From the NCBI RefSeq assembly GCF_007995085.1, contig NZ_VOQS01000005.1, positions 1,736,001 to 1,800,000 on the forward strand: a DNA stretch of 64,000 bases. Reading direction: 5' to 3'. Shown here in pieces: positions 1 through 64,000 of the stretch. Below the pieces are notes generated by a model. The model ran no database searches, had not been told where the DNA came from, and saw only the letters and a list, made by a program, of their open reading frames with translations. Source of the DNA: Paraburkholderia azotifigens (lineage in GTDB: Bacteria > Pseudomonadota > Gammaproteobacteria > Burkholderiales > Burkholderiaceae). The position numbers and the translations under genes are program-made. Every line of letters begins with the position of its first letter. Positions within the stretch are counted from its first letter, which is position 1.

Positions 1-15
1 AGCGCCTTCGTAGAC

Positions 16-1152
16 GTGCCATCGCCCGCCGGCTTCCCCGACAGCCCCGCATCGCGCGTGCTTGCGCAACCATTGATGCTCGGCCTGTTCCTGCCCATCC
101 AGGCGGGTGGATGGAGCGCATCGACGCTTCCGCGCACCACCGACTGGTCGTTCGACTACAACGCCGACCTTGTGCTCAAGGCGGAGGCGCTTGGCTTTGA
201 TCTTGTGTTCGCGTTGTCGCAATGGCTGCCGAAAGGCGGTTATGGCGGCGTGTTCAACGGCCAGGCGCTCGATTCGTTCATGACGCTCGCCGCGTTGACG
301 GCGCGCACCCAGCGCATCATTCTCGTCGCCACGAGCCACGTGCTATACGGCCCGTGGCATCCGCTGCACTTCGCGAAATTCACCGCGACGCTCGATCACA
401 TCTCGCGCGGCCGCTGGGGCATCAACGTGGTGACGGGGCATCGCGCCGTCGAGCACGAGATGTTCGGCTGGCATCGTATCGAGCATGACCGGCGCTACGA
501 GATGGCAGCCGAGTTTCTCGATGCCGTCCAGCAACTCTGGGCGCAAACCGACAACTTCACGTTCGAGCCGGAGCTGTCCAGCTGGCGATTGAACGGCGCA
601 TTCGTCACACCGAAACCGAAGTATGGGCGGCCGTTGCTGATCAACGCGACAGGCTCGGATGCCGGCATCGATTTCGCATCACGCTATTCGGACGTGGTTT
701 TCATCACAAGCCCGGCGGGCACCGATATCGACAGCGCGCTTGATGCACTGCCCGTTCATGCCGCACGCGTCAAAGCCGCAGCCGCCGCTCGCGGACGCCG
801 GATCCGCACGCTGCTCAATCCCCTCGTGGTCTGCCGCGACACATCTGCCGAAGCGCGCGCATATCGCGACGCGATCGTCGCGCATGCCGACGAAGGCAGC
901 TTCCATCGTTTCGACAGCGATGCACATGCGTGGCGCGGCGGCAACGAACAGCGCTCGCAGGCAGCGGCGCGCGCGGTGGGGGGCAATGTGTCGATCGTCG
1001 GCTCGCCGGAGGAAGTGGCAGACTACATCGTGCGTTTGCACAAGGCGGGCATCGACGGCGTGCAGTTGAGCTTCTACGACTTCAAGCCCGATCTCGACTT
1101 CTTCGGCGAGCGGGTGTTGCCCTTGCTCCGCGAAGCCGGCCTGCGCTCGTGA
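16..1152 (+). CDS. LLM-class flavin-dependent monooxygenase (SfnG/SsuD-like)
   Basis: Luciferase-like TIM-barrel monooxygenase expected to use FMNH2 and O2 to cleave a C-S bond in a sulfonate or sulfone. The N-terminal stretch (GLFLPIQAGGWS, TDWSFDYNADLVLKAEALGFD, then LSQWLPKGGYGG) follows the pattern of dimethylsulfone and alkanesulfonate monooxygenases. The GRWGINVVTG segment is the usual FMN-binding region of the family. A GTG start is given, with an ATG at 76 as an alternative. No stop codon lies between base 1 and the GTG in this frame, so the true start could be upstream of the window. Two related NtaA/DszA-type genes and a DszC-like gene follow on the other strand, which supports sulfur scavenging. 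The substrate is not predictable. Confidence 0.8.
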   Translation: MPSPAGFPDSPASRVLAQPLMLGLFLPIQAGGWSASTLPRTTDWSFDYNADLVLKAEALGFDLVFALSQWLPKGGYGGVFNGQALDSFMTLAALTARTQRIILVATSHVLYGPWHPLHFAKFTATLDHISRGRWGINVVTGHRAVEHEMFGWHRIEHDRRYEMAAEFLDAVQQLWAQTDNFTFEPELSSWRLNGAFVTPKPKYGRPLLINATGSDAGIDFASRYSDVVFITSPAGTDIDSALDALPVHAARVKAAAAARGRRIRTLLNPLVVCRDTSAEARAYRDAIVAHADEGSFHRFDSDAHAWRGGNEQRSQAAARAVGGNVSIVGSPEEVADYIVRLHKAGIDGVQLSFYDFKPDLDFFGERVLPLLREAGLRS

Positions 1153-1207
1153 CGGGCCAGCTTATCCGCGTTCAAGACCTCAACGAGTCGACTTCACCGG
1201 GTCGATC

Positions 1208-2563
1208 TCACTGGGTCGCCGTCTCGCGCAGATAACGCGACACAGGCTGACTCAGACCGAGGTTCTCGCGCAGCGTGCGCCCTTCGTATTCGCTGCGGAA
1301 CAGGCCGCGCCGCCGCAGTTCGGGCAGCACGAGGCGAATGAAATCATCAAGGCTGTTGGGCAGCAGCGCCGGCATCACGTTGTAGCCGTCGGCGCCATAG
1401 TTGACGAAGCGTTCTTCGAGTGCATCGACGATCTGCTCCGCCGTGCCGACCAGTTGCCAGTGGCCGCGCGCGCCCGCAATACGCAGGTACAGCTCGCGTA
1501 TCGTGAGATTCTCGCGCCGCGCGAGTTCGAGCGTCAGCGACTGCCGGCTCTTGCTTGCGTTGGTTTCCGGCAGTTCCGGAATCGGACCGTCGAGCGGATA
1601 GCCGGACAGATCGAAGCCGCCCGTCACCGTCGAGACGAGCGCGAGCCCGACGGCGGGATCGATGAGTTCTTGCAGCGCTTCGAACTTCTCGCGCGCCTCG
1701 CTCTCGGTCGCGCCGACGATGGGCATCACGCCGGGCATGATCTTGAGGTCGTCCGGCTCGCGTCCATAAGCCGCCATCCGGCCTTTGACGTCCGCATGGA
1801 ACGCTACGGCATCGTCGAGCGTCTGTTGCGCGGTGAAGATCACTTCGGCCGTGCGCGCCGCGAGCGCCTTACCTGCTTCCGACGAGCCCGCCTGCACGAC
1901 GACGGGCCTGCCCTGCGGCGTGCGTTCGACGTTCAACGGCCCGCGTACGTTGAAGAACTGGCCGCGATGATCGAGCGAGTGCCGCTTCGACGGATCGAAG
2001 TACACGCCCGACGCCTTGTCGCGCACGAAAGCGTCTTCGTCCCAGCTGTCCCACAGACCTTCGACGACTTCCGCGAACTCGACCGCGCGCTCGTACCGCG
2101 TCGCATGCGCGAGATGCTCGTCGAAGTTGAAGTTCTTCGCCTCGTGCGCGCTCGACGATGTGACCAGATTCCAGCCTGCTCGCCCGCCGCTGATGTGATC
2201 GAGCGACGCGAATTTGCGCGCGATGTGATACGGCTCGTTGAAAGTCGTCGATGCCGTGCCGACCAGACCGATACGTTCCGTCACGGCCGCGAGCGCCGAC
2301 AGCAACGTGAGCGGCTCGAACTGCGCAACATAGCTGTGCGCGGTGCGGCTCAGAAAGTCGACGTTGTCGCCGCGTGTACCTGCGCCGTCCGCGAGAAAGA
2401 TCAGATCGAACTTCGCCGCTTCCGCCGCCTGCGCGAGCCGCACGTAGTGGCGGAAGTCGCGCCCGGCGTCGGCCGTCGAATCGGGATGCCGCCATGCGGC
2501 AATGTGATGTCCCGTCGGATACAGAAACGCGCCGAGGCGCAGATGACCTTTGCGTGAAGTCAT
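1208..2563 (-). CDS. NtaA/SnaA/DszA-family FMN-dependent monooxygenase
   Basis: Protein of 451 residues, the usual size for the NtaA/SnaA/DszA branch of luciferase-like monooxygenases. These are two-component enzymes that take FMNH2 from a separate reductase. Family landmarks are LGAFLYPTGHHIAAWRHP near the N terminus, AKFDLIFLADG, the FNEPYHIARKFASLDHISGGRAGWNLVTS flavin-site region (about residues 110-140), and a C-terminal GYNVMPALLP/ LPELRRRGLFRSEYEG block. It lies 13 bp downstream of a paralogue on the same strand, so the two are probably co-transcribed. Likely role: oxidative C-S or C-N bond cleavage during sulfate limitation. Substrate unknown. Confidence 0.85.
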   Translation of the reverse strand: MTSRKGHLRLGAFLYPTGHHIAAWRHPDSTADAGRDFRHYVRLAQAAEAAKFDLIFLADGAGTRGDNVDFLSRTAHSYVAQFEPLTLLSALAAVTERIGLVGTASTTFNEPYHIARKFASLDHISGGRAGWNLVTSSSAHEAKNFNFDEHLAHATRYERAVEFAEVVEGLWDSWDEDAFVRDKASGVYFDPSKRHSLDHRGQFFNVRGPLNVERTPQGRPVVVQAGSSEAGKALAARTAEVIFTAQQTLDDAVAFHADVKGRMAAYGREPDDLKIMPGVMPIVGATESEAREKFEALQELIDPAVGLALVSTVTGGFDLSGYPLDGPIPELPETNASKSRQSLTLELARRENLTIRELYLRIAGARGHWQLVGTAEQIVDALEERFVNYGADGYNVMPALLPNSLDDFIRLVLPELRRRGLFRSEYEGRTLRENLGLSQPVSRYLRETATQ

Positions 2564-2576
2564 GATGTGTGTGGAC

Positions 2577-3926
2577 CTACGCGCTCTTGCGCCATAGCTC
2601 TGCGTTGTCGGGGCACGCCAGCCCGAGGTGCTCGCGCAGCGTCGTGCCTTCGTATTCAGTGCGGAAAATGCCGCGCTTTTGCAAAATTGGCACGACGCCG
2701 TCCACGAAGTCGCTTAGTCCGCCCGGCAACGCATCGGGCATCAGATTGAAGCCGTCGGCGGCACCGCCGTTGAACCAGTGCTCGATATCGTCGGCGACCT
2801 GCTCCGGCGTGCCGACGATCACGCGATGCCCCGTCCCGCCCGCCAGCGAGCGGATCAGCTCGCGCACCGTATAGCCGTGACTGCGGCCTTGCGCGATGGT
2901 CGCGTGAAAGAACGTATGGTTGCCGTTGCCGCCGCCAGGCAGAGCGATATCGTCGGGCAAGGGCCGATCGAGTTTCAGGCGCTCCACGTCGATTCCGAGC
3001 GTGCCTGCCAGTCGATGGAGGCTGTAGCGCCACGGAATCTGGTCGACCAGTTCGTCGCGGCGGCGCAACGCTTGCGCCTCCGTCGCGCCGATGATGGTGG
3101 TGAGACCCGCGAGCACCTTCACACCAGCGCGTCCATATGCAGCCGCCCGCGTGTTGAGATCGCGCCGGTAAGCCGCGGACTCTTCAAACGACTGCGACGC
3201 AGAGAACACCGCCTCTGCATGACGCGCGGCCAGATCGCGGCCATCGGGCGAGCCGCCCGCCTGCACCACGACGGGATGGCCTTGCGGCGAGCGCGGCAAA
3301 TTCAGCGGACCTTGCACGTCGAAGTACTGGCCGCGATGCGCGACGGGATGCACTTTCGATACATCGACAAAACGGCCGCCCGCCTTGTCGCCGACGAATG
3401 CGTCGTCTTCCCAGCTATCCCACAGCGCCTTCACGAGTTCGGTGAATTCGGCGGCGCGTTCGTAGCGCTGCGCATGATCCGGGACTGCGTCGCGGCCGAA
3501 GTTACGCGCCGAAGGCAGATCCGCTGTCGTGACGACGTTCCATCCCGCACGCCCGTTGCTGACGTGATCGAGCGTCGAGAAACGACGTGCGATGTTGTAC
3601 GGCTCGTTATAGCTCGTCGATGCCGTGCCGATCACACCGATGTGCGACGTCGCCGCCGCAATACTCGCGAGCAGCACCGTCGGCTCGAGCGCAGTGATCG
3701 GGCGGAAATCGATCTGGTCGACGATGGCCGCGTTATCCGCGAGAAATACGGCATCCAGCTTTGCCGCCTCCGCGATCTGCGCGACGCGCACATAGTGCTG
3801 CACGTCGACGAATGCGCGCGGGTCCGCGTCGGCCAGCCGCCACGCGGAAGGCACGAAGCCGGAATGCAGGATGTTGACGTTCAGATGCAGGCGGCGCTCA
3901 ACCGCAGGCGCCGTGATACGGCTCAT
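2577..3926 (-). CDS. NtaA/SnaA/DszA-family FMN-dependent monooxygenase (paralogue)
   Basis: A second NtaA/DszA-type flavin monooxygenase, clearly paralogous to the gene downstream (shared AKLDAVFLADN, YNEPYNIARRFSTLDHVSNGRAGWNVVTT and C-terminal PILQKRGIFRTEYEGTTLRE motifs). The ATG at 3926 is chosen because GGAGA lies 8 bp upstream; the frame stays open to 3965. The pair forms a minus-strand operon with the short DUF3088 gene just upstream. Expected to oxidise an organosulfur or other heteroatom compound with FMNH2 from an unlinked reductase. Confidence 0.85.
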   Translation of the reverse strand: MSRITAPAVERRLHLNVNILHSGFVPSAWRLADADPRAFVDVQHYVRVAQIAEAAKLDAVFLADNAAIVDQIDFRPITALEPTVLLASIAAATSHIGVIGTASTSYNEPYNIARRFSTLDHVSNGRAGWNVVTTADLPSARNFGRDAVPDHAQRYERAAEFTELVKALWDSWEDDAFVGDKAGGRFVDVSKVHPVAHRGQYFDVQGPLNLPRSPQGHPVVVQAGGSPDGRDLAARHAEAVFSASQSFEESAAYRRDLNTRAAAYGRAGVKVLAGLTTIIGATEAQALRRRDELVDQIPWRYSLHRLAGTLGIDVERLKLDRPLPDDIALPGGGNGNHTFFHATIAQGRSHGYTVRELIRSLAGGTGHRVIVGTPEQVADDIEHWFNGGAADGFNLMPDALPGGLSDFVDGVVPILQKRGIFRTEYEGTTLREHLGLACPDNAELWRKSA

Positions 3927-3983
3927 TGTGTTTCTCCGTGATGTCGCGCGCCTGTGCATGCGCACGATGTTTTCAGTCGCACC

Positions 3984-4328
3984 TCAATGCACTTTCGGGA
4001 AGCCGTGCCGCTCGGCCAGCAGATCGAGAATGCGGCGCGTGTCGGTGACGAAGCGGCGCTCGCCGAGCGTCTGCGCATCGGCGGGTGCAGGTTGATCGTC
4101 GCCAAAGACCAGCACGGGCAGTCCTTGATGCGCTTCGTCGAGCGCTTCGACAACGGCCTTGCGCGGACGCCCGAACGGAACGTGCCGCACGTCGAGCCGC
4201 GCCACCCGCGCCGGGTCGCTCGCCAGCAAGCCTTCGATAGGCGCGCCGTCCGGACAGATGAAACGCTCGCCCGGATACGTCGGGTCCGCAAAACCAGGTT
4301 CGAGCAACAGCAGAAGATCACGACTCAT
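3984..4328 (-). CDS. DUF3088-type small protein
   Basis: Small soluble protein of 114 residues (RDLLLLLEPGFADPTYPGERFICPDGAPIEGLLA...). The arrangement resembles the DUF3088 family: it opens like a thioredoxin-like fold protein but has no CxxC. The ATG at 4328 is preferred over upstream in-frame starts because GAGG lies about 9 bp ahead of it. It sits between the DszC-like gene and the NtaA-type pair on the same strand, so it is probably part of the same sulfur-scavenging transcription unit. No biochemical role is known to me for the family. Confidence 0.65.
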   Translation of the reverse strand: MSRDLLLLLEPGFADPTYPGERFICPDGAPIEGLLASDPARVARLDVRHVPFGRPRKAVVEALDEAHQGLPVLVFGDDQPAPADAQTLGERRFVTDTRRILDLLAERHGFPKVH

Positions 4329-4436
4329 CGCGAGCGACCTCATTGAAACGATAACGCGGTTATTGTCGAATGCGGGTTGACGCGCCGCCACGAAGAAATC
4401 GGCGTATCGATATGCCGCTGCACGCTATGCGCAATG

Positions 4437-5660
4437 CTAGAAAACGCGCCCTTCCGTCAGATGCGTGGTCACGCCGTTCAGCTCGTAATCGCCGATCACA
4501 CGCGCCTTGTGCAGCAGCGGGTTGTGGCTGAAGATCGTACGCAGGTTGCGCCAGTGGCGGTCAAAATTGTGCGCGCGCGAAGTGGCCGATGCGCCGCCCG
4601 CTTCGAACATGCGCTCGGCCGCGTACAGCGCCAGCTTGCTCACGACGAGCTGCGTGCGCGCCGTCGCGAGCGCGCCTTCCAGCACGAGCGCTTGCGCATC
4701 GGGCGCGCCGTTGCGGATCGCCTGCGACGAGCGCTCCAGCACACGCGCGTTGTCGCGCACGAGCGCGTCGATCGTATGGCTGTGCGCCGTCAGATCGCCG
4801 ACGACCTGCTGGATGAACGCATCTTCGCGCGCCGACGGCGCGGGGCTGTGCAATGCGGGACGGCCGTGATGCAGTACATAGTGCTTCGCGTCGGCGACGA
4901 CGTTACGCACGATGCCCGCGCCCACCGCGACGAGATGCAACTGACGCAGCGCGCCGCCGTGACGGCCGACGAGGGTCGTCTGGATGCGTTTCGTCACTTC
5001 GTCCGCACGCACCAGCAGGTTGTCGAACTCCAGACTGCCGCTCGCCGTCATTCGCTGCCCCATGCCGTCCCAGTCGTCGAGTACATGAAAGCCCTCGCGC
5101 TTGACGGGCACGATCGCGACGACGGGCTCGCCGTTTTCATCCTGCAGATTCAGGCGCGCGAAGTCGGAAAATGCGGTTCCCGTCGCGTAGTATTTGCGGC
5201 CGCTCAAGCGGTAGTGCTCGCCGTCGCGCCGCAGTTGCGTCGTGATCTCGCCGGGGCGCGACGTGCCCAGTTCCGTCGACGCGCCGCCGAAAATCGCGCC
5301 GTCTGCGACACGCTGGATTTGCAGATCGTTGAACGGCGTGCGTGGCGCGAGCAGCAGCGCTTCCGTCTGGTCGAAATGAATGCGCAACGCGTGCGCGATG
5401 TTGCTTTCTGCCGCGCCGAGCGTCGCGATCACATCGAATACGTCTTCGAGCGAGCCGCCGAGGCCGCCCCATTCGACGGGCAAGCGCAAGCGGCCAAGAC
5501 GCGATTCGCGAAACAGCGCGAAGCCGTCGAACGGCAATTCGCGCCTCGCCTCGCGCGACGCCGCGCCCTCGCCGATTGCTTTCGCGAGCGCGGGCAACCC
5601 GGCGAGCGCCGTCTGAAGCCGCTGATGCGCGGCGTGATCCGTTGGAGCCAGAGCAGACAT
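4437..5660 (-). CDS. DszC/SfnB-like acyl-CoA-dehydrogenase-fold monooxygenase
   Basis: Acyl-CoA dehydrogenase-fold flavoprotein of about 407 residues. Sequence features match the SfnB/DszC group, which uses reduced flavin to oxygenate sulfur compounds rather than dehydrogenating acyl-CoAs. The features are LRLPVEWGGLGGS, the middle-domain segment YRLSGRKYYATGTAFSDFA, and the C-terminal NLRTIFSHNPLLHKARVIGDYELNG, where DszC-like proteins carry their His-rich active-site end. The start at 5660 has GAGGAAACGAAG directly upstream; an upstream in-frame ATG at 5684 lacks this. Divergent from the binding-protein gene at 5921. Probable role: organosulfur (or sulfone) oxidation under sulfur limitation. 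Confidence 0.8.
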   Translation of the reverse strand: MSALAPTDHAAHQRLQTALAGLPALAKAIGEGAASREARRELPFDGFALFRESRLGRLRLPVEWGGLGGSLEDVFDVIATLGAAESNIAHALRIHFDQTEALLLAPRTPFNDLQIQRVADGAIFGGASTELGTSRPGEITTQLRRDGEHYRLSGRKYYATGTAFSDFARLNLQDENGEPVVAIVPVKREGFHVLDDWDGMGQRMTASGSLEFDNLLVRADEVTKRIQTTLVGRHGGALRQLHLVAVGAGIVRNVVADAKHYVLHHGRPALHSPAPSAREDAFIQQVVGDLTAHSHTIDALVRDNARVLERSSQAIRNGAPDAQALVLEGALATARTQLVVSKLALYAAERMFEAGGASATSRAHNFDRHWRNLRTIFSHNPLLHKARVIGDYELNGVTTHLTEGRVF

Positions 5661-5778
5661 TCTTCGTTTCCTCGTTTCTCGCACGCGAGTGGTCGACCGA
5701 CAAGCGAGCCAGTATAGGGACGCGTCCTCGAGCGGATAACAACCGATTTGCGCTTACGTTATTCGCGTGCGTGCAATG

Positions 5779-5792
5779 GCATACGTATATGC
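5779..5792. promoter_or_regulatory. Inverted repeat in the divergent organosulfur promoter region
   Basis: GCATA and TATGC arms separated by 4 bp lie in the 260-bp divergent region between the DszC-like gene (minus) and the MetQ-like gene (plus). A palindrome in this position is a reasonable regulator-binding candidate, but it is short and no regulator gene is adjacent. Confidence 0.25.
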
Positions 5793-5920
5793 ACTTTCGT
5801 ACGACGTGCAGCGAAGCAAATCACGTCGCGATGCTTAACGATCGATCGATTCGTTCTTTGACCGCCGCATTCGCGCTTCACGATAATCGGCATCCCATCT
5901 TCACGAACAGGAGCGCGTTC

Positions 5921-6766
5921 ATGCGCAGCATCGCCTTGTTGGCGCGCCTTGCCATGGTTGCCGCTTGTTCGGCGCTCGCGTTATCCGCGAGCGCCGCGCA
6001 CGCCGCCGACAATCCAGCAGCGAAAACGCAGCCGACGCTGCGCATCGGCTTCGTGCCGGGTCCGTATGCCGATGAATTCCGCCAGGGCGTCGAGCCGCAA
6101 CTCGTCCGCAAGGGCTACACCGTGCGATACGTCGAGTTCAGCACCGGGCTCGAAGCGAATCAGGCCGTACATAGCGGCGAAATCCTCGCCGATGTCATGC
6201 AGCACAGCGTCTATCTGAAGTCGTATAACGATCGCAACGGCACCGATCTCGTGCCTGTCGTGCAGGTGCCGACTCCGCCGATGGGACTGTTTTCGACGAA
6301 GCACCGCTCGCTCGCGGAGGTCAAGCGCGGCGCCACCGTTGCCGTGCCGAACGATCCCGTCAACCTGGAACGCGCGCTGAAGATCCTGCAGACCATCGGC
6401 TGGATACGCATCAAGCCGAATCCCAACCCTGTCGATGTGACCGAGCGCGACGTGATCGCGAATCCCGCAGGCATCCGCATCGTTCCGCTCGAATCCGCAC
6501 AGGCGCCGCGTGCGCTCGAAGATGTCGACTATGCGGCGATCCAGGGCAACTTCGCGATCGCGAGCGGCCATCGTCTCGCCGATGCGCTCGCGCTCGAACA
6601 GATGACCTCGCCCTATGTGAATCAGGTGGTGGTGAAAGCGGCGAACCGCAATGCGCGTGCAACGGCCGACATCGTCGCGGCCTATCAGTCGGATGAGTTC
6701 CGCAACGCGATTCTCGGCAACCGCTTCTACGACGGTTTCCGCATGCCTGACTATTTCCATCGATGA
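5921..6766 (+). CDS. MetQ/NlpA-family ABC transporter substrate-binding protein
   Basis: Periplasmic binding protein of 281 residues. It has an N-terminal signal peptide (MRSIALLARLAMVAACSALALSAS) and then the family core: LRIGFVPGPYADEF, VEFSTGLEANQAVHSGEILADVMQHSVYLKSYN and VAVPNDPVNLERALKIL. These match the MetQ/NlpA group, which binds methionine and related compounds. A Cys at residue 15 could be a lipidation site, but the signal could equally be cleaved after AHA. AGGAG sits 7 bp before the ATG. No MetN ATPase or MetI permease gene is adjacent, so it is an orphan receptor here. Context suggests capture of a sulfur compound for the neighbouring monooxygenases. Confidence 0.75.
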   Translation: MRSIALLARLAMVAACSALALSASAAHAADNPAAKTQPTLRIGFVPGPYADEFRQGVEPQLVRKGYTVRYVEFSTGLEANQAVHSGEILADVMQHSVYLKSYNDRNGTDLVPVVQVPTPPMGLFSTKHRSLAEVKRGATVAVPNDPVNLERALKILQTIGWIRIKPNPNPVDVTERDVIANPAGIRIVPLESAQAPRALEDVDYAAIQGNFAIASGHRLADALALEQMTSPYVNQVVVKAANRNARATADIVAAYQSDEFRNAILGNRFYDGFRMPDYFHR

Positions 6767-7047
6767 GCCGTCTCTGGTACACACGCTGTCCCGCGCCGAC
6801 GCCGTTCTTCGGACGTGTCGTGCGACAGGTTCGCCTGATTCCACGCATGCGGCCGCATTCACGCACCGGCGAACGCGTTGATTCGCAGTACTGCCGGGCG
6901 GGCTGTGTTGAATACTGCATCCCCTGAGGCGTCGAGCTTGTAGCGGCACATGCACGAACGTCATTCCGTACTGTCGCTCGCGGGAAGGGTATGAGGCGGC
7001 CTATCGGCAGGAGGCGTAAAATTTGACTGACGATAGGACGCCGACCG

Positions 7048-7671
7048 ATGACTTGCGATTGCCATCAGCAGAACGCGGACACAGAGACCGAACGCAGAAC
7101 TCTGCGAATCGCGCTCATCCTCAATGCGACGATGTTCGTCGTAGGGATGGCAGCAGGTCTGTGGGCACAGTCGACCGGTCTGATGGCCGATGCCCTGGAC
7201 ATGCTCACTGATGCAGCCGCATACGCACTAAGCCTCATGGCCGTTACGCGTGGTGCCCGGTTCAAGAGGTACTCGGCCAGGTGGACGAGCGCAACGCTGG
7301 TCTTTCTCAGCGTCGGCATATTTGTCGATGTTGTTCGACGGTTTATGTTCGGCAGCGAGCCGCTTGGCGGTGCCATGATTACTTTCTCGTTGCTCTCGCT
7401 CGCGGTGAATGTGACCGTGTTGCGGATGCTCTCGAAATACCGTGAAGGCGAAGTGCATCTGCGCGCGAGCTGGATCTGCACACGAGCCGACGTCATTGCC
7501 AACTTCGGAGTGTTGGCTTCCGGCCTCGTGGTGCTTGCGACAGGTTGGCGATATGCAGACCTGTTGGCCGGAGTCGGTATCGCAACCTACGTGGCGAAGG
7601 AAGCACTCGAAATCTGGCGGCGGACGAGCTACTCCAAAGAAGGTCGCCGCTCTCTCCAGGCGGACCATTGA
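7048..7671 (+). CDS. Short cation diffusion facilitator (CDF) transporter
   Basis: Inner-membrane cation transporter of 207 residues with about five or six membrane segments and no C-terminal cytoplasmic domain, shorter than typical CDF proteins (about 300). The TM2-type motif is ADALDMLTD (Asp51, Asp55), with Asp in place of the common His. The TM5-type motif is WICTRADVIANFGVLASG, where Asp148 aligns with the conserved Asp and Cys144 falls at the usual His position. The N terminus MTCDCH adds two Cys and a His. It lies just upstream of a Met-rich periplasmic protein and the ars operon, so metal or metalloid efflux is likely. The ion is not predictable. Confidence 0.75.
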   Translation: MTCDCHQQNADTETERRTLRIALILNATMFVVGMAAGLWAQSTGLMADALDMLTDAAAYALSLMAVTRGARFKRYSARWTSATLVFLSVGIFVDVVRRFMFGSEPLGGAMITFSLLSLAVNVTVLRMLSKYREGEVHLRASWICTRADVIANFGVLASGLVVLATGWRYADLLAGVGIATYVAKEALEIWRRTSYSKEGRRSLQADH

Positions 7672-7699
7672 GCACGAAGCATCCAGTTTCCACAAGCCG

Positions 7700-7740
7700 T
7701 TGATTCAAATCAAAGGCGAACGGGACCTCCCGCGTAGGCT
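7700..7740 (+). promoter_or_regulatory. FNR/ANR-type class II promoter (TTGAT-N4-ATCAA)
   Basis: TTGAT-TCAA-ATCAA at 7700-7713 matches the FNR/ANR consensus exactly. A TAGGCT hexamer at 7735-7740 can serve as the -10 box. It places transcription start near 7748, so the activator site would be centred at about -41.5, the classical class II position. The downstream gene is the Met-rich periplasmic protein at 7791. This suggests induction under low oxygen by an FNR/ANR homologue, which is not encoded in the window. Confidence 0.7.
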
Positions 7741-7790
7741 AGTTGTATGACACACCAAAGCCGGGTGTGCTTCAGTCCGCCGGAGGCCTC

Positions 7791-8303
7791 GTGAAAAAAC
7801 TTACGCTCGCCATGGCTATCAGCCTGGCACTGTCATCCCCGCTGCTTCAGGCAGCATCCAAAGACACGGCTGCCGCGCAAAGCAGTTCCAAGGCTACAAG
7901 CCCGGATACGGCCACATTCGATAAGAGCCTGGCTCAGTTTCAGGAGCAGATGAAAACGATGCAGGCGCAGATGGACCAGATTCGCAAGACCCAGGACCCT
8001 CAGGAACGTCAGAAACTCCTGCAACAGCACTGGGCGACAATGCACAGCGCGATGGACACCATGCACCGCATGTGGGGACCTGGAATGATGGGATATGGCG
8101 GGATGGGCCCCGGCATGATGGGCGGCCCCGGCATGATGGGCGGCTGGGGGCATATGGGAGGCTATTACTCGCAGTTGACGCCCGAACAACTCCGGAAGCG
8201 GCAGTACATGACTGACCAGTATCTGCGCATGCAGCAGGAAATGATGAACAACATGATGTGGCAACAGCAATACTGGACGGCCCCTCCCGCAAGTACGCAA
8301 TAG
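7791..8303 (+). CDS. Methionine-rich periplasmic protein, possible metal binding
   Basis: Small secreted protein of 170 residues. It has a signal peptide (VKKLTLAMAISLALSSPLLQAAS), then a polar helical segment (about 45-90, QEQMKTMQAQMDQIRKTQDPQERQKLLQQH). A Gly/Met/His/Trp-rich stretch follows (about 98-125, repeats of GPGMMG and GWGHMGG), then a C-terminal helix rich in Met and Gln. Met-rich motifs of this kind often bind Cu(I) or Ag(I), but no function is assigned. The GTG start at 7791 has GGAGG five bases upstream; an upstream in-frame codon at 7743 would delay the signal peptide. Placed directly behind a predicted FNR-type promoter and before the ars genes. Confidence 0.65.
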   Translation: MKKLTLAMAISLALSSPLLQAASKDTAAAQSSSKATSPDTATFDKSLAQFQEQMKTMQAQMDQIRKTQDPQERQKLLQQHWATMHSAMDTMHRMWGPGMMGYGGMGPGMMGGPGMMGGWGHMGGYYSQLTPEQLRKRQYMTDQYLRMQQEMMNNMMWQQQYWTAPPASTQ

Positions 8304-8512
8304 CGACACTGCCGTGAAAAGCAGCGATGAAATGACCTTTCGTTCGGTTGGCAACGCGAGGAAGCGGCAAACACATCGTCGTGTAATGAGCGCCTCATAG
8401 CGAATCAATGTCTGGCGTTGTGCGACAGTTCCTGCCCAGCCTCGCCATCGACGGCAGCATTCACCTTCCCGGAACACGAAGGGCAAGCAAGAAATTCCTG
8501 TCATTCATTCGT

Positions 8513-8534
8513 TATTTCGACTATCATCGAAATA
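8513..8534. promoter_or_regulatory. ArsR operator palindrome
   Basis: Perfect inverted repeat with 8-bp arms TATTTCGA and TCGAAATA around a 6-bp centre, ending on the first base of the arsR start codon. Its position and AT-rich arms fit an autoregulatory ArsR operator. Binding would block initiation or early elongation of the arsR-arsI-arsC-acr3-arsH operon until arsenite is bound. Confidence 0.65.
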
Positions 8535-8869
8535 TGGAAACAAATCAGACCATCGCCGCTCTGGCGGCGCTCGCGCACGAGTCCCGGCTCGCAGTCTTTC
8601 GTGCCCTGGTGCAGGCAGGCCCAGAAGGCATGCCCGCAGGCCAGATCGCTACGCTGCTGGATGTCGCGCCGTCATCCCTGTCCTTCCACCTGAAGGAACT
8701 GTCTCATGCGCAGCTCGTCACCAGTCGGCAGGAAGGCCGGTTCGTCTTCTACTGCGCAAACTTCGAAACGATGAATGGCCTGCTGGCATATCTCACCGAG
8801 AACTGCTGTGGCGGCAACCCCTGTTCGCCGGTATCAGCGTGCTCACCCTCACGGAGGAAGCAGTCATGA
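8534..8869 (+). CDS. arsR: ArsR-family arsenic-responsive repressor
   Basis: Winged-helix repressor of 111 residues. Landmarks are IAALAALAHESRLAVFRALVQAGPEGMPAGQIATLLDVAPSSLSFHLKELSHAQLVTSRQEGRFVFYCANFETM, the standard ArsR core with its recognition helix at about residues 46-60. The usual alpha-3 ELCVCDL site is absent. Instead the C terminus carries a cysteine cluster (ENCCGGNPCSPVSACS), a plausible arsenite site. This C-terminal placement is known in other ArsR groups. The start at 8534 gives the family length; the open frame extends further upstream through the operator palindrome. ArsI begins inside its stop codon (ATGA overlap). Confidence 0.88.
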   Translation: METNQTIAALAALAHESRLAVFRALVQAGPEGMPAGQIATLLDVAPSSLSFHLKELSHAQLVTSRQEGRFVFYCANFETMNGLLAYLTENCCGGNPCSPVSACSPSRRKQS

Positions 8870-9348
8870 AGCGCTTTCACATTCACGTCGCCGTCACGGA
8901 TCTCACAGCGAGCATCCGCTTCTACTCGGCGTTGTTTGCGGCAGAACCGACCGTCGTCAAGAGCGATTACGCAAAGTGGATGCTCGACGACCCGCGCGTC
9001 AACTTCGCGATCTCGCAACGCGGCGCCACGCCGGGCCTGGACCATCTGGGCGTGCAGGTCGATAGCGAAGCCGAACTGGCCGTGATGCGCGATCGACTCG
9101 AGGACGCGGCGTTGCCGGTCGACGCCCAGATGGGTACCGCCTGCTGCTATGCGAAGTCGAACAAGTACTGGACCGTCGATCCGCAGGGCATCCCATGGGA
9201 GTCGTACCACACGCTGAATGACATTCCCGTATTCGGCGAGTCGCGTAAGGCGCAGAACAGCGCGCCTGCTTCCGAAGTCGCGGCGTGCTGCGCTCCATCG
9301 TCTGGCAAACCACTCGGTGTTCCCGTCAAGTCTTCGCCGTGCTGCTGA
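8866..9348 (+). CDS. arsI: ArsI/CadI-family C-As lyase (VOC superfamily)
   Basis: Vicinal-oxygen-chelate protein of 160 residues that fits ArsI, the non-haem Fe(II) dioxygenase that cleaves the carbon-arsenic bond of trivalent organoarsenicals. Visible features are IHVAVTDLTASIRFYSALF at the N terminus, probable metal ligands His7, His60 and Glu112, and the adjacent cysteines Cys93-Cys94 (ACCYAKSNKYW) that bind the arsenical in ArsI. The C-terminal tail carries two more Cys-Cys pairs (141-142 and 159-160). GGAGG lies ahead of the ATG, which overlaps the arsR stop. Together with ArsH, it suggests handling of methylated or aromatic arsenicals as well as inorganic arsenic. Confidence 0.85.
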   Translation: MKRFHIHVAVTDLTASIRFYSALFAAEPTVVKSDYAKWMLDDPRVNFAISQRGATPGLDHLGVQVDSEAELAVMRDRLEDAALPVDAQMGTACCYAKSNKYWTVDPQGIPWESYHTLNDIPVFGESRKAQNSAPASEVAACCAPSSGKPLGVPVKSSPCC

Positions 9349-9375
9349 GTCCGGGTGCAATTCAATGAGAAACCT

Positions 9376-9870
9376 ATGACGACCAACGTATTGATCCTGT
9401 GCACGCACAACTCGGCGCGCAGCGTGCTCTCCGAAGGCATGTTGAATCACTGGGCCCAGAAGCTCGGCAAGGATGTGCGCGCGTTCAGCGCAGGGAGCGC
9501 CCCGAGTGGCCGCATCAATCCATTTGCACTCGAAGCATTGGCGAATGCGGGTATCGATACGGCAGGCTATCGCAGCAAAAGCTGGGACGAGTTCACGCAG
9601 GACGATGCGCCGCAAATGCGCATCGTCATCACGGTATGCGACAGCGCAGCCGCCGAGACATGCCCGTTCTGGCCGGGTAGTCCCGTCAAGGTGCACTGGG
9701 GCTATGCCGATCCGTCGAACGCGCCGGGCGGCGATGAAGGCAAGCGTCAGGCATTCGAGTTGACTCGCCAGGCCATCGGCTATCGCATGCTGCAGTTGCT
9801 CGAGCTTCCCATGGACAGTTTGAGCAATGCCGAGCTTCAGCAGGCGCTCGACAACATCCTGCAAAGCTGA
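9376..9870 (+). CDS. arsC: Arsenate reductase, low-molecular-weight phosphatase fold
   Basis: Arsenate reductase of 164 residues, reducing arsenate to arsenite in the cytoplasm. The P-loop CTHNSARS (Cys9 to Ser16) is the active-site signature. Cys88 (VCDSAAAE) and Cys96 (CPFWPG) are the candidate relay cysteines. The LMW-PTP-like fold and length suit the ArsC group served by thioredoxin or glutaredoxin; which one cannot be told from sequence. The ATG at 9376 starts the conserved TNVLILCTHN strand; a GTG at 9355 is in frame but less likely. Third gene of the ars operon. Confidence 0.88.
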   Translation: MTTNVLILCTHNSARSVLSEGMLNHWAQKLGKDVRAFSAGSAPSGRINPFALEALANAGIDTAGYRSKSWDEFTQDDAPQMRIVITVCDSAAAETCPFWPGSPVKVHWGYADPSNAPGGDEGKRQAFELTRQAIGYRMLQLLELPMDSLSNAELQQALDNILQS

Positions 9871-9893
9871 ACCCTTTTCCATCGAGTTGTCCC

Positions 9894-10964
9894 ATGAACA
9901 CCCCCAACGTTGTCGCTCAACAGGCGACGGCTTCGAAACCGGCCATCAGCTTCTTCGAACGATACCTGACCGTCTGGGTCGCGTTGTGCATTGCCGTCGG
10001 CATCCTGTTCGGCCAGGTTCTGCCCGGCGTCTTTCAGGCAATTGGCCGGATGGAGTACGCGCAGGTCAATCTCCCCGTCGGCCTGCTGATCTGGGTGATG
10101 ATCATCCCGATGCTGGTCAAGGTCGATTTTGGTTCGCTGCATGAAGTGCGTCAGCACATCCGGGGTATCGGCGTGACGCTCGTCGTGAACTGGCTGGTCA
10201 AACCTTTCACGATGGCGTTCCTCGCCTGGCTGTTCATCAAGCACCTGTTCGCGACGCTGCTGCCCGCGGCGCAGCTTGACAGCTACGTGGCTGGCCTGAT
10301 CCTGCTGGCCGCAGCGCCCTGCACGGCGATGGTGTTTGTCTGGAGCCGTCTCACGGGCGGCGATCCCCTCTTCACGCTCTCGCAGGTCGCGCTGAACGAC
10401 AGCATCATGGTGGTCGCATTTGCGCCACTCGTTGGCCTGCTGCTCGGCATTTCGGCCATTACGGTCCCGTGGGCGACGCTGCTTACCTCGGTCGTGCTCT
10501 ACATTGTCATTCCGGTGATCCTCGCGCAGATCCTGCGCAAGGTGTTGCTCGCCAGGGGCGAAGCGGCATTTGAGGCAGCAATGAAGAAGATCGGTCCCTG
10601 GTCGATCACTGCGCTGCTCGCGACGCTGGTGCTGCTGTTCGCCTTCCAGGGCGAAGCGATCCTCAAGCAGCCGCTCGTTATCGTGCTGCTCGCGGTGCCG
10701 ATCCTGATCCAGGTGTTCTTCAATTCGGCGCTGGCATACTGGCTGAATCGCGCGGTCGGGGAAAAGCACAACATTGCCTGCCCGTCCGCGTTGATCGGCG
10801 CGTCAAACTTCTTCGAGCTGGCGGTCGCCACGGCAATCGGTCTGTTCGGTTTCAACTCCGGCGCCGCACTGGCAACCGTCGTGGGCGTGCTGATCGAGGT
10901 TCCCGTCATGCTGCTCGTCGTGCGCATCGTGAACCGTTCGAAGAACTGGTACGAGTGCGCCTGA
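9894..10964 (+). CDS. acr3: ACR3-family arsenite efflux permease
   Basis: Inner-membrane arsenite exporter of 356 residues with about ten membrane segments. Family landmarks are SFFERYLTVWVALCIAVGILFG, the LLAAAPCTAMVFVWSRLTGGDP segment whose conserved Cys is essential in characterised Acr3 proteins, ALNDSIMVVAFAPLVGLLLG, and the second inverted half NIACPSALIGASNFFELAVATAIGLFGFNSGAALATVVGVLIEVPVML. It lies 23 bp after arsC and exports the arsenite that ArsC produces. No arsA or arsD is present. Confidence 0.92.
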   Translation: MNTPNVVAQQATASKPAISFFERYLTVWVALCIAVGILFGQVLPGVFQAIGRMEYAQVNLPVGLLIWVMIIPMLVKVDFGSLHEVRQHIRGIGVTLVVNWLVKPFTMAFLAWLFIKHLFATLLPAAQLDSYVAGLILLAAAPCTAMVFVWSRLTGGDPLFTLSQVALNDSIMVVAFAPLVGLLLGISAITVPWATLLTSVVLYIVIPVILAQILRKVLLARGEAAFEAAMKKIGPWSITALLATLVLLFAFQGEAILKQPLVIVLLAVPILIQVFFNSALAYWLNRAVGEKHNIACPSALIGASNFFELAVATAIGLFGFNSGAALATVVGVLIEVPVMLLVVRIVNRSKNWYECA

Positions 10965-11026
10965 AGGTTACGGAACCGATCGGATGAATGACATCAAGGA
11001 AGTGACCATCGATGCGGAGGGCAAAC

Positions 11027-11749
11027 GTGTCTGATCTCAAGACAGAACTGCCGCAGGTTGACCCCGCACTGTTCCGCGTTCCCGACATCGAGCGCCTTCA
11101 GCCCGCGAAAGTCTCGCCGCATCCGCCGCGCATCCTGCTGCTCTATGGCTCGCTGCGTGAACGCTCCTTCAGCCGACTGCTGAGCGAAGAAGCCGCGCGT
11201 CTCCTCACGGCAATGGGCGCCGAAGTGCGGACGTTTAATCCAAGCGGCCTGCCGCTACCCGACGATGCCCCGGACACGCATCCCAAGGTAGCCGAACTGC
11301 GGGATCTGGTGCTGTGGTCGGAAGGCATGGTCTGGTGCTCGCCCGAACGCCACGGCGCAATGACGGGCATCATGAAATCGCAGATCGACTGGATTCCGTT
11401 ATCGGTCGGCGCGGTCCGGCCGACACAGGGCAAGACACTTGCCGTGATGCAGGTGAGCGGCGGCTCGCAGTCGTTCAACGCGGTGAACCAGATGCGCGTG
11501 CTCGGACGCTGGATGCGCATGCTGACCATCCCGAACCAGTCGTCGGTGGCCAAGGCGTTCATGGAGTTCGATGAAGCCGGCCGTATGAAACCTTCCGCTT
11601 ACTTCGATCGCGTCGTGGACGTGATGGAAGAGCTGGTGAAGTTCACGTTGCTGACCCGCGATATCGGTCCGTATCTGGTGGACCGTTACAGCGAACGAAA
11701 GGAAAGCGCCGAGGAACTGATGAAGCGCGTGAACCAGGCCAGGATCTGA
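11027..11749 (+). CDS. arsH: ArsH organoarsenical NADPH-FMN oxidoreductase
   Basis: Flavodoxin-like NADPH:FMN oxidoreductase of 240 residues that oxidises trivalent methyl or aromatic arsenicals to less toxic pentavalent forms. The phosphate-binding loop is [11 protein letters not shown], followed by the conserved [22 protein letters not shown] and [32 protein letters not shown] segments of ArsH. The GTG at 11027 has GGAGGG five bases upstream and is preferred over the ATG at 11012, which lies ahead of that site. Last gene of the ars operon. A short GATCCG/CGGATC inverted repeat follows its stop, without a T tract. Confidence 0.9.
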
Positions 11750-11893
11750 CCCATGCCGCGATCCGCTTCGGATCTCCAGCGTGGCCAGGCCCTGGTTTCA
11801 TATCGCATCGCGCTGAGCCGCTTCAGGATTCACGCACGTTCCATCTAAACCGGCATCGTGCCGTCAGTTCCGTCTGGTCCATCCGGTACTCGC

Positions 11894-12094
11894 TCAGAGA
11901 CGATCGGCCTGACGACACCAGTAGTCGAACGTGCCCTTCACGATTGATGTCTTCAACAGATAGTCATGCGCCTCGGCGGCAAGGTCGTCCGCGACGGGCG
12001 TGACCGGGCCGAACGCGCGCGCCCGCACCTGCATGCGCGCAGCGCGCTCCAGATACAGGGCGAGGCCCCATGCGCGAAGTATCGAATGATGAGC
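11894..12094 (-). pseudogene. Class II aldolase/adducin C-terminal remnant
   Basis: Reading the minus strand back from a stop at 11894-11896 gives ALYLERAARMQVRA, GPVTPVADDLAAEAHDYLL and KGTFDYWCRQADRL. This is the typical end of class II aldolase/adducin-fold proteins. Upstream the frame keeps only a blurred HHSILRAWG, apparently the family's NHG...G segment with an internal deletion, and no start region. It is therefore a decayed fragment and no product is expected. It occupies most of the 480-bp gap between arsH and the DeoR regulator, and its downstream end faces arsH. Confidence 0.5.
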
Positions 12095-12180
12095 GGTCTG
12101 TTGCGGGCAGGCAAGCGTTCAATTTACCCGCCAGACTGGCCTTGCGCGTTCGATCCCGTCATTCGACAAGCTATGTGCCG

Positions 12181-12222
12181 TGCACGTTTATGCACGTTTA
12201 CATTCTCGTTCATGCACGTTAT
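12181..12222. promoter_or_regulatory. Three TGCACGTT repeats upstream of the DeoR regulator
   Basis: TGCACGTTTA occurs at 12181-12190 and again at 12191-12200, and TGCACGTTAT at 12213-12222. The centres are 10 and 22 bp apart, so all copies fall on nearly the same face of the helix. The third copy abuts the start region of the DeoR gene. This is what an autoregulatory multi-copy operator for a DeoR-family repressor would look like. Confidence 0.5.
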
Positions 12223-12232
12223 GCTGTCGAAC

Positions 12233-13015
12233 ATGAACGACGATATTCCCCTCGCCCGACGCGACGAAATCGCCCGGCGTCTCGCGGACGGACGGCCCGT
12301 CGTGGCGGCGACGCTCGCTGTCGAATTCAATGTCTCCGAAGACGCGATCCGTCGCGACCTCCGCGCGCTGGCTGCCGAAGGCCGTTGCCGCAGGGTCTAC
12401 GGCGGCGCGCTGCCCATCACGCCCGCGTCCGCGCCAATGGCGAGCCGCATCGATGTCGCACGCGAACGCAAGTCGGCATTGGCTCGCGCGGCCGTATCGC
12501 TGGTCCGGCAAGGCGAGCTCCTGTTCCTCGACAGCGGCAGCAGCAACCTCGCGCTCGTCGATGTGTTGCCGGATGACTTTGAACTCACGGTCGCCACCAA
12601 CTCCATCGACATCGCCGCCGCCGTGCTTCGCAGACCCGACCTGCAACTCATCATGATGGGCGGCAGTGTCGATCACGCCGTCGGCGGAAGCGTCGATGCG
12701 ACTGCCGTGCAGAGCGTCGAGCAACTGAATATCGACCGTTGTTTTCTGGGTTCGTGCGCGATATCGCCGAAGGGAGGCATCAGCGCATTCGGCCTCGCCG
12801 ACGCGACGTTCAAGCGCGCCGTCCTCGCGTCGAGCGCGCACAGCGTCGTGCTCGCGCTTACCGATAAATTCGACGCCCGCGCGCCGCATCGCGTCGCAAC
12901 GATTAAATCGATCGATTGCGCGATCGTCGAACACGATCTGCCGCGCGCGGAATTTGCAGCCCTCTCCAAAGCGGGTACGTCGGTTCTTAAAGCCGAACCG
13001 CCCGCCAGCCTCTAA
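12233..13015 (+). CDS. DeoR-family transcriptional repressor
   Basis: DeoR/GlpR-type regulator of about 260 residues. The N-terminal helix-turn-helix is RRDEIARRLADGRPVVAATLAVEFNVSEDAIRRDLRALAAEGRCRRVYGGALP, with the classical SEDxIRRDLRxL recognition helix. The C-terminal sugar-phosphate-sensing domain follows (LFLDSGSSNLALVDVLPDDFELTVATNSIDIAAAV, GGSVD, FLGSCAISPKGGISAFGLADATFKRAVL). In-frame ATGs at 12212, 12221 and 12233 compete; the last is used because the first two lie inside the repeat operator. It precedes an MFS transporter by 28 bp and probably controls it. The ligand is likely a phosphorylated sugar. Confidence 0.82.
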   Translation: MNDDIPLARRDEIARRLADGRPVVAATLAVEFNVSEDAIRRDLRALAAEGRCRRVYGGALPITPASAPMASRIDVARERKSALARAAVSLVRQGELLFLDSGSSNLALVDVLPDDFELTVATNSIDIAAAVLRRPDLQLIMMGGSVDHAVGGSVDATAVQSVEQLNIDRCFLGSCAISPKGGISAFGLADATFKRAVLASSAHSVVLALTDKFDARAPHRVATIKSIDCAIVEHDLPRAEFAALSKAGTSVLKAEPPASL

Positions 13016-13043
13016 AAACACGATTCCCTGGAGCCTTGCAGCA

Positions 13044-14180
13044 ATGACGCCCGATCAGCCGGCCGCCCGCCTTGCCACCCGCCTTGCCTTCCTCGTGGCC
13101 GGCTTCGGCGTTGCGTGCTGGGCGCCGCTCGTGCCGTTCGCCAAGCAGCGGCTCGGCGTCGACGACGGCGTGCTCGGGATGCTCCTGCTTTGCATTGGCC
13201 TCGGGTCGGTCGTCGCGATGGTCGTCACGGGCGCGCTCAGCGCACGATACGGCAGTAAGCCGATCATCGTTGCAGGAGGCTGCGGGCTCGCCGTTATCCT
13301 GCCGATGCTGTCGGTGGTCAGCACGCCCTTCACGCTCGGCGTCGCGTTGCTCGCGTTCGGCGCAGCGCTCGGTTCGCTCGATGTCGCGATGAACATTCAC
13401 GCGGTCGAGGTCGAACGCGCGGCGGGCAAGCCGCTGATGTCGGGCTTTCATGCGCTGTTCAGCGTCGGCGGATTTGCCGGCTCCACGCTGGTGACCTTTC
13501 TGCTGTCGATGCACATCGGCACATTCGAAAGCACCTTGCTATGCGCCGCGCTCATGCTCGGCGCAATCGTGATCGCGCGCTCACGCCTGATCGAAACAGC
13601 CGAAGCCAACGATGGCCCGCTGTTCGTCGCGCCGCGCGGCATTGTGCTCCTGCTGGCCGCGCTCACGGCGATCACGTTTCTCGTCGAAGGCGCGCTGCTC
13701 GACTGGAGCGCGCTGCTCATCACGGGCGCGGGACTCGTCGCGGCCGCTCAGGGCGGATTGGGCTACATGCTGTTCTCGATCGCGATGACGGCAGGCCGCC
13801 TGGGCGGCGACGCGGTGACGGCGCGCGTCGGCGATCGCGCTATGGTGTTCTGGGGCGGTGTGGTCGCGACGGCGGGCTTCGCCGTCCTGCTGACCGCGCC
13901 GGTCGCGGCCATTGCGATGGCCGGCTTTCTGCTGATCGGGCTGGGCGCGTCGAATGTCGTTCCTGTGCTGTTTCGCCAGGCGGGCTCGCAACGCGCGATG
14001 CCGTCGGCGCTCGCCGTCGTGGCGATCACGACGACGGGTTACGCGGGTAATCTCGTCGGCCCGGCGGGCGTGGGCTTCGTCGCCAAGGGCATCGGCCTGC
14101 CAGGCGCGTTCTGGCTATTGGCCGTCCTGCTCTGCCTTGTGCCGTGCTGTGCGCGTTTGGTGACCGCGCAGCGCGCCTGA
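13044..14180 (+). CDS. MFS transporter
   Basis: Major facilitator superfamily protein of 378 residues with about twelve membrane segments. Features are VPFAKQRLGVDDGVLGMLLLCIGLGSVVAMVVTGALSARYGSKPI (the inter-helix 2-3 loop region) and GSLDVAMNIHAVEVERAAGKPLMSGFHALFSVGGFAGS, typical of the sugar/drug permease group exemplified by YbjJ/FucP-like proteins. It directly follows the DeoR-family gene, so a sugar or sugar-like substrate controlled by that repressor is plausible. The ATG at 13044 follows a GGAG-like sequence. Confidence 0.78.
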   Translation: MTPDQPAARLATRLAFLVAGFGVACWAPLVPFAKQRLGVDDGVLGMLLLCIGLGSVVAMVVTGALSARYGSKPIIVAGGCGLAVILPMLSVVSTPFTLGVALLAFGAALGSLDVAMNIHAVEVERAAGKPLMSGFHALFSVGGFAGSTLVTFLLSMHIGTFESTLLCAALMLGAIVIARSRLIETAEANDGPLFVAPRGIVLLLAALTAITFLVEGALLDWSALLITGAGLVAAAQGGLGYMLFSIAMTAGRLGGDAVTARVGDRAMVFWGGVVATAGFAVLLTAPVAAIAMAGFLLIGLGASNVVPVLFRQAGSQRAMPSALAVVAITTTGYAGNLVGPAGVGFVAKGIGLPGAFWLLAVLLCLVPCCARLVTAQRA

Positions 14181-14424
14181 GCAGTTCATCCCAGGAGGCA
14201 CGGCGAATGCTGCGGCTACATCGGGGTGATCGCGGATATCCCATAGGACGACGACCCGGGCCACCCGTCCAGATCGGCCATCAATATGGCGAGCGCTTTC
14301 ATGGCTCCCAGACTTACGATAAGAAACCAGGTTGACCGCTCCCGTTGCCGAGGCAAAGGCAGGGGCGAACACGCAGAACGGTCCCGCGGCGCATTTCGAT
14401 GAGCACTCCGCAAGGGGACGGCAC

Positions 14425-15690
14425 ATGAACGTGGTGGATGAAAGGATCAGACGAAACGGTACGAAGCGTTTTGTAGCGTCGAGTCAGGCCAGGCCTGCGC
14501 AACCGGGTGCAGGTAATCAGGACGCCGACATCGAGGCCGCACGGCCTGTGCGGAGCAGACATTTTGTCCTTTGGGCTGCGTGGGCAAGTGCATCATTGGC
14601 TGCCGGCGTCATGGGTATCGTCGTGCTTGGCGATTGGCTCAACCATGATCAGGCACTCGGGATCACCGGATCCGGGTCCACAGAGCGGCACACGTCATGG
14701 TCCGGCGATGTCGCGCCACCAACGTCGGCTCCCGCACGCGGAACGGCCGCTGCTGCTAATCCTGAGCTTGCATCGCCTGTGCTTTCCGCTCCGTCCGATC
14801 AACGCGCTGGACCAACGTCGAATTTTGCTGCACCGCAGTCGGCTACGCGCGCGCCCGCGCAGTCGGCTACGCGCGCGCCCGGTCAGGCAAACTATGCCGC
14901 CACGCAGGATCGCCGGCATCCGGCATCACACGTCAGACCATTCGCGCGACATGCGCGCGAGATCCCCCGACCCACCTCGCCAACACAGCAAGCGTCTTCG
15001 TCCCGTCATGTCGCGAGATCATCGTCGACTCCGGGCCGTGGAATCGCGATTGGCACGGCCGAGCTTCCCCCGCCATCGGATCCCGCCCTGTTGGATCGCC
15101 GTGCCGCACCGTCTCCAAATTTTCCTTCAGTGCAGCTGGCTGAAGGACAGCATGCAGGCAGTTACGGCGGGAGGGGTTCGGGTGCTGGGGGTTCGGGTGC
15201 TGGGGGTTTAGGTGCTGGGGGTTTAGGTGCTGGGGGTTTAGGTGCTGGGGGTTTAGGTGCTGGCGGTTTAGGTGCTGGCGGTGCAGGTGGTTCGGGTGCG
15301 GGTGGTTCGGGTGCAGGTGGTTCGGGTGCAGGTGGCCACGGCGCAGGCGGTCACGGCGGCGGCGGAAACGGCGGCGGTGGAAACGGCGGCGGTGGAAACG
15401 GCGGCGGCGGCAACGGCGGCGGTGGAAACGGCGGCGGCGGGAACGGAGGGGGCGGAAACGGCGGCGGCGGCAACGGCGGTGGCGGGAACGGAGGGGCGGG
15501 AACGGCGGTGGCGGAAACGGCGGTGGCGGAAACGGCGGCGGCGGAAACGGCGGTGGCGGGAACGGAGGGGGCGGAAACGGCGGCGGCGGAAACGGCGGCG
15601 GCGGAAACGGCGGCGGCGGAAATGGCGGTGGCGGGAACGGAGGGGGCTCGAGATAATCGGTCGCCTTTTTCAGCGGCGCTTTCGTACTAG
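14425..15690 (+). CDS. Glycine-rich repeat membrane-anchored protein, frame apparently slipped
   Basis: Unrecognised protein. Residues 1-45 are basic and polar, one membrane segment follows (about 45-65, FVLWAAWASASLAAGVMGIVVLG), then a long Ser/Thr/Ala/Pro-rich linker containing a doubled QSATRAPA. The C-terminal half is low-complexity glycine repeat: GAGGL/GAGGS units, then GGGGN units. At 15493-15496 one repeat copy has a run of four G where its three sister copies have five. From there the frame reads an Ala/Glu/Thr-rich tail to 15690 (421 residues). With the missing G restored, the GGGGN repeats would continue to a stop at 15654-15656 (410 residues). AAGGGGA precedes the ATG. Single-pass anchored, possibly surface or periplasmic. 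Confidence 0.5.
   Translation: MNVVDERIRRNGTKRFVASSQARPAQPGAGNQDADIEAARPVRSRHFVLWAAWASASLAAGVMGIVVLGDWLNHDQALGITGSGSTERHTSWSGDVAPPTSAPARGTAAAANPELASPVLSAPSDQRAGPTSNFAAPQSATRAPAQSATRAPGQANYAATQDRRHPASHVRPFARHAREIPRPTSPTQQASSSRHVARSSSTPGRGIAIGTAELPPPSDPALLDRRAAPSPNFPSVQLAEGQHAGSYGGRGSGAGGSGAGGLGAGGLGAGGLGAGGLGAGGLGAGGAGGSGAGGSGAGGSGAGGHGAGGHGGGGNGGGGNGGGGNGGGGNGGGGNGGGGNGGGGNGGGGNGGGGNGGAGTAVAETAVAETAAAETAVAGTEGAETAAAETAAAETAAAEMAVAGTEGARDNRSPFSAALSY
15175..15653 (+). repeat. Tandem 15-bp glycine-coding repeats
   Basis: A run of 15-bp units inside the coding sequence. Units of the GGTGCTGGGGGTTTA type (Gly-Ala-Gly-Gly-Leu/Ser) come first, and from about 15346 there are GGCGGCGGCGGAAAC-type units (Gly4-Asn). 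G-tract length varies by one base between copies (four at 15493-15496, five at 15448-15452, 15567-15571 and 15642-15646), the pattern expected of slipped-strand mutation. Confidence 0.85.
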
Positions 15691-15837
15691 AGACGAAGCT
15701 CATGGCGGCTACCCGATGGGTACTCCCGATTACATGGAACACCGAGAGGCGATATCAGGGGCCCCCTTCGCTCAGGCTCCTGGCCGAATCCGGGCGACAG
15801 CGACCGCATCGCCACCCCGCGGCACACGACAGCCCGG

Positions 15838-16281
15838 TCACCCGCGAAGTGCGCGCGGACTGAAGCGACCCTGCTGGCCGGCGCTGCGTGCCGCATCTAC
15901 CAGATCGGCGCAGGCGGGCGAGTCGGAGCGAGGGACCGCGTAGAAGCGTACAACTGGCAAGGCCGGCAATCCCTCTTTGCGACCCAGCAGGCGCAGGCCT
16001 TCGACTCGCTGACTGTCGGCGATGACCGTAACGGCAAAACCCGAACTCGCCGCCGACAGGCAGCCCGCCATGCTGCTGCTCTCGAACGCCAGGCGCCACG
16101 CGCGATCTGCCTTGTTAAGCGCGGTGATCGCCGACTCACGATAGATGCAGGGATCCGGAAAGACGGCCAGCGGCAGCGGCTGGTCGAGGGCCAAAGGTTC
16201 ATTCACTTCCCGCAGCGCGAAGCGCCGGAGGACTTCGCCGATGCCATTATTCAGTTCTACAGATAAGATTGCGTAGAAGTG
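15838..16281 (-). pseudogene. LysR-family regulator remnant
   Basis: The open frame reads VELNNGIGEVLRRFA, then PLALDQPLPLAVFPDPCIYRESAITALNKADRAW, SSMAGCLSAASSGFAVTVI and a C-terminal LPALPVVRFYAVP. These match the effector-binding domain of LysR-type regulators. There is no helix-turn-helix domain, and the early and middle parts of the effector domain are joined with a deletion between them. A GTG at 16206 could start a 122-residue product, but the frame is open further upstream. It lies downstream of the porin gene on the same strand. Judged a decayed gene. Confidence 0.6.
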
Positions 16282-16321
16282 CCCGGCACACGGAACGGAT
16301 ATCAGATCAACGCACGATGGC

Positions 16322-17410
16322 CTAGAACGTGTGCTGGATGCCGACTCCGTACGTGCTGCCGGACGGGTAGCCCGTCAGCTTGTCGTACGAATAGACCGCG
16401 TACACGTAGGTGCGCTTCGAAAGAATGTAGTCGTAGGCGAGGCTCCCCGTATTGCGTACGTCGCTGCGATCGAGCGGCGCACTATGTTTCGTGCGAGCCC
16501 ATTCCGCGAGAATCACATTCGACGGCGAAAGCGGAACCGACACGCCTAGCTCGTAGGTGTGGGAGCCCGTTTCCACGTTGTCGTTGCTGGTCATCTGCGC
16601 GGCTCCATAAACCTTGACGAATCTTGCGTCGTAGGCGGCGCCGATCAGATACAGATCCTGCCCCGTCGACGGCGCGACGGCCGCGGACCGTACGCGTTGC
16701 GCAGAGAATACGGCTGTCAGCGGTCCCTGCACATAGGTCAGATGCACGCCGATATTGTCGCGCCCCTGATGCCCCGCCGTGCTGCTCACCCCATAGATCA
16801 CGGTGCCCGTCAGACCGCCGAGACTCGGCGATACATACTCGACGGCGTTCTGCCAGACAGTGTCGCCAATCTGCGTATTGTTGTAGCTCGCCGTGTACGA
16901 CTGCACGATCAGGGGCGAAAACACCACCGACGAACCAAACGGATTCACGAACTGCTGATTGATGTAGGTCGGGTTGGTCTGCTCGCCGAGCTTCACCGTA
17001 CCGAACGCGCCCGTCAGGCCGACATAGGCGTTCCGCGAGAACAGCCCATCCGTTGCGTTGCGCCCCATTTGCCCCGTGTTCGGCCTGAAGAAGCTTTCGA
17101 GCGAGAAGACCACCGCATTGCCGCCGCCGATGTCTTCGCGCCCACGCATGCCCCAGAACGACGTGGTCATTCCGCCGCCGCCCATCTGGACCGTGGCTGC
17201 GTGACTCGTACTGAGTTTCGAGCTGTCGATATACATGCCGATCAGCCCATACATCTGCACGCCCGGCGATGTCATCGTCGCCGCGCCCGCCGCGGCCTGG
17301 GAGGCGTCCGCAAGTGCGGCGCCCGACGTTGCCGCAAGGCACACCGCCGCGGCACAACGGATACTGAAACGCCAGCCACGTTGCTGGTTGCCCTTTCGAA
17401 TGGACTTCAA
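16322..17410 (-). CDS. Gram-negative trimeric porin
   Basis: Outer-membrane 16-stranded porin of the Burkholderia/Neisseria general porin family, about 362 residues. It has a signal peptide (CAAAVCLAATSGAALADA), then VQMYGLIGMYIDSS, FWGMRGREDIGGGNAVVFSLESFF, RNAYVGLTGAFGTVKLGEQ and a C-terminal YGVGIQHTF ending in Phe, the BAM recognition feature. No ATG is suitably placed; a TTG at 17410 with AGGAGACGCAG directly upstream gives a proper signal peptide and is used as the start. The porin, dctA and the amidohydrolase are on the same strand and probably form a dicarboxylate or pyrone uptake and catabolism unit. Confidence 0.88.
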   Translation of the reverse strand: MKSIRKGNQQRGWRFSIRCAAAVCLAATSGAALADASQAAAGAATMTSPGVQMYGLIGMYIDSSKLSTSHAATVQMGGGGMTTSFWGMRGREDIGGGNAVVFSLESFFRPNTGQMGRNATDGLFSRNAYVGLTGAFGTVKLGEQTNPTYINQQFVNPFGSSVVFSPLIVQSYTASYNNTQIGDTVWQNAVEYVSPSLGGLTGTVIYGVSSTAGHQGRDNIGVHLTYVQGPLTAVFSAQRVRSAAVAPSTGQDLYLIGAAYDARFVKVYGAAQMTSNDNVETGSHTYELGVSVPLSPSNVILAEWARTKHSAPLDRSDVRNTGSLAYDYILSKRTYVYAVYSYDKLTGYPSGSTYGVGIQHTF

Positions 17411-17454
17411 CTGCGTCTCCTGTGATTGATATTTTTTGGGCGCGAGCGGCCCCG

Positions 17455-17479
17455 CTGCGTGTGCCCGGCGCACACGCAG
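17455..17479 (-). other. Perfect hairpin between dctA and the porin
   Basis: CTGCGTGTGC and GCACACGCAG form a perfect 10-bp stem with a 5-nt loop in the 107-bp gap between the end of dctA and the porin start. Read on the minus strand it is followed by A-rich, not T-rich, sequence, so it is not a standard intrinsic terminator. It may stabilise the upstream message or separate expression of the two genes. Confidence 0.4.
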
Positions 17480-17517
17480 ACCGTGATGTTCAGACGTTAT
17501 GTTGTTGGGCTAGATGC

Positions 17518-18819
17518 TCATTCCGCGCGACGGCGCAGCATCTCGGCGTTCAGCCGTGAACGGTCGAGTTCGTGTTCCCATGCGGATACGACCAGCGTCG
17601 CGACGCCATTGCCGATCGTATTGACGATCGCGAGCCCGGTGCCCATAAAGCGATGGATGCCGAGAATCAGCACCATGCCCGACACAGGGATCAGCGGAAA
17701 CACCAGCAACGTCGAGGTCAGCATGACGAACGCCGCGCCCGCCACGCCGCTTGCGCCCTTCGATGTCAGCATCGCCACGCCGACCAGCGTCAGTTGCTGT
17801 GTCAGGCTGAGTTCGACATTGAATGCCTGGGCGATGAACAGCACGGCCATCGTCAGATAGATGTTCGTGCCGTCCAGATTAAAGGAATAACCCGCCGGAA
17901 TGACGAGGCCCACGACCGACTTCGAACAGCCGAGGCGCTCGAGCTTTTCGAGCATCTGCGGCAGCGCTGCCTCCGACGAACTCGTGCCGAGCACAATGAG
18001 AATTTCCTCGCGGATATAACCCATGAATCGCCAGATACTGAACCCGAGCACGCGCGAAATCGCGCCGAGCACGACTAGCACGAAGATGATGAGCGTCAGA
18101 TAGAACGCGCCGATCAGCTTGAGCAACGGCAACACCGCACCGATGCCGTACGTGCCGATCGTGAACGCGATCGAGCCGAACGCCCCGATCGCCGCGACCT
18201 TCATGATGATGTGGACGATGCCGAACAACGTATGCGCGAAGCCGTCAATCATGGCGGCCAGCGCACGTCCGCGCTCGCCGGCCGCCGCGAGTGCAGCGCC
18301 GAACAGCACCGAGACAAGCAGAATCTGCAGCACGTTGCCCGACGTGAACGCTCCTGTAATCGTGTCGGGAATGATGTGCATCAGGAACTCGACCGTATTC
18401 TGCTGATGCGCCGCCGTGGTGTAACCAGTCAGCGCATGGGTGTCGATTTTCGCCGGATCCAGATTGAAGCCGCTGCCGGGATGAAACAGATGTCCGGCGA
18501 CAAGTCCGACCACGAGCGACAGCGTCGACACCAGTTCGAAGTACAGCAGCGCCTTGCCGCCCACACGACCGACCTTTTTCATGTCGCCCATGCCTGCGAT
18601 GCCCGTGACCACGGTGCAAAAAATGATCGGGCCGATCACCATCTTGATCAGTTTGATGAACGCATCGCCGAGCGGCTTCATCTGCACCGCGAGCGACGGG
18701 GCGAAATGGCCCAGCAACACACCGAGCAGGATCGCGACGAACACCTGGAAATAGAGCGCGCGGTAGAAAGGCTTTTTGACTTCCCGCGCGCGCGACGACA
18801 TCACCGCACCGTTATTCAT
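17518..18819 (-). CDS. dctA: C4-dicarboxylate transport protein DctA
   Basis: DAACS-family inner-membrane symporter of 433 residues that imports succinate, fumarate, malate and related dicarboxylates. Landmarks are [50 protein letters not shown], the re-entrant loop serine motif [12 protein letters not shown], and [24 protein letters not shown]. The ATG at 18819 is preceded by GAGGGG. It lies between the porin and the amidohydrolase on the same strand. It may import the substrate or product of that hydrolase. Confidence 0.92.
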
Positions 18820-18968
18820 GACGCCCCTCGTCGGCGGAGGGCGTAGCAAAGCATCTGAAACATCGTGTCTCCTGACCAGAAATGGTTGGCGTAGCGACGG
18901 GCAAGGCCGCCGCTCCTTACATCTGCCATCGCACGTGGCAGTTCATGCGAACTTCGAAGACGGGTTCT

Positions 18969-19832
18969 TCAGAAACCGTAAAGGCGCGCGGGGTTCGTGA
19001 CCAGCAGCTTCTCGCGCAATCCAGCGTCCGGACAGAAGCGGAACAGCAGATCGACCAGCTCGCCGTCGTTTGGCATGTCCCTGCTGATGTTCGGATGCGG
19101 CCAGTCGGTGCCCCACAGCACGCGGTCGGGCGCCGCCTGTATCAGCGTGTGGGCGAACGGAATCGCGTCGTCGAAAGGCCGCCGGCCCGCGGAAACGCGC
19201 TCCGCGCCGCAGACCTTAACCCACGCGAGGGGATTGCGCATGAGCTCCAGCAGTTGCCTGAACGGTTCTTGATCGAGCCCCGCCTCGGCATGGACGCGCC
19301 CCATATGGTCGATCACGAACGGCACCCTGATGCGCGCGATTCTCCCGGCGTAGTGGAGAATGTCTTGTGCATCCAGATGTAGCACGACATGCCAGCCGAG
19401 CCGCTCGATCCACTCCAGCACGGAGTCGAACACATCGAGATCGGGCGCGCCCCCCAGGTGCGCAACGAAATTGAAGCGCACGCCGCGCACGCCCTGCGCA
19501 TCCAGCTGAGCCAGCTGATTGTCGGTCACATCGCCGTCGACGATCGCGACGCCGCGATAACGGCCGTTGCCGCGCGCGATGGCATCGAGCATCGCCGTAT
19601 TGTCCGTGCCGTGGCAGCTTGCCTGCACGATCACCCCACGGCTCACGCCGAGGGCATCATGCAAGCCCGCGAGGCGCTCGAACGGTGCGTCGGGCGGCGT
19701 ATAGCTGCGATCCGGCGCGTAGGGGAAAACGTCGGCGGGGCCAAATACATGACAGTGCGCATCACAAGCTCCTGCAGGCAGCGCATGCGCGGGTCGGACG
19801 GGATGGGGATCGGGAGCCAGACAGGATTTCAT
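18969..19832 (-). CDS. Amidohydrolase, 2-pyrone-4,6-dicarboxylate lactonase-like
   Basis: TIM-barrel metal-dependent hydrolase of 287 residues. The metal-binding start is ACDAHCHVFGPADVFPYAPDRSYTPPDAP and the conserved late Asp motif is LWGTDWPHPN. This matches the LigI-type group that opens pyrone or muconolactone rings. LigI itself hydrolyses 2-pyrone-4,6-dicarboxylate in protocatechuate or gallate meta-cleavage. No other ring-cleavage genes are nearby, so the exact substrate is open. It is divergent from a LysR regulator and followed by dctA and a porin on the same strand, which suggests an inducible uptake-and-hydrolysis cassette for a carboxylated lactone. Confidence 0.78.
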   Translation of the reverse strand: MKSCLAPDPHPVRPAHALPAGACDAHCHVFGPADVFPYAPDRSYTPPDAPFERLAGLHDALGVSRGVIVQASCHGTDNTAMLDAIARGNGRYRGVAIVDGDVTDNQLAQLDAQGVRGVRFNFVAHLGGAPDLDVFDSVLEWIERLGWHVVLHLDAQDILHYAGRIARIRVPFVIDHMGRVHAEAGLDQEPFRQLLELMRNPLAWVKVCGAERVSAGRRPFDDAIPFAHTLIQAAPDRVLWGTDWPHPNISRDMPNDGELVDLLFRFCPDAGLREKLLVTNPARLYGF

Positions 19833-19941
19833 TGCAAGGTCGTCTCTTCGTCAGTGTTCCGCGTGCGGTGCGGACTCGATTGGGTGAGCGCATTGTGACG
19901 ATCCCTGCCGACGCCTACAATTGCCATACCGAACTAACTGA

Positions 19942-19958
19942 TATGTGACTTTCACATA
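19942..19958. promoter_or_regulatory. LysR operator candidate (TATGTGA/TCACATA)
   Basis: Perfect inverted repeat TATGTGA-CTT-TCACATA in the 133-bp divergent gap, ending 7 bp before the LysR start codon. The outer T and A frame a LysR-type interrupted palindrome. It could mediate autorepression and divergent control of the amidohydrolase operon. The arms also resemble CRP half-sites, but the spacer is 3 bp rather than 6. Confidence 0.5.
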
Positions 19959-19965
19959 CCTTCCA

Positions 19966-20892
19966 ATGGAACTGAAGCAACTCGAGGCATTTGTTCAGGT
20001 TGCCGAACTCGGCAGCTTTACGCGTGCGGCGATCACGCTGGACACCAACCAGCCCGCCTTGAGCCGGCTGGTGCGGCAACTGGAGGTCGAGTTGCGTCAC
20101 ACGCTGCTCGAACGCAATGGGCGCGGCGTCACGCCGACGCCGGCCGGGCAGCGGATGCTCGAGCATGCGAAAGGGATTCTTCAGCAGGTGCAGCGTGCGT
20201 CGCAGGATCTCGACGGCCTTCATGGTGCGCCCGGAGGCCATTTCGGCATCGGCATTACACCGAGCTTTGCGAAGGTGGCCACGCACGAGCTCGTCACGAG
20301 TTTTCGAACTACGTTCCCGGGTGCAACCATTTCCGTCGCACAAGGGTTGTCCACTTATCTGATCGAATGGCTGATGATGGGTCGCATCGACGTCGCGGTT
20401 CTGTACGACACGTTCGACACGCCGCTAGTCGACAAACGAACCATCTTCACCGAGGAATTGTTTCTGATCGGCCCGGATACGCGCGAAGCGCAAGAAGAGA
20501 CACCGTTCGCGCCTTCGGCTGCCATCCCGCTGCGGAACATTGCGCGTTATCCGCTTGTGATTCCAGGCCGCATGCATGCGATCAGACGGATGGTCGAATC
20601 GGCAGCGGCCGAGCAAGGCGTGCGCTTACGGATCGAACTGGAGGTGGACGCTGTGACGTCGATTCTGGATCTCGTTACCGAGGGCATCGGCTATGCCGTG
20701 CTATCGCTGAACGCAACGACCAGCGACGCGCTCAAGCGACGGTTCAACGTCATGCGAATCACCGAACCGACGCTCTTCAGCCGTCTCGCCATAGCGACCA
20801 GCAGCAAGCACACGCTGTCGCAACTGGCTGTCCAGGCCATCTCGATGCTCGAGGCGAAAATTCTGCCGTTGTACGGCGACGCCGCCGCATAG
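19966..20892 (+). CDS. LysR-family transcriptional regulator
   Basis: LysR-type regulator of 308 residues. The N-terminal winged helix is MELKQLEAFVQVAELGSFTRAAITLDTNQPALSRLVRQLEVELRHTLLERNGRGVTPTPAGQRML; the C-terminal effector domain contains GITPSFAKVATHELVTSFRTTFPG and LVIPGRMHAIRRMVE. It is divergently transcribed from the amidohydrolase-dctA-porin genes and is their most likely regulator. The ATG at 19966 begins the canonical MELKQL start; the frame also permits an earlier GTG at 19945. Confidence 0.85.
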   Translation: MELKQLEAFVQVAELGSFTRAAITLDTNQPALSRLVRQLEVELRHTLLERNGRGVTPTPAGQRMLEHAKGILQQVQRASQDLDGLHGAPGGHFGIGITPSFAKVATHELVTSFRTTFPGATISVAQGLSTYLIEWLMMGRIDVAVLYDTFDTPLVDKRTIFTEELFLIGPDTREAQEETPFAPSAAIPLRNIARYPLVIPGRMHAIRRMVESAAAEQGVRLRIELEVDAVTSILDLVTEGIGYAVLSLNATTSDALKRRFNVMRITEPTLFSRLAIATSSKHTLSQLAVQAISMLEAKILPLYGDAAA

Positions 20893-20966
20893 CCGTTGCG
20901 CGTCCAGGACGATGATGAAGGCGTGCGGACTCTCAGCCATCCGATGATGTATCCGTGCACCGTCCT

Positions 20967-21125
20967 CTAGCTAAACATTTCCGGCCGCAGGTCGCTTACC
21001 TCTATGATCACATCGGCCGGCAGATTAGCCCTGCGTGCGGCGGCACGGATGGCGTCGGCGTTGGGCGCCTCATACAGGCAATAAGTTTTCTTCTTGTCCG
21101 CGCTAAGACTGATTTTTCGACTGAG
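20967..21125 (-). pseudogene. DUF4242-like C-terminal fragment
   Basis: The minus-strand frame ends with SADKKKTYCLYEAPNADAIRAAARRANLPADVIIEVSDLRPEMFS, which matches the conserved C-terminal half of DUF4242 proteins. The usual N-terminal half is missing and the preceding codons in this frame look unrelated. Likely a truncated remnant, though a short product from an upstream in-frame start (to 21188) cannot be excluded. Confidence 0.4.
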
Positions 21126-21422
21126 CGAAGAGCGGGGCATGGATGAACCTTGAAGACGCGCCGTGTCACACGTATACACACGGCGCACACGGCGACGCCG
21201 ATCGATCGAACACGCGTACTGAAGTCGCTCCGCGTAGCACAGGTTGGCTCACGCGACGCACTGCCGACGGTTCCGGCATCACTACCCACCAAACCGCATT
21301 GACAATCGCGCATCGACCAACAAATACTGTCAGGAAACTTTGTTGATCAAGGTGAATTTGCAAACGAAGCCGGATCATTGACAACCGCCGGCGGTGCCGG
21401 CACGTCCCATGGAGTTGCCGAG

Positions 21423-21758
21423 ATGGAACACGCGATTCGCAAGCGCATCAATCAGATGTTCTCCCGCGACCGGCGCATGGCGCAGATAGCCCTTCTGCTG
21501 CTCTGGGTCACGATAGGTTACGTGTATTTCGCCGTCACCTCGCAAACAGACGATTTTCTCGTACGCGTCGCGCTCACTATCGGCGCGAGCACGGTGCTCG
21601 TTTTCAACTCAGCGTCGATCCTCGCCATGATCCGCCATTACCAGGAAGACAAGGATCACATCTACGGGCTCGACATCCGTCACCTCGATGAGAATCGTGC
21701 CGCGAAGGCCGCACTCGCAGGCAGCGACGGCGAAGCGCTCACCCCAGCCGTCGATTAA
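21423..21758 (+). CDS. Small two-TM membrane protein
   Basis: Unrecognised protein of 111 residues. Two membrane segments are visible (about residues 20-38, IALLLLWVTIGYVYFAVTS, and about 46-68, VALTIGASTVLVFNSASILAMI), between a basic N terminus and a charged C-terminal tail (RHYQEDKDHIYGLDIRHLDENRAAKAA). GGAG precedes the ATG. It is the first gene of a plus-strand cassette of small membrane proteins leading into an APC permease. It may be an accessory subunit, but no family match is claimed. Confidence 0.6.
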   Translation: MEHAIRKRINQMFSRDRRMAQIALLLLWVTIGYVYFAVTSQTDDFLVRVALTIGASTVLVFNSASILAMIRHYQEDKDHIYGLDIRHLDENRAAKAALAGSDGEALTPAVD

Positions 21759-21777
21759 ACACTCCAGGTCTGTTTCA

Positions 21778-21823
21778 ACCAGCCCGATGTGCTCTCCCGG
21801 TGTCCTGCAGGCCCCGGGCTGGT
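21778..21823 (+). other. Intergenic long stem with 9-bp arms
   Basis: ACCAGCCCG at 21778-21786 pairs perfectly with CGGGCTGGT at 21815-21823 across a 28-nt loop. It lies between two co-directional small membrane-protein genes. No T tract follows, so it is more likely an mRNA processing or stability element than a terminator. Confidence 0.3.
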
Positions 21824-21881
21824 ATCGCATTGCACTCGTCCGTTGCAAACCGGAATGCCGTCATCAGAAAGGAGGCCCGCT

Positions 21882-22268
21882 ATGGCAGCCGATTATGTCC
21901 CGCCCGTTCAGAAAGGTATAGGCCAGCTTGTCGACAGCATCTTTCTGCTGGTGCTCGTCTACTGCAGCCTGCTCGCGCCGTTATTGCTCAAAACACCCGA
22001 CAAACCGCCCGAAGCTCAAGCCGCCAGCACGCAAGTGTCATGGCGAGAGCTTGGTCAAACGCCCGCCATGGAAGCGCAATGGCGCAAGCTCGGCTATGAC
22101 GCGCAGCAGGCGAAGCCGATCATCACCTCCCGCTTCGACTATCAGATCGAACCCGTTTCGCTGATCGTGACGGCGCTCGTGATTGCCGGCTATTTCGTCT
22201 TTGTGCTGCGCGTGTCGGACAGGCAATACCGTCAGGTGATTGCCGAAAAATTCGGAGAGACGTCATGA
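21882..22268 (+). CDS. Small membrane protein with two TM segments
   Basis: Unrecognised protein of 128 residues. TM1 lies at about 14-34 (QLVDSIFLLVLVYCSLLAPLLL). A soluble loop of about 55 residues follows (KTPDKPPEAQ... WRKLGYDAQQAKPIITSRFDYQIEP), then TM2 at about 92-112 (VSLIVTALVIAGYFVFVLRVS). A strong GGAGG precedes the ATG. Its stop overlaps the start of the 46-residue gene (ATGA), so translation of the two is probably coupled. The loop topology suggests a partner of the downstream permease. Confidence 0.65.
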   Translation: MAADYVPPVQKGIGQLVDSIFLLVLVYCSLLAPLLLKTPDKPPEAQAASTQVSWRELGQTPAMEAQWRKLGYDAQQAKPIITSRFDYQIEPVSLIVTALVIAGYFVFVLRVSDRQYRQVIAEKFGETS

Positions 22269-22405
22269 ACCTATGGCAATGGCTTAGCAACGCCGCATGG
22301 GGCCTTTCAATTCTCATCTTCGCGTGGATTCTGATCGACGCGTTCAGGGTCCATCGCGACTATGACGACGACTTCCTGATGAGTTCCACGGAAGGCAAAG
22401 AGTAG
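22265..22405 (+). CDS. 46-residue single-TM membrane protein
   Basis: Tiny open frame of 46 codons plus stop. It starts MNLWQWLSNAAWG, has one hydrophobic segment (SILIFAWILI, about 15-25) and ends with a charged tail (FRVHRDYDDDFLMSSTEGKE). The ATG lies within the stop of the upstream gene (ATGA overlap), and the APC permease starts 30 bp downstream behind its own AAGGAG. Coupling, composition and position argue for a real transport-associated small protein. No family recognised. Confidence 0.6.
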   Translation: MNLWQWLSNAAWGLSILIFAWILIDAFRVHRDYDDDFLMSSTEGKE

Positions 22406-22435
22406 TCCGACAGTCATCATGTCAAGGAGCCGCTC

Positions 22436-23830
22436 ATGAGTGACGCAGCAGGCGTGGCACAGCAAGGCGAACGGATCGCGTTGCTGAAAGTGTTGGGACC
22501 GATTCACGTGTGGGCGCTCGGCGTCGGCATCGTGCTCGTCGGGGAATTCATGGGCTGGAACTTCTCGGTCGCGAAAGGCGGCGCGTATGGATCGCTGATC
22601 GCGTGCTGGATCATCGGCCTGCTCTACACGTGCGTCGCGATGATCGACTCGGAAGTGACATCGACCGTCGCGGCCGCGGGCGGGCAGTACACGCAGGCCA
22701 AGCACATCATCGGGCCGTTGATGGCGTTCAACGTGGGCCTCTATCTGGTGATGGCCTACACGATGCTGGAAGCCGCCGACGCGCTGGTGGTCGGCGATCT
22801 GATCAAGGCCGTCGCAATCGACTCGGGCTATGCGAATTTCGACTCGCGTCCATTCACGCTGGTCACGATCGCGTTTCTCGCACTGCTGAATTATCGCGGC
22901 GTATTCGTAACGCTCACGGTCAACTTCGTGATCACGGCCGTCGCATTCATCGCGATCGTCGTGCTGTTTCTCGGTGTTGCACCGTGGCATCCCGGCCAGA
23001 CACTCATTCATCACGAACTGCTCACGCAGCTTCCGTATGGATGGCTCGGCGTGGTCGCCGCATTGCAATTCGGCATGTGGTACTACCTCGGCATCGAAGG
23101 CACCTGCCAGGCCGCCGAAGAGGTCCGCTCGGCGGGCCGCTCCATTCCACTCGGAACGATGTGCGGGATGATCACGCTGCTCATTGCGGCGGCCATGACC
23201 TGGTACGTCGCCACCGGCCTGATGCCGTGGGAATATCTCGGCCAGGCCGTGACACCGCTGTACGACGCCGCCCGCCTGTCCGGCAGCAAGAGCTTGCAGA
23301 CGCTGCTTTTCGTGGGCACGCTGTTCTCGGCGGTGGCCTCGGCGAACGGCTGCATCAACGATGCATCGCGCGCATGGTTCTCGATGTCGCGCGACCGCTA
23401 TATGCCGATGTGGTTCGGCGCGGTGCATCCGCGTTACCGCACGCCCTATCGCGCGATCATCTTTCTCGTGCCGATCGCCATTTCGTTCGCATTCACAGGA
23501 TTGCTCGATCAGGTGATCACGTTCTCGATCCTCTCGGGCCTGCTCGGCTACACGTTCATGTCCATCAATATCATCAAGTTTCGCCGCCAGTGGCCGCTCG
23601 GCAGCATCAATCGCGGCTACATCCATCCCTTCCACCCGATTCCCGCGATCGTGCTGGCCACCCTGTGCATCGCGACGTACTTCGCGACGTATCTCGGCTA
23701 CGGCACGTCGCTGCTGTCGATCATGGCGTTCTACATCATGGCGTCGATCTGGTTCGCGCTGCATCGATACAAATACGTGAAGCGTGGCGACCAGTTCACG
23801 ATGGACTGGCCGCGTCCGAAGCACTATTGA
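22436..23830 (+). CDS. APC-family permease (ethanolamine/amine permease-like)
   Basis: Amino acid-polyamine-organocation transporter of 464 residues with about twelve membrane segments. The TM1 region is HVWALGVGIVLVGEFMGWNFSVAKGGAYGSLIACW and the TM6 region is FGMWYYLGIEGTCQAAEEV. The conserved inter-helix block is NGCINDASRAWFSMSRDRYMPMWFGAVHPRYRTPYRA. The TM1 Gly-rich break with GEFMGWNFS recalls ethanolamine permeases (Eat/EutH-independent). It follows three small membrane-protein genes on the same strand. Substrate is probably a small amine or amino acid; its closeness to a methylated-amine locus makes an amine attractive. Confidence 0.75.
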   Translation: MSDAAGVAQQGERIALLKVLGPIHVWALGVGIVLVGEFMGWNFSVAKGGAYGSLIACWIIGLLYTCVAMIDSEVTSTVAAAGGQYTQAKHIIGPLMAFNVGLYLVMAYTMLEAADALVVGDLIKAVAIDSGYANFDSRPFTLVTIAFLALLNYRGVFVTLTVNFVITAVAFIAIVVLFLGVAPWHPGQTLIHHELLTQLPYGWLGVVAALQFGMWYYLGIEGTCQAAEEVRSAGRSIPLGTMCGMITLLIAAAMTWYVATGLMPWEYLGQAVTPLYDAARLSGSKSLQTLLFVGTLFSAVASANGCINDASRAWFSMSRDRYMPMWFGAVHPRYRTPYRAIIFLVPIAISFAFTGLLDQVITFSILSGLLGYTFMSINIIKFRRQWPLGSINRGYIHPFHPIPAIVLATLCIATYFATYLGYGTSLLSIMAFYIMASIWFALHRYKYVKRGDQFTMDWPRPKHY

Positions 23831-23845
23831 AGCGAGGCGCCCGAC

Positions 23846-24523
23846 ATGCAAGCAGTGGGAATCGTGCTGGCAGTCCTTTTCGTGGCCGCGCTGGTCCTGA
23901 TGCACCGGCGCGATCGCCATGCACTGAGAACAGAGCGCGGCAAACTGTTCGATGCATGCCATGCCCTGTTCGACTGTCAGCGCATCACTCAGGAATCCGT
24001 CGCGTGGCCTGTGCTCGCCGGGACGTATGGCGGATTCGACGTGCACATCGCGCCTCTCGTCGACGATATCGTGTTTCGCAAGGTGCCTTCGCTGTGGTTG
24101 CTCGTAACGGTGAAACGCGCACTGCCGATAGCGGGAGCCGTCGACATGCTCGCGCGCGCGCAGAATACCGAGTTCTATTCGCCTGCCGACGGCCTGCCCG
24201 TTCGCGTCGCGACGCCACACGAATGGCCGCGCCAGATGACGATCAAGGCCGACAGGCCTGCTGCCGATCTGCCGCTCGCCGCGCTCGATCCTCATGTGCG
24301 GACATTCTTTGCCGACCCTCGTGCAAAGGAGATGCTCGTCACGCGCCAGGGCGTGAGGATCGTGTATCAGGCGCAGGCAGCCGAGCGCAGCGAGTATCTC
24401 GTGCTGCGACGCGCCGTGTTCCGCGACGCGCGCTTGCCGGCGGCGCTCGTCGGTTCACTGCTCGATCAGGCCGTGCAGGTATGCGCCGCCGTGATGAAAG
24501 GAGATGTTCATGGGCACGCTTAA
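23846..24523 (+). CDS. Membrane-anchored protein of unknown function
   Basis: Unrecognised protein of 225 residues with a single N-terminal membrane anchor (about 3-20, AVGIVLAVLFVAALVLM) and a soluble domain of about 200 residues (CHALFDCQRITQES..., YGGFDVHIAPLVDDIVFRKVPSLWLLVTVK). It lies 15 bp after the APC permease and overlaps the next small gene by 14 bp. Operon position suggests an accessory role in the same transport system, but no motif fixes a function. Confidence 0.6.
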   Translation: MQAVGIVLAVLFVAALVLMHRRDRHALRTERGKLFDACHALFDCQRITQESVAWPVLAGTYGGFDVHIAPLVDDIVFRKVPSLWLLVTVKRALPIAGAVDMLARAQNTEFYSPADGLPVRVATPHEWPRQMTIKADRPAADLPLAALDPHVRTFFADPRAKEMLVTRQGVRIVYQAQAAERSEYLVLRRAVFRDARLPAALVGSLLDQAVQVCAAVMKGDVHGHA

Positions 24524-24800
24524 GATGGCTCGGCCGTTGCATCCGTATCTCGTTCTGGTAGCGGCAGTCCTGTTGCCGGGCGCCGGACAGGTGATCAACG
24601 GGATGCCGACGCGAGCGCTAATCATGCTGTTTTTCATGCTCTCGCTCGGGTTCGTGACCATGCAACTCGCTCCGCCCGGGCGATCGTTTATCGGAAGCCA
24701 TGCAGGCGGCGTATTCGTCTATGCGATCGCCGTGATGGACGCGTATATGATCGCCCGCTATCGATGGGAAATGTTCCGCACCCGCGCTGCCGTTCAATGA
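24510..24800 (+). CDS. Small membrane protein
   Basis: Protein of 96 residues with two or three hydrophobic segments (LVLVAAVLLPGAGQVINGM, ALIMLFFMLSLGFVTMQL, GGVFVYAIAVMDAYMIARY). The LPGAGQVxNG motif resembles small TM2-like membrane proteins. AAAGGAG sits 6-7 bp before the ATG at 24510, making it preferable to the ATG at 24504. The start lies inside the end of the preceding gene. Last gene of the cassette beginning at 21423. Confidence 0.55.
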   Translation: MGTLKMARPLHPYLVLVAAVLLPGAGQVINGMPTRALIMLFFMLSLGFVTMQLAPPGRSFIGSHAGGVFVYAIAVMDAYMIARYRWEMFRTRAAVQ

Positions 24801-25110
24801 CGGTTTTCGGCTGAACCGCTCGCCCGCGTACTCACGCCCTTACACCTCTGCTGATCGCGGAACCGCATCGAGTCATCCCGCCTGAACCCTGCTTCCCGCC
24901 ACGCGCGGCGCCGCCCTGCGGCGACCCAACGCTTCACGCAAAGCCGATCGACAGTCGCCACTGCGATCGCGGCCTGCCCCCTTCCCCGTTTCGTCTACCT
25001 CATTAGTCGTACCCCGACTAACGGATTGAGCATTTGCCGTCGATAAGAAACGATCTCACCTGTGGAGACAACGACACGCGAATCCGATCATCGACATAAC
25101 GGAGTGTTCT
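24801..25110. other. Non-coding gap with hairpin and operator-like repeats
   Basis: The 310-bp stretch ahead of the first GcvT-like gene contains no convincing gene. It holds a short CGCCGC/GCGGCG hairpin (24909-24923) without a T tract, and the operator-like repeat block at 24996-25021. No glycine riboswitch architecture was recognised. Confidence 0.4.
24996..25021. promoter_or_regulatory. Palindrome TTAGTCG/CGACTAA with TACC heptamers
   Basis: TTAGTCG at 25003-25009 and CGACTAA at 25015-25021 are perfect inverted arms around TACCC. Two same-strand heptamers, TACCTCA (24996) and TACCCCG (25010), begin 14 bp apart. They resemble the TACC-type half-sites found upstream of other genes of the methylamine locus. 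The block lies about 90 bp upstream of the first GcvT-like gene. Confidence 0.4.
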
Positions 25111-26241
25111 ATGGCAACTTCCTGGCGCATCTCGGCGCTCGCAGACCGTCACCGGGCCTTGGGCTCCAGTCTCGAGGACTGGAACGGCATGGGCACGGCC
25201 TGGACCTATTCGACGGACCTCGCCGACCATCACGAGGCTATCCGGACGAAAGCCGGATTGATGGACGTATCCGGCCTGAAGAAAGTCCACTACGTGGGTC
25301 CGCACGCCGAAAGCCTGCTCGACTGGGCGACGACGCGCGACATCAGCAAGCTGTATCCCGGCAAGTCGGCTTACGCTGCGATCCTGAACGAGGACGGCAA
25401 GTTCATCGACGACTGCATCGTGTATCGCACGGGGCCCAACGCCTTCATGGTCGTGCATGGCGCGGGCACGGGCTACGAGCGCCTCGTGCGCTCCGCGCAG
25501 GGCCGCCAGGTCGCCGTACTGTTCGACGACGATCTGCACGACCTGTCGCTGCAGGGACCACGCGCGGTGGATTTTCTTGCGGAGCACGTGCCCGGCATCC
25601 GCGATCTGCCTTACTTCCATCACGTGCAAACGCGTCTTTTCGGGCGGCCCGTCATGATCTCGCGCACGGGCTATACGGGTGAACGCGGCTATGAGGTCTT
25701 CTGCAAGGCCGCCGACGCGCCGCTCATCTGGGACACCATACTCGCAAAAGGCGCGGGCTTCGGCATCGTGCCATGCGCATTCCTGGCGCTCGACTGGCTG
25801 CGCGTAGAGAGCTATCTCCTGTTCTACCCGTACGACAACTCGGAGATGTATCCATTCGCGGACGAAAAGGCGGGCGATACGTTGTGGGAGCTGGGCCTCG
25901 ATTTCACCGTGTCGCCCGGCAAGACCGAGTTCTGCGGTGCGCGCGAACATTTCCGGCTCGCGGGGAAAGAGCGCTTCAAGATCTACGGCGTGGACATCGC
26001 CGCGTCCAGAGCGGCCTGCGCCGGCGACACGCTGTGGCGCGACGGAGAACGGGTCGGCGTCATCACCTGCGGCATGTTCTCGCGGCTGACGGGCCGCTCT
26101 CTCGCCATCGCCCGCATGAACGTCGCGCAAGCTCGCGACGGCGTCGCGCTGGAAGTCAAAGGCAGTTTCGATGCGCGAGCAACAGCAGCGGCACTGCCGT
26201 TCGACGACCCGGAAAAGAAAAAGCGCACGGCGACCGGCTAG
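25111..26241 (+). CDS. GcvT-like tetrahydrofolate-dependent aminomethyltransferase family protein
   Basis: Folate-binding GcvT/DmdA-fold protein of 376 residues. Family blocks: HHEAIRTKAGLMDVSGLKKVHYVGP, the middle ILNEDGKFIDDCIVYR, LSLQGPRAVDFL, the SRTGYTGERGYEVFC motif, and the C-terminal ERVGVITCGMFSRLTGRSLAIARM. Free-standing members transfer methyl or methylene groups from N- or S-methyl compounds to tetrahydrofolate. It is paralogous to the GcvT-like gene at 38624 beside trimethylamine dehydrogenase. GGAG precedes the ATG. An APC permease follows, so it probably acts on an imported methylated amine. Not the glycine cleavage T protein: no gcvH or gcvP is nearby and the sequence diverges. 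Confidence 0.78.
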   Translation: MATSWRISALADRHRALGSSLEDWNGMGTAWTYSTDLADHHEAIRTKAGLMDVSGLKKVHYVGPHAESLLDWATTRDISKLYPGKSAYAAILNEDGKFIDDCIVYRTGPNAFMVVHGAGTGYERLVRSAQGRQVAVLFDDDLHDLSLQGPRAVDFLAEHVPGIRDLPYFHHVQTRLFGRPVMISRTGYTGERGYEVFCKAADAPLIWDTILAKGAGFGIVPCAFLALDWLRVESYLLFYPYDNSEMYPFADEKAGDTLWELGLDFTVSPGKTEFCGAREHFRLAGKERFKIYGVDIAASRAACAGDTLWRDGERVGVITCGMFSRLTGRSLAIARMNVAQARDGVALEVKGSFDARATAAALPFDDPEKKKRTATG

Positions 26242-26276
26242 CCATGCCGTCATTCATGGGCGGCACGGGCGGGTCT

Positions 26277-26292
26277 TACCCACCCCGAGGTA
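26277..26292. promoter_or_regulatory. NarL-like 7-2-7 box upstream of APC permease
   Basis: TACCCACCCCGAGGTA: heptamer TACCCAC, two bases, then an inverted TACCTCG heptamer. The arrangement matches the 7-2-7 organisation of NarL-type response regulator sites (TACYNMT-like half-sites). Related elements occur at 38457 and 48760. It lies about 110 bp before the permease start. Confidence 0.5.
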
Positions 26293-26400
26293 TGGTGAGC
26301 CGGCGCTTGCGCGTTGCACCATGAAATCATGCCTCGTTCTTCAATATCGACAGATCACGGCCGCGGCGCGTCGCCGGGCACGTGATCGAGGAGACGTAAA

Positions 26401-28044
26401 TTGAGTGCAACCGAAGAGATTCACCGTCTGGAGGGACTGGCCGACGACGGCGTGCGGTCGACCCTCAAACGCTCGCTGACATGGAAAGACGCATTCTGGG
26501 TGGCGAGCGGTTCGCCCGCCTTCGTGCTCTTCACGTTGGGCGCGATTGCCGCAACGGTCGGCCAGCCCGCCTGGATCATCTGGATCGCGTCCATTTCCAT
26601 TGGCTTTATCCAGTGCTTCACGTATGCCGAAATCTCCGGCCTTTTCCCTCACAAATCGGGCGGCGCGTCGATTTATGGCGCCATTGCGTGGGTCCGGTAT
26701 TCGAAGTTTCTTGCGCCCGTGTCGGTATGGTGCAACTGGTTCGCGTGGTCACCCGTGCTGGCGCTCGGCACGGGCCTCGGCGCAAGCTACATTCTCTCCA
26801 CGCTGTTTCCCGCCGATGCCGCCATCAACACGTGGTCGTTCACACTCCTGAAACTCGACTTCATCAAGAACGGCCTGAGCCTGCGCATCAACTCGACGTT
26901 CATCCTGGGCGCGTCCCTGCTGCTGCTGACATTCTTCGTCCAGCACCACGGCGCCGAGCGTGCCGCGAAGCTGCAGAAGTACATGGGCATCATTGCATTG
27001 ATTCCGCTGAGCATCTTCGCCCTCGAACCCTTGCTCACGGGCTCCGTCCATATGAGCAACTGGTTTCCCCTGCTGCCGCTCGCGCACGACGCCAAAGGCA
27101 ACGTGGTCCCCGGAACATGGAATGCAGCCGGCTGGACGCTGATGATGGGCGGACTCTTCGTCGCGGGATGGTCGACCTTCGGATTCGAAACGGCCGTGTG
27201 CTACACGCGTGAATTCAAGAATCCGAAAACGGATACCTTCAAGGCGATCTTCTACTCAGGCTTGCTGTGCCTCGCGGTGTACATCCTCGTGCCGCTGTCG
27301 TTCCAGGGTGCGATGGGACTCAAAGGGCTGCTCACCCCCGAGATCTACGACGGCACGGGGGTTGCGGCCGCGATGGCGCGGATCATCGGCGGCGGCGCGG
27401 CGATCTTCTATCTGATCGTCGTGATGCTCGTCTTCACCTTGCTGCTGTCGGTGATGACCTCGATGATGGGTTCGTCCCGAACGCTGTATCAGGCGTCCGT
27501 CGACGGCTGGCTGCCGCGCTACCTGTCGCACGTGAACGAGCACGGCGCGCCGACCCGCGCGATGTGGACCGACCTCTGCTTCAACCTGATCCTGCTGATG
27601 ATGTCGGATAACGTCGCGGTGCTCGCGATGTCCAACGTCTGCTATTTCGCGTTCGTGTTCCTGAACCTTCAGGCGGGCTGGATTCACCGGCTCGATCGTC
27701 CGACCTGGGCGCGTCCGTTCAAATGCCCGAACTGGCTGCTGGCGCTCGGCGCGCTGTGCGGCTTCATCGATCTGGCGTGCATCGGCGCAGGCGCGGACAT
27801 CTGGGGACCGGGAACCTTGCGCAACGGACTCGTGGCGATTGCGCTGATCATCCCCGTCTTCATCTACCGGCACTACGTGCAGGACAAAGGCCGCTTCCCC
27901 GACGCCATGCTCGACGACCTGGAACTTCGCCCGGATAACGGCACGACGCGCCGCCGCGCTGCTGGCTGGCTTCCCTATCTGACACTGGTGGCGACCGTGC
28001 TCGTGGTCTGGCTGTCCCATCACTTCGCCGTGTTTCCGGCGTGA
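26401..28044 (+). CDS. APC-family permease, methylamine-locus type 1
   Basis: Large APC transporter of 547 residues with about 12-14 membrane segments. The TM1 region is FWVASGSPAFVLFTLGAIAATVGQPAWIIW. The conserved blocks IQCFTYAEISGLFPHKSGGASIYGAIAWVRY and LAPVSVWCNWFAWSPVLALGTGLGASYIL follow, and the C-terminal part has SSRTLYQASVDGWLPRYLSHVNEHGAPTRAMWTDL. It is closely paralogous to the permease at 34226. The start is TTG with GAGGAG a few bases upstream. It follows the GcvT-like gene by 159 bp, with a NarL-like box between them. Likely imports a methylated amine or quaternary ammonium compound. Confidence 0.8.
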   Translation: MSATEEIHRLEGLADDGVRSTLKRSLTWKDAFWVASGSPAFVLFTLGAIAATVGQPAWIIWIASISIGFIQCFTYAEISGLFPHKSGGASIYGAIAWVRYSKFLAPVSVWCNWFAWSPVLALGTGLGASYILSTLFPADAAINTWSFTLLKLDFIKNGLSLRINSTFILGASLLLLTFFVQHHGAERAAKLQKYMGIIALIPLSIFALEPLLTGSVHMSNWFPLLPLAHDAKGNVVPGTWNAAGWTLMMGGLFVAGWSTFGFETAVCYTREFKNPKTDTFKAIFYSGLLCLAVYILVPLSFQGAMGLKGLLTPEIYDGTGVAAAMARIIGGGAAIFYLIVVMLVFTLLLSVMTSMMGSSRTLYQASVDGWLPRYLSHVNEHGAPTRAMWTDLCFNLILLMMSDNVAVLAMSNVCYFAFVFLNLQAGWIHRLDRPTWARPFKCPNWLLALGALCGFIDLACIGAGADIWGPGTLRNGLVAIALIIPVFIYRHYVQDKGRFPDAMLDDLELRPDNGTTRRRAAGWLPYLTLVATVLVVWLSHHFAVFPA

Positions 28045-28086
28045 CGGATGCCTTCCCACATCACGCCCGCGCAAGGAGGCTCGCAA

Positions 28087-28575
28087 GTGGACAGAACCGC
28101 ATATCTCGCCAGCATCAAGGCGGCCTACGAAGGCGAGCTATATGGCGAGGCCTGGTTCGCCGCCATGGCACGCGAAGCGCAGGCGCCCGACCGTCAGCGC
28201 AAGCTCGCCGCGATGGCGCGGCTCGAAGCGCAGACGGCCATGCGCATGACGCCGCTGGTGAAGCGTCTCGGCATCACGGGCATCGACGAAACGGCGCAGC
28301 GTGCAAAGGGCATCCGGCTCGCGCAGCAGCACATCGGGCAGTCGTGGCCCGTGTTTATCGCGTGGTTCATCGACGAGATCGGCCGGTTCGTGACGCTTTA
28401 CGACGACCTGGCGCGCAGCAGTGCCCCTGAAGACGCGGCGATACTGGCCGAACTCGCCCGCCACGAACGGGCGTTGCTCGAGTTCGCCCGCCTCGAAGCG
28501 CAGGGCATGCCGCATCGCTCGCTCGAGCCGGTGCTTGCGCTGCTCGACACGCGCAGCAGCATCGGCGCGTCCTGA
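28087..28575 (+). CDS. Ferritin-like four-helix protein
   Basis: All-helical protein of 162 residues with carboxylate motifs in ferritin-like positions: YEGELYGEAWFAAMAREAQ, ARLEAQTAMRM, WPVFIAWFIDEIGRFVTLYDDLA and ELARHERALLEFARLEAQGM. The pattern of Glu and a late ExxxH-like pair suggests a rubrerythrin/ferritin-like fold that could carry a diiron site, but no strict ExxH pairs were confirmed. GGAGG lies 7 bp before the GTG at 28087. It follows the APC permease by 42 bp and is probably in the same operon. Role unknown. Confidence 0.55.
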   Translation: MDRTAYLASIKAAYEGELYGEAWFAAMAREAQAPDRQRKLAAMARLEAQTAMRMTPLVKRLGITGIDETAQRAKGIRLAQQHIGQSWPVFIAWFIDEIGRFVTLYDDLARSSAPEDAAILAELARHERALLEFARLEAQGMPHRSLEPVLALLDTRSSIGAS

Positions 28576-28583
28576 AGCGGCGC

Positions 28584-30452
28584 TCAGGCGCCGCTTGCCG
28601 CTTCCCAACCGGATGCCGCCAGCACATGGTCGAGTACGTTCTTCGGATCGCTTTTGCCATGACCGATCGACGCGCAGCCGATGCGCGTCGGCACGCTGAA
28701 CTCATGCCCTTCGATACGAACGGGCGCTTCGAGCAAACCGTGCAGGTTGTCCTGAAGCTCGCCGAGCACGGCGTCCGGATTCGCCGCCGCACGCTGCGCA
28801 AGGCTCTGCGCGTCGTCGCACCACGCGAGCGCATCGGCGCTGAAATCGACGACCATCACCACGAACACATGCGGGTCCAGCAGCGCCGCGCAGTTGAGCT
28901 GCCCCTGCGTCGCTTCGAGGCGCCTGCCGAGGTCGATCATCACCCGGTCGGCGTAGTCCTGTCCGAAGCGCGCCGCGACGTGCTCGAGTTCGCCGACGTT
29001 GATTGCGAAGATCGCGCACGGCAGCGCCGTCCGCGCCGAGATGGCCGCCGAAAACTCCATCCGGTCGATAAACATCGACGCACTCGCAAGTCCCGTCGAA
29101 TGTTCGAACGTCAGCCGCCGGCGGGCGTTTTCTTCAACCATCTGCCTGCGCGCCACTTCCACGATGAAGCCTTCGAGGCCCATCAACTCGTCGCGCGCCG
29201 AATAGACACCGCAGCCCTGATCCCATACCCACTTGGTCTGCCCCGAGCGGTCCACGATCCGATAGGTCAGTTCGTAGGGCTCGCGCGCGACCACCCGCGC
29301 CTGGACCTCGTTCCAGACGAACTCACGATCGTCGGGATGGATCAGCGAACGGAACGCGAGCCGGCTTTCGTCGATCAGTTCGAACGCCTCGTAGCCCGTC
29401 AGATCGAAGCATCCTTCGCTGACGAATTCCATCGACCAGTCGCGGTTGTTCTGCCCTCGATAGATCATCGCCCGCAGGTTGGACAACAGCGTGCGCAGAC
29501 TGCGCCGGCTTGCGCGCAGCGCTTCCTCGTTGCGGCGGCGATTGGAGATGTCCGTCGCGAGACCGACCGCGCCGTCCAGCACACCCTCGTCGTCCGTCAC
29601 GGCGTGAATGCGCAATTCGACGTGAGCCGTCGTGTTGTCGGCACGGATGAGACGGGCTTCCGTCACCAGTTCGCTCAGGTGCCCGTCGAGCAGCGCCTTC
29701 ACGCGCGCATTCAGCGTCTCGGCGTCTTCGGGGTGAAAGAACGAAGTAAACGGCTTGAGTTCGGCGTCGCTGCCGACCGCGCGCATGAGGCTGCGCCATG
29801 CAGGATTCGAAAAGATCAGACGTAACTCGCGGTCGACGCGAAACAGCGCCTGCGGCAATTGCAGCACGGCGTCCTTGCAGTGCTGCAGCAGTTGAAGCTC
29901 GCTGCGCTGCGCGTCGACGCTCGTATGAGGCGCGGGAAATTGCAGCAGCGTCATGCGCGAGCCGCGCGCGCGCAACGCGGTGACGGGGTGCAGGCGAAAG
30001 CTGCCGTCGCCATAGGCAATGCGCAGCGACCCCGAGGTGCGCTCCTCGCCGTCGCGCGATTGCGTGAGCAACGCAGTCAGATCGAGCAACGATTGCGGAT
30101 GCACGAGATTGCTGAACGGCATTCCGACGATCTCATCGGCGTAGGACTCCCAACGCGCGTGCTTGAGAAACGCGCTATTGACGAACACCAGCGCATCGTT
30201 ATCGAGCAACACGGCGGGCGTGGAAAGATTGGCGGCGAACGCGCCCAGTTCCGGCGACTCGGCCGCGCGAACGATGCGTGGCGCCGTGCGGCGCGCGCCG
30301 TATGCCATGCTGAGCAGAAACGTCGCAAGGCACCCTGCCAGCCCGATCGAGACATACAATAGATCATTGTTGTCAGGGCTGTATCCGAGTCTGGGAATCA
30401 CCAGTGCAGCTACCGCAGCCAGCAACACCGTGGCGAACAGATAAACCGACAT
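28584..30452 (-). CDS. Membrane PAS protein with degenerate GGDEF domain
   Basis: Sensor protein of 622 residues. Two N-terminal TM segments (about 3-18 and 31-50) are followed by three PAS-like domains (about 65-175, 190-310, 320-435). The C-terminal region (about 440-620) has the shape of a GGDEF domain: LTFEHSTGLASASMFIDRMEF in place of DxLTGLxNR, then CAIFAINVGELEHVAARFGQDYADRVMIDLGRRLEA. The signature GG(D/E)EF itself is replaced by LLDPHVFVV. Cyclic-di-GMP synthesis is therefore not expected; a sensory or binding role is more likely. It is divergent from the sensor kinase at 30519 with only 66 bp between the starts. Confidence 0.78.
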   Translation of the reverse strand: MSVYLFATVLLAAVAALVIPRLGYSPDNNDLLYVSIGLAGCLATFLLSMAYGARRTAPRIVRAAESPELGAFAANLSTPAVLLDNDALVFVNSAFLKHARWESYADEIVGMPFSNLVHPQSLLDLTALLTQSRDGEERTSGSLRIAYGDGSFRLHPVTALRARGSRMTLLQFPAPHTSVDAQRSELQLLQHCKDAVLQLPQALFRVDRELRLIFSNPAWRSLMRAVGSDAELKPFTSFFHPEDAETLNARVKALLDGHLSELVTEARLIRADNTTAHVELRIHAVTDDEGVLDGAVGLATDISNRRRNEEALRASRRSLRTLLSNLRAMIYRGQNNRDWSMEFVSEGCFDLTGYEAFELIDESRLAFRSLIHPDDREFVWNEVQARVVAREPYELTYRIVDRSGQTKWVWDQGCGVYSARDELMGLEGFIVEVARRQMVEENARRRLTFEHSTGLASASMFIDRMEFSAAISARTALPCAIFAINVGELEHVAARFGQDYADRVMIDLGRRLEATQGQLNCAALLDPHVFVVMVVDFSADALAWCDDAQSLAQRAAANPDAVLGELQDNLHGLLEAPVRIEGHEFSVPTRIGCASIGHGKSDPKNVLDHVLAASGWEAASGA

Positions 30453-30518
30453 GACGTTCTCGCTTCAAAAAACAGGATCACAGATCGCCAACGCCGCGCG
30501 AACTCACACGCCCCGCTC

Positions 30519-32336
30519 ATGAACATCGACCAGTCTGCGCGCATTCATCGCTATCCGCTGTACGCGAAAGTCTGTTTGCTGCTTGCCTGTCTCGTCGCAC
30601 TGATCACCGTGCTTTATCTCGGCGCGTTCATGCAGACAAGCGGAAGCGAAGGCTTCCGGCAGACTCAGTTTTCCCTCGACGAAGCCATGCGGCTGGAGCG
30701 CAAGGCGGCGAGCGCGCAACAGGATTCGCCCGACACCGCGCGTGCCTTGAGGGAACTGGCCGACTCGCTTGTTCGCAACGATACGCTACTGACGGACTGG
30801 AGGCAACGCGGTGCGCCGACGCCCGAAATCGGCAACGCGCTGGCGGCCGTGCGCGCGCCTGCTGCGCCGGAGCATGCGGGCAAACCGGATGCGAAGCTCG
30901 CCGCGCTCGACGCGTTGCGCTCGCAGGTCGCTTACCAGCGCGACGTGCACGCCGCAGTGCTCGGCCTGTTGCAAGCGTGCACCGTGTGTCTGCTGATCTT
31001 CGGCATCGTGTCGCTCGCATGGGGCGCGCGGCGCACACTCGTCGCGCGGCCGCGCGCGGCACTGCAGGCGCTCGTCGAGACGGGGCTGAGCGTGCCGCAA
31101 GGCCGCGACGAAATCGATCGCCTGCTGAAGATCCAGGCCCAGCTTGCCGTGCAGCTGCGCACGGAGCAGGACGAGTCGGCGCGGCTGAAGCGCATCGTCG
31201 AAGACTATATTGCCTTCGCCGACCAGTCGCTCGAACTGCTGCATCACATCTGCGCACAGCTCGCTGAAGAAGAGCCGTCCGGCCGCACGCTCGAAGCGCT
31301 GCTGCAACGCCTCGTCGGCGTGCTGCGCGCGCGGCGTATCGCGCTGGTGGTCACGGAATCGACGGCGCAGCTGCTCGACATCGACCCCGTCGTTTCGCCC
31401 AATGGCGACGTGCCGTCCATCGTGCGCGCCCGCGTGACGAACGAGCTGATGACGCTTGCCGGCACGCATACGTTCGCGCCGCTCGACGACGGCCAGGCGC
31501 CGCCGCCCGTGCTGGCCGCTCCCGTGCGCGTGCCGCTCGCGAGCTACGGCGTGCTGATCGCGGAAGGCGAACCGGATTCGCGCTTCGAGCTGCGCCACCT
31601 GTATCTGATGGAGACCATCGCGAGCGTGCTGGCGCATGCAATCTCCAACCTGAGCCGCGACGTGCGCGACCGGCGCATGGCGCTGTTCGAAGAGCGCAAT
31701 GCCATCGCGCGCGAGCTGCACGACTCGCTCGCGCAATCGCTGTCGTACATGAAGATCCAGCTGGCCCGCCTGCAAGCCGTGCTGCCGCCCGAACTCTCGC
31801 AGACGGACATCGCCGAAATTGCGCAGGGCATTCGCGAAGGAATCGACAGCGCGTACCGGCAGCTGCGCGAACTTCTCACCACGTTCCGTTCGCCGATGCA
31901 CGCACATGGCCTCGCGTCCACGCTCGAAGAACTCGCCGAAGAATTCGGCTCGCGCAGCGAAGTGCAGATTACGATCGATAACCGGGTGCCGCGCATGCGT
32001 CTGTCCGTCAACGAAGAAATGCACGTTGCGCAGATCGTGCGCGAGGCGCTGACCAACGTTCTCCGCCACGCGCGAGCGACGACGGCCCAGGTGCAACTGA
32101 TGTCGGACGGCCACACGATGACCGTCTCGATCGACGACGACGGCCGCGGCATCAATCGCACCGAAGGCGACGAGCATCACTACGGTCTTTCGATCATGCG
32201 CGAGCGTGCCCGCAGCCTCGGCGGACGGCTCGAAGTGAAACCGGCCGAACGTGGCTCGCGCGTCATCCTGACCTTCGTTCCCGCCGCGCTCGCCGCGTAC
32301 AAGGCGCGCGCCACCAGCGGGGCAGGCGTTCGCTAG
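30519..32336 (+). CDS. NarX/NarQ-type sensor histidine kinase
   Basis: Membrane sensor kinase of 605 residues. TM1 is at about 16-36 and TM2 at about 147-168, with a periplasmic domain of about 110 residues between them. A coiled linker and a GAF-like region (about 240-375) follow. The HisKA_3 dimerisation helix is RNAIARELHDSLAQSLSYMKIQLARL with phosphoacceptor His401, and the ATPase domain contains REALTNVLRHARAT and IDDDGRGI. These kinases pair with LuxR/NarL-type response regulators. None is adjacent; the only one in the window is at 48008, beyond the methylamine genes. Its position beside amine uptake and oxidation genes suggests that it senses methylated amines or C1 status. Confidence 0.85.
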   Translation: MNIDQSARIHRYPLYAKVCLLLACLVALITVLYLGAFMQTSGSEGFRQTQFSLDEAMRLERKAASAQQDSPDTARALRELADSLVRNDTLLTDWRQRGAPTPEIGNALAAVRAPAAPEHAGKPDAKLAALDALRSQVAYQRDVHAAVLGLLQACTVCLLIFGIVSLAWGARRTLVARPRAALQALVETGLSVPQGRDEIDRLLKIQAQLAVQLRTEQDESARLKRIVEDYIAFADQSLELLHHICAQLAEEEPSGRTLEALLQRLVGVLRARRIALVVTESTAQLLDIDPVVSPNGDVPSIVRARVTNELMTLAGTHTFAPLDDGQAPPPVLAAPVRVPLASYGVLIAEGEPDSRFELRHLYLMETIASVLAHAISNLSRDVRDRRMALFEERNAIARELHDSLAQSLSYMKIQLARLQAVLPPELSQTDIAEIAQGIREGIDSAYRQLRELLTTFRSPMHAHGLASTLEELAEEFGSRSEVQITIDNRVPRMRLSVNEEMHVAQIVREALTNVLRHARATTAQVQLMSDGHTMTVSIDDDGRGINRTEGDEHHYGLSIMRERARSLGGRLEVKPAERGSRVILTFVPAALAAYKARATSGAGVR

Positions 32337-33469
32337 AACTTGTGCGACATCGCCAGCCGCGCCACGACCTGGTTACCCGACGACGACAGCCCGCTCGATC
32401 CGACGATATGCGCGGCATCGAGATCGGTTCCCGTGTTCGCATTGGTGTGCTGCCAGGCGCCCTGCACGTAGACCGAGGTCCGCTTGCTGAGGCTGTAGTT
32501 CAGCATCAGCGCGACCTGATGCCAGTTCGGACTGTCGCTTCCCGCGGTGGATTCGAGCTTTCCGTGCGTGAACGTGTAAGCGCCGATCAGCGAAAGATCC
32601 GGCATGAAGTAGTACTGTCCGTTGATCTCGACGTTGTCGAATTTCCACGATGTCCACGTTTGCGTTCCGATATCCGGCGCGTAGCCGTTCCCCGTAGGCG
32701 ACCTGACGTCGACGTGCGAATACGCGAGAGAAACGTTGGCGCTATCTGAAAACGTCCATTTCACGCCCGCGTCGATGTTCTGCTGCCTCGTCGCGACGAA
32801 CACGGAGTCCGAGGTCACCGCGCCGACCGTTCCGCTGCCCGCGCCGTTCAGATGCAGGTACGCGAGCGCGACGGACAACGGCCCCGTGCTGTACGTCACG
32901 CCTGCGCTATAGGCGCGGTTCGACGAAAAGTTCGTCGCGTTGCTGAAGCCGTACACGCCTTCCAGCTGGAAGCCAGCCAGTGTCGGCGACACATACTTCA
33001 CCGAGTTGTTGAGCCGGAAGTCGAAATCCGCGTTGTCGTTATCGAACGGATGCGCGGCGAGATCGCCGATCGAGCTGCCTGCGGCGGTGAACGGACTCCA
33101 CATGTCGATCGTTGCGTCGTATTGGCGTCCGAACGTGAGCGTGCCCGCCGGTGCGGACGACAGCCCGACAAAGGCTTGCCGCCCGAACAGCCGGCCGCCT
33201 TCGTTGAGCTGGCCGGTGTTCACGTTGACGCCGTTTTCGAGCGTGAAGATCGCGCTCAGTCCGCCGCCGAGATCTTCCGTTCCTTTGAGGCCAAAACTCG
33301 TTTCGGCCGTATCGCCGCTCACCATCGCAAAGGCATGGTGGCCACCGGCGTTGCTGGTGTAGTTCAAGCCGTCGTCGAGCACGCCGTAGAGCGTGACGGA
33401 GCTTTGCGCATAGCTGGTTCCACACAGGCACAAGGCCATCAGCGCGGCATAGCGAGGGATATCGTTCAT
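32333..33469 (-). CDS. Gram-negative trimeric porin
   Basis: Outer-membrane porin of 378 residues of the Burkholderia general porin family. It has a short signal peptide (YAALMALCLCGTSYAQ), then SSVTLYGVLDDGLNYTSN, FGLKGTEDLGGGLSAIFTLENG, GRQAFVGLSSAPAGTLTFGRQYDA, and a C-terminal VVARLAMSHKF ending in Phe. It is convergent with and just overlaps the end of the sensor kinase gene (4 bp). The next gene upstream on the same strand is dmmA. It may serve as the outer-membrane entry for methylated amines, but the porin family is not selective enough to prove this. Confidence 0.85.
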   Translation of the reverse strand: MNDIPRYAALMALCLCGTSYAQSSVTLYGVLDDGLNYTSNAGGHHAFAMVSGDTAETSFGLKGTEDLGGGLSAIFTLENGVNVNTGQLNEGGRLFGRQAFVGLSSAPAGTLTFGRQYDATIDMWSPFTAAGSSIGDLAAHPFDNDNADFDFRLNNSVKYVSPTLAGFQLEGVYGFSNATNFSSNRAYSAGVTYSTGPLSVALAYLHLNGAGSGTVGAVTSDSVFVATRQQNIDAGVKWTFSDSANVSLAYSHVDVRSPTGNGYAPDIGTQTWTSWKFDNVEINGQYYFMPDLSLIGAYTFTHGKLESTAGSDSPNWHQVALMLNYSLSKRTSVYVQGAWQHTNANTGTDLDAAHIVGSSGLSSSGNQVVARLAMSHKF

Positions 33470-33604
33470 CGAAGTCTCGTGGTGTTTGCTGGCAGTGATG
33501 TGACGGGACATCGCACAGACCGTCGCGATGCGCGCGTACTCACCGCGCTGCGGGAGCAGCGCGATGAGCGTCTCGATCAGACTCGTGGGAAGAGCGGCAG
33601 CGGA

Positions 33605-34213
33605 CTACAGATAGGGCTGGGAAATGGCGGGCAGTTCGCCGGCTACTTCGGCATCCGCCTGCACGCCCATGAACGCGGCGAGGCGCCGCGAAAAATGATC
33701 GCGCACGAAGAGTTGCAGTCCGCATCCATTACACGTCACGACGTTCCGTGTCACGGCTTCGTTGAACGCGTGACAGTGAATGCAGTAGACGCGGCGCTGC
33801 AGCGTGCCGCTGCGCTGCAACTGGACGGCTTCCGCCGCCAGCGCGTGGTGCTCCGCGATGCGCCGGATCGACCAGATAAACGGCTCGCTGCCGAGCACAT
33901 AGATGCGCAGGCCGATGGTCGCAACGGTGGGATCGCGCAGCGCTTCGTCGAGTGCCGCAAACAGCGCGGCGTCATCGGCGAACGTGCGCTCTCCCGCCTC
34001 GTGGAATGTGACGCCCGCGGCATGCCGCGTGGGATCCTGCACTTCCCACACTTCCATCGGCGAGAGCCCGGCGAGCGCAAGGCTTGCGCGGACGCAATCC
34101 TCGGCGCTCGCGCCGTTCGTGATGAACAAGTGACGCGTGCCGTGCAGATCGGGTGCCAGCCGCACGTATTCGGGCCGGCTCTTGTTGGTCGACATCATGG
34201 TCGTGTCATCCAT
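33605..34213 (-). CDS. dmmA: Dimethylamine monooxygenase subunit DmmA-like
   Basis: Protein of 202 residues. The N-terminal part has RHLFITNGASAEDCVRASLALAG, and the C-terminal region carries a cysteine-rich module (VYCIHCHAFNEAVTRNVVTCNGCGLQLFVRDHFSRRLAAFMGVQ; two CxxC pairs) characteristic of the DmmA-like family. It would be a small accessory subunit of the dimethylamine monooxygenase that demethylates dimethylamine to methylamine and formaldehyde. It lies 12 bp after an APC permease that separates it from the DUF3445 and reductase subunit genes upstream. All four genes are on the minus strand and are likely one operon. Confidence 0.75.
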   Translation of the reverse strand: MDDTTMMSTNKSRPEYVRLAPDLHGTRHLFITNGASAEDCVRASLALAGLSPMEVWEVQDPTRHAAGVTFHEAGERTFADDAALFAALDEALRDPTVATIGLRIYVLGSEPFIWSIRRIAEHHALAAEAVQLQRSGTLQRRVYCIHCHAFNEAVTRNVVTCNGCGLQLFVRDHFSRRLAAFMGVQADAEVAGELPAISQPYL

Positions 34214-34225
34214 TCGAGTCGAGGT

Positions 34226-35905
34226 TCAGTAGATGGCGAGGCTATGCGTGACCGCCACCACCGCGATACCCGCCGCCACGGTCACATAAGGCAGGATCCC
34301 TGCGCGCCGCGCCACGCTTTGCGAGCCGACGAGCTGCATGTCCTCCTTCATCGCATCGGGGAAATGCCCCTTGTCGGTCACGTAGTGGCGGAACAGGAAC
34401 ACGGGCAGGATCAGCGCCGCGAAGCACAGGCCCGAGATCAGCGTGCCGGAGCCCCAGATATCCGCGCCCATGCCGAGCAGCGCGAGATTGACGAACGAAA
34501 ACAGCGTGCCGAGCGCGAGCAGCCAGTTCGGCGCGCGGAACGGCCGGCTCCAGTCCGGGCGGTCCAGACGGTGAATCCACGCGGAATTCAGGTTCAGGAA
34601 GTTGAAGATGATGTAGCCGACATTCGACATCGCCAGCACGAACACGTAGTCCGACATCAGCAGCAACACCAGGTTGAAGCACAGGTCCGTCCACATCGCG
34701 CGGGTCGGTGCGCCGTGTTCGTTGACATGCGACAGGTACTTCGGCAGCCAGCCGTCGACGGACGCCTGGTAGAGCGTCCGCGACGAACCCGCCATCGACG
34801 TCATGATGGCCAGCACGAGCGCCAGCACCAGCATCACGATCAGCACGCGCTCGACCAGCAGGCCGCCGTGAATCATCGGCGCCATGGCTTTCGCGACGCC
34901 CATGCCGCTGTAGATGTCCGGCGACAGCATGCCGTCGTACACGGCGGGCGTGACGATGTTGCCTGCGGCATCCTTGACGGCGGGCGTGACCATGTGGCCG
35001 AGACCCAGCACGCCCTGGAACGCCAGCGGCACGATCGTGAACACGAAGATGCACAGAAGCCCGGAATACAGAATGGCCTTGAACGTGTCGACCTTCGGAT
35101 CGCGGAATTCACGCGTGTAGCAGACGGCCGTTTCGAAACCATACGTCGACCACGCCGCGATGAACAGGCCGCCCGCCATCAGCGTGATACCTGCGCGATC
35201 CCACGTGCCGTCGACGATCTGCCCGGCGCTGTCCTTCGCGAACGGCACGAGCGGAAACAGGTTGTGCAACGGCAGATCGCCGCTGAAAAGCGGCACCGTG
35301 CCGACGAGAATCAGCGGCACGAGTGCGGCCACGCCGAGTATCGTCTGGATGCGCGCCGCATTCAGAATGCCGCGATGCTGAATGGCAAATGTGATCAGCA
35401 ACACGACCGCGCCGAGTATGAACGTCGAGTTGATCCGCAGGCTCAGGCCCGAGCGGATCCAGTCGAGGCTCACCAGCGTGACCTGCCATGTGTTGATCGC
35501 GGCGTCAGCGGGGAACAGCACGGACAGAATGTAGCCCGCCGCGAGCCCCGATCCGATCGCCAGCACGGGCGACCACGCGAACCAGTTGCACCAGACCGAC
35601 AGCGGCGCGAACAGCTTCGAATAACGGACCCATGCGATCGCGCCATAGACGGACGCGCCACCCGACTTGTGAGGAAAGAGACCGGCGATCTCGGCATACG
35701 AGAACGACTGGATGAAGCCGAGGCCGATCGAGATGATCCACACCGCCCACGACAGCTTGCCGACCGTCGCCGCGATCGAGCCGATCGAAAAGAGCACCAG
35801 CGCAGGCACGCCGCTCGCCACCCAGAATGCACCCGTCCAGCTGATCTTTCGATGCAAGGTACCGTCCGCTGCCTCGGCAACGTAGTCTTCGGAAACCGCA
35901 CTCAT
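34226..35905 (-). CDS. APC-family permease, methylamine-locus type 2
   Basis: APC transporter of 559 residues, closely paralogous to the permease at 26401. Both share FWVASGxPAxVLF, GLFPHKSGGASxYGAIAWVRYSK, APxSVWCNWFAWSPVLA, SSRTLYQASVDGWLPKYLSHVNEHGAPTRAMWTDLCFN and WSRPFRAPNWLLALGTL. It has about 12-14 membrane segments. A larger insertion is seen around residues 330-375 (HMVTPAVKDAAGNIVTPAVYDGML). AAGGA precedes the ATG at 35905. Sitting inside the dimethylamine monooxygenase gene set, it is the best candidate for a dimethylamine or trimethylamine importer. Confidence 0.82.
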   Translation of the reverse strand: MSAVSEDYVAEAADGTLHRKISWTGAFWVASGVPALVLFSIGSIAATVGKLSWAVWIISIGLGFIQSFSYAEIAGLFPHKSGGASVYGAIAWVRYSKLFAPLSVWCNWFAWSPVLAIGSGLAAGYILSVLFPADAAINTWQVTLVSLDWIRSGLSLRINSTFILGAVVLLITFAIQHRGILNAARIQTILGVAALVPLILVGTVPLFSGDLPLHNLFPLVPFAKDSAGQIVDGTWDRAGITLMAGGLFIAAWSTYGFETAVCYTREFRDPKVDTFKAILYSGLLCIFVFTIVPLAFQGVLGLGHMVTPAVKDAAGNIVTPAVYDGMLSPDIYSGMGVAKAMAPMIHGGLLVERVLIVMLVLALVLAIMTSMAGSSRTLYQASVDGWLPKYLSHVNEHGAPTRAMWTDLCFNLVLLLMSDYVFVLAMSNVGYIIFNFLNLNSAWIHRLDRPDWSRPFRAPNWLLALGTLFSFVNLALLGMGADIWGSGTLISGLCFAALILPVFLFRHYVTDKGHFPDAMKEDMQLVGSQSVARRAGILPYVTVAAGIAVVAVTHSLAIY

Positions 35906-36068
35906 AACTGTCGTCCTTTTTTCCGGTGGAATACCGATTGTGGGAATCGTTCCGCGTGAAGTACCCGCCTCGCGCCAGGATGGCGCGAACGCGGGAAGGA
36001 AACACTGCAACAGCTTCTAGTTGTCAACGGCGTAGATTGTTAAAGGCGTATGCCCCGCTTCTGCCCCT

Positions 36069-37139
36069 CTAGGCGAGTTCCACCCCGAGCCGCTCGACTT
36101 CGGGATGCGTGCCCTTCGAAAGCGCGCTGCCATCGTCGAGCGGCGCGAGCCATTCGACGGCCGTCTGCCGGTAGCGCGTGATGCCCTTGTAGTCGGCAAG
36201 CTCCGGCGGCAGCGTCGACAGCACACGATGCAGGCGCTTGCCCCACTTCGGCACGCGCGCCAGTTCGCCGATACCGATCAGGTAGCAGCGCACGCAAAAG
36301 AGAATCGCGTTGCTGCGCGGCAGGCGGAACAGCGTCTGCAATTCGACGCGCAGATGCAGCTTGTCGCCGACGTTCTGCGGTGTCACGCTCGCGCGGTCGC
36401 GGCCCCACTCGTGGTAATTCTCCGGCGAGGTATCGAGCCGCGGATTCACCGTCATCGTCCAGTTCAGCCGGCGCACGGGCGCACCGAGTTGCAGGCGCAG
36501 CAGATACTTCAGCGCGCGCTCGAAGATGCCTGCCTGATGTGCGAGAGGAACGGGGCCGTGCCACTCCATGAAGTTCATGCCGAGGTCGAAGTCGAGCGAC
36601 CAGTCGGCCTGGGTCGTGACCATGCCGCCGTCCATGAACAGGTTGTCGTCGCGCTGATCGATCAGCACGTAGTCGCCCTGTGCCTGACGCGTGACGTATT
36701 CGAACGGCGAACACGGCAGCGTGCTGGCGTCGCCGAACGTGAACGCCTGTTCGAGACCGAGAGGGCGGTTGATCCACGTCCAACGGTCGCCGTCACGCGT
36801 CAGCGAAAAATGCTCGGGGTAATCCTCGGCAAGACTTTCCATGATCAGCTCGAGCGTGTCCCATTGCGCCGGCCCCATGTGGTCCAGCACCTGGCAGCGC
36901 AGCGGATCGCGTTCGAGCGTCAGCGCACGGTCGCGGCACTCGGCCACATAGTGCTCGTCGATGTCGAAGGTCGACAGGAAGACGGGCGAGTTGCCTTCCT
37001 TCACATGCGGCTCGATATTGATCGAATACATGTACGCGTCTTCGGGGAACGGAAACGGAAAACGCAGGATCGCCTCGTCGCTATTGCGAAACGTATACGT
37101 GTCGCGGAAGGTTTCGTCCGCCTTGAAGCCGATTGCCAT
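36069..37139 (-). CDS. Haem-dependent oxidative N-demethylase (DUF3445), dimethylamine monooxygenase alpha-type subunit
   Basis: Protein of 356 residues matching the DUF3445/HODM family, the catalytic haem-containing subunit of dimethylamine monooxygenases. Recognisable blocks are VLDHMGPAQWDTLELIMESLAEDYPEHFSLT, LGLEQAFTFGDASTLPCSPFEYVTRQAQGDYVLIDQRDDNLFMDGGMVTTQADWSLDFDLGMNFMEWHGPVP, LRVELQTLFRLPRSNAILFCVRCYLI and KGITRYRQTAVEWL. The reaction is O2- and reductant-dependent: dimethylamine to monomethylamine plus formaldehyde. It follows the reductase gene by 15 bp. AAGGGGAA precedes the ATG. The corresponding published names are dmmB/C; the letter is left open here. Confidence 0.82.
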   Translation of the reverse strand: MAIGFKADETFRDTYTFRNSDEAILRFPFPFPEDAYMYSINIEPHVKEGNSPVFLSTFDIDEHYVAECRDRALTLERDPLRCQVLDHMGPAQWDTLELIMESLAEDYPEHFSLTRDGDRWTWINRPLGLEQAFTFGDASTLPCSPFEYVTRQAQGDYVLIDQRDDNLFMDGGMVTTQADWSLDFDLGMNFMEWHGPVPLAHQAGIFERALKYLLRLQLGAPVRRLNWTMTVNPRLDTSPENYHEWGRDRASVTPQNVGDKLHLRVELQTLFRLPRSNAILFCVRCYLIGIGELARVPKWGKRLHRVLSTLPPELADYKGITRYRQTAVEWLAPLDDGSALSKGTHPEVERLGVELA

Positions 37140-37154
37140 GGGGTTCCCCTTGCG

Positions 37155-38120
37155 TTAGATGTTCAGCACGAGGCGTTCGCCGCGCGCGCGCGACACACAG
37201 GGCAGCATCTGACGTCCCGTGGCGCGCTCGGATTCGCTGAGGCAGAAGTCACGATGATCCGGCTCGCCTTCGAGCACGTCGAGCGAGCAGGTGCCGCATG
37301 CGCCGCCACGGCACATATACGGGGCGTCCACGCCTTCGCGCTCCAGCGCCTCGAGCAGGCTTTCGTCGCTGCGCACCCTGACCGCGCGCCCGCTTTGCGC
37401 GAGCACGGCCGTGAAGGGCGCGCCGTGCGAGCCGCCGCCGAAGCTTTCCTGATGGAAATGACTCGCGGGCCAGCCCAGCGCGCGAGCCGTGCTCGCCACG
37501 CCGCTCATCAGGCCCTCCGGGCCGCACGTATAGAGATGCGTGCCGGCCGGCTGCGCGGCGAGCATCGCGCCAAAGCGCTCGCTCGCGTCGCACAGGTCGG
37601 TGTATATGCCGATGCCGCCCGTCGTGCCCGTCATGCGCCGTGCGATCAGCTCGCTGAACGACGCCTCGTCTTCAGGACGGCAACACAGATGCATCTCGAC
37701 GCGCGCGCCCGTCTGCGCCAGCTCGGGCAGCATCGACAGGAACGGCGTGAGGCCGATACCGCCCGCGATCATCACGTGCTTCGCGCCGCGGCGCGCGATA
37801 GGAAAGAAGTTCGACGGCATCGAGATCTCGAGGTCGCTGCCTTCGCGCACCTCGCTGTGCATGAAGGCCGAACCGCCGCGCGACTGGGGCACGCGCCGCA
37901 CCATGATCTGCCAGGCGTCGCGCGCACCGGCGGGTGTCGTGAGCGAATAGGCGTTGCGCCAGATGCGCTCCTTGCCGCGCATCGTCACGACGACATGGCT
38001 GCCCGCCGAATACGCTGGAAGCCGTCCTCCACTGGCGCATTCGAGCGTAAAGCGTCGCACATCCTGCGTCACCGATTCGACGCGTGCGACTCGTACGGGG
38101 ATCGTTCTCGTTGCATTCAT
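37155..38120 (-). CDS. PDR/VanB-type ferredoxin reductase, dimethylamine monooxygenase reductase subunit
   Basis: Protein of 321 residues: FMN/NAD-type reductase followed by a C-terminal plant-type 2Fe-2S ferredoxin. The flavin-binding block is RIWRNAYSLTTP, the nucleotide-binding part is HVMIAGGIGLTPFLSMLPEL and HLYTCGPEGLM, and the cluster motif is CRGGACGTCSLDVLEG with a downstream LPCVSRARG supplying the fourth Cys. It shuttles electrons from NAD(P)H to the haem subunit encoded next door. It is the first gene of the minus-strand operon, with GGAGG ahead of the ATG. It faces the divergent GcvT-TMADH operon across a 503-bp gap. Confidence 0.85.
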   Translation of the reverse strand: MNATRTIPVRVARVESVTQDVRRFTLECASGGRLPAYSAGSHVVVTMRGKERIWRNAYSLTTPAGARDAWQIMVRRVPQSRGGSAFMHSEVREGSDLEISMPSNFFPIARRGAKHVMIAGGIGLTPFLSMLPELAQTGARVEMHLCCRPEDEASFSELIARRMTGTTGGIGIYTDLCDASERFGAMLAAQPAGTHLYTCGPEGLMSGVASTARALGWPASHFHQESFGGGSHGAPFTAVLAQSGRAVRVRSDESLLEALEREGVDAPYMCRGGACGTCSLDVLEGEPDHRDFCLSESERATGRQMLPCVSRARGERLVLNI

Positions 38121-38623
38121 GCCGTCGACACCTCCATGAGTCTCAGCTGTGGGCGTGAGTGACAGGTGCTGCCTGTCCTTCGCGTCGTTGCATTCATGGG
38201 AGTAGCATCGGCCTGCAAAAAACGCTTATCAATGATTCAGTGTGGGTAGTCCCCAGGCAGTAATGGTTGGCGCGCGCAACGCCGCCCGCTGCGTCATCCG
38301 GCTCTTCCCGAAAGCCTCGCCCGTGTCGGCGCGAACCGCGCCGGCGTTGGCGCTGCCGCCTCTTTTACCGACGCCTTTCGGCAAACGTACAGTTCCGCTT
38401 CGCCACCGGACGCGTTCGATTTCTTCTTGCGACGGCGCAGCCGGAGTACCCGCGCCTACCCACCGGGAGGTAGTGCCACCGGGCGATTGTGGGGCGAAAT
38501 TGAACGGCAGAGACTTGCGCTCATCGACGCTGGTGCATCCAGTCCGTCCGATATCGCCGCCTTCGCAACACCAGACGCGTGCAGTCATTGCCCAGCAAAG
38601 GGTCCTACTTTCGGGAAAACATC
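38121..38623. other. Divergent regulatory gap between the DMA and TMA operons
   Basis: The 503-bp gap separates the dimethylamine monooxygenase operon (minus) from the GcvT-TMADH operon (plus). No gene was recognised in it; open frames there are not family-like. It contains a NarL-like 7-2-7 box at 38457, a flanking TACCCGC heptamer, and a minus-strand TACCCAC heptamer at 38242-38248 nearer the dimethylamine operon. No good -24/-12 sigma-54 element was found, despite the sigma-54 regulator downstream. Confidence 0.6.
38447..38472. promoter_or_regulatory. NarL-like 7-2-7 box in the DMA/TMA divergent promoter
   Basis: TACCCACCGGGAGGTA at 38457-38472: heptamer TACCCAC, two bases and inverted TACCTCC. 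An extra heptamer TACCCGC starts 10 bp upstream at 38447, one helical turn away. Same architecture as the 26277 box and close to the 48760 element. Its place between the dimethylamine and trimethylamine operons makes it the most informative copy. Confidence 0.6.
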
Positions 38624-39736
38624 ATGACAAGGCAATCCATTCTCAACGCCCGTCATCGCGAGCTAGGTTCGAAGCTCGATGGCGACTCCTGGAACGACAT
38701 GCCGATTCCCTGGTACTACTCGGGCGATCCGTATGACGACGTGGTGGCCGTGCGTACGGCAGCGGGCCTCTACGACATCAGCGCACTCAATATCGTGCGC
38801 GTGTCGGGCCCCGACGCGGCAGCCGTGATCGACAGCATCTGCGCCGTCGACGTGAGCCGCATGAAGCCCGGCACCGCGCGGCTCGCAGCCGAAGTCGACG
38901 AGCGCGGCGGCGTCTGCGACGACCTGATGGTGATCTACGACGCTCCGCAGCATTTCCGGCTCTCGCATGGCGGCGGCACCACGCAGACGCTGCTCGAACG
39001 CGCCGCGCACAAGCGCAACGTGGAATGGCGCCAGGACTTCGATGTCCACATGCTGTCGCTGCAAGGTCCGCGTTCGACCGACATCCTGCAGCCGCACATC
39101 GGCATCGAACTGAACAAGCTGCCCTACTTCGCGCACGTCGAGACGCAACTCTTCGGCCGCAAGATCATCGTGTCGCGCGGCGGTTATTCGGGCGAACAGG
39201 GCTTCGAAGTGTCGTGCGCCGCCGCCGACGCCGTCGCCCTGTGGGACGGCATTCTGGAAGCGGGCAAGCCGCACGGCGCGGTGCCTGCATCGTGGATGTC
39301 GCTGGAAATCGCGCGGATCGAAGCCGCGCTGCTGTTCTACCCGTTCGACATGCCCGAAGGCGACACCACGCCGTGGGAGCTGAATCTCGACTGGATGGTC
39401 GACGTCAACAAGGCGGGCGACTACGTCGGCAAGCAGGCGTTGCTCGCGGCGCGCGGCAAGGAACGCGTGAAGCAGGCAGGCGTGGTCGTCAGACACGATG
39501 CGGCCGTGAGCGCCGGTTCGCCGATCTACATCGGCGACGAACAGGTCGGCGTCGTGACGAGCGCTATTTTCAGCCGCTATCTGATGCAGTCGCTCGCGAT
39601 GGTGCATCTGAAGCCGAATCACACGGCGCTCGGCACCAGGGTCGAGATTCGCGACGCGGCCGGCAAGTTCAGCGGCGTCGTCAGCAAGACGCCGTTCTAC
39701 GACCCGATGCGCCTGCGCACCCGCGTCGCCGCCTGA
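38624..39736 (+). CDS. GcvT-like folate-binding protein linked to TMADH
   Basis: GcvT/DmdA-fold protein of 370 residues, paralogue of the gene at 25111. Blocks are VAVRTAAGLYDISALNIVRVSGPDA, EVDERGGVCDDLMVIYD, MLSLQGPRSTDIL, the folate-site SRGGYSGEQGFEVSC and DEQVGVVTSAIFSRYLMQSLAMVHLK. TMADH follows after 175 bp. In related systems (dimethylglycine and sarcosine dehydrogenases, TMAO demethylase) a fused GcvT-type domain collects the formaldehyde released by N-demethylation on tetrahydrofolate. By analogy this free-standing copy may capture C1 units from TMADH, or act as a second demethylase. The Shine-Dalgarno is weak. Confidence 0.75.
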   Translation: MTRQSILNARHRELGSKLDGDSWNDMPIPWYYSGDPYDDVVAVRTAAGLYDISALNIVRVSGPDAAAVIDSICAVDVSRMKPGTARLAAEVDERGGVCDDLMVIYDAPQHFRLSHGGGTTQTLLERAAHKRNVEWRQDFDVHMLSLQGPRSTDILQPHIGIELNKLPYFAHVETQLFGRKIIVSRGGYSGEQGFEVSCAAADAVALWDGILEAGKPHGAVPASWMSLEIARIEAALLFYPFDMPEGDTTPWELNLDWMVDVNKAGDYVGKQALLAARGKERVKQAGVVVRHDAAVSAGSPIYIGDEQVGVVTSAIFSRYLMQSLAMVHLKPNHTALGTRVEIRDAAGKFSGVVSKTPFYDPMRLRTRVAA

Positions 39737-39887
39737 CCCGCGGTCCTCACCGCATTGCCCATGATACGGCGGCGCGCGCAACGCCACGGCGCGCGTGCCG
39801 TCACCACGAGAAAGACAAAGGCAGAGCGAAGCACAACAACTGTCCAGGGTTCGGCGGTCCACGACGGCCCCGCCTTTGTCCCCGTAG

Positions 39888-42104
<2,217 letters not shown>

Positions 42105-42266
42105 CCCGGCCGAAGCAACGGAAGCGGGCAAACGGTCCGCTTCCTCCGCCCTTCTCCGCAGTCAGGACGCCACGCGCATCGCGCCGTTGGGATCGCCGCT
42201 CACCCGGTGATCCGTGCAGCCGGTGCCGCGGCGGGGGCCCCTTTTACTCATTCAACGGACGAGCCC

Positions 42267-44429
42267 ATGTCGAGCGCAGCGAACTTCGACCCCGTCAACG
42301 TCACCCGGATCCTCTTCGAGGGCTTCCCCACGTTCGCGATCGTACTGTTCTATCTGGCAGGCGTCGGCGCGATGGCCGCGTTCGCGTGGGGTGTCTATAT
42401 TCAGGTGCGCAAGTACCAGCGCGGCAAGCCCGTGGCGGGCCCGATCGATCTGCGCAAGCGCATCGGCGCGATGGTGCAGGTCGTGCTGAGCCATCGCACG
42501 ATCGCGCGCCGCGATCCGGCGGCAGGCCGCGCGCACCGCTTCATTTTCTACGGCTTCGCGGTGCTGTTTCTCGGCACGGCGACCGTCACCGTCGACTACG
42601 ACATCACCGCGCGCTTTCTCGGCTTCCACTTCTGGAACGGCAACTTCTATCTGTTCTTCAAGCTGGCGATGAATCTCGCCGGCCTGTCGCTGGTGGGCGG
42701 CCTGATCTACATGATGGTCCGGCGCGGCTGGATCAAACCGCCTAAGCTCGATTACGCGCGCCCCGACCGCAAACCGGGCGACCCCGACTACGACCGCAGC
42801 GGCTATCGGCGCGAAGACTGGGCCTTTCTCTGGTCGCTCGTGCTGATCGGCATCACCGGTTTCGTGCTGAGCGGATTGCGCCTCGTGTGGCTGCAGGACC
42901 GCGCCGTGGTCTGGGATACGCGCTGGTGGTCGCCCGTCGCCGCGCTGCTCGCCGAAATCATGCGCGGCGCGGGGCTCAGTGCATCGGCCGCGTACGTGCT
43001 GCGCACGGGCCTGTGGTGGTTTCACGGCGCGCTCGCGCTGACGTTCATCGCGCTGATTCCGTACACGAAGGTCAAGCACATCTTCACGGCGAGCGGCTCG
43101 CTGCTGATGCGCGATCCCCTCGCCGCGCAGCGTCTGCCGAAAGTCGAACCCGACGCGCCGCGTGCCGGCTACAAGACGATCACCGACTTCACGTGGAAAC
43201 ACCTGCTCAATCTCGACGCCTGCACCAAGTGCGGCCGCTGCCATGAGGCGTGCCCCGCCCGCGCAACCGGTGCGCCGCTGTCGCCGCGCGACGTGATCCT
43301 GTCGCTGCGCGAATTCGCCAATGAGGCGCTGGAGAAGAACACGCTGCCCGAAGAGGTCAAGCTCGACGTGCACGGCAAGGATATCGGCCAGGTCTTCATG
43401 GAAACGGTCTGGTCGTGCCGCACCTGCATGGCGTGCGTGGAAATTTGCCCCGTCGCCGTCGAGCACGTGCCCATCATCGTCCAGCTGCGCCGCAATCTCG
43501 TCGAAGACGGACAGATGGAGCCGCAGGTGCAGAAGACCTTGCAGGCCATTCACAAGAACGGCAACTCGTTCAACGAATCGAAGCGCAAACGCGCCGCGTG
43601 GACCAAGTCGCTGCCCTTCCCGATCAAGGATGCGCGCAAGGAGCCCGTCGATCTGCTGTGGTTCGTCGGCGACTATGCATCGTTCGATCCGCGCAACCAG
43701 CGCGTCACGCAGGCTTTCGCCACACTGCTGCACGATACGGAGGTGGATTTCGGCCTGCTGTTCGAAGGCGAAGCGAACGCGGGCAACGATGTGCGGCGCG
43801 TCGGCGAAGAAGGCCTGTATGAAGTGCTCGCGACGCAGAACATCGCGACGCTCGGCTCGTCGCAATTCCGCCGCATCGTCACCACCGACCCGCACTCGTA
43901 CAACACGATCCGCAACGAGTACCCCGACTTCGGCGGCCACTTCGAGATCGAGCACTACACGAGCCTCGTCGCGCGCATGCTCGCCGAGGGCCGGCTGCGC
44001 CCGAAGCGCAAGCTCGGCTATCGCGTGACCTTCCACGATCCGTGTCACCTTGGACGCTTCAACAAGGGCTATGACGCGCCGCGCCAGATCATCGAAGCGC
44101 TCGGCTGCGAACTCGTCGACATGAAGCGCTCGCGCGACAACTCGTTCTGCTGCGGCGCGGGCGGCGGCCGCATCTGGATGAACGATCCCGTCGGCCAGGA
44201 GAAGCCGTCGCAGAACCGCATGAAGGAGGCGGCCAGCATCGAAGGTCTGGAAGTGTTCGTCGTCTGCTGTCCGAAAGACCTGACGATGTTCGAAGACGCG
44301 CTGAAGACGAGTGGCTACGAGGGACGCTTCGTCGTGCGCGAGCTGATCGAGCTGATCGCCGAGAGCCTCGTCGACGTCGATGGCGACGCGCCGCCCGCGG
44401 ACGATGTGCGTGTGACGGCCGACGCCTGA
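42267..44429 (+). CDS. DgcB-like membrane Fe-S oxidoreductase
   Basis: Integral membrane protein of 720 residues. The N-terminal domain has about five or six TM segments resembling the NarI/HdrE haem-b region (FAIVLFYLAGVGAMAAFAWGVYIQ, AHRFIFYGFAVLFLGTATVTVDYD, WSLVLIGITGFVLSGLRLV). Two 4Fe-4S motifs follow (CTKCGRCHEACPA; CRTCMACVEICPV), then two CCG domains (FHDPCHLGRFN...FCCGAGGGRIW). This is the layout of DgcB and related ETF-linked oxidoreductases. It likely takes electrons from the EtfAB pair encoded downstream and passes them to quinone, doing the job of ETF-ubiquinone oxidoreductase for TMADH. The ATG at 42267 gives the shortest membrane-domain leader. Confidence 0.82.
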   Translation: MSSAANFDPVNVTRILFEGFPTFAIVLFYLAGVGAMAAFAWGVYIQVRKYQRGKPVAGPIDLRKRIGAMVQVVLSHRTIARRDPAAGRAHRFIFYGFAVLFLGTATVTVDYDITARFLGFHFWNGNFYLFFKLAMNLAGLSLVGGLIYMMVRRGWIKPPKLDYARPDRKPGDPDYDRSGYRREDWAFLWSLVLIGITGFVLSGLRLVWLQDRAVVWDTRWWSPVAALLAEIMRGAGLSASAAYVLRTGLWWFHGALALTFIALIPYTKVKHIFTASGSLLMRDPLAAQRLPKVEPDAPRAGYKTITDFTWKHLLNLDACTKCGRCHEACPARATGAPLSPRDVILSLREFANEALEKNTLPEEVKLDVHGKDIGQVFMETVWSCRTCMACVEICPVAVEHVPIIVQLRRNLVEDGQMEPQVQKTLQAIHKNGNSFNESKRKRAAWTKSLPFPIKDARKEPVDLLWFVGDYASFDPRNQRVTQAFATLLHDTEVDFGLLFEGEANAGNDVRRVGEEGLYEVLATQNIATLGSSQFRRIVTTDPHSYNTIRNEYPDFGGHFEIEHYTSLVARMLAEGRLRPKRKLGYRVTFHDPCHLGRFNKGYDAPRQIIEALGCELVDMKRSRDNSFCCGAGGGRIWMNDPVGQEKPSQNRMKEAASIEGLEVFVVCCPKDLTMFEDALKTSGYEGRFVVRELIELIAESLVDVDGDAPPADDVRVTADA

Positions 44430-44461
44430 ACGACGCCATCCATAGCAGACCCAAAGCCGCC

Positions 44462-46042
44462 ATGACAACGCCCGCCCGTCACGCCGACAGCCAGCCGCGC
44501 GCCGCCGATGCCGCACGCGCGGGCGCGCGGCTGCGCCGTCACTGGCGGGAACTGATGCGGCTCGCCCTCGACGCGCCCGACGCACTCGCGTGCGCGATGC
44601 TCTATCCGCACGCGGGCGGCGCGGAACGCAAACGGCTCGAAGCGCGCATGTTCAACGCGCGCAGCGAGCGGCTCGCGCTCGCGGCCTGTCCGCATACGCC
44701 GTCTGCCGTGCTTGGGCGGCTCTGCACACTCGCCGCCGCCGACGCGGACGGCACGCTCGCAACGCGTCTCGCCCGCAATGCCGCCACGCCCGCCGACGGC
44801 CTGCAAACGCTTGCCGTGTCGCTTGCCGTGTCGCTCGCTGCGTCACTCGAAGCGGCGACGCCGCAGCAGAACGCGCAACGCCTCGCGCAACTGATCGCGC
44901 GACACCCGCTTGCGCCGCCTGCATTGCTGGAGAAGATCGCAGCGCACACCGACAGCATCGAAACCTTGCGCTCGCTATGCGAAAACGTCGGCGTGCAGGC
45001 CGATTTGCTGGCGCAGCTGGCGGGCCGCGGCATCGCGCCATTGCAACGGCTGCTCGCGATTCACTTCGCAACCGACGCCCGCACGCTGCACCAGCTGTGG
45101 CAGAGCACGCGCGAAAGCGCCGTGCGCGCTCAGGTGCTGCGTCATCGCGCCTGCCCGAACGAACTGTTGCGCACGGTGCCCGCCTCGGGCTCGGAGCGGC
45201 GCAGCCTCGCGTCGAACGTGCGCACGGCGGGCGAGATCCTGACCGCGCTCGCACGCGACGACGATGCCGTCGTGCGCCGCGCGGCCGCCACCAATCCGGC
45301 GACACCCGCAGGCGCGCTGATCCTGCTGTGCTTCGACGCGGACACGCTCGTCAGGCGCGCGGTCGCCGTGCGCGACGATCTTCCCCTCAAGGTCGTCGAG
45401 TGGCTCGCCGGAGACAGCGACGTGTGGGTGCGCAGCAGCCTCGCGCGCAACCGCGCCTGCCCGCGCAGCTGGCTCGACCGGCTCGCGCGCGACCGCGAGG
45501 CCGACGTGCGCCGCTCCGTCACCCGCCACCCGGCTTGTCCCATGCCGCTCGTCACACTGCTTGCGGGCGATGAGGTCGCGTGGGTCCGCGCGGGCGTCGC
45601 GTTGCGCGACGAACTGCCCGGCCCCGTGCTGCACCGGCTGTTGCAGGACACCGATATCGACGTGCTGGCGGGCGTCGCGCGTCATCGCGGCACGCCGCAG
45701 GCGACGCTCGCACGCCTCGCGCAGCATCCGTCGCCCGATGTGCGGCGTGCCGTCATCCTCAACCGTCATGCGCAGCGCCGCGTGCTGCTGCCGTTGCGCG
45801 ACGAGCCGTATCCGCTGCACCGCGTGCTGGTGTTCATGCATCCGGGGCTGACCGACTCGGACCGCTGGCGCATGCGCTTCGAGCCGGACATGGAAGCGCG
45901 CGCCCGCATGGTCGGCCATCTCGCCGGCACGCTCGCCGCCGCGCGCGAGCGGGAGCGCCACGAACAGCGCGCCGCTGACGGCGCGGCATCACCTGAAGCG
46001 GACACACATCAACTGACCACAACAGTGGAGGAGGCAGGATGA
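44462..46042 (+). CDS. Leucine-rich-repeat-variant (LRV)/HEAT-like repeat protein
   Basis: Alanine/arginine-rich helical repeat protein of 526 residues. From about residue 60 onward it consists of units of about 24 residues of the form LAxxxxxxVRRAVAxNPxxP: e.g. DDAVVRRAAATNPATP, ADTLVRRAVAVRDDLP, SDVWVRSSLARNRACP, READVRRSVTRHPACP and PSPDVRRAVILNRHA. This matches LRV/HEAT-type solenoids. The family includes an Azotobacter LRV protein with an Fe-S cluster; the N-terminal Cys pattern here does not make one obvious. It is embedded between the Fe-S oxidoreductase and etfB, and its stop overlaps the etfB start (ATGA). Function unknown; assembly or scaffolding is an inference. Confidence 0.6.
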   Translation: MTTPARHADSQPRAADAARAGARLRRHWRELMRLALDAPDALACAMLYPHAGGAERKRLEARMFNARSERLALAACPHTPSAVLGRLCTLAAADADGTLATRLARNAATPADGLQTLAVSLAVSLAASLEAATPQQNAQRLAQLIARHPLAPPALLEKIAAHTDSIETLRSLCENVGVQADLLAQLAGRGIAPLQRLLAIHFATDARTLHQLWQSTRESAVRAQVLRHRACPNELLRTVPASGSERRSLASNVRTAGEILTALARDDDAVVRRAAATNPATPAGALILLCFDADTLVRRAVAVRDDLPLKVVEWLAGDSDVWVRSSLARNRACPRSWLDRLARDREADVRRSVTRHPACPMPLVTLLAGDEVAWVRAGVALRDELPGPVLHRLLQDTDIDVLAGVARHRGTPQATLARLAQHPSPDVRRAVILNRHAQRRVLLPLRDEPYPLHRVLVFMHPGLTDSDRWRMRFEPDMEARARMVGHLAGTLAAARERERHEQRAADGAASPEADTHQLTTTVEEAG

Positions 46043-46842
46043 AGATACTCGTCACCATCAAGCAGGTCACGTCGCTCGACGAGGATTTCGAGCTGCGCGA
46101 CGACGATCGCGATGTCGAAGCGGACTTTCATGTCTTCGACCTCAACGAATGGGATCACTATGCACTCGAAGAAGCGCTGCGCCTGAAGGAAGGCGCGAAC
46201 GGCGACGGCATCGAAGTGGTTGTCGTCACCGTCGGCCCCGAGCGCGCCGACGAAGAATTGCGCAAGTGCCTCGCCAAAGGCGCCGACCGCGCGATCCGCA
46301 TCTGGAGCGACGAACTGGAGGACGCCGACCCGGTCGGCGTCGCGCGCGCGCTTGCCGCGCTTGCGCGCCGCGAAGCGCCCGACATGATCTTCGCCGGCGT
46401 GCAGGCGTCCGACCATGCGTACGGCGCCACGGGGATGGCGCTCGCGGGTCTGCTCGACTGGCCGCACGCGGCTGTCGTCGCGGGCCTCGAATACGCGCCC
46501 GGCGCGGGCACGGCCAGCGCGCGCCGCGAACTGGAAGGCGGCGCCTATGCGAACGTCACCGTGCAATGCCCCGCCGTGCTCACGCTGCAACTGGGCATCA
46601 ACACGCCGCGTTACGCGTCGCTGCGCGGCATCAAGCAGGCCGCGTCGCGGCCCATCGAGGCCGTGACGCCTGACGCACTCGGCCTGCCCGCGGAGCAAAC
46701 GGGTGCGCGCGGATCGCTGTCGCGCATCCGGCGCGTCTATGTGCCCGAACTCGGACGCGCGCAGATGATCGACGGCACGCCCGCCGAACAGGCCGCCCGC
46801 CTCGCGGGCATCATCAAGGAACTTCGGGGAGAAGCGCAATGA
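46039..46842 (+). CDS. etfB: Electron transfer flavoprotein subunit beta
   Basis: EtfB of 267 residues. Landmarks are MKILVTIKQVTSLDEDFELRDD, DLNEWDHYALEEALRLKEG, DMIFAGVQASDHAYGATGMALAGLLDWPHAAVV and the C-terminal LRGIKQAASRPIE. The beta subunit binds AMP and forms the docking surface for the electron donor. It is translationally coupled to the LRV gene upstream and to etfA downstream (both ATGA overlaps). Being in the TMADH operon, it is probably a dedicated ETF for trimethylamine dehydrogenase. Confidence 0.93.
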   Translation: MKILVTIKQVTSLDEDFELRDDDRDVEADFHVFDLNEWDHYALEEALRLKEGANGDGIEVVVVTVGPERADEELRKCLAKGADRAIRIWSDELEDADPVGVARALAALARREAPDMIFAGVQASDHAYGATGMALAGLLDWPHAAVVAGLEYAPGAGTASARRELEGGAYANVTVQCPAVLTLQLGINTPRYASLRGIKQAASRPIEAVTPDALGLPAEQTGARGSLSRIRRVYVPELGRAQMIDGTPAEQAARLAGIIKELRGEAQ

Positions 46843-47789
46843 GCGGGATTCTGGTTATTGCTGAACATCGTCAGGGGCAACTGCGTCCCGTGAGCGCCGA
46901 ACTGATCGGCGCCGCGCGCGAAGCGGGCGGCGAACGCGTGACGGTCGCGGTGCTGGGCGCAACGCCCGCCGCATTCGTCGATGCCCTCAAGCTGGCGGGT
47001 GTCGACGAAATCGTCACGGTGCAGACCGCGAGCGATGCGTTCGACCCCGACACCTACCAGGCGGTCGCGCAGGCGCTGATCGAAGCACGCCAGCCTTCGC
47101 TCGTGCTGCTGCCGCATACGATCGACACGCTTGGTTACGCCGCGCCGCTCGCGGTCAAGGGCAACTACGGCTTCACCACCGACGCGTTCGGGCTCGCGCG
47201 CGACGGCGAAGGCTGGATCGCCACGCGCTCCGGCTATGGGCAAAAGGTCAACATGGAGATCGAGTTTCCCGAGCGCGCGACCGTCGTCGTCACCGTGCGG
47301 CCGGGCGCGTTCAAGGCGCCCGACGCGGCCGGCACGCCCGACATCAGCGCCTTCGACGCCCCCGCCGTCACGCCGCGCAGCGCTCACGTGTCGTTCGAAG
47401 AACCCGCCGCGAGCGGCGACGTCGACATCGTCGGCGCGGACTTCATCATGTCGATCGGGCGCGGCATCGGCGAGGAAACCAATGTCGAGCAGTTCCGCGA
47501 ACTCGCCGGCTCGCTTGGCGCGACGCTCGGCTGCTCGCGTCCCATCGCCGACTCCGGCTGGCTGCCGAAGGCGCATCAGGTCGGCCAGTCCGGCAAGACA
47601 GCAGCCGCCTGCAAGCTGTATATCGCAATGGGTATTTCAGGGTCGGTGCAGCACATGGCGGGCATGAAGCACGTCGAAAACATCATCGCCGTCAATACCG
47701 ATCCCGAAGCGTCGATCTTCTCGATTGCGAAGTACGGCATCGTCGGCGACATCTTCGACATCGCGGAAGAACTGCGCGGCCACTTCTGA
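46839..47789 (+). CDS. etfA: Electron transfer flavoprotein subunit alpha
   Basis: EtfA of 316 residues, the FAD-binding subunit. N-terminal MSGILVIAEHRQGQLRPVSAELIGAARE; the C-terminal FAD domain contains IMSIGRGIGEETNVEQFRELAGSLGATLGCSRPIADSGWLPKAHQVGQSGKTAACKLYIAMGISGSVQHMAGMKHVENIIAVNTDPEASIFSIAKYGIVGD in standard order. It accepts electrons from TMADH and hands them to the DgcB-like membrane protein. Last gene of the operon; a strong terminator follows. Confidence 0.94.
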   Translation: MSGILVIAEHRQGQLRPVSAELIGAAREAGGERVTVAVLGATPAAFVDALKLAGVDEIVTVQTASDAFDPDTYQAVAQALIEARQPSLVLLPHTIDTLGYAAPLAVKGNYGFTTDAFGLARDGEGWIATRSGYGQKVNMEIEFPERATVVVTVRPGAFKAPDAAGTPDISAFDAPAVTPRSAHVSFEEPAASGDVDIVGADFIMSIGRGIGEETNVEQFRELAGSLGATLGCSRPIADSGWLPKAHQVGQSGKTAAACKLYIAMGISGSVQHMAGMKHVENIIAVNTDPEASIFSIAKYGIVGDIFDIAEELRGHF

Positions 47790-47804
47790 GCGGACATCAT
47801 GGAA

Positions 47805-47845
47805 AACCCGGAACGCACGCGCATTCCGGGTTCAAACTATTTTTT
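47805..47845 (+). terminator. Intrinsic terminator after etfA
   Basis: AACCCGGAA (47805-47813) pairs with TTCCGGGTT (47824-47832), a perfect 9-bp stem, followed after seven bases by TTTTTT (47840-47845). It lies 15 bp after the etfA stop and closes the TMADH operon. Confidence 0.8.
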
Positions 47846-48007
47846 CAAATGTGGTTAATTGTTAAACTCAGCGACGCAACACTTCGGCAACAGAAACAAT
47901 AAGCCACCGCTCACAGCTTCACGACATCGCCCTGCGCCGCAAGACGCAGTCAAGCCAGCCGGGCCAACGAAGCCCATTGGTCTGGTCAATGAGTCCAGGA
48001 AGAGCAG

Positions 48008-48655
48008 ATGGTCCCTCACACAGTACTTCTGATCGACGATCACGCGTTGTTTCGCAAGGGCGTCGCGCAACTGATCCAGATGAACCCGGCGTTCGAGGTC
48101 ACGGGCGAGGCGACTTCGGGTCAGGACGGCATCGAAATGGCCGTGCGGCTCAAGCCGGACGTCGTCCTGATCGACCTGAACATGCCGCGCATGAACGGCA
48201 TCGAAACGCTCGAAGGCATGCGCCACGCGGGCGTCGACGCGCGCTTCATCATGTTGACGGTGTCGGACAACGAGCGCGACGTGGTTGCCGCGCTGCGCGC
48301 GGGCGCACACGGCTATCTGCTGAAGGACATGGACCCGGAGGATCTGTGCGTGTCGCTGCAGAAGGCGCTCAAGGGGACGGCCGTGCTGAGCGAATCCGTC
48401 ACGGGCAGTCTGGTTCATGCGCTCTCGGGCGGGCAGCGCATTCCCGCTGCGCAGAACGATCTGACGGCGCGCGAACTCGAGGTGTTCGATTATCTGGTGG
48501 CTGGCCTGTGCAACAAGGCGATCGCCCGCAAGCTCGATATCAGCGTGGGCACGGTCAAGGTGCACGTCAAGCACGTGCTGCGCAAGCTCGATCTCCACTC
48601 GCGTCTCGAAGCCGTGCTGTGGCAGCAGGAACACGGTTCGCGCTCGCATCACTGA
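48008..48655 (+). CDS. NarL/LuxR-type response regulator
   Basis: Two-domain regulator of 215 residues. The receiver domain has the acidic pair DDH at residues 10-12, phosphoacceptor Asp56 in LIDLNMPRMNG, the Thr switch LTVSDNE and Lys in YLLKDMDPEDL. The C-terminal LuxR helix-turn-helix is LTARELEVFDYLVAGLCNKAIARKLDISVGTVKVHVKHVLRKL. No kinase is adjacent; the NarX-like kinase at 30519 is the only candidate partner in the window. FlhSR-type systems, with this pairing, control C1 genes in other methylotrophs. It is the natural candidate to bind the 7-2-7 boxes nearby. Confidence 0.85.
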   Translation: MVPHTVLLIDDHALFRKGVAQLIQMNPAFEVTGEATSGQDGIEMAVRLKPDVVLIDLNMPRMNGIETLEGMRHAGVDARFIMLTVSDNERDVVAALRAGAHGYLLKDMDPEDLCVSLQKALKGTAVLSESVTGSLVHALSGGQRIPAAQNDLTARELEVFDYLVAGLCNKAIARKLDISVGTVKVHVKHVLRKLDLHSRLEAVLWQQEHGSRSHH

Positions 48656-48759
48656 CATTGCGGCGCGCATGCGCCGCTTCCTGCCTTCCTCTTCGGTGCC
48701 GCGCCATGCATGCGGCGGCGTGCTGCTGCGTGCGCGATGCGCTGGCTCTGGTTAACCTC

Positions 48760-48774
48760 TACTCCCGGGAGGTA
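48760..48774. promoter_or_regulatory. NarL-like palindrome upstream of the sigma-54 activator
   Basis: TACTCCCGGGAGGTA: TACTCCC and inverted TACCTCC halves around a single base. It shares GGGAGGTA with the 38457 box, though the spacer is one base shorter than in the other two copies. Lies 108 bp before the start of the sigma-54 activator and 105 bp after the response regulator gene. Confidence 0.5.
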
Positions 48775-48881
48775 GCCCATCATGGCCGATTGTCACGTGA
48801 ATTCCGATTGCCAATAATGGGCTTCAACGTGGCGCACCTGTGCGCATGCACGTGCGTCAGCGACTTCTCGGAGATGTTCAC

Positions 48882-50915
48882 ATGTCGTCATGCCAGCCGC
48901 TCGCGGGACAAGCCAGCCAGGTGGAAACCATCATGCGCACGCGCCCTGGCGGATTCGCACCGAGCGCGCCCGTGGTCCGCTCGTGGACGCGCTGCATCGA
49001 AGACTACGGACTCGATCCCGACGTGTGCGTGCCGCCGCCCGTGATGACGAGCGCCGAACTCGCGTTGCGCCGCGAGCAGAACGCCCGTCTGGTCGATTGC
49101 GCGAAGCTCGAGATGGCCACGCTCTATCAGCAGCTCGGCGACGCCGAGCTTGCCGTCGTCCTCACGGATAGCGATGGCGTGATCCTGCATCTCGCGTCGT
49201 CGCCCGAATTCGCGAGCGAGGTCGAGGACTGGGGACTGTGCGCAGGCGCCGTCTGGAACGAGCGTGAAGCGGGCACGAACGGCATGGGCACCTGCCTCGC
49301 GGAAGGCGAAGCAATCGCCGTGCGCCAGCACGAACATTTCTATCATCGCTATACGTCGCTCACCTGCGCGGCGGTGCCCGTATTCGACGAATGCGGATCG
49401 ATCGCGGGCGTGCTCGACGTCACCAGCCGTTCGCCGCTGTTGCAGCAGCATTCGCTCGTGCTAGTGGGCATGTCGCGGCAGATGATCGAAAACCGTCTGC
49501 TCGACGCTCGCCATACGCACGCCTTTCGTATCCAGTTTCACAGCAGGCCCGAGTTCGTGGGCACCTTGCATGCAGGCAAGCTCACGGTCGGCGACGACGG
49601 CGCGATCCTGGGCGCGAACCGCAGCGCGCTCGCGCAACTGGGTTTCGTGACGCTCGACGAGATCGCCGGAAAGCCAGTCACCGACATCTTCAATGCGTCG
49701 CTGGACGAGATCGTCGCGCGCAGCACGCGCAGTTCGTTCTACCCCGTCGCGATCTACCGCACGCACGCGTCGAGCCGCTTCTTCGTCGTCGCCCAGGCGC
49801 CGCGCGACCGCGCCGCACACGACGCCATCGCGCCCGTGCGTGGCGACGCATCGAACGATGACGCGTCGTCGGCGCTCGCGCGGCGTCCCGCTCGCGCGAT
49901 ACGCAGCGCGAGCCCGTTGCGCTCCGGCACGGCGCGCGTCGAATTCGGCGACGCGCAGATCGCCAGTCAGTTCGATCTCGGCGCGCGCGTGATCGATCGC
50001 GGCATTGCCGTGCTCGTTCACGGCGAGACGGGCAGCGGCAAGGAAGTGTTCGCCAATGCGCTGCACGCCGCGAGCGAGCGCAGCAGCGGCCCGTTCGTCG
50101 CGGTCAACTGCGCTTCGCTGCCCGAACATCTGATCGAGAGCGAACTGTTCGGCTATCGCGCGGGCGCGTTTACGGGCGCGCAGCGCGAGGGACGGCGCGG
50201 CAAGATTCTGCAGGCCGACGGCGGCACGCTGTTTCTCGATGAAATCGGCGATATGCCGCTCGCGCTGCAAGCGCGGCTGTTGCGCGTGCTCGAAGAGCGC
50301 GAAGTCACGCCGCTCGGTTCGGAAGCCGTCGTCAAGGTCGACTTCCAGCTCGTCAGCGCGAGCCATCGCGACCTGAACGAACTCGTCGAAAGCGGGCAGT
50401 TCCGCGAAGACCTCTACTACCGGCTCAATGGCGTCATGCTGGAACTGCCTCCCCTGCGCGCACGCAAGGACAAGCTCGCGCTGATCCGCCATCTGCTGGA
50501 GAAGGAGCGCACGCCTGCTCCACGGCTGTCGGCGGACGTGCGGCAGATTCTGCTCGACAGCGACTGGCCGGGCAATATCCGCCAGTTGCGCAACGTGCTG
50601 CGCACGGCGACGGCCCTCTGCGACGGCGACGAACTCACCACCGCGCATCTGCCCGCGTGGCTCGTGCAGCGTGAGAAGAACCTGAATCGCCCGCAAACGG
50701 CTGCCGCGTCCACGGCGCCCGCCGACACCGACGACTGCGCCGATGCCGAAGAAGCGCCGAATGCGCCCCTCAATGCGATCCTGCAGGCCGAACGCGAGGC
50801 GCTGCTCGCGCTGCTCGACAAGCATCGCTGGAACGTGAGCCAGGTTGCGCTTGCGCTCGGCATCACGCGCAATACGCTGTACCGGAAGATGAGGCGCGTC
50901 CACATCAAGACGTGA
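48882..50915 (+). CDS. Sigma-54-dependent transcriptional activator (AcoR-type)
   Basis: Enhancer-binding protein of 677 residues. An N-terminal AcoR-like GAF region (WGLCAGAVWNEREAGTNGMGTCLAEGEAIAVRQHEHF) is followed by a PAS segment (about 210-300). The AAA+ core has Walker A HGETGSGKE, ELFGYRAGAFTGAQREG (GAFTGA, sigma-54 contact), Walker B GGTLFLDEIGD and the arginine finger region FREDLYYRLNGVMLELPPLR. It ends in a Fis helix-turn-helix (NVSQVALALGITRNTLYRKMRR). GGAG precedes the ATG at 48882; the frame is open to 48840. The effector is unknown, but location suggests amine or C1 metabolites. No -24/-12 promoter was recognised close by. Confidence 0.88.
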   Translation: MSSCQPLAGQASQVETIMRTRPGGFAPSAPVVRSWTRCIEDYGLDPDVCVPPPVMTSAELALRREQNARLVDCAKLEMATLYQQLGDAELAVVLTDSDGVILHLASSPEFASEVEDWGLCAGAVWNEREAGTNGMGTCLAEGEAIAVRQHEHFYHRYTSLTCAAVPVFDECGSIAGVLDVTSRSPLLQQHSLVLVGMSRQMIENRLLDARHTHAFRIQFHSRPEFVGTLHAGKLTVGDDGAILGANRSALAQLGFVTLDEIAGKPVTDIFNASLDEIVARSTRSSFYPVAIYRTHASSRFFVVAQAPRDRAAHDAIAPVRGDASNDDASSALARRPARAIRSASPLRSGTARVEFGDAQIASQFDLGARVIDRGIAVLVHGETGSGKEVFANALHAASERSSGPFVAVNCASLPEHLIESELFGYRAGAFTGAQREGRRGKILQADGGTLFLDEIGDMPLALQARLLRVLEEREVTPLGSEAVVKVDFQLVSASHRDLNELVESGQFREDLYYRLNGVMLELPPLRARKDKLALIRHLLEKERTPAPRLSADVRQILLDSDWPGNIRQLRNVLRTATALCDGDELTTAHLPAWLVQREKNLNRPQTAAASTAPADTDDCADAEEAPNAPLNAILQAEREALLALLDKHRWNVSQVALALGITRNTLYRKMRRVHIKT

Positions 50916-50931
50916 CGCGCCTCGGGCGCAT

Positions 50932-51693
50932 TCAGTTCGGCATGGACATGTCCTGGGCCGCGAACGCATGATCGCCGCGTGTCGCGCGATGCCATTTACG
51001 CGGCCCGCCGATCAGTTCCGTCAGTTCTCCAATGCTGTCGATCACGCGCATGCACGGCAGTTCGCTCACGGGATGGTCACTGCTGTACCCATAGCTGACG
51101 CACACCATCGGCATGCCTGCCGCCTGCGCCGCGAGCGCGTCCGTCACGGAATCGCCGACGAACAGCGTATGCGCGGGGTCCACGCCGAGCGCTTCGCATG
51201 CGTGCAGCAGCGGCTCGGGGTCCGGCTTGCGCGGCAGCCGCGCGTTGCCGTCGACGACCATGTCGAACCACGCCTGCAAGCCGAAGCGCCACATCAGCGG
51301 ATCGACGAAACGCGTCTCCTTGTTGGTGACGAGACCGAGCTTGAGCCCCATGCCGCGCAGGCTGTCGAGCGTCGCTTCGGCGCCCGGATACGGCTGCGTC
51401 AACTGGTCGTCGTCGCGGCAGATCTGGTGGTAGCAGGTCTCGTAGCGGCGCAGCACGAGATCGAGCGTCGCGGGCCGCGATTCGACGCCCAGCAGCGTCA
51501 GCGCGCGGTCGACGAGAATTTCGGACCCGCCGCCGATCAACGTTTGCGCGACGCCCGGCGCGAGCAGCGGCAGTCCGTTTTCGGCCAGCGCCCGGTTGAG
51601 CGCATTGCCGATATCCGGCGACGTATGCAACAACGTGCCGTCGAGATCGAACAGCACGGCATCGATAGGCAGATTGCGCGGCATGACTTGCAT
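50932..51693 (-). CDS. cbbZ: Phosphoglycolate phosphatase
   Basis: HAD-superfamily phosphatase of 253 residues. Motif I is AVLFDLDGTLLHTSPDI, motif II is GLVTNKE, and the motif III/IV region is RKPDPEPLLHACEALGVDPAHTLFVGDSVTDALAAQAAGM. It dephosphorylates 2-phosphoglycolate, the oxygenase by-product of RuBisCO. The start at 51693 has AGGAGACACAGAC upstream. It follows cbbP by 47 bp, the usual cbb-operon partner, which supports the Calvin-cycle assignment over a general Gph. Confidence 0.88.
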   Translation of the reverse strand: MQVMPRNLPIDAVLFDLDGTLLHTSPDIGNALNRALAENGLPLLAPGVAQTLIGGGSEILVDRALTLLGVESRPATLDLVLRRYETCYHQICRDDDQLTQPYPGAEATLDSLRGMGLKLGLVTNKETRFVDPLMWRFGLQAWFDMVVDGNARLPRKPDPEPLLHACEALGVDPAHTLFVGDSVTDALAAQAAGMPMVCVSYGYSSDHPVSELPCMRVIDSIGELTELIGGPRKWHRATRGDHAFAAQDMSMPN

Positions 51694-51740
51694 GTCTGTG
51701 TCTCCTGTTGACGGTGAGGACGTTCGTTCGTGCAGAACGA

Positions 51741-52613
51741 TCAGGCCGCGCGTCTCTGGCGGTCGATCATCTGCAGGATCATGGGTGTGAAGATCAGCTG
51801 CATCGCGAGCCCCATCTTGCCGCCCGGCACGACGATCACATTGGGACGGCTCATGAAGGAGTCGTGCAGCATCGTGAGCAGATACGGAAAGTCGATCCCC
51901 TTCGGGTTCGTAAAACGGATCACGACAAAACTTTCGTCCGCGCTCGGGATGTCGCGCGCGGTGAACGGATTCGACGTGTCCACGGTCGGCACCCGCTGAA
52001 AGTTCACATGCGTGCGGCTGAACTGCGGACAGATGTGATGCGCGTAGTCCGGCATGCGGCGCAGGATCGTGTCCATCACGGCTTCCTGCGAGTAGCCGCG
52101 CAGCGTCTTGTCGCGATGCAGCTTCTGGATCCACTCGAGATTGATGATGGGCACGACGCCCACCAGCAGATCCGCGTGCTGCGCCACGTCGATCCCGCGG
52201 CCGACGAAGCCGCCGTGCAGCCCTTCGTAGAACAGCAGATCGGTGGGCGGCTCGAGGTCCATCCAGGGCGAGAACATGCCCGGTTCGAGGCCGTACTGCG
52301 CGGCCTCCGCTTCATCGTGCAGATACTTGCGCACACGCCCCCGCCCCGTTGCCGCATATTCGGCGAACAGCGCGGCGAGTTCTTCGAGCAGATTCGCCTC
52401 GGGCCCGAAGTGACTGAACTGACGCTGGGTTTGCTCCGCTTCTTTCATCGCGGTACGCATCGCCAGCCGGTCGAAGCGATGAAATGCGTCGCCTTCGACG
52501 ATCTGCGCGTTGAGCTTTTCACGCCGGAAAATGTGCTGGAAGCTGTTCATGACCGTGGTGGTGCCCGCTCCGCTCGAGCCCGTCACCGCGACAATCGGAT
52601 GTTCGATCGACAT
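51741..52613 (-). CDS. cbbP: Phosphoribulokinase
   Basis: Class I (proteobacterial) phosphoribulokinase of 290 residues, making ribulose 1,5-bisphosphate for RuBisCO. The P-loop is AVTGSSGAGTTTVMNSF; LNAQIVEGDAFHRFDR, the DLLFYEGLHGGF segment with the catalytic Asp/Glu region, and IQKLHRDKTLRGYSQEAVMDTILRRMPDYAHHICPQFSRTHVNFQRVPTVDTSNPF are highly conserved in the family. The ATG at 52613 is preceded by GGGAG. It lies 14 bp after cbbF. RuBisCO genes are not in the window. Confidence 0.93.
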   Translation of the reverse strand: MSIEHPIVAVTGSSGAGTTTVMNSFQHIFRREKLNAQIVEGDAFHRFDRLAMRTAMKEAEQTQRQFSHFGPEANLLEELAALFAEYAATGRGRVRKYLHDEAEAAQYGLEPGMFSPWMDLEPPTDLLFYEGLHGGFVGRGIDVAQHADLLVGVVPIINLEWIQKLHRDKTLRGYSQEAVMDTILRRMPDYAHHICPQFSRTHVNFQRVPTVDTSNPFTARDIPSADESFVVIRFTNPKGIDFPYLLTMLHDSFMSRPNVIVVPGGKMGLAMQLIFTPMILQMIDRQRRAA

Positions 52614-52627
52614 GCTATCGCTCCCGC

Positions 52628-53770
52628 CTACACGCGCGCTTCCGGACGAAACAGCGAGCGCTCGTTGAAGAGCGGCGACGTGAACGGCGTGTCTTCGCCC
52701 CGCTCGTGTTCGCGGTGATAACGCTCGATGCGCTCGACCTCGCAGCGCGTACCGACGAACATCGGCGTTGGCGCGTGCATATCGGCGGCGGCGTCGAGAA
52801 GCCGCGCGCGTCCCGTGCTGGCGAGCCCGTCCGCCTGCTCGACGAGCCACGCGAGCGCCTGCGCCTGATACAGCAGCGGCAGACGCGCGGCGCGCGGCGC
52901 ACAGCGGCTTTCACGCGGCAACAGGCACAGGCCGCCGCGCATCACCGTACGGTGCGTATCGGCGACCAGCGATGCAATCCAGCGCGTTTCGAAGTCGCGC
53001 TGGCGCACGCCCGCGCTGCCGTCGCGGCACTCACTCACATAACGCTGCACGGGCGGCTCCCAGAAGCGCTCGTTGCCGCCGTTGACGGCGAGCCCGGCGC
53101 CCTGCTCGGGAATGCGCATCGCGCGATGCGTGAGCACGAATTCACCGCGCTCGCGGCACAGCGTGAAGCCGTGCGTGCCGCGCCCGACCGTGATCACGAG
53201 CAGCGTCGCGGGCCCATACAGCGCGTAGCCGGCCGCAAGCTGCCGCGAGCCCGCGATCACGCAGCCGCCGTCGGCACTGGCTGCGCCCGCGTGGCGTATC
53301 GAGAACACCGTGCCGAGTGCAGCATTCGATTCGGCATTCGCCGCGCCGTCGAGCGAATCGGCAAACAGCACGTAGCGGCCCGCCGACGTCGCGCGTGCGG
53401 CCGCCATGCCGGGCAAGACGAGACCCGCAATCCCCGCGCTGCCCTCGCACATCGCGATCAGCATGTCCCGTACTGCCGCGCTCAACGCGCTATCGCCCGA
53501 CCCTGCGTGCGCGTGCTGCGATGCGCCGATCGCGCCCTGCGCGATGCGCGCGGCAATGCGCTTCACCGTGCCCGCGATATCTCCGATCACCGCGCACAGT
53601 CCTTCGGCGTCGGCGGCATGCACGACGCCGGGCGCCTGCGCGCGGCGCGGCGCCAGGTGGTCGGCGAGAAAGTCGGACAGCGCGGGTTGAGCGCTCTCCA
53701 TGTCGATGCAGCGGCCGTTCGCGATGCCGGCGGACTGCGCCTGCTCGCCTGGTTCAATTCGTGCATTCAT
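52628..53770 (-). CDS. cbbF: Divergent class I fructose-1,6-bisphosphatase-like protein
   Basis: Protein of 380 residues with the class I FBPase layout: [28 protein letters not shown] (DPLDGSSN region, residues 132-157), [43 protein letters not shown] and [24 protein letters not shown]. Key positions are altered. The usual metal-ligand SEE motif reads LPG (119-121), and the ligand Glu after the conserved Tyr (LLYE) is Gln302. The two Asp of the DxLDG motif (138, 141) remain. Activity is therefore doubtful or unusual. GAGG precedes the ATG. First gene of the minus-strand cbbF-cbbP-cbbZ unit, divergent from cbbR. Confidence 0.75.
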
Positions 53771-53852
53771 CGTGACCTCGATCGTCCGTTGCTTGCGTTG
53801 ACCGCTGGCAAACACAGTAAGCCAGCAGGCTCGAGAGAAAAATTCAGAGATT

Positions 53853-53878
53853 CTTATTTGGGCTTTAAGCGATGCTTA
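53853..53878. promoter_or_regulatory. CbbR binding-site candidates (two overlapping palindromes)
   Basis: CTTA at 53853-53856 and TAAG at 53866-53869 form a LysR-type T-N11-A palindrome. The TAAG is shared with a second perfect palindrome, TAAGC-GAT-GCTTA (53866-53878). Both lie in the 133-bp cbbF/cbbR divergent gap, at the position expected for CbbR activation of cbbF and autoregulation. Confidence 0.55.
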
Positions 53879-53903
53879 TCTGCCGCTGCATGGAGTACCC
53901 GTC

Positions 53904-54875
53904 ATGCTCAACCTGCTTCGCAACCTCACGCTGCGCCAGTTGCAGATCTTCGCGGCCGCCGCGCAATACGAGAGCTTCGCGCGCGCCGCGGAGGTCCTGC
54001 ATCTGACGCAACCCGCCGTCTCGATGCAGATCAAGCAGCTCGAAGAGGCGACCGGCCTCGCGCTTTTCGAGCGCGTCGGGCGGCGGATCGCGCTCACCGA
54101 GGCAGGCGCGATCCTGTCTCATCACGCGAAGCGCATTCTCGGCGACATCAAGGATGCCGACGATGCAATGCGCGCCCTCGCCTCGGCCGACGGCGGCACC
54201 GTCTCCATCGGTCTCGTCAGCACGGCCCGCTACTTCGTGCCGCGGCAGATTTCGCGCTATGCGGAGCGGCATCCGAAAGTCGATATCCACTTTTCGATCG
54301 GCAAACGCGACACGCTGCTGCGCCAGCTGCAGGACAACGCGATCGATCTCGCCGTGATGGGACGTCCGTCCGTCGAACTCGACGCGCACTGCGAACCGCT
54401 CGCGTACAACCCGCACGTGATCGCCGCGAGCACGACCCATCCCTTCGTCGATGCAGCGTGTTTCGACTTGCACGAACTGCGCCATGACACTTTTCTGATG
54501 CGCGAGCCGGGCTCCGACACAGCCTCTGTCGCGAACGACATGTTCCGGCAGCATCTCTTCACGCCCGCGCGCACACTCGCGCTCGACAGCCACGAGACTG
54601 TCAAGCAGGCCGTGGCGGCGGGCATGGGCGTGAGCCTGCTGCCGCTGCATACGCTGCGGCTCGAACTGCTCGCGCGCGAAGTCGCGATCCTGCACGTGAA
54701 CGGCACGCCCATCGATCGCGTGTGGCACGTGGTTCATATGAATGCGAAGCAGCTGTCGCCTGCCTGCGCGGCGTTCCGACGGTTTCTGATCGAGAAGACG
54801 GGGGCGTGGCTCGAAGGCCAGTTCGCGGACCTCACGCCGCCTGCTCAGGTCGCGAGTCCGTTCGTGCAGACATGA
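53904..54875 (+). CDS. cbbR: CbbR, LysR-family Calvin cycle regulator
   Basis: LysR-type regulator of 323 residues. Winged helix: MLNLLRNLTLRQLQIFAAAAQYESFARAAEVLHLTQPAVSMQIKQLEEATGLALFERVGRRIALTEAG. The effector domain contains VSIGLVSTARYFVPRQISRYAERHPKVDIHFSIGKRDTLLRQLQDNAIDLAVMGRPS, the block conserved among CbbR proteins. It is divergently transcribed from cbbF-cbbP-cbbZ, the standard arrangement for this regulator, which responds to Calvin-cycle metabolites. GGAG precedes the ATG. Confidence 0.9.
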   Translation: MLNLLRNLTLRQLQIFAAAAQYESFARAAEVLHLTQPAVSMQIKQLEEATGLALFERVGRRIALTEAGAILSHHAKRILGDIKDADDAMRALASADGGTVSIGLVSTARYFVPRQISRYAERHPKVDIHFSIGKRDTLLRQLQDNAIDLAVMGRPSVELDAHCEPLAYNPHVIAASTTHPFVDAACFDLHELRHDTFLMREPGSDTASVANDMFRQHLFTPARTLALDSHETVKQAVAAGMGVSLLPLHTLRLELLAREVAILHVNGTPIDRVWHVVHMNAKQLSPACAAFRRFLIEKTGAWLEGQFADLTPPAQVASPFVQT

Positions 54876-55067
54876 AGCAAAATGTCACCGATTCTGCACA
54901 GGGTCCGCCTGCACACTTGCGTCGCCGACCCACGTCCCGCTGAAAAACTTCGCCGCGCGCGCATGGCGCTTCAAAGGCTTCGACGCGCGCGAGCGGCGCG
55001 CATGGCATAGCGCTTGCGTTTGATGCCCCGACAACGATCACCCGTCGAGGGATTGGGGAACGCGCCT

Positions 55068-56087
55068 ATGAGCCTGCATGGCACCGCTGAATCGACGAAG
55101 CACACCAGCATCGTCACCGTGAACGCACCCGGCCGCTTGCATCTGGGATTCCTCGATCCTGGCGCGTCGCTCGGCCGGCGCTTCGGCAGTCTCGGGCTCG
55201 TGATCGACGGCATCAGCACGACGCTCGACGCGCGCCTCGCTTCGAACGACGAAGACCACTACAGCGCCGTGCCGTCGGCGCACGATGAATTGCCGCGCGT
55301 GAAGGCGCACATCGACACGCTGCGCAAGCTGACGGGTCACGACGCACCCGTCGATATCCGTCTGCATCGCACCTTGCCGTCGCACGCCGGTCTCGGCTCC
55401 GGCACGCAACTCGCGCTGACTGTCGGCCATGCGTTCGCGCGCCTGCACGGTCTCGATCTGAGCGCGGCCCAACTCGCGCCGGCGCTCGCGCGCGGCGCGC
55501 GTTCGGGCGTCGGCATCGCCGGGTTCGAGCGCGGCGGACTGATCGTCGACGGCGGTCCGCGCGGGCCCGGCGTGTTGCCGCCCGTGCTGTCGCGCTTTGA
55601 CTTTCCGTCCGCATGGCGCGTGATGCTCGTGTTCGACGATTCGCGCACGGGTCTCTCCGGTCCGGCCGAGCGCCAGGCGCTCGCCGCGCTGCCGCCGTTT
55701 CCGCAATCGCTCGCCGCGCACGCGTGCCACCTGACCTTGATGCAGATTCTCCCGGCCGCCGCAGAACACGAATTCGCGCCTTTCGCGCAGGGCGTGAGCG
55801 CGCTGCAAGACGGCATCGGCCGCTACTTCGCGAAGTCGCAAGGCGGCATCTACACGAGTCCCGGCGTCGGGCGCGTGCTCGACTGGATCGGCGCGCGCTA
55901 TTGCGCGGGCATCGGCCAGAGTTCGTGGGGGCCGACCGGCTTCGCGATCATGGAGTCGCAGGAAGAAGCGGAACACGCGCTGCGTTCGGCGCGCGACGCG
56001 CAAACGATCGGCCCCGGACTGCGAGTCGAGATCGTGAGAGGACTCAACGCGGGCGCTACCGTCACCTGGGCGTCGGCCCAGGACTGA
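55068..56087 (+). CDS. mptG: Beta-ribofuranosylaminobenzene 5'-phosphate synthase
   Basis: GHMP-kinase-fold enzyme of 339 residues. It condenses 4-aminobenzoate (or 4-hydroxybenzoate) with PRPP, the first committed step towards the methanopterin side chain. Landmarks are VNAPGRLHLGFLDPGASLGRRFGSLGLVIDG, the GHMP glycine-rich LPSHAGLGSGTQLALTVGHAFARLHG, RSGVGIAGFERGGLIVDGG and GIGQSSWGPTGFAIM. It is the first gene of the H4MPT operon (mptG-mtdB-orf17-mch-orf5-orf7). The ATG at 55068 follows GGGGAA; an earlier start at 55014 in frame is less likely. Confidence 0.9.
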   Translation: MSLHGTAESTKHTSIVTVNAPGRLHLGFLDPGASLGRRFGSLGLVIDGISTTLDARLASNDEDHYSAVPSAHDELPRVKAHIDTLRKLTGHDAPVDIRLHRTLPSHAGLGSGTQLALTVGHAFARLHGLDLSAAQLAPALARGARSGVGIAGFERGGLIVDGGPRGPGVLPPVLSRFDFPSAWRVMLVFDDSRTGLSGPAERQALAALPPFPQSLAAHACHLTLMQILPAAAEHEFAPFAQGVSALQDGIGRYFAKSQGGIYTSPGVGRVLDWIGARYCAGIGQSSWGPTGFAIMESQEEAEHALRSARDAQTIGPGLRVEIVRGLNAGATVTWASAQD

Positions 56088-56110
56088 TTCACCCTGTTCA
56101 CCGAGGAAAC

Positions 56111-57031
56111 ATGGAACGCCAACACATTCTCCATATGTTCACGCCGGGACGGCAGATGAGCCCGTTCGACGTGAACATGGCCGTCGATGCCGGATATCAG
56201 GTCGTCGTGCCCTACACGGATGTCGACGTCAAACTGATCGGGCCGCTGACCCAGGACGCGATTTTTTCGCGTGGCCCCAAAGGCGTCGCGCACACGGGCA
56301 TCTTTATCGGCGGACGCGACGTGATGCTCGCGACCGACATGCTGCGCCTGTCGCGCGAAGCGATGGTGCCGCCGTTCGAAGTGTCCGTGTTCGCCGATCC
56401 GAGCGGCTCGTTCACGACGGCGGCCGCACTCGTTGCCTGCGTCGAATGGCAGCTGCGCCACGCATTCGACACGGGACTCGATGGCAAGCGCGTGCTCGTG
56501 TTCGGCGGCACGGGGCCCGTCGGACTGATCGCGGGCGTGCTGGCGGCGCAGGCAGGCGCGCGCGTGTCATTGGCGAGCAGCCGCGGGCTCGATGCCGCAC
56601 GCGACGCGTGCAAGCGCGCCACTGCGCGTTTCGGGGCCGCGCTCGAAGGCGCCGACGCGAGCAGCGCAAACGCGCTGCAAGAAACCTTGAAGTCCGTCGA
56701 CGTCGTGTTCGCGACGGCGGCTGCCGGCGTCGAAGTGATGAGCGCGCAGCAGGTGAGCGAGGCGGACCGCCTGCTCGTGGCCGCCGACGTGAACGCCGTG
56801 CCGCCCGCAGGCATCGCGGGCGTCGGCGTGATGGACAATGGCAAGCGCGTCGGTCCGCATGGCGCGCTCGGCATCGGTGCGCTCGCGATCGGCAACGTCA
56901 AGTACGAAGTGCAGCAGCGGCTGTTCATGCAGATGCTCGCGGCGAAGCAGAAGGTCTATCTCGGCTTCGAAGACGCGATGGAGATGGCCCGCCGCGTGGT
57001 GGCCGAACGCTCCTCGCTCGCGGCAGCCTGA
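56111..57031 (+). CDS. mtdB: NAD(P)-dependent methylene-H4MPT dehydrogenase
   Basis: MtdB of 306 residues. It oxidises methylene-H4MPT to methenyl-H4MPT with NAD or NADP in the formaldehyde oxidation pathway. Landmarks are ILHMFTPGRQMSPFDVNMAVDAGYQVVVPYTDV, SRGPKGVAHTGIFIGGRD, the Rossmann motif VLVFGGTGPVGLIAGVLAA and LLVAADVNAVPPAGIAGVGVMDNGK. GAGG precedes the ATG. It follows mptG by 23 bp and precedes an ATP-grasp gene by 7 bp. The formaldehyde-activating enzyme gene (fae) that would feed it is not in the window. Confidence 0.93.
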   Translation: MERQHILHMFTPGRQMSPFDVNMAVDAGYQVVVPYTDVDVKLIGPLTQDAIFSRGPKGVAHTGIFIGGRDVMLATDMLRLSREAMVPPFEVSVFADPSGSFTTAAALVACVEWQLRHAFDTGLDGKRVLVFGGTGPVGLIAGVLAAQAGARVSLASSRGLDAARDACKRATARFGAALEGADASSANALQETLKSVDVVFATAAAGVEVMSAQQVSEADRLLVAADVNAVPPAGIAGVGVMDNGKRVGPHGALGIGALAIGNVKYEVQQRLFMQMLAAKQKVYLGFEDAMEMARRVVAERSSLAAA

Positions 57032-57038
57032 GGCCGTC

Positions 57039-58223
57039 ATGTTACCGCCCGTCGTCGTCGTTGCCGCGCTGTCCGCCCGCATGCTGGCCGAGTCGGCGCG
57101 GCGTGCCGGCTGGCGCGTGATCGTGCTCGATCTGTTCGGCGACACGGACACGCGGCGCGCGTCGGGCATGTGGTATCCGATCGGCGATGCCGCGTCGCTG
57201 TCGATCGATCCGCGCCGCGTGCGCGAAGCACTCGATGCGGCGAGCCGCACGCCGAACGTGATCGGCTGGATTGCAGGCAGCGGTTTCGAAGCGCATTGCG
57301 ATCTGCTCGACGCCAAAGGCATCGCGCTTGCGCCGATCGGCAACACGCGCGACGCATACGACGCCGTGCGCGACCCGGCGCGATTCTTCGCGTTGCTGGA
57401 CGACGCGGGCATTCCCCATCCCGACACGCAATGGCACGCGCCCGCCGACACAGCCGGCTGGCTCGTCAAGCGCGCGAGCGGCACGGGCGGCATGCATATC
57501 CGCGATGCCTCGGTTAGCGCCATAGCGAACCGCGACGACTATTTTCAGCGTCATCAGACAGGCCGTTCGATGTCGGCGCTGTTCATCGCGGATACGCGCC
57601 GCGCCGCGATCATCGGATTCAACGAACAGCTGATCGTGTCGCGCGGCACGCGTCCGTTCGTCTATGGCGGCGCGCTGGGTAACGTCGACGTGCCCCCGTC
57701 GCTGCACGAACAGATCGCGCGCGCCGCGAATGCCATCGTATCGAGCACGGGACTCCGAGGGCTCAATAGTCTCGACTTCATTGTCGACGGCGGGCGTTGC
57801 TTCGTGCTCGAAGTCAACGCGCGACCCTCGGCCACGCTGTCGCTTCACGAGCGCGACGCCACCACGTCGCTGCTGGCGCTGCATACGCGCGTGTGCGCGG
57901 GCAAGCCGCTCGATGCCGACATGCCGAAGCTCCTGGACCAGACGGCGCCGATGTGCGGCGAGCTGATCGTCTTCGCCGAACGCGAGCGCACGATATCGCC
58001 GGAATTCGTTCAGCGCGCATTGAATCTCGGCTGGTGTCACGACATTCCCGTGACGCGCAGTGTGGTCGCCGCGGGCGCGCCGTTGTGCAGCGTGTCGGCC
58101 GCATGCGCGCACGGCACGCCGCCCGCCACGCTGCGCGCAGAGCTCGCCGCCCGCGCGGCAACCATTCTTTCCATCGACACCATCCGGAAATCAGGCCATG
58201 CAGACCTCTCCCTCTCTCGCTGA
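57039..58223 (+). CDS. ATP-grasp protein of the H4MPT cluster (orf17-type)
   Basis: ATP-grasp fold protein of 394 residues. The N-terminal region (VVVVAALSARMLAESARRAGWRVIVLDLFGDTDTRR) is a pre-ATP-grasp domain. The nucleotide site lies around LVKRASGTGGMHIRD, and the metal ligands are in LNSLDFIVDGGRCFVLEVNARPSATLSL. It corresponds to the uncharacterised ATP-grasp gene conserved in bacterial H4MPT clusters (orf17). It may act in cofactor side-chain assembly, by ATP-dependent ligation. It overlaps the start of mch by 26 bp. Confidence 0.75.
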   Translation: MLPPVVVVAALSARMLAESARRAGWRVIVLDLFGDTDTRRASGMWYPIGDAASLSIDPRRVREALDAASRTPNVIGWIAGSGFEAHCDLLDAKGIALAPIGNTRDAYDAVRDPARFFALLDDAGIPHPDTQWHAPADTAGWLVKRASGTGGMHIRDASVSAIANRDDYFQRHQTGRSMSALFIADTRRAAIIGFNEQLIVSRGTRPFVYGGALGNVDVPPSLHEQIARAANAIVSSTGLRGLNSLDFIVDGGRCFVLEVNARPSATLSLHERDATTSLLALHTRVCAGKPLDADMPKLLDQTAPMCGELIVFAERERTISPEFVQRALNLGWCHDIPVTRSVVAAGAPLCSVSAACAHGTPPATLRAELAARAATILSIDTIRKSGHADLSLSR

Positions 58224-59226
58224 CGTTTCGCCGTCGCCTTCGCTTCTGAGCGTCAACACGCTGGTTCGGCCGTTGATCGCGAGCCTGCTCGAACGCCACG
58301 CGGAACTCGGCATCGACGCGAAGCGCGACGAGCGCGGCGTCATGATCGTCGATGCGGGCATCGAGTCGCCCGGCAGCGTCGCCGCCGGTATCGCGATCGG
58401 CGAAATCTGCATGGGCGGGCTGGGGCGCGTCGCGTTGCGCGCCGCTGCGTCACGCAATGCAACGGAAGAATGGCCGACCTTCGTCGACATCGCCAGCGCG
58501 CAGCCGGTGCTGGCCTGCCTCGCGTCGCAATACGCCGGCTGGAGTCTCGCGGCAAGCAAGGAGGAAACGGGCGGCAAGAAGTTCTTCGCGCTCGGCTCGG
58601 GACCGGCGCGTTCGCTCGCGTGCAAGGAGCCGCTCTTCGACGAACTCGATTACCGCGACGTCGTGTCGACGGGCTGCCTGGTGCTCGAAGTGGATCGCGC
58701 GCCGCCCGCTGTCGTGATCGACAAGATTCTGCGCGACTGCCGGTTGCAGCCGCGCAATCTCACACTGATCCTCACGCCGACAACGAGCCGCGCGGGCACC
58801 ACGCAAGTCGTCGCGCGCGCGCTCGAAGTCGCGCTGCACAAAGCCCACGAACTCGGCTTCGCGCTCGACGCAATTCACGAAGGCTGCGCGAGCGCGCCGT
58901 TGCCGCCGCCCGCGCAGGACGGCGTCGAAGCGATGGGCCGCACCAACGACGCCATCCTGTACGGCGGCCGCGTGCATCTGGGCGTGACGGGCAGCGACGA
59001 CGACGCGCGCGATCTCGCGCAACGCCTTCCTTCGTCGGCATCGAAAGACTTCGGCCGCGCGTTCGCCGACGTGTTCAGGGAATACGAATACGACTTCTAC
59101 AAGATCGATCCCGCGCTCTTCGCGCCCGCCGAAGTCTGGGTCAGTAACCTGACCACGGGGCGCACCTTCCACGCGGGCGCGACCCGTTTCGATCTGCTGC
59201 GCCCGCTCTGGCTCGACGAGGTGTGA
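58198..59226 (+). CDS. mch: Methenyl-H4MPT cyclohydrolase
   Basis: Mch of 342 residues, converting methenyl-H4MPT to formyl-H4MPT. Landmarks are GVMIVDAGIESPGSVAAGIAIGEICMGGLGRV, FVDIASAQPVLACLASQYAGWSLAASKEETGGKKFFALGSGPAR, LILTPTTSRAGTTQVVARALEVALHKAHELGF, and DGVEAMGRTNDAILYGGRVHLGV. These occur in archaeal-like order. The ATG at 58198 lies in the end of the preceding ATP-grasp gene, so the two are likely translationally coupled. Acts after MtdB; the next step (formyltransferase/hydrolase, fhc) is not in the window. Confidence 0.93.
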   Translation: MQTSPSLADVSPSPSLLSVNTLVRPLIASLLERHAELGIDAKRDERGVMIVDAGIESPGSVAAGIAIGEICMGGLGRVALRAAASRNATEEWPTFVDIASAQPVLACLASQYAGWSLAASKEETGGKKFFALGSGPARSLACKEPLFDELDYRDVVSTGCLVLEVDRAPPAVVIDKILRDCRLQPRNLTLILTPTTSRAGTTQVVARALEVALHKAHELGFALDAIHEGCASAPLPPPAQDGVEAMGRTNDAILYGGRVHLGVTGSDDDARDLAQRLPSSASKDFGRAFADVFREYEYDFYKIDPALFAPAEVWVSNLTTGRTFHAGATRFDLLRPLWLDEV

Positions 59227-59227
59227 G

Positions 59228-60181
59228 ATGACAGGCACCCCGCTCGCCGTCGCGATCATGACGGACGAAACCGGCTGGCATACATCGCGTCTCAAGCGCG
59301 CGCTGCGCGAGCGCGGCGCGCAGGGCCGCTGCATCGATCTCGCCGACTGCCGCTTCGATACCACGCACGCGCCGCACGGACTCGCGATTCCCGGCTACGG
59401 ACGCGGACTGCCCGATGCCGTTATCGTGCGCGGCATCGCGGGCGGCACCTTCGAGCAGGTCACCGTGCGTCTCGGCATCCTGCACGCGTTACGCGAACTC
59501 GGCGTGCCCGTCTACAACGACGCCCGCGCGATCGAGCGCAGTGTCGACAAGTCGATGACCAGCTTTCTGCTGCATCGCGCGGGCATTCCGACGCCGCCGA
59601 CATGGGTGTCCGAATCCGCCCCGTTCGCGCAGCGCGTGCTGATGCGCGAAGGCGCGAAGGGCCACGAGGTGGTGATCAAGCCGCTGTTCGGTTCGCAAGG
59701 CAAAGGCGTGATGCGGATCGGCGCGGGCAGCGAAGGCTGCGAGCCGCTGCCTGCGCTGAAGGCGTATGGACAGCTCGCCTATCTGCAGCGCTTCGTCAGG
59801 CCCGCCAGCGAGCCCGGCTATGACTGGCGCGTGATGGTGATCGGCGGCAAGGCGGTGACGGCCATGCGCAGGATCAGCGAACATTGGGTGCACAACGTCG
59901 CGCAAGGCGCGCGCTGCGAAGCGGCGGAGCTGAGCGCACCGCTCGCCACGCTCGCTGAACGCGCCAGCGCGGCGCTCGGGCTCGACTACGCAGGCGTCGA
60001 CCTGATTCCCTGCGACGACAACCCGTTCGGCGCAACCGTGATCGAGGTGAACGGCGTGGCCGCGTGGCGCGGGCTGCAGTCGGTGACGCCGTTCGATATC
60101 GCGGGCTGCATCGTCGACGATCTGTTGAGCCGGCGCATGGCGCTTGCGCCGCGCGCCGTCGGCATGAAGGAAGTCGCGTGA
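59228..60181 (+). CDS. RimK/MptN-like ATP-grasp ligase (orf5-type)
   Basis: ATP-grasp ligase of 317 residues, RimK family. It has ARAIERSVDKSMTSFLLHRAGIPTPPTWV, the ATP-binding VVIKPLFGSQGKGVMRIG, LQRFVRPASEPGYDWRVMVIGGKAVTAMRR and the metal-binding VDLIPCDDNPFGATVIEVNGVAAWRGLQ. MptN adds glutamate to H4MPT in archaea. This bacterial cluster member (orf5) probably makes the pterin side-chain glutamate or similar ligation. It lies 1 bp after mch and overlaps the next gene by one base (TGATG). Confidence 0.82.
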   Translation: MTGTPLAVAIMTDETGWHTSRLKRALRERGAQGRCIDLADCRFDTTHAPHGLAIPGYGRGLPDAVIVRGIAGGTFEQVTVRLGILHALRELGVPVYNDARAIERSVDKSMTSFLLHRAGIPTPPTWVSESAPFAQRVLMREGAKGHEVVIKPLFGSQGKGVMRIGAGSEGCEPLPALKAYGQLAYLQRFVRPASEPGYDWRVMVIGGKAVTAMRRISEHWVHNVAQGARCEAAELSAPLATLAERASAALGLDYAGVDLIPCDDNPFGATVIEVNGVAAWRGLQSVTPFDIAGCIVDDLLSRRMALAPRAVGMKEVA

Positions 60182-61119
60182 TGCCCGGCACGCACGCCGA
60201 TACGATCGCCGACGCCTTCGCGTGGGCGTGCGCGCTCGACGTGCTGTGCGCGAAACCGGGCAACGTCAGCTTCGGCGCGCCGGGGCATCGGATGACGGCC
60301 GATCTGTTCGTCGCCAGCGCGCAGGCGGCGTGCCACGCCGTGACCGCGCATGGCGTGAGCGTGGGCGAACGCATCGAGCGGGCGGTGAACCTGTCGATGC
60401 AGGCAGCCGGCTGCAATACGAATCTGGGCATCGTGCTGCTGTGCGCGCCGCTCGCGCAGACGTTCGAACACCTGCACGCCGCGCACCGCGCGCCGACCGT
60501 ACACGAAGCGCATGTGGCCGTGCGCGCGACCCTCTCGAACCTCGATCTGGCCGATGCGTGCGCCGCCTATCGCGCGATCGCGCTGGCCAATCCGGGCGGC
60601 CTCGGCGAAGCGCCCAGCCAGAACGTAGGCAGCGCGCCGACCGTCGATCTGCTCAGCGCGATGACGCTGGCAAGAGACCGCGACAGCGTCGCCCGTCAGT
60701 ATGCGAGCGGCTTCGTCGACGTGCTCGGCTATGGTGTGATCCAGATGCGCGCGGCGTTGGGCGCGGCGCGCCTTCATCCCGGCGATCTGCCGCGTCTGCT
60801 GCGAGCGGTGCTGAAAACGTGGCTCGCGTTTCTGTCCCACTGGCCCGACTCGCATATCGCGCGCAAGCATGGTATTGAAGTGGCGCGCAAGGTCACGCTC
60901 GAGGCCCGCAAGTGGCACATGCAAAGCGCGCTCGACTTCGAACGACTCGCGGCATGGGATGCGGCAATGAAGCGCGACGGCATCAATCCGGGGACGACGG
61001 CGGACCTGACAGTCGCGACGTTGTTCGCGGCCGCGTGCCTCGATCCTTCGCTGCTGCGCGTGCGTTGCATGGAAAGCGCTGCACGCGCGGCTAGCCTGGA
61101 GACGGCAGCCGAATATTGA
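60181..61119 (+). CDS. CitG/MdcB-like protein of the H4MPT cluster (orf7-type)
   Basis: Protein of 312 residues of the triphosphoribosyl-dephospho-CoA synthase-like superfamily. It has DAFAWACALDVLCAKPGNVSFGAPGHRMTADLFVASA, AGCNTNLGIVLLCAPLAQ and a late AAMKRDGINPGTTADLTVATLFAAACLD. The orf7 gene is conserved in bacterial H4MPT clusters next to orf5 and mch. By fold it could catalyse a ribosyl-phosphate transfer in methanopterin synthesis, but this is not established. Last gene of the plus-strand H4MPT operon. Confidence 0.8.
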   Translation: MPGTHADTIADAFAWACALDVLCAKPGNVSFGAPGHRMTADLFVASAQAACHAVTAHGVSVGERIERAVNLSMQAAGCNTNLGIVLLCAPLAQTFEHLHAAHRAPTVHEAHVAVRATLSNLDLADACAAYRAIALANPGGLGEAPSQNVGSAPTVDLLSAMTLARDRDSVARQYASGFVDVLGYGVIQMRAALGAARLHPGDLPRLLRAVLKTWLAFLSHWPDSHIARKHGIEVARKVTLEARKWHMQSALDFERLAAWDAAMKRDGINPGTTADLTVATLFAAACLDPSLLRVRCMESAARAASLETAAEY

Positions 61120-61165
61120 ATCGCGCGTGCTTCGTGTGCCTGGTGTGCCTTGAGTGCGCCGGCGA

Positions 61166-61579
61166 TCACGGCCAGCGTACCGTCCGCTCGATCGTCACGC
61201 CCACCGCCTTCACATTCGCGAACTTCGCGGGCTTCGCCAGCGACACACGTACCCAGTGCGCGCCGAAGTCGACGATCAGCATCTGCGCAACCGACTCCGC
61301 CAGCGCTTCCAGCAATTGCATCCTGTGCGTCGCGAGCAGCGACACGAGCGCTGCATGCACCTTGCTGTAATCGATGGTGTCGCCGATCAGATCGGTATCG
61401 CACGCGTGGCTGTGCGGCACGCCCGCCCACAGATCGATCCGCACCGGCTGACGATTCGTCAGCTCGTCCGGGTCGATGCCGATCACCGTATCGCCCTCGA
61501 AGCCTTCGATAAAAATCAGATCCATCTCCGATGCGGCGAGATGCGGCCGCTCGAGCACCTTCTTGTCGATCACGTTCAT
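61166..61579 (-). CDS. FolB-like dihydroneopterin aldolase family protein
   Basis: T-fold protein of 137 residues. It has IFIEGFEGDTVIGIDPDELTNRQPVRIDLWAGVPHSHACDTDLIGDTIDYSKVHAALVSLL and LLEALAESVAQMLIVDFGAHWVRVSLAKPAKFANVKAVGVTIER, the dihydroneopterin aldolase arrangement. It lies in the H4MPT region on the minus strand, convergent with orf7 and divergent from the flavoprotein gene. It is probably the pterin-branch aldolase or a paralogue serving H4MPT rather than folate. Its reaction releases glycolaldehyde from dihydroneopterin. Confidence 0.8.
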   Translation of the reverse strand: MNVIDKKVLERPHLAASEMDLIFIEGFEGDTVIGIDPDELTNRQPVRIDLWAGVPHSHACDTDLIGDTIDYSKVHAALVSLLATHRMQLLEALAESVAQMLIVDFGAHWVRVSLAKPAKFANVKAVGVTIERTVRWP

Positions 61580-61783
61580 CTGGGTTCCTTATCGTCGATA
61601 CGGTCGATCCATGATGCGTTCTCATGCAAGAAGCGGCCCAGGCACGAATGTCGCAAGCGCTGGAGACGAACGCTCCCGCGCAGGCCGTGTGCATCGCATG
61701 CAGGGTCAAACGCCACCCACACGGCCGATCGCGACGCGTCGCATTGTGTATCGCAAACTGAACAACCTGGCTGCACGCCGACG

Positions 61784-62401
61784 ATGATCCCGACGATGAC
61801 GACGACCCACACGCACCACCCCGCCAACGACGCCGTCGAAGCCGCGCCGCGCTTTGCCTGGACGATCACGGGCTCCGGGCACGGGCTGGCCGGGTCGCTC
61901 GATCTCGCGGCGACGCTGCTGCCCCACGTCGATCTGTTCCTGTCGCGAGCCGCCGAAGAAGTGCTGCCCCTGTACAAGATCGACATCGCGCAACTCAAGG
62001 CCCGCTTCCGGGTGTTCCGCGACAACAGCGCGAGCGCGGTGCCCGTCGGCATGCTGTACGACGCGAACCGCTATCACACGGTGGTCGTCGCGCCAGCCAC
62101 CAGCAACACTGTCGCCAAATGCGCGTTCGGCATCTCGGATACGCTGCCCACCAGCATGTTTGCGCAGGCGGGCAAGCTGGGCATTCCCGGCATCGTATTC
62201 GCGTGCGACACGCAGCCCGTCGTCGTCACGAAGAGTCCGCTCGACTGGGTCGAACTGCGTCCGCGCCGCATCGAACTCGATAACGTCGAACGCCTGAAGC
62301 GGATCGATCATTGCCGCGTCGTGTGTTCGCTGGCCGAATTGCGCGCGGCGCTCGATGCGCGCAGCGCGGAAACGCGCATGACGTCTTGTGCGAGCGCCTG
62401 A
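61784..62401 (+). CDS. AfpA/DmrX-like flavoprotein (dihydromethanopterin reductase family)
   Basis: Flavoprotein of about 205 residues of the archaeal flavoprotein (AfpA) type. It contains FAWTITGSGHGLAGSLDLAATLLPHVDLFLSRAAEEVLPLYKID and VVAPATSNTVAKCAFGISDTLPTSMFAQAGKLGIPGIVFACD. These resemble FMN proteins of the Dmr group that reduce dihydromethanopterin to H4MPT. In methylotrophic proteobacteria this family supplies an alternative dihydromethanopterin reductase. The start is uncertain: ATGs at 61784 and 61796 share no strong Shine-Dalgarno. Its stop overlaps the next ATG (TGATG). Confidence 0.78.
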   Translation: MIPTMTTTHTHHPANDAVEAAPRFAWTITGSGHGLAGSLDLAATLLPHVDLFLSRAAEEVLPLYKIDIAQLKARFRVFRDNSASAVPVGMLYDANRYHTVVVAPATSNTVAKCAFGISDTLPTSMFAQAGKLGIPGIVFACDTQPVVVTKSPLDWVELRPRRIELDNVERLKRIDHCRVVCSLAELRAALDARSAETRMTSCASA

Positions 62402-63786
62402 TGGAACACATCGTCTTCCTCACCGGCCGCCTTGCCCAGCCTGCCCTCGAACGCGTGCTGCACGGTCTCGCGCCCGCGCCGTTCAGCTGGGAGATTCGCG
62501 AGATCGGCCTGCAGGTCGCGGCACTCATGACGGCGGATATGATCCGGCGCCGCGTCGCCGCGCCCATTGCCGCCGACCGCCTGATCGTGCCCGGCCGATG
62601 CCGCGGCGATCTCGATGCGCTCTCCGCGCACTACGGCATTCCCGTCCAGCGCGGTCCCGAGGAACTCAAGGATTTGCCCGCATGGTTCGACTGCAGCGAG
62701 CGCGCCGTCGATCTGACGAAGCACGATATCGCGATCTTCGCGGAGATCGTCGATGCGCCGTATCTCAGCGTCGATGCGATTTGCGCGCGGGCGGCGCAAC
62801 TCGCAGCCGACGGCGCCGATGTGATCGACATCGGCTGCCTGCCCGCGACGCCGTTTCCGCATCTCGCCGATACGATCCGCGCGTTGAAGTCGCAAGGGCA
62901 CAAGGTCAGCGTCGATTCGATGGACGTGAAGGAACTGGTGCGCGGCGGCCGCGCGGGCGCGGACTATCTGTTGAGCCTGACGGCCGATACGCTCTGGGTG
63001 CTCAATGAAATCGACTCGACGCCCGTGCTGATTCCGCGCCAGCCCGGCGACGAAGCGTCGTTATACGAGGCCATCGATACGATGCAGCAGCAGGGCCGGC
63101 CTTTTCTCGCCGATCCGATCCTCGATCCGCTGCCCTTCGGCCTGCTGAAATCGCTCACGCGCTATCAGCGCCTGCGCGAGCGCTATGCCGACGCGCCGAT
63201 CCTGATGGGCACGGGCAACGTCACGGAACTCACGGAAGCGGACACGAGCGGCATGCACGCGCTGCTGCTCGGCATCGGCGTCGAACTGGGTATCGCGGGC
63301 ATTCTCACGACGCAGGTGAGCGCTCATGCGCGCTGCGCGATCCGCGAAGCCGATGTCGCGCGCCGCATGATGTACGCGGCCCGCGAATGCCGGACGCTTC
63401 CCAAGGGCCTCACCTCCGGGTTGATGACGATGCACGCGAAGCATCCCTTTCCGGATACGCCCGACGAGATCGCCGCCACGGCGGCGGCCATCCGCGATCC
63501 GAACTTTCGCGTGCAGGTGTCGACGGACGGCATTCACGTGTACAACCGCGACGGCCATCACCTCGCCGCCGATGCGTTCGCGCTCTGGCCGCATCTGCGG
63601 CTGGAGGCGGACGGCGCGCACGCGTTCTACATGGGTGTCGAACTCGCGCGCGCGGAGCTCGCCTGGCGGCTCGGCAAGCGCTACAGCCAGGATCAGCCGC
63701 TGGAATGGGGATGCGCGCTCCCGCGCGAAACGGCCGACCTGCTCGTGCAATGCGCGCCCGGCGCGACTCGCAGAAAGGAAGCCTGA
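62401..63786 (+). CDS. Dihydropteroate synthase-like protein of the H4MPT cluster
   Basis: Protein of 461 residues. An N-terminal region of about 140 residues (HIVFLTGRLAQPALERVLHGLAPAPFSWEIREIGLQVAALMTADMIRRR) precedes a dihydropteroate-synthase-like TIM barrel: ADGADVIDIGCLPATPFPHLADTIRALKSQGHKVSVDSMDVKELVRGG, PFLADPILDPLPFGLLKSL, ILMGTGNVTELTEADTSGMHALLLGIGVELGIAGILTTQ. It is not a standard FolP. It is expected to join the aminobenzene-ribosyl moiety to the pterin in methanopterin assembly. It is coupled to the flavoprotein gene by TGATG and precedes a DUF447 gene by 2 bp. Confidence 0.82.
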   Translation: MEHIVFLTGRLAQPALERVLHGLAPAPFSWEIREIGLQVAALMTADMIRRRVAAPIAADRLIVPGRCRGDLDALSAHYGIPVQRGPEELKDLPAWFDCSERAVDLTKHDIAIFAEIVDAPYLSVDAICARAAQLAADGADVIDIGCLPATPFPHLADTIRALKSQGHKVSVDSMDVKELVRGGRAGADYLLSLTADTLWVLNEIDSTPVLIPRQPGDEASLYEAIDTMQQQGRPFLADPILDPLPFGLLKSLTRYQRLRERYADAPILMGTGNVTELTEADTSGMHALLLGIGVELGIAGILTTQVSAHARCAIREADVARRMMYAARECRTLPKGLTSGLMTMHAKHPFPDTPDEIAATAAAIRDPNFRVQVSTDGIHVYNRDGHHLAADAFALWPHLRLEADGAHAFYMGVELARAELAWRLGKRYSQDQPLEWGCALPRETADLLVQCAPGATRRKEA

Positions 63787-63788
63787 CC

Positions 63789-64000
63789 ATGATCGTCGAA
63801 ACCGTCGTCACGACCGTTACGCCCGCGGGCAAGCCGCACATCGCGCCGATGGGCGTGCGCGAGGCGGACGGCGCCTTTCTGCTGATGCCGTTCCTGCCGT
63901 CGTCGACTTACGACAACGTGATCTCGACCGGCTGCGCCGTCGTCAATTTCACGACCGACGCGCGCGTGTTCGCCGGTTGTGTCACGGGCCGGCGCGAATG
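63789..64000 (+). CDS. DUF447-family protein, truncated by the window end
   Basis: The start MIVETVVTTVTPAGKPHIAPMGVREADGAFLLMPFLPSSTYDNVISTGCAVVNFTTDARVFAGCVTGRRE is a split-barrel flavin-reductase-like fold typical of DUF447. A DUF447 gene is a regular member of bacterial H4MPT clusters. Only 70 codons are visible. It starts 2 bp after the dihydropteroate-synthase-like stop, so it is in that operon. Function unknown. Confidence 0.75.
   Translation, partial: MIVETVVTTVTPAGKPHIAPMGVREADGAFLLMPFLPSSTYDNVISTGCAVVNFTTDARVFAGCVTGRRE

Follow-up and report, generated by a model that had tools for sequence, protein, structure and literature searches.

Conserved 7-2-7 inverted repeats as candidate operators of a NarL-family regulator at methylated-amine genes

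Introduction

In Paracoccus, genes of C1 oxidation are served by the two-component system FlhSR. In Paracoccus aminophilus, the dimethylformamide genes reportedly have a LuxR-family activator; judged by title alone, it resembles the case described here in its LuxR-type helix-turn-helix and in serving a related N-methyl compound pathway. In Ruegeria pomeroyi, a single regulator, TmaR/TmoR, coordinates tmm, tdm, dmm, gmaS-mgs and mgd (available part of PMC13390433); the terms two-component, NarL, response regulator and motif are absent from the main text of that paper. Among the open-licence papers listed, including the accessible portions of PMC3925955 (where FlhS is named), PMC4543880 and PMC5520151, we found no description of how the pathway is switched on in methylotrophs with trimethylamine dehydrogenase.

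Results

Three inverted repeats in a methylated-amine locus

We analyzed a 64-kb window, that is, the whole stretch of Paraburkholderia azotifigens DNA. It encodes an APC permease of the NCBIfam trimethylamine N-oxide permease type (26401..28044, +; 824.8 bits, cut-off 690), a membrane-anchored PAS protein whose GGDEF match stays below threshold (28584..30452, –) and, divergent from the latter, a histidine kinase of the HisKA_3 type with GAF and two predicted TM helices (30519..32336, +). Four minus-strand genes follow, for a DmmA-like subunit of dimethylamine monooxygenase (33605..34213), a second APC permease (34226..36010), a haem-dependent oxidative N-demethylase (Dmm) subunit (36069..37139) and a Dmm reductase-like subunit with Fer2 and FAD/NAD domains (37155..38120). 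A GcvT-like C1 transferase (38579..39736, +) heads the tmd operon. Next come trimethylamine dehydrogenase (tmd; 39903..42104, +), which matches the 1djn/2tmd sequence over residues 6–732 (E 0, 1452 bits), and an Fe-S protein, an LRV-repeat protein, EtfB and EtfA (42207..47789, +). Further downstream lie a NarL-type response regulator (48008..48655, +), the proposed binder of the boxes, and a GAF-AAA-Fis sigma-54 activator (48840..50915, +).

A preliminary description had reported three related boxes in this locus, and all are present, at 26277, 38457 and 48760. Those upstream of the trimethylamine N-oxide permease-like gene, TACCCACCCCGAGGTA (26277..26292, +), and in the GcvT-tmd promoter, TACCCACCGGGAGGTA (38457..38472, +), are indeed 7-2-7 inverted repeats of NarL-type heptamers. 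The box before the sigma-54 activator gene, TACTCCCGGGAGGTA (48760..48774, +), is 7-1-7 as reported, but only here: all 13 orthologous gaps carry 16-bp boxes. It is the sole TACYN7RGTA of the window. TACCN8GGTA occurs twice in the window versus 0.05 times expected, a count that 0 of 100 shuffles reached, and TACCCACCNNGAGGTA, with up to two mismatches, matches at 26277 and 38457 only (0.09 expected).

Conservation of the boxes

By the preliminary description's own criterion, its proposal would have been refuted had orthologous promoters lacked the motif. We found the 16-bp box in 16 of 17 aligned tmd promoters (15 bp in the remaining one) and in 13/13 promoters of the sigma-54 activator gene. 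For the APC gene the outcome was mixed, with the box kept in three of eight aligned orthologs, so that the box at 26277 is the least conserved of the three. Two more species (L125, L127) have a box in a region like that around 26277, where tblastn detected no permease gene.

Outside Paraburkholderia/Caballeronia, 41 loci contributed 82 more sites, lying upstream of tmd, dmm, GcvT and APC genes. Conserved 7-2-7 inverted heptamers thereby precede tmd, dmm, GcvT and APC-permease genes and, in some Methylophilaceae, folE2 as well. The N-methylglutamate (monomethylamine) locus has a paralogue of the regulator, with boxes of its own.

A shared promoter layout

The box is followed, at fixed distance, by a degenerate second 7-2-7 site that shares 2 bp with it, a sigma-70-like –35, 17 bp and a –10. 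With transcription starts placed from –10/–35 matches, the tmd box is centered at about –57.5. The region of its proximal site (38471..38486, +) has 2 bp in common with the box and is centered at about –43.5, in a register deduced from sites of other genera. The –35-like TTGTGG (38487..38492, +) and –10-like GAGACT (38510..38515, +) of tmd are separated by a 17-bp spacer, and both TTG and xAxxxT stand at these offsets in 11/11 Paraburkholderia/Caballeronia sites. In the dmm promoter, the –35-like TTGATA (38227..38232, –) lies 17 bp before the –10-like GATGCT (38209–38204). The sigma-54 activator gene has the –35 TTGTCA (48790..48795, +), one base farther from its box than at tmd, and, after a 17-bp spacer, the –10 AATAAT (48813..48818, +), invariant in 14/14 aligned promoters. 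Behind the 26277 box, a TTG at 26307, which is the standard offset, may belong to a –35; no clear –10 was seen downstream of this box. Sigma-54 promoters behind the boxes were also considered, and were dropped because the conserved spacing is sigma-70-like.

Among the 82 sites outside Paraburkholderia/Caballeronia (an offset count that leaves out three shifted duplicates), TTG is found at offset 14 in 46 and xAxxxT at offset 37 in 51. At offset 9, GAGAATTG (at least 6 of 8 positions) occurs in 57/82 of these sites and in 0/11 inside. None of these three context features played a part in site selection. The register of the second site was scanned after removal of 6 of 96 rows (shifted duplicates and sites lacking context), with the 79 sites outside the genus thinned to 63. 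Of the 62 offsets scanned, a forward heptamer (last five positions) matched best at –2 and a reverse one at 7, which is exactly 7-2-7. The proximal site is degenerate in having GAA instead of GTA, and a conserved T at offset 5 sits within its spacer. This site is an element that the preliminary description had missed.

That description had also listed single heptamers. The one on the minus strand of the dmm promoter, TACCCAC (38242..38248, –), occupies the proximal-site position, and TACC[CT][AC]C is found there in 16/16 aligned dmm promoters. At 38447, TACCCGC is present, but the conserved element is an overlapping half-site of the other strand, G[GA]AGTA (38443–38448), seen in 18/18 aligned tmd promoters. 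This extra upstream half-site (38442..38448, –; CGGAGTA on the + strand) lies 8 bp before the tmd box. A heptamer does exist at 35962, upstream of the second APC gene; it was dropped, as 15 orthologous gaps have no counterpart at a common place.

The regulator and the kinase

The protein encoded at 48008 has Response_reg and GerE domains, and is not an AraC-type regulator like TmaR. Its designation as NarL-type is borne out by the recognition-helix run TVKVHVKH, shared with E. coli NarL, and by a score of 267.7 bits against NCBIfam NF007935 (NarL; cut-off 250), for which the window protein alone was scored. The kinase at 30519 had been called NarX-type, which fits its catalytic half, NarQ/NarX-like; its sensor part is not recognizably NarX-like. 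Its scores lie far under both cut-offs (NarQ, 228.8 of 553; NarX, 199.4 of 578), and the NarX match covers residues 194–590 only. In the periplasmic part no Pfam domain was found at E 0.001; residues 37–145 gave only DUF7433, weakly (E 0.085, residues 67–85).

The presence of this regulator family goes with the presence of boxes, near which it is encoded, usually beside a kinase and a PAS protein as a trio. Of 144 genomes of the genus, 18 have a close relative of 48008, 16 have trimethylamine dehydrogenase and 18 have the box plus downstream element. The element occurs in 16/18 genomes with the regulator versus 2/126 others, and in 16/16 that carry the dehydrogenase, counts that, like those for other genera, take no account of shared ancestry. 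Outside Paraburkholderia/Caballeronia, 36/46 loci of regulator-bearing genomes have upstream boxes versus 3/21 others, where regulator-positive means any match at E<=1e-35 (taking in some probable nitrate-type homologues, e.g. L079), L016 is counted as positive from its own DNA and many of the negative genomes are gammaproteobacterial MAGs. The other 10/46 regulator-positive loci have no box in their upstream windows.

Specificity and alternative explanations

Short motifs recur, and TACCN8GGTA alone is not enriched genome-wide, with 22 places versus 80 for the reversed pattern. Moreover, 13 of 15 genomic places (L001–L015) fall within ORFs of at least 190 aa. The pattern is therefore too loose as a genome-wide regulon finder, and we used instead the box plus downstream element, a composite with one match in this genome. 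The evidential weight lies in placement, downstream context and conservation, not in the bare TACCN8GGTA count. Upstream DNA from outside Paraburkholderia/Caballeronia, 57.8 kb in all, holds 85 boxes (those between divergent genes counting twice), against between 0 and 9 matches for each of six control patterns. The composite patterns, derived from some of the same loci later counted, gave 44 matches in 25 genomes outside the genus versus 0 for the reversed pattern, and 33 versus 5 in the 144 genomes of the genus. The composite's presence in 22/25 is an overstatement, because the 25 were hand-picked from 46 regulator-positive genomes outside the genus and several box-less ones were omitted. 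Box bases are also fixed while the rest of the promoter sequence differs, in several proteobacterial groups. These data make it extremely improbable that the palindromes are functionless products of chance or mere promoter inheritance.

Another factor could in principle bind the boxes, for instance the sigma-54 activator (48840) or a regulator whose gene lies elsewhere, with the NarL-like protein a bystander. The activator is encoded within the locus, and the downstream CC-T--TGRGAATTG element could be the site of a second protein. Yet the promoters have sigma-70-like spacing, the half-sites fit the NarL heptamer, the regulator carries NarL's helix, and 48840 has matches outside the genus only at L073, L081 and L175 among L016–L093 and L145–L192 (up to about 10 kb either side); we regard this explanation as very unlikely. 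Also unlikely is an ordinary NarXL system for which the boxes would be nitrate-responsive sites, used to silence or tune methylated-amine genes during nitrate respiration. Such a role would suit the NCBIfam NarL call for 48008, the presence of narG in this genome, the NarL form of the operators (PMC4549865, in its available part) and a tree that does not separate E. coli NarL from the methylated-amine regulators. However, 48008 is not linked to nitrate respiration genes (narG is on C3, the regulator on C5). Regulators adjacent to narG in three genomes of the genus are 39–43% identical to 48008, have the helices TVKIHVRN and TVKIHVQH, and lie across a well-supported branch from it. Six stretches around narG, together about 103 kb, contain no TACYN8RGTA; in three of them no regulator match was found. 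In six of the 18 composite-bearing genomes of the genus (G061, G076, G086, G089, G109, G134), the best narG matches are far under the cut-off, and the kinase, with NarX/NarQ scores far below the cut-offs and no Pfam domain found at E 0.001 in its periplasmic part, also argues against a nitrate system. Since the tree leaves E. coli NarL and the PAS-less regulators L146, L147 and L190 unplaced relative to the methylated-amine regulators, we claim no separate origin.

Discussion

From these sequence comparisons, it is likely that the boxes are operators and that the two-component system acting on them, of the NarL family, is dedicated to methylated amines. The NarL-type regulator encoded nearby most likely docks at them, as a common on-switch for the methylated-amine genes. 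The kinase, possibly together with the PAS protein, would respond to a methylated amine, or else to a C1 product, by phosphorylating 48008 and its paralogue of the N-methylglutamate locus. Phosphorylated dimers at about –58 and –44 would bring sigma-70 RNA polymerase to promoters that are weak by themselves. The regulator may turn on the sigma-54 activator gene too, giving a cascade.

The likeness to E. coli extends from the recognition helix to the operators. According to the available part of PMC4549865, NarL/NarP 7-2-7 operators (narG –89/–89 engineered, napF, yeaR) have the same heptamer and inverted spacing, and the napF and yeaR positions match the proximal site near –44. The methylotroph box TACCCCTTAGGGAGTA is nearly identical to the engineered 7-2-7 site used there for NarL crystals, TACCCCTAAAGGGGTA. 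Unlike those of E. coli NarL/NarP, the targets here are methylated-amine catabolism genes, without narG linkage, and 7-2-7 sites commonly come as overlapping pairs, 14 bp apart. TmaR/TmoR likewise coordinates methylated-amine genes as a single regulator, but TmaR belongs to the AraC family, unlike 48008 (PMC13390433, in part).

On balance we lean towards a broader reading, in which the PAS-kinase-NarL-type trio would serve as the methylated-amine sensor of beta- and gammaproteobacterial methylotrophs in general and of at least one alphaproteobacterial one, Hyphomicrobium zavarzinii, distinct from the Roseobacter AraC-type TmaR. It would act through a promoter type of its own, in which two staggered 7-2-7 sites overlap, reach tetrahydrofolate synthesis (folE2) and probably be annotated as the nitrate regulator NarL. 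The analysis yields an explicit model of a conserved promoter, a specific candidate regulator (48008) and a regulon predicted for several groups, and so narrows the question to a small number of EMSA and reporter assays. Another lesson is that NarL-scoring response regulators may in fact serve methylated-amine metabolism.

A few genomes bear on how closely box and regulator go together. The regulator-kinase loci L146 and L190 lack the PAS gene yet hold TACYN8RGTA, so the box form is not exclusive. G182 has the element with no regulator or kinase match. In G209, regulator-negative with the element present, a kinase match lies at the extreme end of a contig, and the regulator may therefore fall in an assembly gap. 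In the regulator-negative L067, a box precedes a weak GcvT match.

NarL-like boxes at the methylated-amine locus

The trimethylamine dehydrogenase gene (tmd, 39903-42104) was assigned by its match to the PDB 1djn/2tmd sequence (E 0, 1452 bits). A GcvT-like gene lies upstream of it, and Fe-S, LRV-repeat and EtfBA genes lie downstream. The LRV-repeat protein (44462-46042, between the Fe-S and etf genes) has no assigned function and occurs at many of the methylotroph loci collected. Genes for a DmmA-like protein, an APC permease, a haem-dependent oxidative N-demethylase and a reductase subunit occupy 33605-38120 on the minus strand, and an APC permease at 26401-28044 scores over the NCBIfam TMAO-permease cut-off.

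Three NarL-like inverted heptamer pairs had been described here, and all are present: at 26277 before the latter APC permease, at 38457 before the GcvT-tmd operon, and at 48760 before the sigma-54 activator gene (48840). TACCN8GGTA occurs at two places in the 64-kb window, 26277 and 38457 (0.05 expected; none of 100 shuffles had two), and a fuller form of the box, allowing up to two mismatches, returned the same two places only. The 15-bp (7-1-7) form has a sole instance in the window, TACTCCCGGGAGGTA at 48760; directly upstream of it (48739-48760), this genome and close relatives have a further half-site, TTACCTC/TAACCTC. Genome-wide, TACCN8GGTA alone showed no enrichment (22 places versus 80 for the reversed pattern), and the case for the boxes therefore rests on placement and conservation.

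Conservation in Paraburkholderia and Caballeronia

The preliminary description looked to orthologous promoters for the motif, and a search bore it out. Among 18 aligned tmd promoters from the two genera (window included), 17 have the 16-bp (7-2-7) box, TACYN8RGTA, and one (L122) has the 15-bp form; all 18 have a half-site, G[GA]AGTA, 7-8 bp upstream of the box. The 26277 box is retained in 3/8 orthologs. For the sigma-54 activator (14 aligned promoters), the 16-bp box is present in 13/13 orthologs, versus the 15-bp form in the window. Thus, the description of two 7-2-7 boxes and one 7-1-7 box holds for the window but not for orthologs of the third, and the 7-1-7 arrangement at 48760 suggests that one base has been lost from this genome's copy. 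The 16 aligned promoters of the dimethylamine monooxygenase (dmm) genes retain TACC[CT][AC]C at the 38242 position, and all have ATTG and GAT[GT]CT, spaced in the window as TTGATA, 17 bp, GATGCT.

A conserved element downstream of the box

We collected 78 loci around trimethylamine dehydrogenase relatives, 11 from Paraburkholderia/Caballeronia and 67 from other organisms. Upstream of tmd, dmm, GcvT and APC genes, TACYN8RGTA occurred 85 times in 57,759 bp in the 67 (six control patterns: 6, 9, 0, 3, 2, 1) and 22 times in 10,619 bp in the 11 (controls: 0, 0, 0, 2, 0, 0), with gaps between divergent genes counted from either side. An alignment of 96 oriented sites, anchored at the box and selected without regard to downstream bases, showed conserved sequence beyond it: ANCCNTNNTGRGAATTGT, separated by 17 bp from a TAAAAT-like -10. 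Outside the genus, TTG fell at offset 14 in 46/82 sites (next best offset, 10 sites) and xAxxxT at offset 37 in 51/82 (next best, 21). Both were found in all 11 sites inside. GAGAATTG (at least 6 of 8 bases) stood at offset 9 in 57/82 sites outside and in 0/11 inside.

We scanned a heptamer matrix built from the boxes across 62 offsets. In forward orientation the match peaked at offset -2 (scored on the last five heptamer positions) and in reverse orientation at offset 7, and the two together make a 7-2-7 arrangement with TA in common with the box. We infer that this proximal element is a second site for the regulator. It would be a degenerate one, because the mean log-odds there are still negative, shared bases excepted, and another protein may bind there instead. 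The dmm promoters retain the proximal heptamer only. With a transcription start placed 7 nt downstream of the -10, the centers of the box and the proximal site would lie at about -57.5 and -43.5; the 7-2-7 sites of E. coli napF and yeaR are placed at -40/-49 and -38/-47, respectively, in a passage of PMC4549865.

Co-occurrence of regulator and element

The NarL-type regulator (48008-48655) had matches in 18/144 Paraburkholderia genomes (E<=1e-60), and the dehydrogenase in 16/144. The composite element (box plus downstream element) was found in 18/144, with 33 matches versus 5 for the reversed pattern. Regulator and element occurred together in 16 genomes; two (G018, G143) had the regulator without the element, and two (G076, G089) the element without a regulator match. 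All 16 dehydrogenase genomes had the element. Fisher tests, which ignore shared ancestry, gave 3e-17 for regulator and element and 2e-19 for dehydrogenase and element. In P. ribeironis (G200:C123, locus L023) the regulator match is split in two pieces and the tmd box is still there. One genome without a dehydrogenase match (G071, locus L128) keeps a composite box ~350 bp upstream of the regulator.

Outside the genus, 46/67 genomes had a regulator match (E<=1e-35). An upstream-window box was present at 36 of these 46 loci versus 3/21 others (P 1.4e-6, shared ancestry ignored). The composite was found in 22 of 25 regulator-positive genomes, picked by hand and mostly with boxes already seen (44 matches; reversed control, 0), and in 2 of the 21 regulator-negative genomes, all of which were searched. 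Of the 44 matches, 42 were on a contig bearing the dehydrogenase or regulator; the other two preceded DmmA and an amino-acid permease. In twelve inspected stretches, the next gene was GcvT, tmd, DmmA, an APC permease or folE2. Pfam, run on six of these, identified folE2 in L198 and L200, permeases in L203 and L204, DmmA in L201 and GcvT in L197; other genes were judged by their start. The three folE2 (GTP cyclohydrolase) cases, with L202 judged by its start, are from methylotroph genomes. This placement ties folate synthesis to the proposed regulon: folE2 would contribute tetrahydrofolate, which is presumed to accept the C1 unit.

Candidate regulator and sensor

Based on their placement and conservation, the boxes are in all likelihood real operators, and regulator 48008 is the best candidate to bind them. 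It has Response_reg-GerE domains, a NarL score of 267.7 (cut-off 250) and the recognition helix of E. coli NarL, TVKVHVKH. An engineered 7-2-7 site of E. coli NarL, used in crystals, is given in a passage of PMC4549865 as TACCCCTAAAGGGGTA. Regulators beside narG in three Paraburkholderia genomes have unlike helices, TVKIHVRN or TVKIHVQH, and a well-supported branch separates them from the methylated-amine regulators; no box was found in six stretches at narG loci. Against a clean split, the tree does not separate E. coli NarL and the PAS-less regulators L146, L147 and L190 from the methylated-amine ones, and the L146 and L190 regions each have one TACYN8RGTA.

The kinase (30519-32336) had been called NarX-type, a label to be qualified: it is a HisKA_3 kinase, predicted to have two TM helices, and scores far below the NarX and NarQ cut-offs. 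Its periplasmic stretch matched nothing in Pfam except a DUF fragment (E 0.085), and in its own genome it found itself and six matches, at 28-34% identity in the catalytic part only. Divergent from it is a gene for a PAS protein (28584-30452, minus strand) whose N-terminus has two TM helices; its GGDEF match is sub-threshold and lacks the GGDEF signature. Tblastn places regulator, kinase and PAS gene together, the last adjacent to the kinase, in 41/48 regulator regions outside the genus (L145-L192). The PAS protein may be part of the sensor.

Among the open-licence papers listed, judged by title and abstract start, none described a NarL-type box for methylated-amine genes. Passages of PMC3925955, PMC4543880 and PMC5520151 name no NarL-type methylated-amine regulator; PMC4543880 cites a LuxR-family activator of dimethylformamide genes. 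AraC-type TmaR and TmoR serve the pathway in Roseobacters (PMC13390433). What is new is the proposed regulon and the staggered double site; the heptamer itself is not.

Boxes at a second locus

About 52 kb downstream is a paralogue of the regulator (78% identity). Nearby are genes for a type III glutamate-ammonia-ligase (gmaS-type), a glutamate-synthase-like protein and a sarcosine-oxidase-like protein, which we take to be the N-methylglutamate route for monomethylamine. The fetched stretch, L109, has boxes at 11950 (TACCCACGGGGGAGTA) and 14580 (TACCCACGAGGTGGTA). Downstream of the 14580 box come TTGCCA, 17 bp and GACACT, similarly in relatives; with this -35/-10 the box faces away from the regulator paralogue, toward no clear gene. 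Adjoining the first box is an inverted repeat, TTTCCTGACAGGAAA (L109, ~11895-11935), perhaps the site of another regulator and retained in several relatives.
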